NCBI GenBank assembly: GCA_027604185.1
Contig: JADGKB010000176.1
Span: 1 to 21,097, forward strand
Length of the DNA: 21,097 bases
Reading direction: 5' to 3'
Source: Boothiomyces macroporosus
Taxonomy: Eukaryota; Chytridiomycota; Chytridiomycetes; Rhizophydiales; Terramycetaceae
The notes under the pieces were generated by a model. The model was not told the origin of the DNA, searched no databases, and saw nothing but the letters and a program-made list of their open reading frames with translations. The position numbers and the translations under genes are program-made. Shown here one piece after another: positions 1 through 21,097 of the stretch. Position 1 is the stretch's first letter. Every line of letters begins with the position of its first letter.

Positions 1-164
1 GCCAGACGACGACTGCATGTCCGGCATGTCATTCTTGACTGCGACCAACCAGCTGATTTGCTAATATAATTTATTTCACTGACTCTATAATCGTTACCAG
101 TAATTCTCTTCCCAACAGTAGAGTAATTTTCAGATCAGAAATTTTTTTGCAAAGTTAAATTAAC
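1..164. other. Left edge and upstream region of the neurochondrin-like gene
   Basis: About the first 65 bases are richer in G and C than the rest and could be the end or the beginning of another gene. Reading + from base 2 gives about 20 codons ending in TAG/TAA-type context (TAA near 62-64), and reading - from base 27 gives an ATG followed by nine open codons to the edge. I cannot choose between these. From about base 60 to 164 the sequence is AT-rich and is probably the promoter and 5' leader of the downstream gene. No clear TATA box or RNA gene is visible. Confidence 0.3.
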
Positions 165-1986
165 ATGACAGCAAACCAACTGGACTCTTGCTTCAATGCG
201 CTGGATAACGCAGAAACGGACGAAGACATTCTAGTAGCTCTTACAATACTTCCACGAGTGTTGGATCCAACGGATGCTAGCAATGTTAAGAGAGCATTCA
301 GTCATATTCCTTGGAAATTCATACATCGGATGATGATTTCACCAATCACAGACGGATTAATGCAAACAATTGCGGTTAGAATATGGACATGCTTTTGCAC
401 TGAGGAATTCAGCAAGAAGAGCAAGTTGTTGAAGAGAATCAAACCAGCTTCAAAGTTATTAAGATCCTCTCTCGATTTGGAAATCAAAATATTAATAATG
501 CGATCGCTAATTGATCTTTTACAGGAAAGCGTAGCGATTGAATTTTACGACTCAGAAGTATTGGAAAATGTTGGATCTCAAGCAACTGTAATATCAGAGT
601 TATTCTTGCATTTTGCCCAATCGGCTATACTTGTTATGGAGCCTGGTTTGTTTGTCTCCCCGTTATCGCTGCTGCTGTATTCTGATTCGAAATTTAAATT
701 CCGTTCAATCCCAATTCTAATTGCTCTATTTGCGAATCCAAACTTGAATTTAGGCATTGTTAACAAAGGATTACCGATATTAAAATCTTCAATCAAATCT
801 ATCTTGGCCAGCAAGTTGCCAAAAGAAATTACAGAACAAGTACTCGTGTTAATTTCCATCATATCTACCCATTTCAAAGATTTCATCCATCCAAATACCT
901 TCACAGAGCTGGATATTTCTATGCAGGATATGGGAGTCGGAGAAAAGAAATCCCTTTCTGACACACAACTACTATTAATGTGTACGCATTTGATTGGAGC
1001 TGAAGCCAGAGTAATCCTCGACTCTACCACAGAGGATCTCCAAAAAGATGAATTAGAAACTTTGCCACTCTTTTATTCATTCCTTGAAAATATAATCACA
1101 TTCTTGGTGTCCGATGAATGCAAACTTGAAGAATCACTTTTGAAATCAATCCAAAAAGCACTGTTTGAAACTTTTATTTCAATCGCTGCCTTTTTAAGTG
1201 ATAGATGGGTATTTTAAACTAATATTAGGACATGTATCAGGATTCTCAAGATATTAAAGTGTTGGATAATATGGCTACGATGTATTCTATAAAAACGTAC
1301 TCTTACTTTACTGCAGAAGAGAGTTCAGTTTCTACCGAAGAAGTAACCAGATTAGTTCCCCTTGTAGTGTTTCTGTTGGAAAACAAACTAGAGTCTTTAA
1401 ATGAAGATCCGTTGGATGTGCTAGATGGCATTCTCAATATAATTACTGCGGATCCTTTAATACTAGAGGAATTCAACTCATTAGATGGATATATACCGCT
1501 GATTGATAACTTTGTAGATGGAAAATGTAACACGAGAAACGCTATCGGAATATTGATGAACTTTGTTGTATCGTCAAACTTAACATTGCTCTCAGTAGAT
1601 CCTTTGGCCAAATTACAGAATAGATTGGAGGAACTAGTCAAGCAAGCAAATGATTTACCTTTCATGTCAATGATAGTTTTGACATACTTGTTTGTCAGCA
1701 GATCATCGCAAAAACTTTCAGGCACATCTGTACCTATAGATGAAATTGTTGAGTATATTTGCAAGCGCAATCAAATACACGATGAATCAGCTGAATTATG
1801 GTACCTTTGCGTGTCTGGTAAATTCATTCTAACAACAGCTCTATGTGAAATGTCTAATTTTGCTCTAAATGCCTGCCAAAAAGAAAAGTTGAAGAAATTG
1901 CAAGGTAATTTATTGCTGACTTAGAATCACTATCTAATAGCGACGACAGGCAAGTTCTAAACAGTCTAATTCAAAAACATTCATAA
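165..1986 (+). CDS. NCDN: Neurochondrin-like armadillo/HEAT-type protein (3 exons)
   Basis: Exons are 165-1208, 1229-1904 and 1925-1986, giving 593 residues. The introns, 1209-1228 and 1905-1924, are both 20 nt; without them the frame stops at 1217 and 1924. The N-terminal half follows the neurochondrin pattern: an 'AL.NA..D' opening near residue 10, then an alpha-helical stretch with an F-I-H-R motif near residue 53 and a C-F-C motif near residue 76, where the animal protein has 'CFCS'. The whole protein is helix-rich with no membrane segment, as expected of a solenoid. Human neurochondrin is somewhat longer (about 730 residues) and is linked to neurite growth and Rab5 and dynein-related traffic; the fungal role is not known. 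An alternative acceptor at 1240 (32-nt intron) also keeps frame. The stop lies 7 nt from the stop of the convergent AlkB-like gene. Family assignment is by pattern, not by search. Confidence 0.72.
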
Positions 1987-1993
1987 TACATAA

Positions 1994-2818
1994 TTATTGT
2001 TTATTAAGAATTTCGTTTCGTTTTGCTTCATCTTTGGACAAGAATATCGAATTACGTACCAAGCATTCGTCCCAATGAGTAATATCTTCCTCTACTTTCT
2101 TTCTAGTATCCAATAGTTTTCTGATTGTCAACGAAATGCGAATATAATCCATTCCTCGTTTGATACACTGCCCATCTGGGGTTCTAACCCATTGCGCTTT
2201 AGGAATACCATGTCTATATTTGTACCTTGCATCTTCCTTCATGCAAAACAAACTGTTTTCTTCCAAAAAGACTTTGGTTTGGTCTTCATTGCTCGTCAAT
2301 GTCAACCAAACTGGCTTCCCAACAGATATAGTAACAATAGTATCGCCAAATGCGTTTGAATCGTCGAAATGATTTGATATTCCCATTGCTCCAGCATACT
2401 CATTCACCAGTATCTGTGTAACCTCACCCTTTTCAAAAAATCCATCATTCTCCAATCGAGTAATTATTCCTTGAAAGAGCTCTAGATCATAGCACTTGAA
2501 TTCCTCTTCTTCCGTTGGCTGCAAGTCTTTTAAATCACAAGTAGTGTGATAATATCGCTGGCCGTAAAACTGCTGCCTCCGATGAATCAAAGTGGAAAAT
2601 TCTCTGTCGTAGACTGTATCCCAAATGTACTTGGCTTCCTCTGGAGTAACATAATTAGGGATATACTGCATTCCCTTTATTGGCAAGACTGTGGGGTCAG
2701 TGGTGTATATTTGCGCCGGCTCGTAGAAATAAATAGGGAAATCTGGGATGTTGGATGGAATTTCCTTTGGCTGCTCTGACTCTACTGCTGGGAGGCCTTT
2801 TGCCTGTTTAATTCTCAT
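1994..2818 (-). CDS. AlkB-like 2-oxoglutarate/Fe(II) dioxygenase
   Basis: The product is 274 residues. The double-stranded beta-helix signature is complete. An 'NEYAGAMGISNHFDD' stretch (139-153) supplies the first metal ligands H150 and D152. H203 in 'YRHGI' is the likely third ligand. 'RISLTIR' (227-233) is the AlkB-type R-x5-R that binds 2-oxoglutarate and shapes the substrate site. This core is closest by eye to eukaryotic ALKBH8/ALKBH4/6-type enzymes, but there is no RRM before it and no methyltransferase domain after it, so tRNA wobble-uridine hydroxylation cannot be assumed. The substrate (tRNA, other nucleic acid or protein) is unknown. The ATG at 2818 is preceded in frame by a stop. 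A spliced alternative starts at 2859 with a 20-nt intron at 2804-2823 (see findings). Its stop is 7 nt from the stop of the neurochondrin-like gene, so the two mRNAs overlap. Confidence 0.82.
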   Translation of the reverse strand: MRIKQAKGLPAVESEQPKEIPSNIPDFPIYFYEPAQIYTTDPTVLPIKGMQYIPNYVTPEEAKYIWDTVYDREFSTLIHRRQQFYGQRYYHTTCDLKDLQPTEEEEFKCYDLELFQGIITRLENDGFFEKGEVTQILVNEYAGAMGISNHFDDSNAFGDTIVTISVGKPVWLTLTSNEDQTKVFLEENSLFCMKEDARYKYRHGIPKAQWVRTPDGQCIKRGMDYIRISLTIRKLLDTRKKVEEDITHWDECLVRNSIFLSKDEAKRNEILNKQ

Positions 2819-2823
2819 TCAAC

Positions 2824-3074
2824 AAAAGAAATTTTTTCTTGTGAATCACACTTTGTCATTTGAGGCTGGTATGTGGCTACTTTCTTACCTCTATTACAAC
2901 TGTTGATGTTTAACTCTTGAAGATTGATTCTTAAGGTTTTATAAACAGCGACTGTCTGTATTGAGTCTATTTCTATTTCTACCTTGAGCAAGGTTACCAC
3001 CTCAAAGATTCTTGAGATTCCTCTGCGTTACACTACAGAAACCTTTGCATATTGCTCTCTGATTTTTTGTCAGA
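2824..3074. promoter_or_regulatory. Divergent intergenic region, AlkB-like gene and rightward unit
   Basis: About 250 bases lie between the AlkB-like gene and the first ATG of the doubtful small gene. On the minus strand a 61-codon frame (3000-2815) runs into the AlkB-like gene and could be leader or an upstream exon. No RNA gene or strong promoter motif is visible. Confidence 0.3.
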
Positions 3075-3407
3075 ATGGTCGTCTCCTCAAAAAGTCCCAC
3101 GCCAAATCTCGGAGTTATTTTTCGCATCTTGGTGATGGGCAGTGTTCAGACGCTACACGGATATCAGAGCGATTACACTCAATTAAACTCTGTAAAATTG
3201 GTCAGCTTGTTCGCAAGCATTGATTTTCATTCGAGTATGAATTCTGCGACCGTTTTATCTGCTGTATGAGGATTTAGGAACTGTTGTTGTGAGCGGGTCT
3301 CTGTGTTTCCAAAATGGTCACAAGATAAAGAAAAGGAACGGGAGAAAGCCCAAGAAAAATTAGCTCACTACAACACAGCTGCGTATCCAACTGATGAAAA
3401 AAATTGA
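3075..3407 (+). CDS. Doubtful small gene, splice model unresolved
   Basis: From the ATG at 3075, 64 codons are open and then stop at 3267-3269. The same frame reopens and from 3315 to the TGA at 3405-3407 encodes a hydrophilic tail (W-S-Q-D-K-E-K-E-R-E-K, ending T-D-E-K-N) that looks coding. The N-terminal part has an 'SPTPNLG...R.L.MG' pattern and then a short hydrophobic segment, loosely recalling mitochondrial ATP synthase subunit e. That resemblance is weak. The only GTA...AG intron that joins the two parts in frame is 3264-3293 (30 nt), which is longer than every secure intron here and lacks a clear branch site. The region may be a real small gene with a structure I have not solved, or two chance open stretches. 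Nothing between 3408 and 3620 is convincing apart from a 55-codon frame (3417-3584). Confidence 0.25.
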
Positions 3408-3620
3408 TATGCTAGTATGAGAGATGCAATTAGCCTTTTCGGTAAAATTATTTCCTACACATTGACCTTTGATTCCAAATGGCATGTGTTTGTACCACTC
3501 AAAACTGGAATTCGAATTTTAAGGGGCCTTGAGTTTCCAATTTGGGCCCCGTGTCACAAGCGAATGGGGAAAGTGGCAGAATAAAAGGAAGAAAATCCAT
3601 CGCACAAGCCTTCCGATAGA
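3408..3620. promoter_or_regulatory. Upstream region of the giant DUF3712-type gene
   Basis: This 213-base interval precedes the ATG at 3621. It contains an A-rich stretch with an 'aataaaagga' element about 40 bases before the ATG, which could serve as a core promoter element. It also contains a 55-codon open frame (3417-3584) that resembles nothing I know. No RNA gene or repeat was recognised. Confidence 0.3.
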
Positions 3621-6600
3621 ATGTCCAAAGATACTTTGGCAAAAGCTGCAGATTCGCAGTATCAATCTCGTCCTCAAGGACTCTTTAAAACCGTACAAAG
3701 CTGGTACAAGGTACATTGTTATTAAGTCAGCCTGTATATGATTATAAAACTGAAGGTCTTACTCCCGAACAGAGAGCAAGAAACCCTAAATATTTCAATG
3801 GCCGTATGAAGCAATGGGAATTCATTCTCTTACATGTGCTTGTTGTGTTCAATACCATTGCACTAATCATGGTTCCTGTAGCATACTTTTCACTAATCCC
3901 ACAATACTTACAATATAGAATCGACCTGATCGGTACTGATGGAAATGCTGTGAATATCCACAAAGTTGCCATTGGTAAAATGGACAACACCACCATTGAA
4001 TTTGCTGGTACTTTTTTTTAATTGTAGGTGATTTTAGAGTCGATGCTTTGGCTCCTTTCCCTGTCTATGCTGGATTCAGAGGATTCACTGTCAATATTGT
4101 CAATGAAGGAAAAGTATTGGGTCAGATTGACGTCCCTGAAGTTGGCTTCTGGTTGAACAAGGAGGTTATCTTCAACATCACCGGGGCTTTTAGATTTGAC
4201 CAAGAAAATCAACAAAATACTAAGGCTGTAATCTCAAAGTTCTCTAATGGAGGCATTAACGATTTGGCTCTTAGCTTCCAATTTGCTCCAACAATCTTGA
4301 CTTTTGGAATGCCAGCCTACTGGCACTTGCCACTGCATAGAAACGTAGACATTGGTGATGTCGCTGGTACCGCGGCTGGTCTACTTGCAACCGCTCAGTA
4401 TGTTGGACAAAACACCAAATATGTCAATTTTGTTGCTCAACCATTCGACAACTATGCTTCATTGAAAGCTTACTTTGATAACGACATGGATAAAATCACT
4501 CAATTGCCTGCTTCACTGGGCGGACTTGAATTTGTCTGGGACAAATTCTCTGCAAACATTACAGATTCTACATTCTCTATTGGATTTGCAATTGCTTCCG
4601 TCAACTACTCACCATTCGCATTGGAATTGATTGATCAAATTGATTACTATTTGGCTGTTCAGGGAACCAAAATTATGAAAATGTCTTTGCGCAGAATTGG
4701 GTTAAAGGATAACTTCAACTACCTCAACTTTGCCCTCGACTTCACTTTCTTGGATCCAAATCTCGACCCAACCGCCACTCAAGCTGCCCTTGAATCTGCT
4801 TTTGCTTCATTTGCCAGCTCATTCAACTTTAACTTTGCCTTGGTTGGTCCAATCCAGATCAGTGGTGCAGGATTTGTTGAAAACATGACCTCTGATTTGC
4901 AAGTTACTGGATCGCTTAACGACATTGTTGGATTCCTACCGCAATCCATTGTTGCTGCCATTAAAAGTGCTGTTTCTGACCCAACATCCCTTCTTACTCC
5001 TGCAGTGGTTCAAGAAGCAAAGGACATTCTCAAAGACTCTAAAATTTCGTTCCAAGTATTGTCTGATAAATTGGAAGGTATCTTTGGTATCAAATTGGGT
5101 GCTTTGTCCTACATTAAACCACCACAAGAAGTTGACTTCCCATACTCATCTACTGTCAGTATCTATGGTAATGATGTCAAAGCTATCCAATCTGACTTGT
5201 CTGCTATTAGTATCACCCGTGAATCTGATGGTATGAGAATCAGCACCAATGCTACTGTTACTCCTGTTAACACTGACGAAGCTGCTACTGGTCTTGCTGC
5301 TGCTATCAACCCAATTCTCGCTGCAAACCCAAGTGTTGGTACTGTTGGTATCAAAGATTTAGGGTTCTTTACCCCTGGTCAACCAAGATTCAAATGGTGT
5401 GATGCTATTTTCGGTCAACGTATCCTTCATTTGCAAATCCCTGGAATTAACAAGGAGGCACTGATTAATTTGGTCGCCAGCAACAGCACTGGAAAGATTA
5501 TGTCTGCTCTTTCAAACCTGGTTACCGTTGGAAACGTAAACCTGGGCCAATTGACTGATAAGCCTGGTTTCGGTGCCAAAGGTAACGTTCAAGTTGCTTA
5601 CCCTGCTGGGTTCCCACAATTGATTATTGATATTGGCTACTTTAACCTTGCCACTACTGTTGAAGACACCAGTTTGATGACTTTGCAACTTCCAGCTGGT
5701 TTGAAGTTTTATCCACAATCCAGCGGAACTGATATCAACGGTCAGGCTGTAATTGGAAGAGACCCTGCAATTGGATCCAAAGTGCAAAAGTTTGTCAACG
5801 CATTGGTTGCAGATGACAGAACTAAATCCCCATCCTTTGCTGGTGTTACAGGATTAAGCTTTGGTGCATCCCCAACCCAAAACTTTGTCACTTTCTCAAA
5901 GGTTGTTGTTGATGTTCGAACTGATACTATCTTGAACATTTTGCTACCATCAAATTCTTCTACTTCTGATATGATCCAATCTGTTGTAAACATGTTGCCA
6001 GCAAATCTCATCAAAGCAACTGGAGCTGATGTAGCGGTCACCAGTGCAAGCGATGTTGGTTTATCTACTAGCATGAACGTAAACAATCCTTTCAAAATCA
6101 TTGAAATTTCTCTTGGTACTACACAATTGAATGCTTTATTGGGAGCTCAAACTCTTTCTGGAGTCAGCGTCTCTCCGTTGGATATTAAAGGTGGAAACAG
6201 TTCGCTCACTTCCAAGATCGGTTTGACTGTTGCCACTGGAGCTAATGGTCAAGCAAAGAATGTTGCCACGTTGGTTAATGCTGTTCTCGCAAAAGATACT
6301 ACTTCTCAACTGATGGCTGGTGTCACTGGCTTCACTTTGTTACCTCCTGGTGTTACCAGCGGCCCTGCTGTCATTGATCAATTTGCTGGGGTTACCGTCA
6401 ATGTTGCCAGTGGAAAGCTCATCAACCTGGGTTATGAAGTGTACAACTACATTGCTAGCTCCCAAGGAAAAGGTCCAATTGATATCTCTGCTTTGTTGCC
6501 AGACACTACTGATTTGAACAAATTGCTTGGCGAATTCAATCCATCCATCAAGTCTATCCAGTCATCCACTGCTCCAAACCGCGTTTTGAATGCTGGAGCA

Positions 6601-9600
6601 GCTGCATCCTACACTAACCCATTGCCACTCTCTGCCAAGCTTCCATACGTTGCAGTTGATGCAAGTCTTAACGGTGTTTTGTTGGCTACTACCCAAGTTT
6701 CCAACATTGAATTGGACAGAACTTCAGGTAATTTGGATTTAATTTCAGGAACTGCTCAGCCAGCTATTGTATTCAAAGTAAACAAAGCTGATGGTTTGCC
6801 TCAAACTGTTTCTACAACTGTCACCGACTTTTTGAATGGACAGCTCAACACCAAAGTGCAAGTTAGCGGAATTTACTTTGGTACCCCAAATTCCATCAAC
6901 GATTTGCTATCTGAAGTCTCAGTTGTTGTAAATCCACTTGTGCAATCATTTGTTGCTCCTGCTAGTCAGTGGGTCAATACTCAATTGCAAAATATTGGAG
7001 CAACTGTAAATCCATTACAAAAGAGAGATTCTGGCGCATTTATCAGCATCAATGGTCCATTTGGAATTGTTGTCGCTATTAACAGTGTCGACACTACCAT
7101 TTTACCTGGTTCCCAACTAAAGGGTACCATCAACTTGTCCCTCACTTTACCATTCCAAACTGATATCAATATCGGATATACTGCTTTGACTGCTGGGCTC
7201 GATGCTGTTACTGCTGCAACTGTTACAACTGGATTTGCTTTCAAGGGTACCAACCCTACCTTTGACCTTGGCTTCACTGCTGCCGTCAATGATGTTGATG
7301 ATCTTGCCAATAAGGTTGCTGATGTAGTGTCTGCTTTCTTGAAGGAAATTGTCATTCCAGGCTTAGGTGTCGGAGGCAACACCCTCATTGGTGTTTCCAG
7401 CTCTGACAATATCGATGCATTCTCTCAAGTTTCGATTGGGTTATCTCTTGATAAACTTGCTGCTCCACTAAAGTCAATGCTCAACTTTAACACTATTTTG
7501 AACAACATTGCCCAAAACCCAGACCAAGTGTTGGCTCAAGGCCAAGGTCTTGCTAGCAAATTCGGCGTAACTGTGAACGGATTAGGAATTGCTGCTCAAG
7601 CTGGTAGAACTATGCAAGCTTCTGCAAATGCTGGATTCTCCAACAGCTTCCCTATCACCATCAGTGGTTTAGGATACATTGGTTCTGCTGCTGGGCTTGA
7701 TGATACTGTCATTACTGGTATTACTTTGCCTGGCTTTAACATTGGAAAAGGTCAAAACAATGTCAAATTGATCGCCAATGCCCAATTCCCATCTTCTCAA
7801 GCTATCAAGGATAAGGTAAGAGACTTTGGAAATGACCTTACCAACAACTTTGGAAATACTGCTGCAAACTTTGTTGTAAGCCAAGTTGCATTTGGTGTCA
7901 GTCAAGCCGATCATTTCAAGTTTATGAGCAAAGTAGTCATCCCAATTCCATCAAAGGTTCTCTTGAACTCTAATACGCTTGCTCTTGCAACCAAACTTGC
8001 CAAACCTTTGCTTAGCAATCTTGATATCACCAAAATGGTATCCAACCCTTCTGCCGATGTCGAATTCACTCAGGATAAACATATTTTGGCTAACCTTGGT
8101 GCTGGTCTTGCTCTTCCGCTTGCCGTCAGTGTTGACATTCCATATTCACAGTTCGGTGCTGATGTTAACGCTGCTCCTGGATTTGAAATTCAAGTTCAGA
8201 ACTTTAAACTTGCCGGAAATGCAAATGCTACTCAACAGCTAAACATTGCTACAACCACCGCTGTAGATGACACTGTTACTCTTGCCAACAACATTGCTGC
8301 ACTTACTAACGCTCTCTTACATGGTTTACCACTGCCTGGTACTATTGGTGGAGGAAGATTGAGCTTTGGTGTCAGTTCAACTGATTGTGTTGACTCGTTC
8401 TCTGAATTGGCTGTTGGTGTAAAGCTTTCCCCAACTTTCGACTCTCTAGTCAATGATGCCAAGAACTATGCCGCAGGTCTCAACTATACTGCAATTTTAG
8501 GTCAACTTAACGTCAAGCTGGGTGCAATCAATGTTGCAGCCAAGGCAGGAAAGACTATTTCTTCTTCAATTGCTGCTGGATTTGCCAACCCGCTTGCATT
8601 AACTGTTAAAGGATTGAACTATGTTTCTGCTAATGCTGGTATCGATGCTCTCACTGTCACTACTCTCAAGTCCTCTGGTATTTCTCTTTCCAAGGCTACC
8701 AACAACTTGAACCTGGAAGCTGATTTGATCTTCAACTCTGATCCAGTTGTCATTGACGCTGTTGGTAGATTTGCCGACGATCTCACCAACAAGTTTGGAC
8801 ACACCGACCAATTCTTTACTGCGGGTGGAGCAACTTTTGGGTTTAGCCAAGACAGTGCTTTCAAGTTTTTGAGCCAGTCTATTTTAGGGTTCAATTCCTC
8901 AATTTTGCTGAACCAAAACAATCTTGATTATGCTTTGAAATTAGTTGCTGGATCTGGTTTGAACGCTACTACTGCTCTGGGTCTGGTTAAGCCAAAAGCT
9001 TTGGATGTCCAATTCAACCCATCTAATGTTATTAACACTGGAATCAAGGCTGACTTGACTGTTCCTTACCAAATTTCTGCCAACATGCCATATTTCTCTG
9101 CTGACGGATTCTTGAATGGACTGAAATTGGCAAATCTTGCAGTCGATGGATTCAGCGTGTCTGGGCAATCAACCAACTCTCTTAACTTGGCTTCTTTAGT
9201 TGCCTTATTTGATAGCAATGACCTCGAAGTCGCTGTTGCCAACCTTGTTGATGCTGCAATTGCTGACATTAAAAATATTCCGGGAACTGTAGGCGGAGGA
9301 GATTTGTACTTTGGTTTGGATTCATCCGCCGCAAACGTGATTGACACATTCTCCAAAGTTAAGTTGGGAATTGCCATCAAATCAATTACCGATATTGTGT
9401 TGCCATTACTTCCAAACTTGTCAAACATTGATCCTATCGCCTTGATCAAGTCATTCAACCCTACCTTGGAGAACTTGCAGGCAAAGACTATGCCGGGTAA
9501 GATTTTGGCATCTTCCTTCACTGCTGGATTCAACAGCTCCTTCCCAATCTCTGTTAAAGGTCTTGGATTCATGGGTGCTGCCGCTGGTGTTGACCCACTG

Positions 9601-12058
9601 CCAATTATGCAAATCACTGCAAGCGGCTTCTCTGTCAACCCTGGAGTAAACAGCTTGCAATTGGCTACTCAAATCTTTTTCCCATCTGCTCCGCAAATTC
9701 CTCCTGCTGTTGGTGCATTCGTTAACGATGTTATCAAGAACTTTGGAAACACTCAAGAAAAGTTCTTGGCTACTGGTATTGCTTTCGGGTTTGATCAAGA
9801 CCACAGCTTCAATTTGCTAAAACAAACCAAGCTCAAGATTCCTACCACTTGGATTTTGAACCAAAAGAACCTGGACTTGGTTATGCAATACGTTGGTACA
9901 ATCGACCCAGCTGCCATTTTGAAGAACGTTTCCCCAACCAAAGCACACCTTTCTGCTGTTCAAAGTGGTGAAATCATTGCAGACATTGCAGGTTCAGTCA
10001 GCAACGTCAACCTCACTGCTCAAGCCCAAATTGGATATGTCGAAACTAGTGCCTTGATTGACGGCAATCAGTAAGTTTTGTTTAACCTTTAGATTAGTAG
10101 GATTGAAGATCCCAAGTGGTTTGAACATTGCAACAAAAGACAACACTATCTCATTGGCACTAGTAAACAGCTTGTTATTCAGTAATGACCCACAAGTCCA
10201 AGCCTCTGTTAACACTTTGATTAATGGTGTATTGAACAATGCAACTTTAACCAACACTGTTGGAGCTGGTGGATTCAAATTTGGTTCCGATAACTCTGCT
10301 GCCAATATTATCGATACTTTCTCACAAACATCAATCTCTCTTCCAGTCTCCAAATTCCAAGGACAAATTAATGCATTGATTCAATATGCTATCAACATGG
10401 TCCAAAATATCCTTAGCGGAAAATCTGATCCAAACGGTCCATTCTCCAAGGTTGCAGTTTCTATCAAGGGAGTTGATATTGATGTATTTGATGAAACTAC
10501 TCTTGACATTAAAGCTAGCGCTGGAATCACTGGATTGCCATTTGACTTTGCTCTTGACATGCCTTATGTTTACACTTCAGTCAAGTACAATGATGCCGAT
10601 TTCCTTCAGAATGCTGTATTGGATACCAAGTTTGCTGACGGAGTTTTCTCTGCTCATGTATTGCCAAAGATGCCTATTAACAGAGATGCTGCTCAGCGTG
10701 TCATGACTATCCTAGGTAATACTTTGCTCCACAGACATGATCCAATTCTTGACACTGTCACCATTGAAAAGCTTGGATTTGGGTTCTCCTCTGCTGTACA
10801 TGTTGAGACCTTTGAAGCGTTCTCGTACAAGACTGCTATCACTAAACCGGTTGCAAGTATTGTGGACTACTTTGATCAAAAGAGACCATTCGAATTGCAC
10901 AACATCCAAGCTCAATTGAACATGGATGGTGTTGATGTCGCAGTTAACTTTACTGTTCCTCCACTTCCATTGAACTTGCTTGCTTCTGCCACTGCTGGAG
11001 TTACATACCTAAAAGATGGTAAGCCAACTGTCCAAGTCTGTAAGGTGCCAATTACTGGTGTTCAATTGCCAATCGTCAACATTATCCTTGTACCTGAACT
11101 TATTCCTGATGGTACTGGCGAAGGGTTCGTTTTGGCTATCCCACCACTTCTTACTTGGAACGATTTCTCTGGTAACGCTCAATTAGGATACACATCTCTT
11201 ACTGGAACTAACGGAAAGGTCTTTGATAGTCTTTCACAAGCATGGTTTGAAGCTCCTTCCCTTTACCTCTGGTCTCCACTTGTAATCAACGTTGTACCAA
11301 CTTGGCCGTGGGATCCTTCTCACTGGAATGACATTGTTGTGCCAATTGAAGTTAAGCTTGCTTTCCTTAACGATGGGCCATTCCATCTTGATGTTGGCCA
11401 TCTTGTTATTAACATCAATGACAAGAAAGCAAACAGAGCTCTCTTGACTCTTGAAACCAAAGACAACCTCGTGATTATCAACAACCTTGAAGGTGGTAAT
11501 GTTCAATCTATGGCAGGTCCTCCAACGATGGGTATCTTTAGAGCACTTATTCCGTTCTCTGACTTTAACCCTATCAACTTTATCACTTTGATTACCCACT
11601 TGATTGAAAGTCCAACTGATACCTTTGGTGTTGATATTTCTCTGTACAGAAATGGCCAAGAGCTTCCATACTTCAAGCCTATTCTCAATGAAATCATTGC
11701 TAGTGGTGCATTGGCACAACTGGTACCATTTATTGGTGTAATCTTGAAGCACGTTCAATTGGCTGTTTTGGGTGTGAACTTGAACACCCTTCCTGTCGTT
11801 GGACCTTTGTTGAACTCTGCTGAAGATTGGCTTGGTAAATTCATTGGAAAGATTACCCACCACAAGAGAGATACTATTGGTGCTGGCAACTCCACCATCA
11901 GTGGAAACTCTACTGCTCCTGCAACTAACAGCAGTGCTTCCTCTGCTGCTGAATCTGCAGCCATTGCAAACAACATTTCCGTTGTTCCTATTCCGGGCAG
12001 CTTACCAAAATCTGCGACAGTATTCACCTCTCCAAACTTGATTATCCAAGGTTTCTAA
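3621..12058 (+). CDS. Giant DUF3712/Tag1-like type II membrane protein (4 exons)
   Basis: Exons are 3621-3710, 3731-4007, 4028-10070 and 10093-12058, giving 2791 residues. The introns are 20, 20 and 22 nt, and each join restores frame. Residues 1-58 form a short, charged, probably cytosolic tail. Residues 60-83 (W-E-F-I-L-L-H-V...) are a single membrane helix acting as signal anchor. The remaining 2700 residues would face the lumen or the outside. They are low in Cys, rich in Asn/Gly/Ala/Thr/Ser, and carry many N-x-S/T sites. They form a tandem series of beta-rich units of about 157-180 residues marked by a recurring 'G..FG.s.....F..' core. This fits fungal DUF3712 proteins, which are classed with vacuolar Tag1-like proteins and LEA14/WHy-like sandwiches. 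Dibasic K-R-D sites occur at residues 1121-1122 and 2728-2729, the second before a Ser/Thr/Asn-rich tail. The function is unknown; Tag1 of yeast has been linked to ending autophagy. Most relatives are much shorter. Confidence 0.82.
5800..10860 (+). repeat. Tandem protein repeat, pitch about 160 aa (about 480 nt)
   Basis: Within the giant gene the short core 'xFGxSx...FS' recurs with its Phe-Gly near nt 5850, 6330 (variant), 6870, 7380 (variant), 7890, 8360, 8832, 9310, 9784, 10280 and 10777. In the last six or seven units, two alternating types make a dimeric repeat of about 315-325 residues. One type has 'FGNT...FGFSQD..F' (residues about 1395, 1710, 2026, and weakly 2351). The other has 'PGT(I/V)GGG..(S/Y)FG' (about 1231, 1558, 1873, 2191). 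Copies are diverged at the protein level. Weaker copies probably extend upstream to about residue 290. Confidence 0.7.
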
Positions 12059-12289
12059 ACAATAAAGTCTTTAACTTGTTTAACTGTATTCAGCTTTAGG
12101 GAAATGAGGCTGCGTTCCTATTCAAGGTACTGATTTGTCATGTTGTAGGCCATGAATTAGACTTGTCGCTATGAGATCGAATCGAGATCCGCCCAATCGA
12201 CCCTAACAGCGGCGAGATATCGTGGAAGTGGTTACGATGGAGGGTATCTGCATGATCAAATTGTCACCTGTTTTTTGGCTGAAATTGAA
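12059..12289. other. Intergenic region with poly(A) signal and leader of the CRAL-TRIO gene
   Basis: An AATAAA lies at 12061-12066, three bases after the stop of the giant gene. From about 12100 the base composition is more GC-rich and probably represents the leader of the next gene. In the frame of the CRAL-TRIO gene the sequence is open from 12161 up to its ATG at 12290 but contains no ATG. A 22-nt GTA...TAG segment at 12127-12148, resembling the window's introns, may be a leader intron. No tRNA fold was found. Confidence 0.35.
12061..12066 (+). terminator. Candidate poly(A) signal of the giant gene
   Basis: A canonical AATAAA lies immediately after the TAA stop at 12056-12058 and is followed by T-rich sequence. 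Its position suits cleavage and polyadenylation of the giant mRNA. Confidence 0.45.
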
Positions 12290-13579
12290 ATGTCGACAGA
12301 GATTGAAAACTTGCAGACGTACTTGCTGGATACATTACTGGAGCACCAGAGATACCTGGACCTTACTTCAGAGCACCTGGATGATTTTGCCGAGCTAATC
12401 ACTGATCAATCCCTCCTCAAGCGGTTCATAAAGAAATACAAGGATATCCCTACTGTGCAGGACAAGTTAATTGAGCATTTCGATTGGAGAATCAATCACA
12501 ACATTGCCGGAATGAACTATTCGACAGTCGGCAATATCGTTTTGCAATACATGACTGACGGTATATTCAGATTCCACAAGTTTGATCTCAAAGGCAGACC
12601 TGTATGCTACATTCTTCCAAAGTTTTTCAAAAAGGAAAACGGAATCGAGGGGTTGAAGAGTACTGTTATTTACGCTCTGGAAATATTGCGAAGATGGACT
12701 TGCGGGAACGATAATTTTCAAGTTCTGATTGTGATGGATCTGGAGGATTTTGGTTTGATTCAAATGGTATTAATAGACTAAAAAGGATTATGAATCTGTG
12801 CCGCTTATTTATGAAATATTCCGAAACCACTATCCGCAGTTGGTTGGGCAAGCGATTGTCTTGAATTATGGATGGATACATGCAGGAATATGGAATTTCA
12901 TTAGGCCGATATTATCCGCCGAGGCCAGAGACAAACTGGTGTTTGTTGGTGCTGAAAAATTGATAGATTACATTCCTATAGAAAATATTCCAACATGTAA
13001 ATTATTACTCATTCAGATTATGGCGGATTAGATTCCTCATACCCAGTAAAACCAGAAGTTTGCCCCATAATACAAGCATATGGAGGACTGGTTAAAGGAC
13101 AGAAAACTGCAGAACAAAAGTATATCAGAGATGCGCTAAGAAGAAATTTACATCAGATTCCAAACAGCCCATATATAAACAGTCCATACATGCTGGATGG
13201 AGATTTATATTACGATGCAGTCACGAAACCAATACATGCGAAATCAGCAGCAGATTTGCAATCGCTCTTGCATACACAAGCCAAGTTTACTGGTGGTGGA
13301 TTCGGAAGAACTCTAAGCTCTACTTCTTTAAGCACCCTAACAAAACGTAAATCAATGGTTGGCCTATCTAGCATACGAATGACACCTAGTAGCTCTACAA
13401 AATCGCATTATGATGTACCTCTTGGTGACGATGATCCAAAGAAACGGAAAAAGAGGGATATAGTTCTAAGATTCCTACAATGGTACCCTAAAAAATGGAC
13501 TGGGCTGATACTGATTGTTTTATTTGTGTTATTTTTTGGACGTACATTGTTCAATAAAATACGGGCGCTCGCCTACTGA
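12290..13579 (+). CDS. CRAL-TRIO (Sec14-like) lipid-binding protein with C-terminal membrane anchor (3 exons)
   Basis: Exons are 12290-12766, 12786-12996 and 13017-13579, giving 416 residues. The introns are 19 and 20 nt; both joins restore family motifs. An N-terminal helical part (residues 35-75, 'LLKRFIKKY...EHFDWRINH') matches CRAL-TRIO-N, where Sec14 proteins have 'LLRFLRAR...L.WR'. The lipid-binding fold follows (about 95-235): 'FDLKGRPV', 'VLIVMDLEDFGL', 'IYEIFRNHYPQLVG', 'KLVFVG', and the closing 'IPTYYGG' (about 227-233), which is created by the second splice. A Ser/Thr-rich, positively charged linker follows, then 'DDDPKKRKKRD' and a hydrophobic helix (about 390-409) seven residues from the end, as in tail-anchored proteins. 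It probably moves or senses lipids or phosphoinositides at an ER or endosomal membrane; the ligand is unknown. There is no MSP domain, unlike animal MOSPD2. The last 7 nt of the coding region overlap the convergent mutarotase gene. Confidence 0.87.
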
Positions 13580-14606
13580 TTGTCTTTACTAAACTTGTAA
13601 GTGATAGAGTTGATTTGCTTTTCACCCTTTTTCAAGATTACTTTATCACGAAACTGGGGCATATTGATTGAATTTGGTGGATAGCTTGGTTCAATACAGA
13701 AACCTGCATATGGCTGGTACTTGTTATGAACTCTTTTAGCCTTCAAGGATTCGTCCAACCAATTTCCAGTGTAAAATTGGAACCCCGGGTAAGAAAAGGT
13801 TGCTTGTAGTTGTATTCTTGTTCTTGGGCAAGTTACTTTGATGCTTTTACCAAAGTAGTAATGGTCATAGCCTCTAAACTCTTTGACAGATGGCAGTTTA
13901 TCTCCTATTTTTTGGTTTTTCAGAAACATTTCTGGTCTATCTCTTTCAGTCAACAATTCTCCAGTCGGAATTTGGTTTTCATCCATCTTCATCACACTTG
14001 TAACGTCCATATCAACTACATGTTCAGCAACTGTTGGCGATGCAAATCCAGATAAATTAAAGTATGGATGAACAGTAACGTTTGCACAGCTTTCTTGGGC
14101 ATCAACTACTTGCGCTTCAGTAGTAAATTGCAGTTCCATATTCTCTAGTGTCCAACTGCACTTGAAAGTGACTGTTCCGGGATATCCGTCGTCTGTCATT
14201 AGTGATGGATACCTAAATCGTTGGAGGCATACTCAAACTCCACCTGTGGTGGTTCTTGCGAGATGATTTGGTAGTTCCAATAAACTTTTGATAATCCTTT
14301 CAACCCACCATGAAGACTGTTTGGTCCGTTATTGATTGGAAGCTGGTATTCTTTCCCACCCAATGAAAACCGCCCGTTCTTGGTTCTATTGCATAACCTA
14401 CCAATTATTTGTCCAAAGTAGGGAGAATTCAAGTCTGGATAATCCAAAGGATCGTCAAATCCCAGACAAACTTCAACGCCGTCGACCATTAATGAGCTCA
14501 TGGTGATTCCATAATTAAGAAACTTTGCTTTGACTCTTCCTTGCTCCATTGTGATTTCAGTCATTGCCAAGGAGCCGTTCTTGTATTCCTGCACCGAGAT
14601 TGTCAT
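13573..14606 (-). CDS. GALM: Aldose 1-epimerase (galactose mutarotase) (2 exons)
   Basis: Exons are 14606-14213 and 14192-13573 on the minus strand, giving 337 residues, the usual length. The 20-nt intron (14212-14193) has a CTAAT branch-like element. Its removal joins 'ASNDL' to 'DDGYPG', the family's 'DGxxGYPG' segment. Residues expected in the active site are present: H99 in 'NSLHGG', H173 in 'HPYFNLSG', D241 in 'YDHYY' and E299 in 'FCIEPSYPP'. The last is the usual catalytic base; H173 is the likely acid. The enzyme interconverts alpha and beta anomers of galactose or glucose in the cytosol, feeding the Leloir pathway or hexose metabolism. There is no signal peptide and no fused epimerase domain such as yeast Gal10 has. 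It shares a 105-nt divergent region with the CEP164-like gene, and its stop codon lies inside the last codons of the CRAL-TRIO gene. Confidence 0.93.
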
Positions 14607-14711
14607 TGGAAAAAGCTAAACCAATGTTACACAGGAAAACTGGTTTTAATAAGGTTATTATTTTTGGTTGGCACGAGTTTGCAAAATCTGTTGTCGCGTT
14701 GTTTGTTGACG
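14607..14711. promoter_or_regulatory. Shared 105-nt divergent promoter region (mutarotase / CEP164-like)
   Basis: Only 105 bases separate the two start codons, so both 5' leaders and promoters must lie here or reach into the genes. A CCAAT pentamer occurs at 14621-14625, with AT-rich sequence at 14645-14670. I looked for an RFX X-box-like palindrome, common before ciliary genes in animals, and did not see one. Confidence 0.45.
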
Positions 14712-17635
14712 ATGAGCAAAGTACTAGAGGAAGAGTAACCGCCAACTAACAATAGCTACGATGAAGACTATGAACCCACCACTGAAGGTAATTGATGTAC
14801 TGACATTAAGAAATCGAGGAATATGCCCAGTTTTTAGGGATGAACCCAAAGACTGAAAAACACTTGTTGTGGATAGCGAGAGAATCCCTAAAAGCAAAGC
14901 TGCCGCCTGATTGGAAGCCTTGGTACGCTTCGTTAATCTAGTCAAACTGACGATGGAAATATTTACTATTTCAACTTTAAAACGGGTGAAAGTAGCTGGG
15001 ATCACCCGTGCGATGAATATTACAAGCAGTTATACAACCGCATACGGAAGGAAGGTGATCCAAAGGGTGATATAAGGCGAAGCGAAGAGCAAAAAAGAAA
15101 GGCTGCTGCATCAGTTAAACCAACAAGTTTATCCAGCCCGATGGCACCAAGAATTCCTGACACAAAGTCTAGCGAATCAGCGAGCTCTAGATCGCCAACC
15201 AGGCCAGAAACAAAGAAATCTCCACCCAAAATCATGCAGAAAATTGATTCAATCGACGAGTTTGAGCTATCGGATTCCAGTGGCGAACAGAAAGTCAAAG
15301 CTGTCTTGAAGCCCTTGGACGCACCAAAAACCTTACCTTCTTTGAAAATGTCAAGTATTCCAAAGCTAGAAACCAAGCCAGTGCTGGACGATGTCGATGA
15401 TTTTGACTCTGATGAACCATTACCTCAAAAACCAGTATCAAAGCAAAGTGCCATCGGTAGTTTGAAGAGCCCAGTAGAGAAAAAGACTGTTGATGAAGGG
15501 TCTTTAAGTTTCTTGAATGCGTCTGTCCACAGTGGTGCCAAATCAATGTCGCATGATGTTAAACCCCAGGTGGAACAAAAACCTGCAGCAGTTACTAGTA
15601 TTCACTCCAAAGGATCTTCAAAAGTAGATGATATCAAAGCATTTGATTCTTCTTCGGAGAGCAGCAATAGAATAGGAGATCTAAAGCCATCACTGGCTCC
15701 AATTCACAAAAAAGAGGTCAAGTCGTCAGATTTCCCAATGATGGATAATCCATTAACTATGGGGCAAGATGCCAAAGCAAAGATTGATTTAGAACAAGAA
15801 AAAATGAAGAAGGAATACGAAGAAAAGAAGCTGCAGGAACTATTGGCATTCGAAAAAGATCAGCAAAGAAAATTAGAGCAAAAAAAGGCAGACTTGATTG
15901 CCCAATATAGTAGAAAGTTGGATCATCTCCAAGATGAGCAAGACTTGGACTTTGCCAAAAGGCAGTCGGAAGTCTTAAACAACTTCAAGGTCAAATTCAA
16001 CAGTTTTTCATCAAAGTACAACCTGCTTTTTGATTCCATTATTGATGAATTAATCAACGCTCCTGTTACTTTTACAATAGATCACTGTGACATTAAATTG
16101 CAGCCTGTTCAAACTGAATATGCATCAGCTGATAAATTGATTCATGAATTACAGACCAATTTTGCTACTCTGGTTAAATTGAAATATTCCCAAACTGTCG
16201 AGCGATTAAAAGAAAAGACTAAAGCGGTATTGAATGAATTTGAATCAAATGAAATGAAAAATTTGGAATCTGCCAAGGAAAAGAAAAGGCAAGCAGCTTT
16301 ATCTGCAGTGAATCAATCAAATGATTTGAAGATATACAGATGTCTATTGGCAAACGATGGAAGTGACGGATTCTTGGCAAACAGTAATATGAAACTAATA
16401 TTAGATGAAGGAGATCTCATACTATGCGAAAGCGATATTGTTTCAAGTGCCTTTACCGGATACAATCTGCAAACACGAAAGGAAGGAAAAGTGGCAATGA
16501 ATGTTGTAGAGGTGTTTGACTTTAAGCAGGAAGCTAGAGAAAATGCTCAAAAGCAAATCAAGCAAGACAAGGAAAAAGATTTACAAGTGCAACTGGCATT
16601 TGAAGACCGAAAATTCCAAGAAAAGAAGCACGAGTATTCATTGAAATATTCTGAATTAGAAAGAGAGTATCAAGATAAATTAAAGCGCTATGATCAAGAC
16701 GTGTTAGATTTACAAAAAGAGCAAGTGGAAAAATACAATGCAACAAAGGAAATGTGGGATAGGAGATTACACGACTTGGAAGTGTCTTTTCAAGAAAAAC
16801 TACAAGAAATGGAAAAGGCCCAAGAGCAAGCAAAGGCTGAAATTGATGAAGTCAAGGCAAAAAAGACTCCCAAATTTGAAGCTGCAAACTTATCTTTGTA
16901 CAAGGACGAGTATTCGCATTCCTACTACAAAGGCAAACCTCTGTTGTCTTTTACTGCTGATGATTTTGATCTGACTAATGACAAGCATTTAGATTTTTCA
17001 TCTTCATCGTCGCTTTCAGAGTTTGAGCAGCTTAATAGTATTTTGAAACTGGAAGGTAAAAGAATAATGAAAGCAAAAGATTATTTAAACAATCAAAAGC
17101 AAGATATTGCAAATGTAATAGCCGCTGCTGGTTTCGATGATGGGTATAGTCACAAAGCAGGATTGGGAATAAAGATGACTGAACATCAGCCAAATGTCAT
17201 CAACATCAATACTCCCATGCAGTCTTCACCAGTAGTCAGACCAGAAATGCAGTACCCTGATATCAATCTTAATCTTCATGGATCCCACAGTCCAGTATAC
17301 AGCCCAATCAGAGAACAGACACACATCCCGCCTGCTCAAAAGTACCAACTAATTAACCTAGTCTGAAAACTTTTGCTGATATTGATTCACGAGTAGAAAA
17401 GCAAAACACTTACTTGCAGCAAATTGAAGATGAATTGAACCAGCTCACACAAGTCCTGAAACAAAAGGCAGCGCCTTTACAATCAACCACTAGATTCAAG
17501 TCTTACGCAAACTCTAGCTCCAGATATCGAAGAGGCACAGAGAGCACATGGAAGAAAGAACAGAAGCGAACAGAAGCGGTGGTAAATGAACACCAAGACT
17601 GGCTAAACCAACTACCAAACAAACTAATCCTTTAA
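14712..17635 (+). CDS. CEP164: CEP164-like centriolar distal-appendage protein: WW domain plus coiled coils (5 exons)
   Basis: Exons are 14712-14734, 14756-14787, 14811-14922, 14942-17341 and 17362-17635, giving 946 residues. The introns are 21, 23, 19 and 20 nt. After splicing, the N terminus reads '[17 protein letters not shown]' then '[16 protein letters not shown]' and '[11 protein letters not shown]', a near match to the CEP164 N-terminal region including its WW domain (about residues 51-86). The splices themselves create the D of 'EEDYD' and the C of 'WKPC'. In animals this region recruits TTBK2 and the protein docks centrioles to the membrane for ciliogenesis. A long Ser/Lys/Asp-rich disordered part follows (about 95-330), then coiled coils (about 337-410 and 590-700) and a short C-terminal coil (about 858-892). 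Residues about 520-584 look like an SH3-type domain. Human CEP164 is longer (1460 residues). The stop is 1 nt from the stop of the convergent 121-residue gene. Confidence 0.9.
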
Positions 17636-17641
17636 TTTATT
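17636..17641 (-). terminator. Candidate poly(A) signal overlapping a stop codon (minus strand)
   Basis: On the minus strand AATAAA overlaps the TAA stop of the 121-residue gene. If used, cleavage would occur inside the last exon of the CEP164-like gene, giving overlapping antisense 3' ends. Confidence 0.3.
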
Positions 17642-18002
17642 TATCCCTATTAATTTGCTTTAATATATTTCCTAATCTCCGCTTGGCATTTTCATACAAT
17701 TCATTACTCTCTTTCTTTTCTTCCTTCTTTTCCGCCATATCCCATTTATATTCACTCCGGCTACCGATAGAATCCAATATCTGATAGCTAGCTTCTTCCA
17801 AACTGTACAAATTATCAACATTAACTGCGCTTATCTGTAGTGCAGGAGCAGTTTTATTTTTCTGACTGGTGAATTTCGTTTCCAGAATTGATGATTGAGA
17901 TAGGAATTCTTGGATATCTTGGTTTTCAACTTGCTTACTTGACTGGTGGAATTGAGCTGATTCATGTATTTTGGAGCCAATATTGTGATTTGAATTTTTC
18001 AT
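17637..18002 (-). CDS. Unrecognised small hydrophilic protein, 121 residues
   Basis: A single exon from the ATG at 18002 to the TAA at 17639-17637. I do not recognise the family. The N-terminal half is polar and Gln/Ser-rich. The centre has 'ISAVNVDNLYSLEEASYQIL' (about 58-77). The C-terminal third is highly charged and helical, with 'AEKKEEKKESNELYENAKRRL' and 'ILKQINRDK', compatible with a short coiled coil. There is no signal peptide or membrane segment. Placement tail-to-tail with the CEP164-like gene and head-to-head with the RUN-domain gene leaves exactly this space, which supports a real gene. The size and helical C terminus would suit a small coiled-coil subunit of a larger complex, but this is a guess. 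An extra upstream exon is possible: another minus-strand frame is open at 18162-17962. Confidence 0.6.
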   Translation of the reverse strand: MKNSNHNIGSKIHESAQFHQSSKQVENQDIQEFLSQSSILETKFTSQKNKTAPALQISAVNVDNLYSLEEASYQILDSIGSRSEYKWDMAEKKEEKKESNELYENAKRRLGNILKQINRDK

Positions 18003-18281
18003 TTGAAACTTTTTTCACTGATTTTTGGAGATGATTCTCACATGTCAGGAAATATTTTCCAGCGAGAACCGAGAAGAGATGGAACATACCAGAGAGTGAT
18101 TGGGATTTATTTCCCGTGAATGTTTCCGCTACCCGCATTATTTCCCGAGTTGGGATATGCAATATCTACCACCAATAATTCATTTGAAAGTAGATTTCAT
18201 ATCTGTGGGCATTCGTACTCTACCAGGAATGCAGTCGGATATGCCAGATCTGTCTGTGGGAATTTTGTTTTCCAAAAAATT
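18003..18281. promoter_or_regulatory. Divergent intergenic region (121-aa gene / RUN-domain gene)
   Basis: These 279 bases separate the two start codons. The frame of the RUN-domain gene is open here from an upstream ATG at 18120, so part could be coding. A GTAC...GCAG segment of 20 nt near 18210-18230 resembles an intron but has no branch-like element and does not keep the frame. Confidence 0.35.
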
Positions 18282-19140
18282 ATGAATCACCATGAAAGTC
18301 TCTATCTGAATTTCAGACAATCAATAAGCAACCTGATTGACCGCATAACCACAGACCAAGATTACACGCTTCAGCTGCAATCATTTACATTTTCCTTGGA
18401 ACAAATATTATCCCATGGATTCATTGAACCGATTTCGTTTCTCAAGAAACGCACTTTGTGGGAATTCATATCGCAAATGAAAGACGAACTGATTGAAATC
18501 GTTTCAAATATGTCTGATAGCGATGCGACCAAAGTACAAATTTTCATAAAGATGTGTTTGATGCGATCTGTATTAGCAACCCACCTCAACTATTTATACT
18601 CTCTGGACAATTTAAAAGACTGGTAACAAAGTATAATATCAGGTATGATGAATCCGCGTTTATGCGCAATCCTGATATGCGGTCTGCAGTACTTGGGTTA
18701 TTGGACGGCTTAAACAAACTCGAATTCAATATATTCATTAAAGAGGAGCCTAGAAAACTAAAGCCAATGAAATCTATTACTGATTTTGGAACAAATTTGT
18801 TCAAGAGTGGAGATTACCTTGTCAAATCTGGGATCAGTGTTGGAATGAACGTATTGGACAAGGTGCAGACACAAGTAAAAGAAACAGGTACACTTTGCTA
18901 ATCATAGCCCATGCAGGTGCTAGCTACCTTCATAAAGATAAAGATCCACAGATTGAAAAGTTGGAGCAATCTATTCTTGAACTGATTCAAGAAAAAGCAA
19001 AGATGACCAAAGATTACGAGGATCTGCAAAAGCAAAAGATGCAGCTAGAAGTAGAAATGATTGGGCTCAAAATGTCCCGCGATAAGGAAGTCCAAGGGCT
19101 CAGAAACGAAATAGCCAAATTACAAAAGCAAAGTTCTTAA
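18282..19140 (+). CDS. RUN-domain protein with C-terminal coiled coil (3 exons)
   Basis: Exons are 18282-18622, 18643-18887 and 18908-19140, giving 272 residues; both introns are 20 nt. The N-terminal half is a RUN domain (about 25-145): 'LEQILSHGF', 'LWEFISQM', 'FIKMCLMRSVLATHLNYL', then 'LKDWYDESAFMRN' and 'AVLGLLDGLNKLEFNIFI'. The first intron splits the codon of the conserved Trp in 'DWY', and its removal rebuilds that motif. Residues about 208-270 form a heptad-type coiled coil ('IEKLEQSILELIQEKAKM...'), giving RUFY-like architecture without a FYVE finger. RUN proteins bind small GTPases of the Rap, Rab and Arl8 type and link vesicles to motors, so a role in endosome or lysosome traffic is likely. 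I chose the ATG at 18282, close to the domain. An in-frame ATG at 18120 would add 54 residues of unconvincing sequence. The stop is 28 nt from that of the convergent SulP gene. Confidence 0.8.
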
Positions 19141-19153
19141 TATACGTTCATAT

Positions 19154-19159
19154 TTTATT
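19154..19159 (-). terminator. Candidate poly(A) signal of the SulP gene
   Basis: AATAAA on the minus strand lies 9 bases after the SulP stop, within the 28-nt gap between two convergent genes. It would send the SulP 3' end into the RUN-domain gene. Confidence 0.4.
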
Positions 19160-19168
19160 ATACACAAG

Positions 19169-21097
19169 TTAGATTTCAGGTTGCACACTGGTATGATTTT
19201 CTTCAATTGTTGCTGCCTGCACCGCTTGATCAATGGTTCGGAATATAAACTGTTTGGCAAACGCGGTTTGGTTACCGTATTTTTCTAGGCGGTCTTGCTC
19301 AATGACTCTGCTAGACCTTACTACATTAAAATCTGGGTTTTCAGCATTTGCTACCACTGGAGTGATTTCATGATTTGGCTTTAGGAGGTTGATAAAGTAG
19401 ACCAGGATATGTTCAAAGTGTGGGCGAACATGAGCAAAATAGAATGGAACCCTTTTACCAGCGTAATTCTCCACATCCTTTCTAATGTCTACCAAAGTTT
19501 GTAAGCCAGTAGCATCAATGTTGTTTACTGCCGAGAAATCAAAGATGACAGCTTCCAATACTGGTAAATCTTTCGAAGTAGAATCCCATACACCTTCAGC
19601 ATCAAGCTTGACTCTTGGTTCTGATTCGCACCACAGTCTTTCCACCGTGTCTTTGCCGTTGTACTTTGTGTGTTTTTGGATTTCAGCATTCACATAGTTT
19701 GTGATGTAGTTTGCATTTGGATATGTAAGCGCCTCTTCGATTCTGAATACCAAAATACCAGGTGGTGGCGGAGAAGCCTTGACTTCATCATCATCTTGCT
19801 TCAAGGTTTCAAACCCAGTCCATCCACCAGCACTATCTCTAACCAAAGTATATGCATTTGGGCGAGCAACTCGGTACAGAACAACCAACAATGCAAATAG
19901 CACACTCGTATAAATTGCTACTTCTATGGAAAAGAATATAGTAATGACAAAAGCAATGACAAAAGAGAGGAAGTCGTAAAACTCGATATTCCAGAGTTCC
20001 ACAAGCAAGGCTGGACGACTTATAAGATCAGTGATCGCGCCAATAATAATTGCAGACAAGGCAGCACTAGGAATATAGTAAAATGCAGGTGTGATGATAT
20101 AGATGGCTAATAGTACAATCAGAGCAGTAACAAGGCCAGCTGCTGGAGTTTTCACCCCTGACCTTGATTTGATTGATGAACGAGAGAATGACCCAGTTGC
20201 AGCAAAACCGCCAAAGAATGGACCAAGCAAATTGGTTACACCCAGTGCAATGATTTCTTGGTTGGCATCTGCACGATATCCATTCAACCTTCCAAATGAC
20301 TTTGTAACAGCGACGTGTTCCAGGACACTAACGAGTAGTACCGATACAGCAGTTGGAGCGATACTACTGAAATGGGAGAGATCGGGAACATGGATATAAT
20401 TCAATCCAGTTGGAACTGTGCCAACAACATTGAAATTTGGTTTGGAATGATGTGAATTTACTGCCCAACTGATCAGTGTAAATAAGACTATGGTAATGGC
20501 ATTTGCAGAATGGCCAATCCAAATTGCGGATTTGTACCCCTTCTTCACTAACAGAAATGTGATTATCCGGAATATTACTAGCAATGCTAAAGTAGACAGC
20601 CCAATGACAATATCAAAGTTGATGTTGTTAAAGGCCGACACGGTGTTGTAAAGTACTAGATAAGCAGCATCGTTGGTGTTGATGTTTGGAATTCCAAACA
20701 ATCCTGCTATCTGTCCAATAATAATCTGAATAGCTGCGCCAGAAGTGAATCCAGCAATGACTGGGACTGGAATGAGATCGACAATGATTCCGAGTCTCAA
20801 GAACCCTATCACCAGTTGGTATATTCCGGTAATAAATGCCAAAGTAACCGAATAGGAGACAATGTCAATCCCCAGTCCTTTGGCATTTGCTGCAAGGAGT
20901 TGACCAGATAGTTGAGACAGTACAGCAGTTGGGCCAATAGTCACATCCTTGGAAGTGGCAAATAGAAAGTAGAGCACTACACCGACAAAGGAAGTGTATA
21001 ACCCATGTTGAAGAGGAACGCCAGCAAGCTTGGCATAGGCAAGGGACTTGAATTAGCGATAACATACCTGCGGTATAACCAACATCCCGACTGTAAC
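19169..21097 (-). CDS. SulP-family (SLC26-like) sulfate/anion transporter with STAS domain, 5' end outside the window
   Basis: Visible exons on the minus strand are 21097-21068 and 21046-19169, with a 21-nt intron between (21067-21047) that contains an in-frame stop. The join gives 'VTVGMLVIPQ' followed by 'SLAYAKLAGVPLQHGLYTSF', the SulP signature of the first membrane helices. About 635 residues are seen; the N-terminal tail and part of helix 1 are cut off at the edge. About ten further hydrophobic helices follow, with 'TSKDVTIGPTAVLS', 'PVPVIAGFTSGAA' and 'GSFSRSSIKSRSGVKTPAAG', all typical of SulP. A cytosolic STAS domain ends the protein ('AVIFDFSAVNNIDATGLQTL', coded near 19510-19560). 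It should carry sulfate or a related anion across the plasma or vacuolar membrane with protons. The exact substrate cannot be read from sequence. The stop is 28 nt from the RUN-domain gene's stop. Confidence 0.93.

Follow-up and report, generated by a model that had tools for sequence, protein, structure and literature searches.

Boothiomyces macroporosus, a chytrid fungus, very probably carries U2-type GT-AG spliceosomal introns that are held near minimal size genome-wide (we put the probability at about 0.95). A sequence-only reading of the 21,097-nt stretch of DNA analyzed here (the window) had proposed fifteen introns, and each of the 15 segments lies where it was placed, has the proposed length, starts with GTA, ends with AG and restores the frame when cut out. 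The wider claim made there, of uniform ultrashort spliceosomal introns, is borne out genome-wide by a spacing pattern and, in a sample of 281,097 bases, by a frame test.

Introns of the window

Seven window genes become single open frames once the 15 segments are cut out. Their lengths are 19 nt (two introns), 20 nt (nine), 21 nt (two), 22 nt (one) and 23 nt (one). The introns, one doubtful candidate and the evidence at each join are as follows:

1209..1228, + strand: 20 nt, neurochondrin-like gene; frame, and DRWDMYQ kept across the join in P0002 (Boothiomyces sp. JEL0866), read by eye
1905..1924, + strand: 20 nt, neurochondrin-like gene; frame, and P0002 continues past the join, with a less clear alignment
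3711..3730, + strand: 20 nt, 2,791-aa protein; frame only
4008..4027, + strand: 20 nt, 2,791-aa protein; frame only
6728..6748, + strand: doubtful sixteenth candidate, 21 nt, 2,791-aa frame; gene model only, in frame and without a stop, may be exon
10071..10092, + strand: 22 nt, 2,791-aa protein; frame only
12767..12785, + strand: 19 nt, CRAL-TRIO gene; no gap against Csr1 (7wvt) over M/DYE (slash, here and below, marks the join)
12997..13016, + strand: 20 nt, CRAL-TRIO gene; no gap against Csr1 (7wvt) over IPTYYGG
14193..14212, - strand: 20 nt, mutarotase gene; no gap against aldose 1-epimerase (1snz) over DDGYPG
14735..14755, + strand: 21 nt, CEP164-like gene; no gap against human CEP164 (7nwj)
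14788..14810, + strand: 23 nt, CEP164-like gene; no gap against human CEP164 (7nwj)
14923..14941, + strand: 19 nt, CEP164-like gene; no gap against human CEP164 (7nwj), WKPC/QT
17342..17361, + strand: 20 nt, CEP164-like gene; frame, and deposited model P0004 cuts the identical segment
18623..18642, + strand: 20 nt, RUN-domain gene; RUN match (residues 89-199) spans the DW/Y join
18888..18907, + strand: 20 nt, RUN-domain gene; frame only
21047..21067, - strand: 21 nt, SLC26-type sulfate transporter gene; no gap against 9nf7 over IPQ/SLAYA

Residue-level support from relatives is available for nine of the 15 joins (two in the neurochondrin-like gene, one in the mutarotase gene, three in CEP164, two in CRAL-TRIO and one in SLC26), and frame alone supports four (3711..3730, 4008..4027, 10071..10092 and 18888..18907). 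The motifs earlier said to be rebuilt by splicing are indeed rebuilt: WKPC in CEP164, YYGG in CRAL-TRIO and DDGYPG in mutarotase run gap-free against solved structures, and the DWY join lies inside a continuous RUN-domain match. The first three CEP164 joins are gap-free in all 13 homologues that have the region; at the fourth, relatives other than P0004 align poorly. The neurochondrin label is weak, with a Pfam match for the first exon and none for the full-length protein, and the transporter gene runs past the contig end. Outside the window, the MCM7 joins are exact against a solved structure and, by our own reading, five of seven dynamin joins are gap-free against one.

Length class and internal anatomy

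The frame test, which had no length preference, compared GT-AG with five control dinucleotide pairs (three in an earlier version) over the 281,097-base sample. As many as 118 of 230 GT-AG joins were 19-23 nt long, and the five control pairs gave 15, 15, 12, 15 and 14 joins of that size. We therefore reject chance GT..AG pairs as the source of the class, since no control pair gives a 19-23 nt peak. No bin above 24 nt exceeded controls in these flat-length tests. The flat run with five control pairs, like the one that supplied the 145 introns described below, still relied on a coding model that had learned from genes of the site-model run. The trained gene model itself favors 17-26 nt and its results carry that preference, so only the flat runs bear on the length distribution.

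Trained site models combined with flat lengths gave 231 joins, of which 85 exceeded 24 nt, with no peak. Joins above 26 nt fell from 83 in the flat run to 32 once short introns were favored. By a strict score, five of these 32 start like a short intron, five end like one and none does both, so that a skipped exon between a pair of short introns would account for few of them. Some modeled chains resemble merged neighboring genes when viewed by eye, for example C7 + 10788. The earlier statement that every secure intron measures 19-23 nt suits the population, and rare longer introns in B. macroporosus are possible.

Thirteen window introns came out of the short-favoring model unchanged; of the other two, it missed 1905-1924 and chose a wrong end for 12767-12785, and it proposed one extra intron, 6728-6748. 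Of the modeled short introns in ATG-started chains, 264 of 269 shift the frame (205) or contain an in-frame stop (59). A whole-genome search with the intron pattern at the right spacing retrieved 6,289 matches against 747 in the reversed control, and widening the spacing by 5 nt left 311 against 787. A single narrow length class was thus found across the genome, as judged from the 281,097-base sample and from one pattern per spacing in the genome. Two rough estimates put the total at ~15,000-17,000 introns in the 15.2-Mb genome.

These introns have a GTAATT donor and a YTAAY branch element. The distance from donor to branch A is mostly 14-15 nt (up to 16), followed by a tail to AG of 5-6 nt (up to 7); the branch-to-end distances are nearly fixed. 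Among 145 introns chosen without a splice-site model (15 of them without a branch call), branch A lies at 14-16 nt in 112 of the 130 scored; the corresponding figure for exonic decoys (n = 2,104, of which 1,513 had no branch call) is 138 of 591. A branch call was obtained in 271 of 282 modeled introns, the acceptor side being part of that model. The branch-like element previously noticed near the 3′ end was recovered in the window with a simple scorer, which places the intron end 4-7 nt after a candidate branch A in 14 of 15 introns; in the remaining one the distance is 9 nt, and a second motif there would give 5. At donor position +5, 47% of the 282 modeled introns have T and 13% have G, as do three of the 15 window introns. 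With G so seldom present, pairing with U1 should be weaker than usual.

Spliceosome components and alternative readings

The sequence-only reading had pointed to U1, U2 and U2AF/SF1 as components worth inspecting, and matches to all were found, with U1 and U2AF-large under their family cut-offs. The U1 match (5′ end AUACUUACCUG) scores 68.8 bits, the cut-off being 69.5; that search ran at a permissive E of 1, at which three prokaryote controls matched too, none above the cut-off. There are two U2 genes, both with GUAGUA (142.2 and 135.4 bits), and the standard pairing stretches are present in the U1 and U2 RNAs. A U6 RNA match exceeds its cut-off at 62.2 bits, and the genome contains an SF1 match. 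The best U2AF-large piece scores 230.7 bits against a single-match cut-off of 310.3; two prokaryote controls matched in that search, none above the cut-off. As for the GT-AG class, all 15 window introns open with GT and close with AG, and elsewhere the model requires both. A search for 18S by primer gave no match.

The segments would be removed from RNA by the spliceosome, each consisting of three parts (GTAATT donor, YTAAY branch and short tail) with nearly no spare bases. The 14-15 nt ruler may correspond to the room needed for U1 on the donor (~+1 to +6) beside U2 on the branch (~9 to 16), and the tail to the minimum span between branch A and AG. Recognition would then proceed by intron definition, with length itself serving as a signal, which would let the G at donor +5 decay.

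Several of these short introns are mishandled by deposited gene models, whose joins could be taken to mean that the introns are real and longer, with true ends elsewhere. At 1209, P0001 uses a later AG and, by our own reading, a 32-nt intron; it thereby loses MYQD, which corresponds to MYQE in P0002, and it then runs into the 1905..1924 intron, ending GNLLLT. P0004 has one ~310-nt intron that skips the CEP164 WW region, which was found in 13 of 13 other aligned homologues. The loss of conserved residues in both models and the lack of any length class above 24 nt over controls make longer introns at these sites very unlikely, and the two models serve as a warning that deposited protein sets drop exons at such introns, the CEP164 WW region among them.

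Assembly errors or frameshifted pseudogenes are barely conceivable as the source of the segments, since donor, branch and acceptor signals recur genome-wide at fixed spacing, conserved genes (MCM7 and CEP164, for example) are joined exactly, and no such peak appears with the control dinucleotide pairs. Two turns of RNA offer scant room for a spliceosome, which would speak for removal by a non-spliceosomal route; against it stand the GT..YTAAY..AG anatomy, U1 and U2 genes with their standard pairing stretches, and the U6, SF1 and U2AF-large matches, so that we consider such a route extremely improbable. The segments are present in genomic contigs, so the sequenced DNA has not lost them.

Back-to-back units and known systems

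In MCM7, two units of 21 and 22 nt adjoin with no exon between them, and another modeled gene contains a triple (the C6 triple) of 19, 19 and 19 nt. By eye, each unit of the pair and the triple has its own donor, branch and acceptor, and the juxtaposed AG/GT can regenerate a donor, as at a ratchet point. A strict tandem pattern matched 33 times in the genome against none in the reversed control, and six times against one with a 3-nt spacer; the sample holds three adjacent intron pairs against a shuffle mean of 0.4. Judged from sequence, introns may come as whole units removed stepwise. We consider it an even bet that introns are quantized, that is, that the spliceosome accepts just one unit of ~19-22 nt and anything longer consists of whole adjoining units removed singly, each cut regenerating the next donor. 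The back-to-back units may instead be single introns of ~38-60 nt in which the inner AG/GT arose by chance or decay, a reading that we consider less likely than not. Stepwise removal cannot be shown by sequence alone, and the loci viewed in gene context number two; yet both tandem counts and the excess of adjacent pairs speak against single introns, and no such size class rises above controls. If introns are indeed quantized, their size would evolve by gain or loss of whole units and not by gradual growth. The back-to-back units allow a direct test of whether the spliceosome here limits intron size from above in addition to limiting it from below.

Stwintrons of filamentous fungi likewise involve two consecutive excisions in fungi, but in them a signal of one intron is split by a second intron, whereas the B. 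macroporosus units keep full signal sets; by eye, no outer signal interrupted by an inner intron was seen in the MCM7 pair or the C6 triple. Drosophila ratchet points share the juxtaposed acceptor and donor, an apparent zero-nucleotide exon, but according to passages of PMC8605326 they are found within long introns and depend on a cryptic exon, while the compound introns here span ~38-60 nt and their stepwise removal is putative.

Ciliates, reduced rhizarian parasites and the relic nucleus of an alga are known to have uniform introns of ~20 nt or less. A chytrid whose 15-Mb genome has perhaps 15,000 of them would show that such introns can exist without extreme genome reduction and outside ciliate biology, and it provides a fungal system for asking what sets the minimum donor-branch distance. 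With nearly all introns at 19-22 nt, B. macroporosus offers a fresh case for probing the lower size limit and the precision of introns. Hints of the trait in close relatives are confined to a gap in Terramyces P0003 and the late start of P0125. No prior report was found in open-licence PMC literature, represented mainly by titles and abstract starts among the papers listed, including those that name Boothiomyces, and by some passages (PMC5364385, PMC8476143, PMC11797018, where the term is absent, PMC13391722, PMC10245619 and PMC8605326); the literature passages likewise yielded no intron lengths for Batrachochytrium.

Ultrashort introns are described, in passages of PMC10245619, from heterotrich ciliates (15-16 nt), the chlorarachniophyte nucleomorph (18-21 nt) and mikrocytids (16-17 nt). 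The comparison drawn earlier with the first two was right and incomplete, as the mikrocytids belong there too. Mikrocytid introns are likewise narrow in length and conserved in sequence, but Mikrocytos mackini, a reduced rhizarian parasite, has 224 predicted introns (PMC10245619). Nucleomorph introns come nearest in length range, with a similarly narrow spread, yet they reside in a relic endosymbiont nucleus with >800 introns in ~300 genes (PMC10245619) and not in a 15.2-Mb fungal genome. Paramecium and Nyctotherus introns are short throughout, but longer (~25 nt) and of another lineage (PMC5014332, in part). Stentor coeruleus introns (15-16 nt), as presented in passages of PMC9505925, share uniformity, AU-richness, GU-AG ends, a near-fixed branch, a 5-nt tail and standard U1/U2 pairing stretches. 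Stentor is, however, a ciliate and B. macroporosus a fungus; branch A lies at 10 or 11 there and mostly at 14-15 here, and its 8,806 annotated introns (PMC9505925) compare with an estimated ~15,000-17,000 in B. macroporosus.

Short introns of the window and the correctness of their joins

The fifteen segments of 19–23 nt that the sequence-only reading had proposed as introns were all extracted with the coordinates and lengths it gave them, and every one begins with GTA and ends with AG. Its claim that they restore the reading frame held for all 15, splicing of each gene leaving one frame at each excision. The host genes are:

Window: neurochondrin-like protein gene (593 aa after splicing)
Window 3621–12058: gene for a 2,791-aa protein
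Window: CRAL-TRIO protein gene
Minus strand: mutarotase gene
Start at ATG 14712: CEP164-like gene
Window: RUN-domain protein gene
Minus strand, running off the contig: SLC26-type sulfate transporter gene

No Pfam match was found in the two long frames of the 2,791-aa protein, which by eye has a membrane-like segment near its start and an internally repetitive look. Within it lies a 21-nt intron-like segment (6728–6748), in frame and stop-free, which could be an exon, a retained intron or an optional one.

The joins were tested by alignment of spliced products to solved structures, which is independent of fungal gene models. The spliced start of the CEP164-like product gave an 87-residue alignment to CEP164 of 7nwj that has zero gaps and spans three joins. 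Of 14 homologues aligned, 13 contain this region, and in none of them is any of the three joins interrupted by a gap; a two-residue insertion in one homologue (P0030) lies inside the region, away from the joins, and the deposited model of the window's gene (P0004) is without the region. In the alignment to a solved structure, no gap falls at the mutarotase join, which lies inside DDGYPG. Yeast Csr1 aligned without gaps across both CRAL-TRIO joins, and 9nf7 did so across the SLC26 join. The first RUN join falls within an unbroken domain match. The Boothiomyces sp. JEL0866 homologue (P0002) retains the residues flanking the two joins of the neurochondrin-like gene, though with less clarity at the second. 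Together with P0004, these comparisons support nine of the 15 joins at residue level, one at domain level and one (CEP164 intron 4) as common to the deposited model; four are supported by frame alone.

Two genes outside the window were treated similarly. MCM7 (contig C8) has one back-to-back pair and six further modelled short introns. Sixteen homologues chosen from 120 listed were aligned, and gaps were checked about ten residues to each side of a join. The join of the pair was gap-free in 15/15 rows and those of introns 5–8 in 13/15, 16/16, 15/16 and 16/16; introns 3 and 4 adjoin alignment gaps (strictly gap-free rows, 0/15). The dynamin gene (contig C4) has seven short introns; read by eye against DNM1L, five joins are gap-free, one is near gaps and one lies beyond the alignment.

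In the deposited annotation, P0004 opens with MSK followed by LYNRI, so that the WW region is lost, and removes the fourth 20-nt intron correctly; short introns are thus partly visible there. In the neurochondrin-like model (P0001), 32 nt are removed in place of one 20-nt intron, and the coding frame continues into the other. The Terramyces sp. JEL0728 MCM7 record (P0125, 584 aa) begins about 141 residues late, its N terminus missing, which hints that the same annotation problem may occur in a relative. All three records mishandle short introns or appear to, with residues lost, read-through, or the WW region or N terminus missing.

A genome-wide length class with a nearly fixed internal spacing

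A protein search identified a gene of the window as HK103_002235 of Boothiomyces macroporosus (Chytridiomycota, Rhizophydiales, Terramycetaceae). The B. macroporosus genome searched comprises 15,203,306 bases in 216 contigs, and the sample combines the window with 26 segments, each of 10 kb, from contigs C1–C13 (281,097 bases in total). When a simple gene model based on coding triplets joined frames over GT..AG with no length preference, joins in this sample concentrated at 19–21 nt. Joins of 19–23 nt numbered 118 for GT..AG versus 15, 15, 12, 15 and 14 for five other dinucleotide pairs; an earlier run on the sample with three other pairs gave no peak like that of GT..AG. With site models trained on these joins, still without a length term, 146 of 231 joins measured 17–24 nt and 85 were longer. 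A model favouring 17–26 nt, which detects 13 of the window's 15 introns, yielded 315 joins: 283 of 18–26 nt (276 of them 19–23), one of 29 nt and 31 of 40–300 nt. Chains that start with ATG contain 269 short introns, of which 205 shift the frame; 59 of the remainder hold an in-frame stop. Scaled from the sample, the genome would contain about 15,300 introns (by density) or 17,000 (by pattern), both estimates depending on the short-favouring model.

Internal spacing was scored in 130 of 145 introns chosen without a splice-site model, a branch call being missing in 15. The candidate branch A lies 14–16 nt from the donor in 112/130 and the tail, from branch A to AG, is 5–7 nt in 114/130, versus 138/591 and 158/591 in exonic GT..AG decoys of 19–22 nt (2,104 in total, 591 scored). 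With so few free bases between branch A and AG, a classical pyrimidine tract has no room there. Without any gene model, GTAA-N(7,8)-TAAY-N(2,3)-AG had 6,289 matches in the whole genome versus 747 for its reversed control; widened to N(12,13), the pattern fell below its control (311 versus 787). The sample contains 119 pattern matches, 92 of which correspond to modelled introns.

The donor consensus of 282 modelled introns is GTAATT (+3 A, 93%; +4 A, 60%; +6 T, 59%). At +5, T is commonest (47%) and the usual G rare (13%); the window introns have G in 3/15 and T in 5/15. At −3, 91% of the 282 have C or T.

Back-to-back units

A stretch of 43 nt in MCM7 (C8:20001–30000, local 89–131) is cleanly removable and can be read as two units, of 21 and 22 nt, both complete with donor, branch and AG. 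Three 19-nt units stand in a row in a modelled minus-strand gene on C6. The sample holds three adjacent intron pairs versus a shuffle mean of 0.4. Genome-wide, a strict-signal tandem pattern gave 33 matches versus 0 reversed, and six versus one with a 3-nt spacer; by a hand estimate from exon base frequencies, fewer than one chance case is expected. The 33 are pattern matches, with gene context looked at for few; two resemble one duplicated C20 stretch and two overlap as a C8 triple. Matches also repeat at constant offsets of 45,067 on C20 and 53,656 on C10, which indicates large within-contig duplications in the assembly, real or assembly-made.

Such compounds may be removed one unit after another, in the manner of ratchet-point splicing, or each may be spliced out whole as one longer intron. 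A single-intron class of about 40 nt does not exceed controls, which favours unit-by-unit splicing.

Splicing machinery, proposed geometry and known short introns

Of the components that the sequence-only reading had singled out for inspection (U1, U2 and U2AF/SF1), matches were found to U1, U2, SF1 and U2AF-large, those to U1 and U2AF-large lying below their cut-offs. U1 carries AUACUUACCUG and scores 68.8 bits (cut-off 69.5); at loose E, three prokaryote controls matched too, none above the cut-off. Donor +5 G is rare despite this standard U1 5′ end. Both U2 genes have GUAGUA; they are diverged within the one genome (142.2 and 135.4 bits). U6 was found above its cut-off, and SF1 gave a clear match (114.6 bits). 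The best piece of a U2AF-large-like gene scored 230.7 bits, under the single-match cut-off of 310.3; the gene has internal stops, as introns would give, and two prokaryote controls matched in this search, none above the cut-off. Judged on these matches, the core recognition system looks conventional as far as seen.

In general, U1 pairing covers about +1 to +6 and U2 pairing about 9 to 16. Given these extents, a donor-to-branch distance of 14–15 nt would be the tightest fit of U1 and U2 side by side, and the tail may represent the minimum workable reach from branch A to AG. Intron length itself would then serve as a recognition signal. If the U1/U2 fit also caps intron size, back-to-back compounds would follow.

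Among the matches listed from the open-licence literature, there was no prior report for Terramycetaceae. A study of 644 fungal genomes terms the mean intron of Cryptococcus neoformans, 63 bp, relatively short (PMC8476143). Reported lengths are 16–17 nt for mikrocytids, 18–21 nt for nucleomorphs and 15–16 nt for heterotrichs (PMC10245619). Stentor introns measure 15–16 nt, have a 5-nt tail and place branch A at position 10 or 11 (PMC9505925), whereas in B. macroporosus it lies mostly 14–16 nt from the donor.
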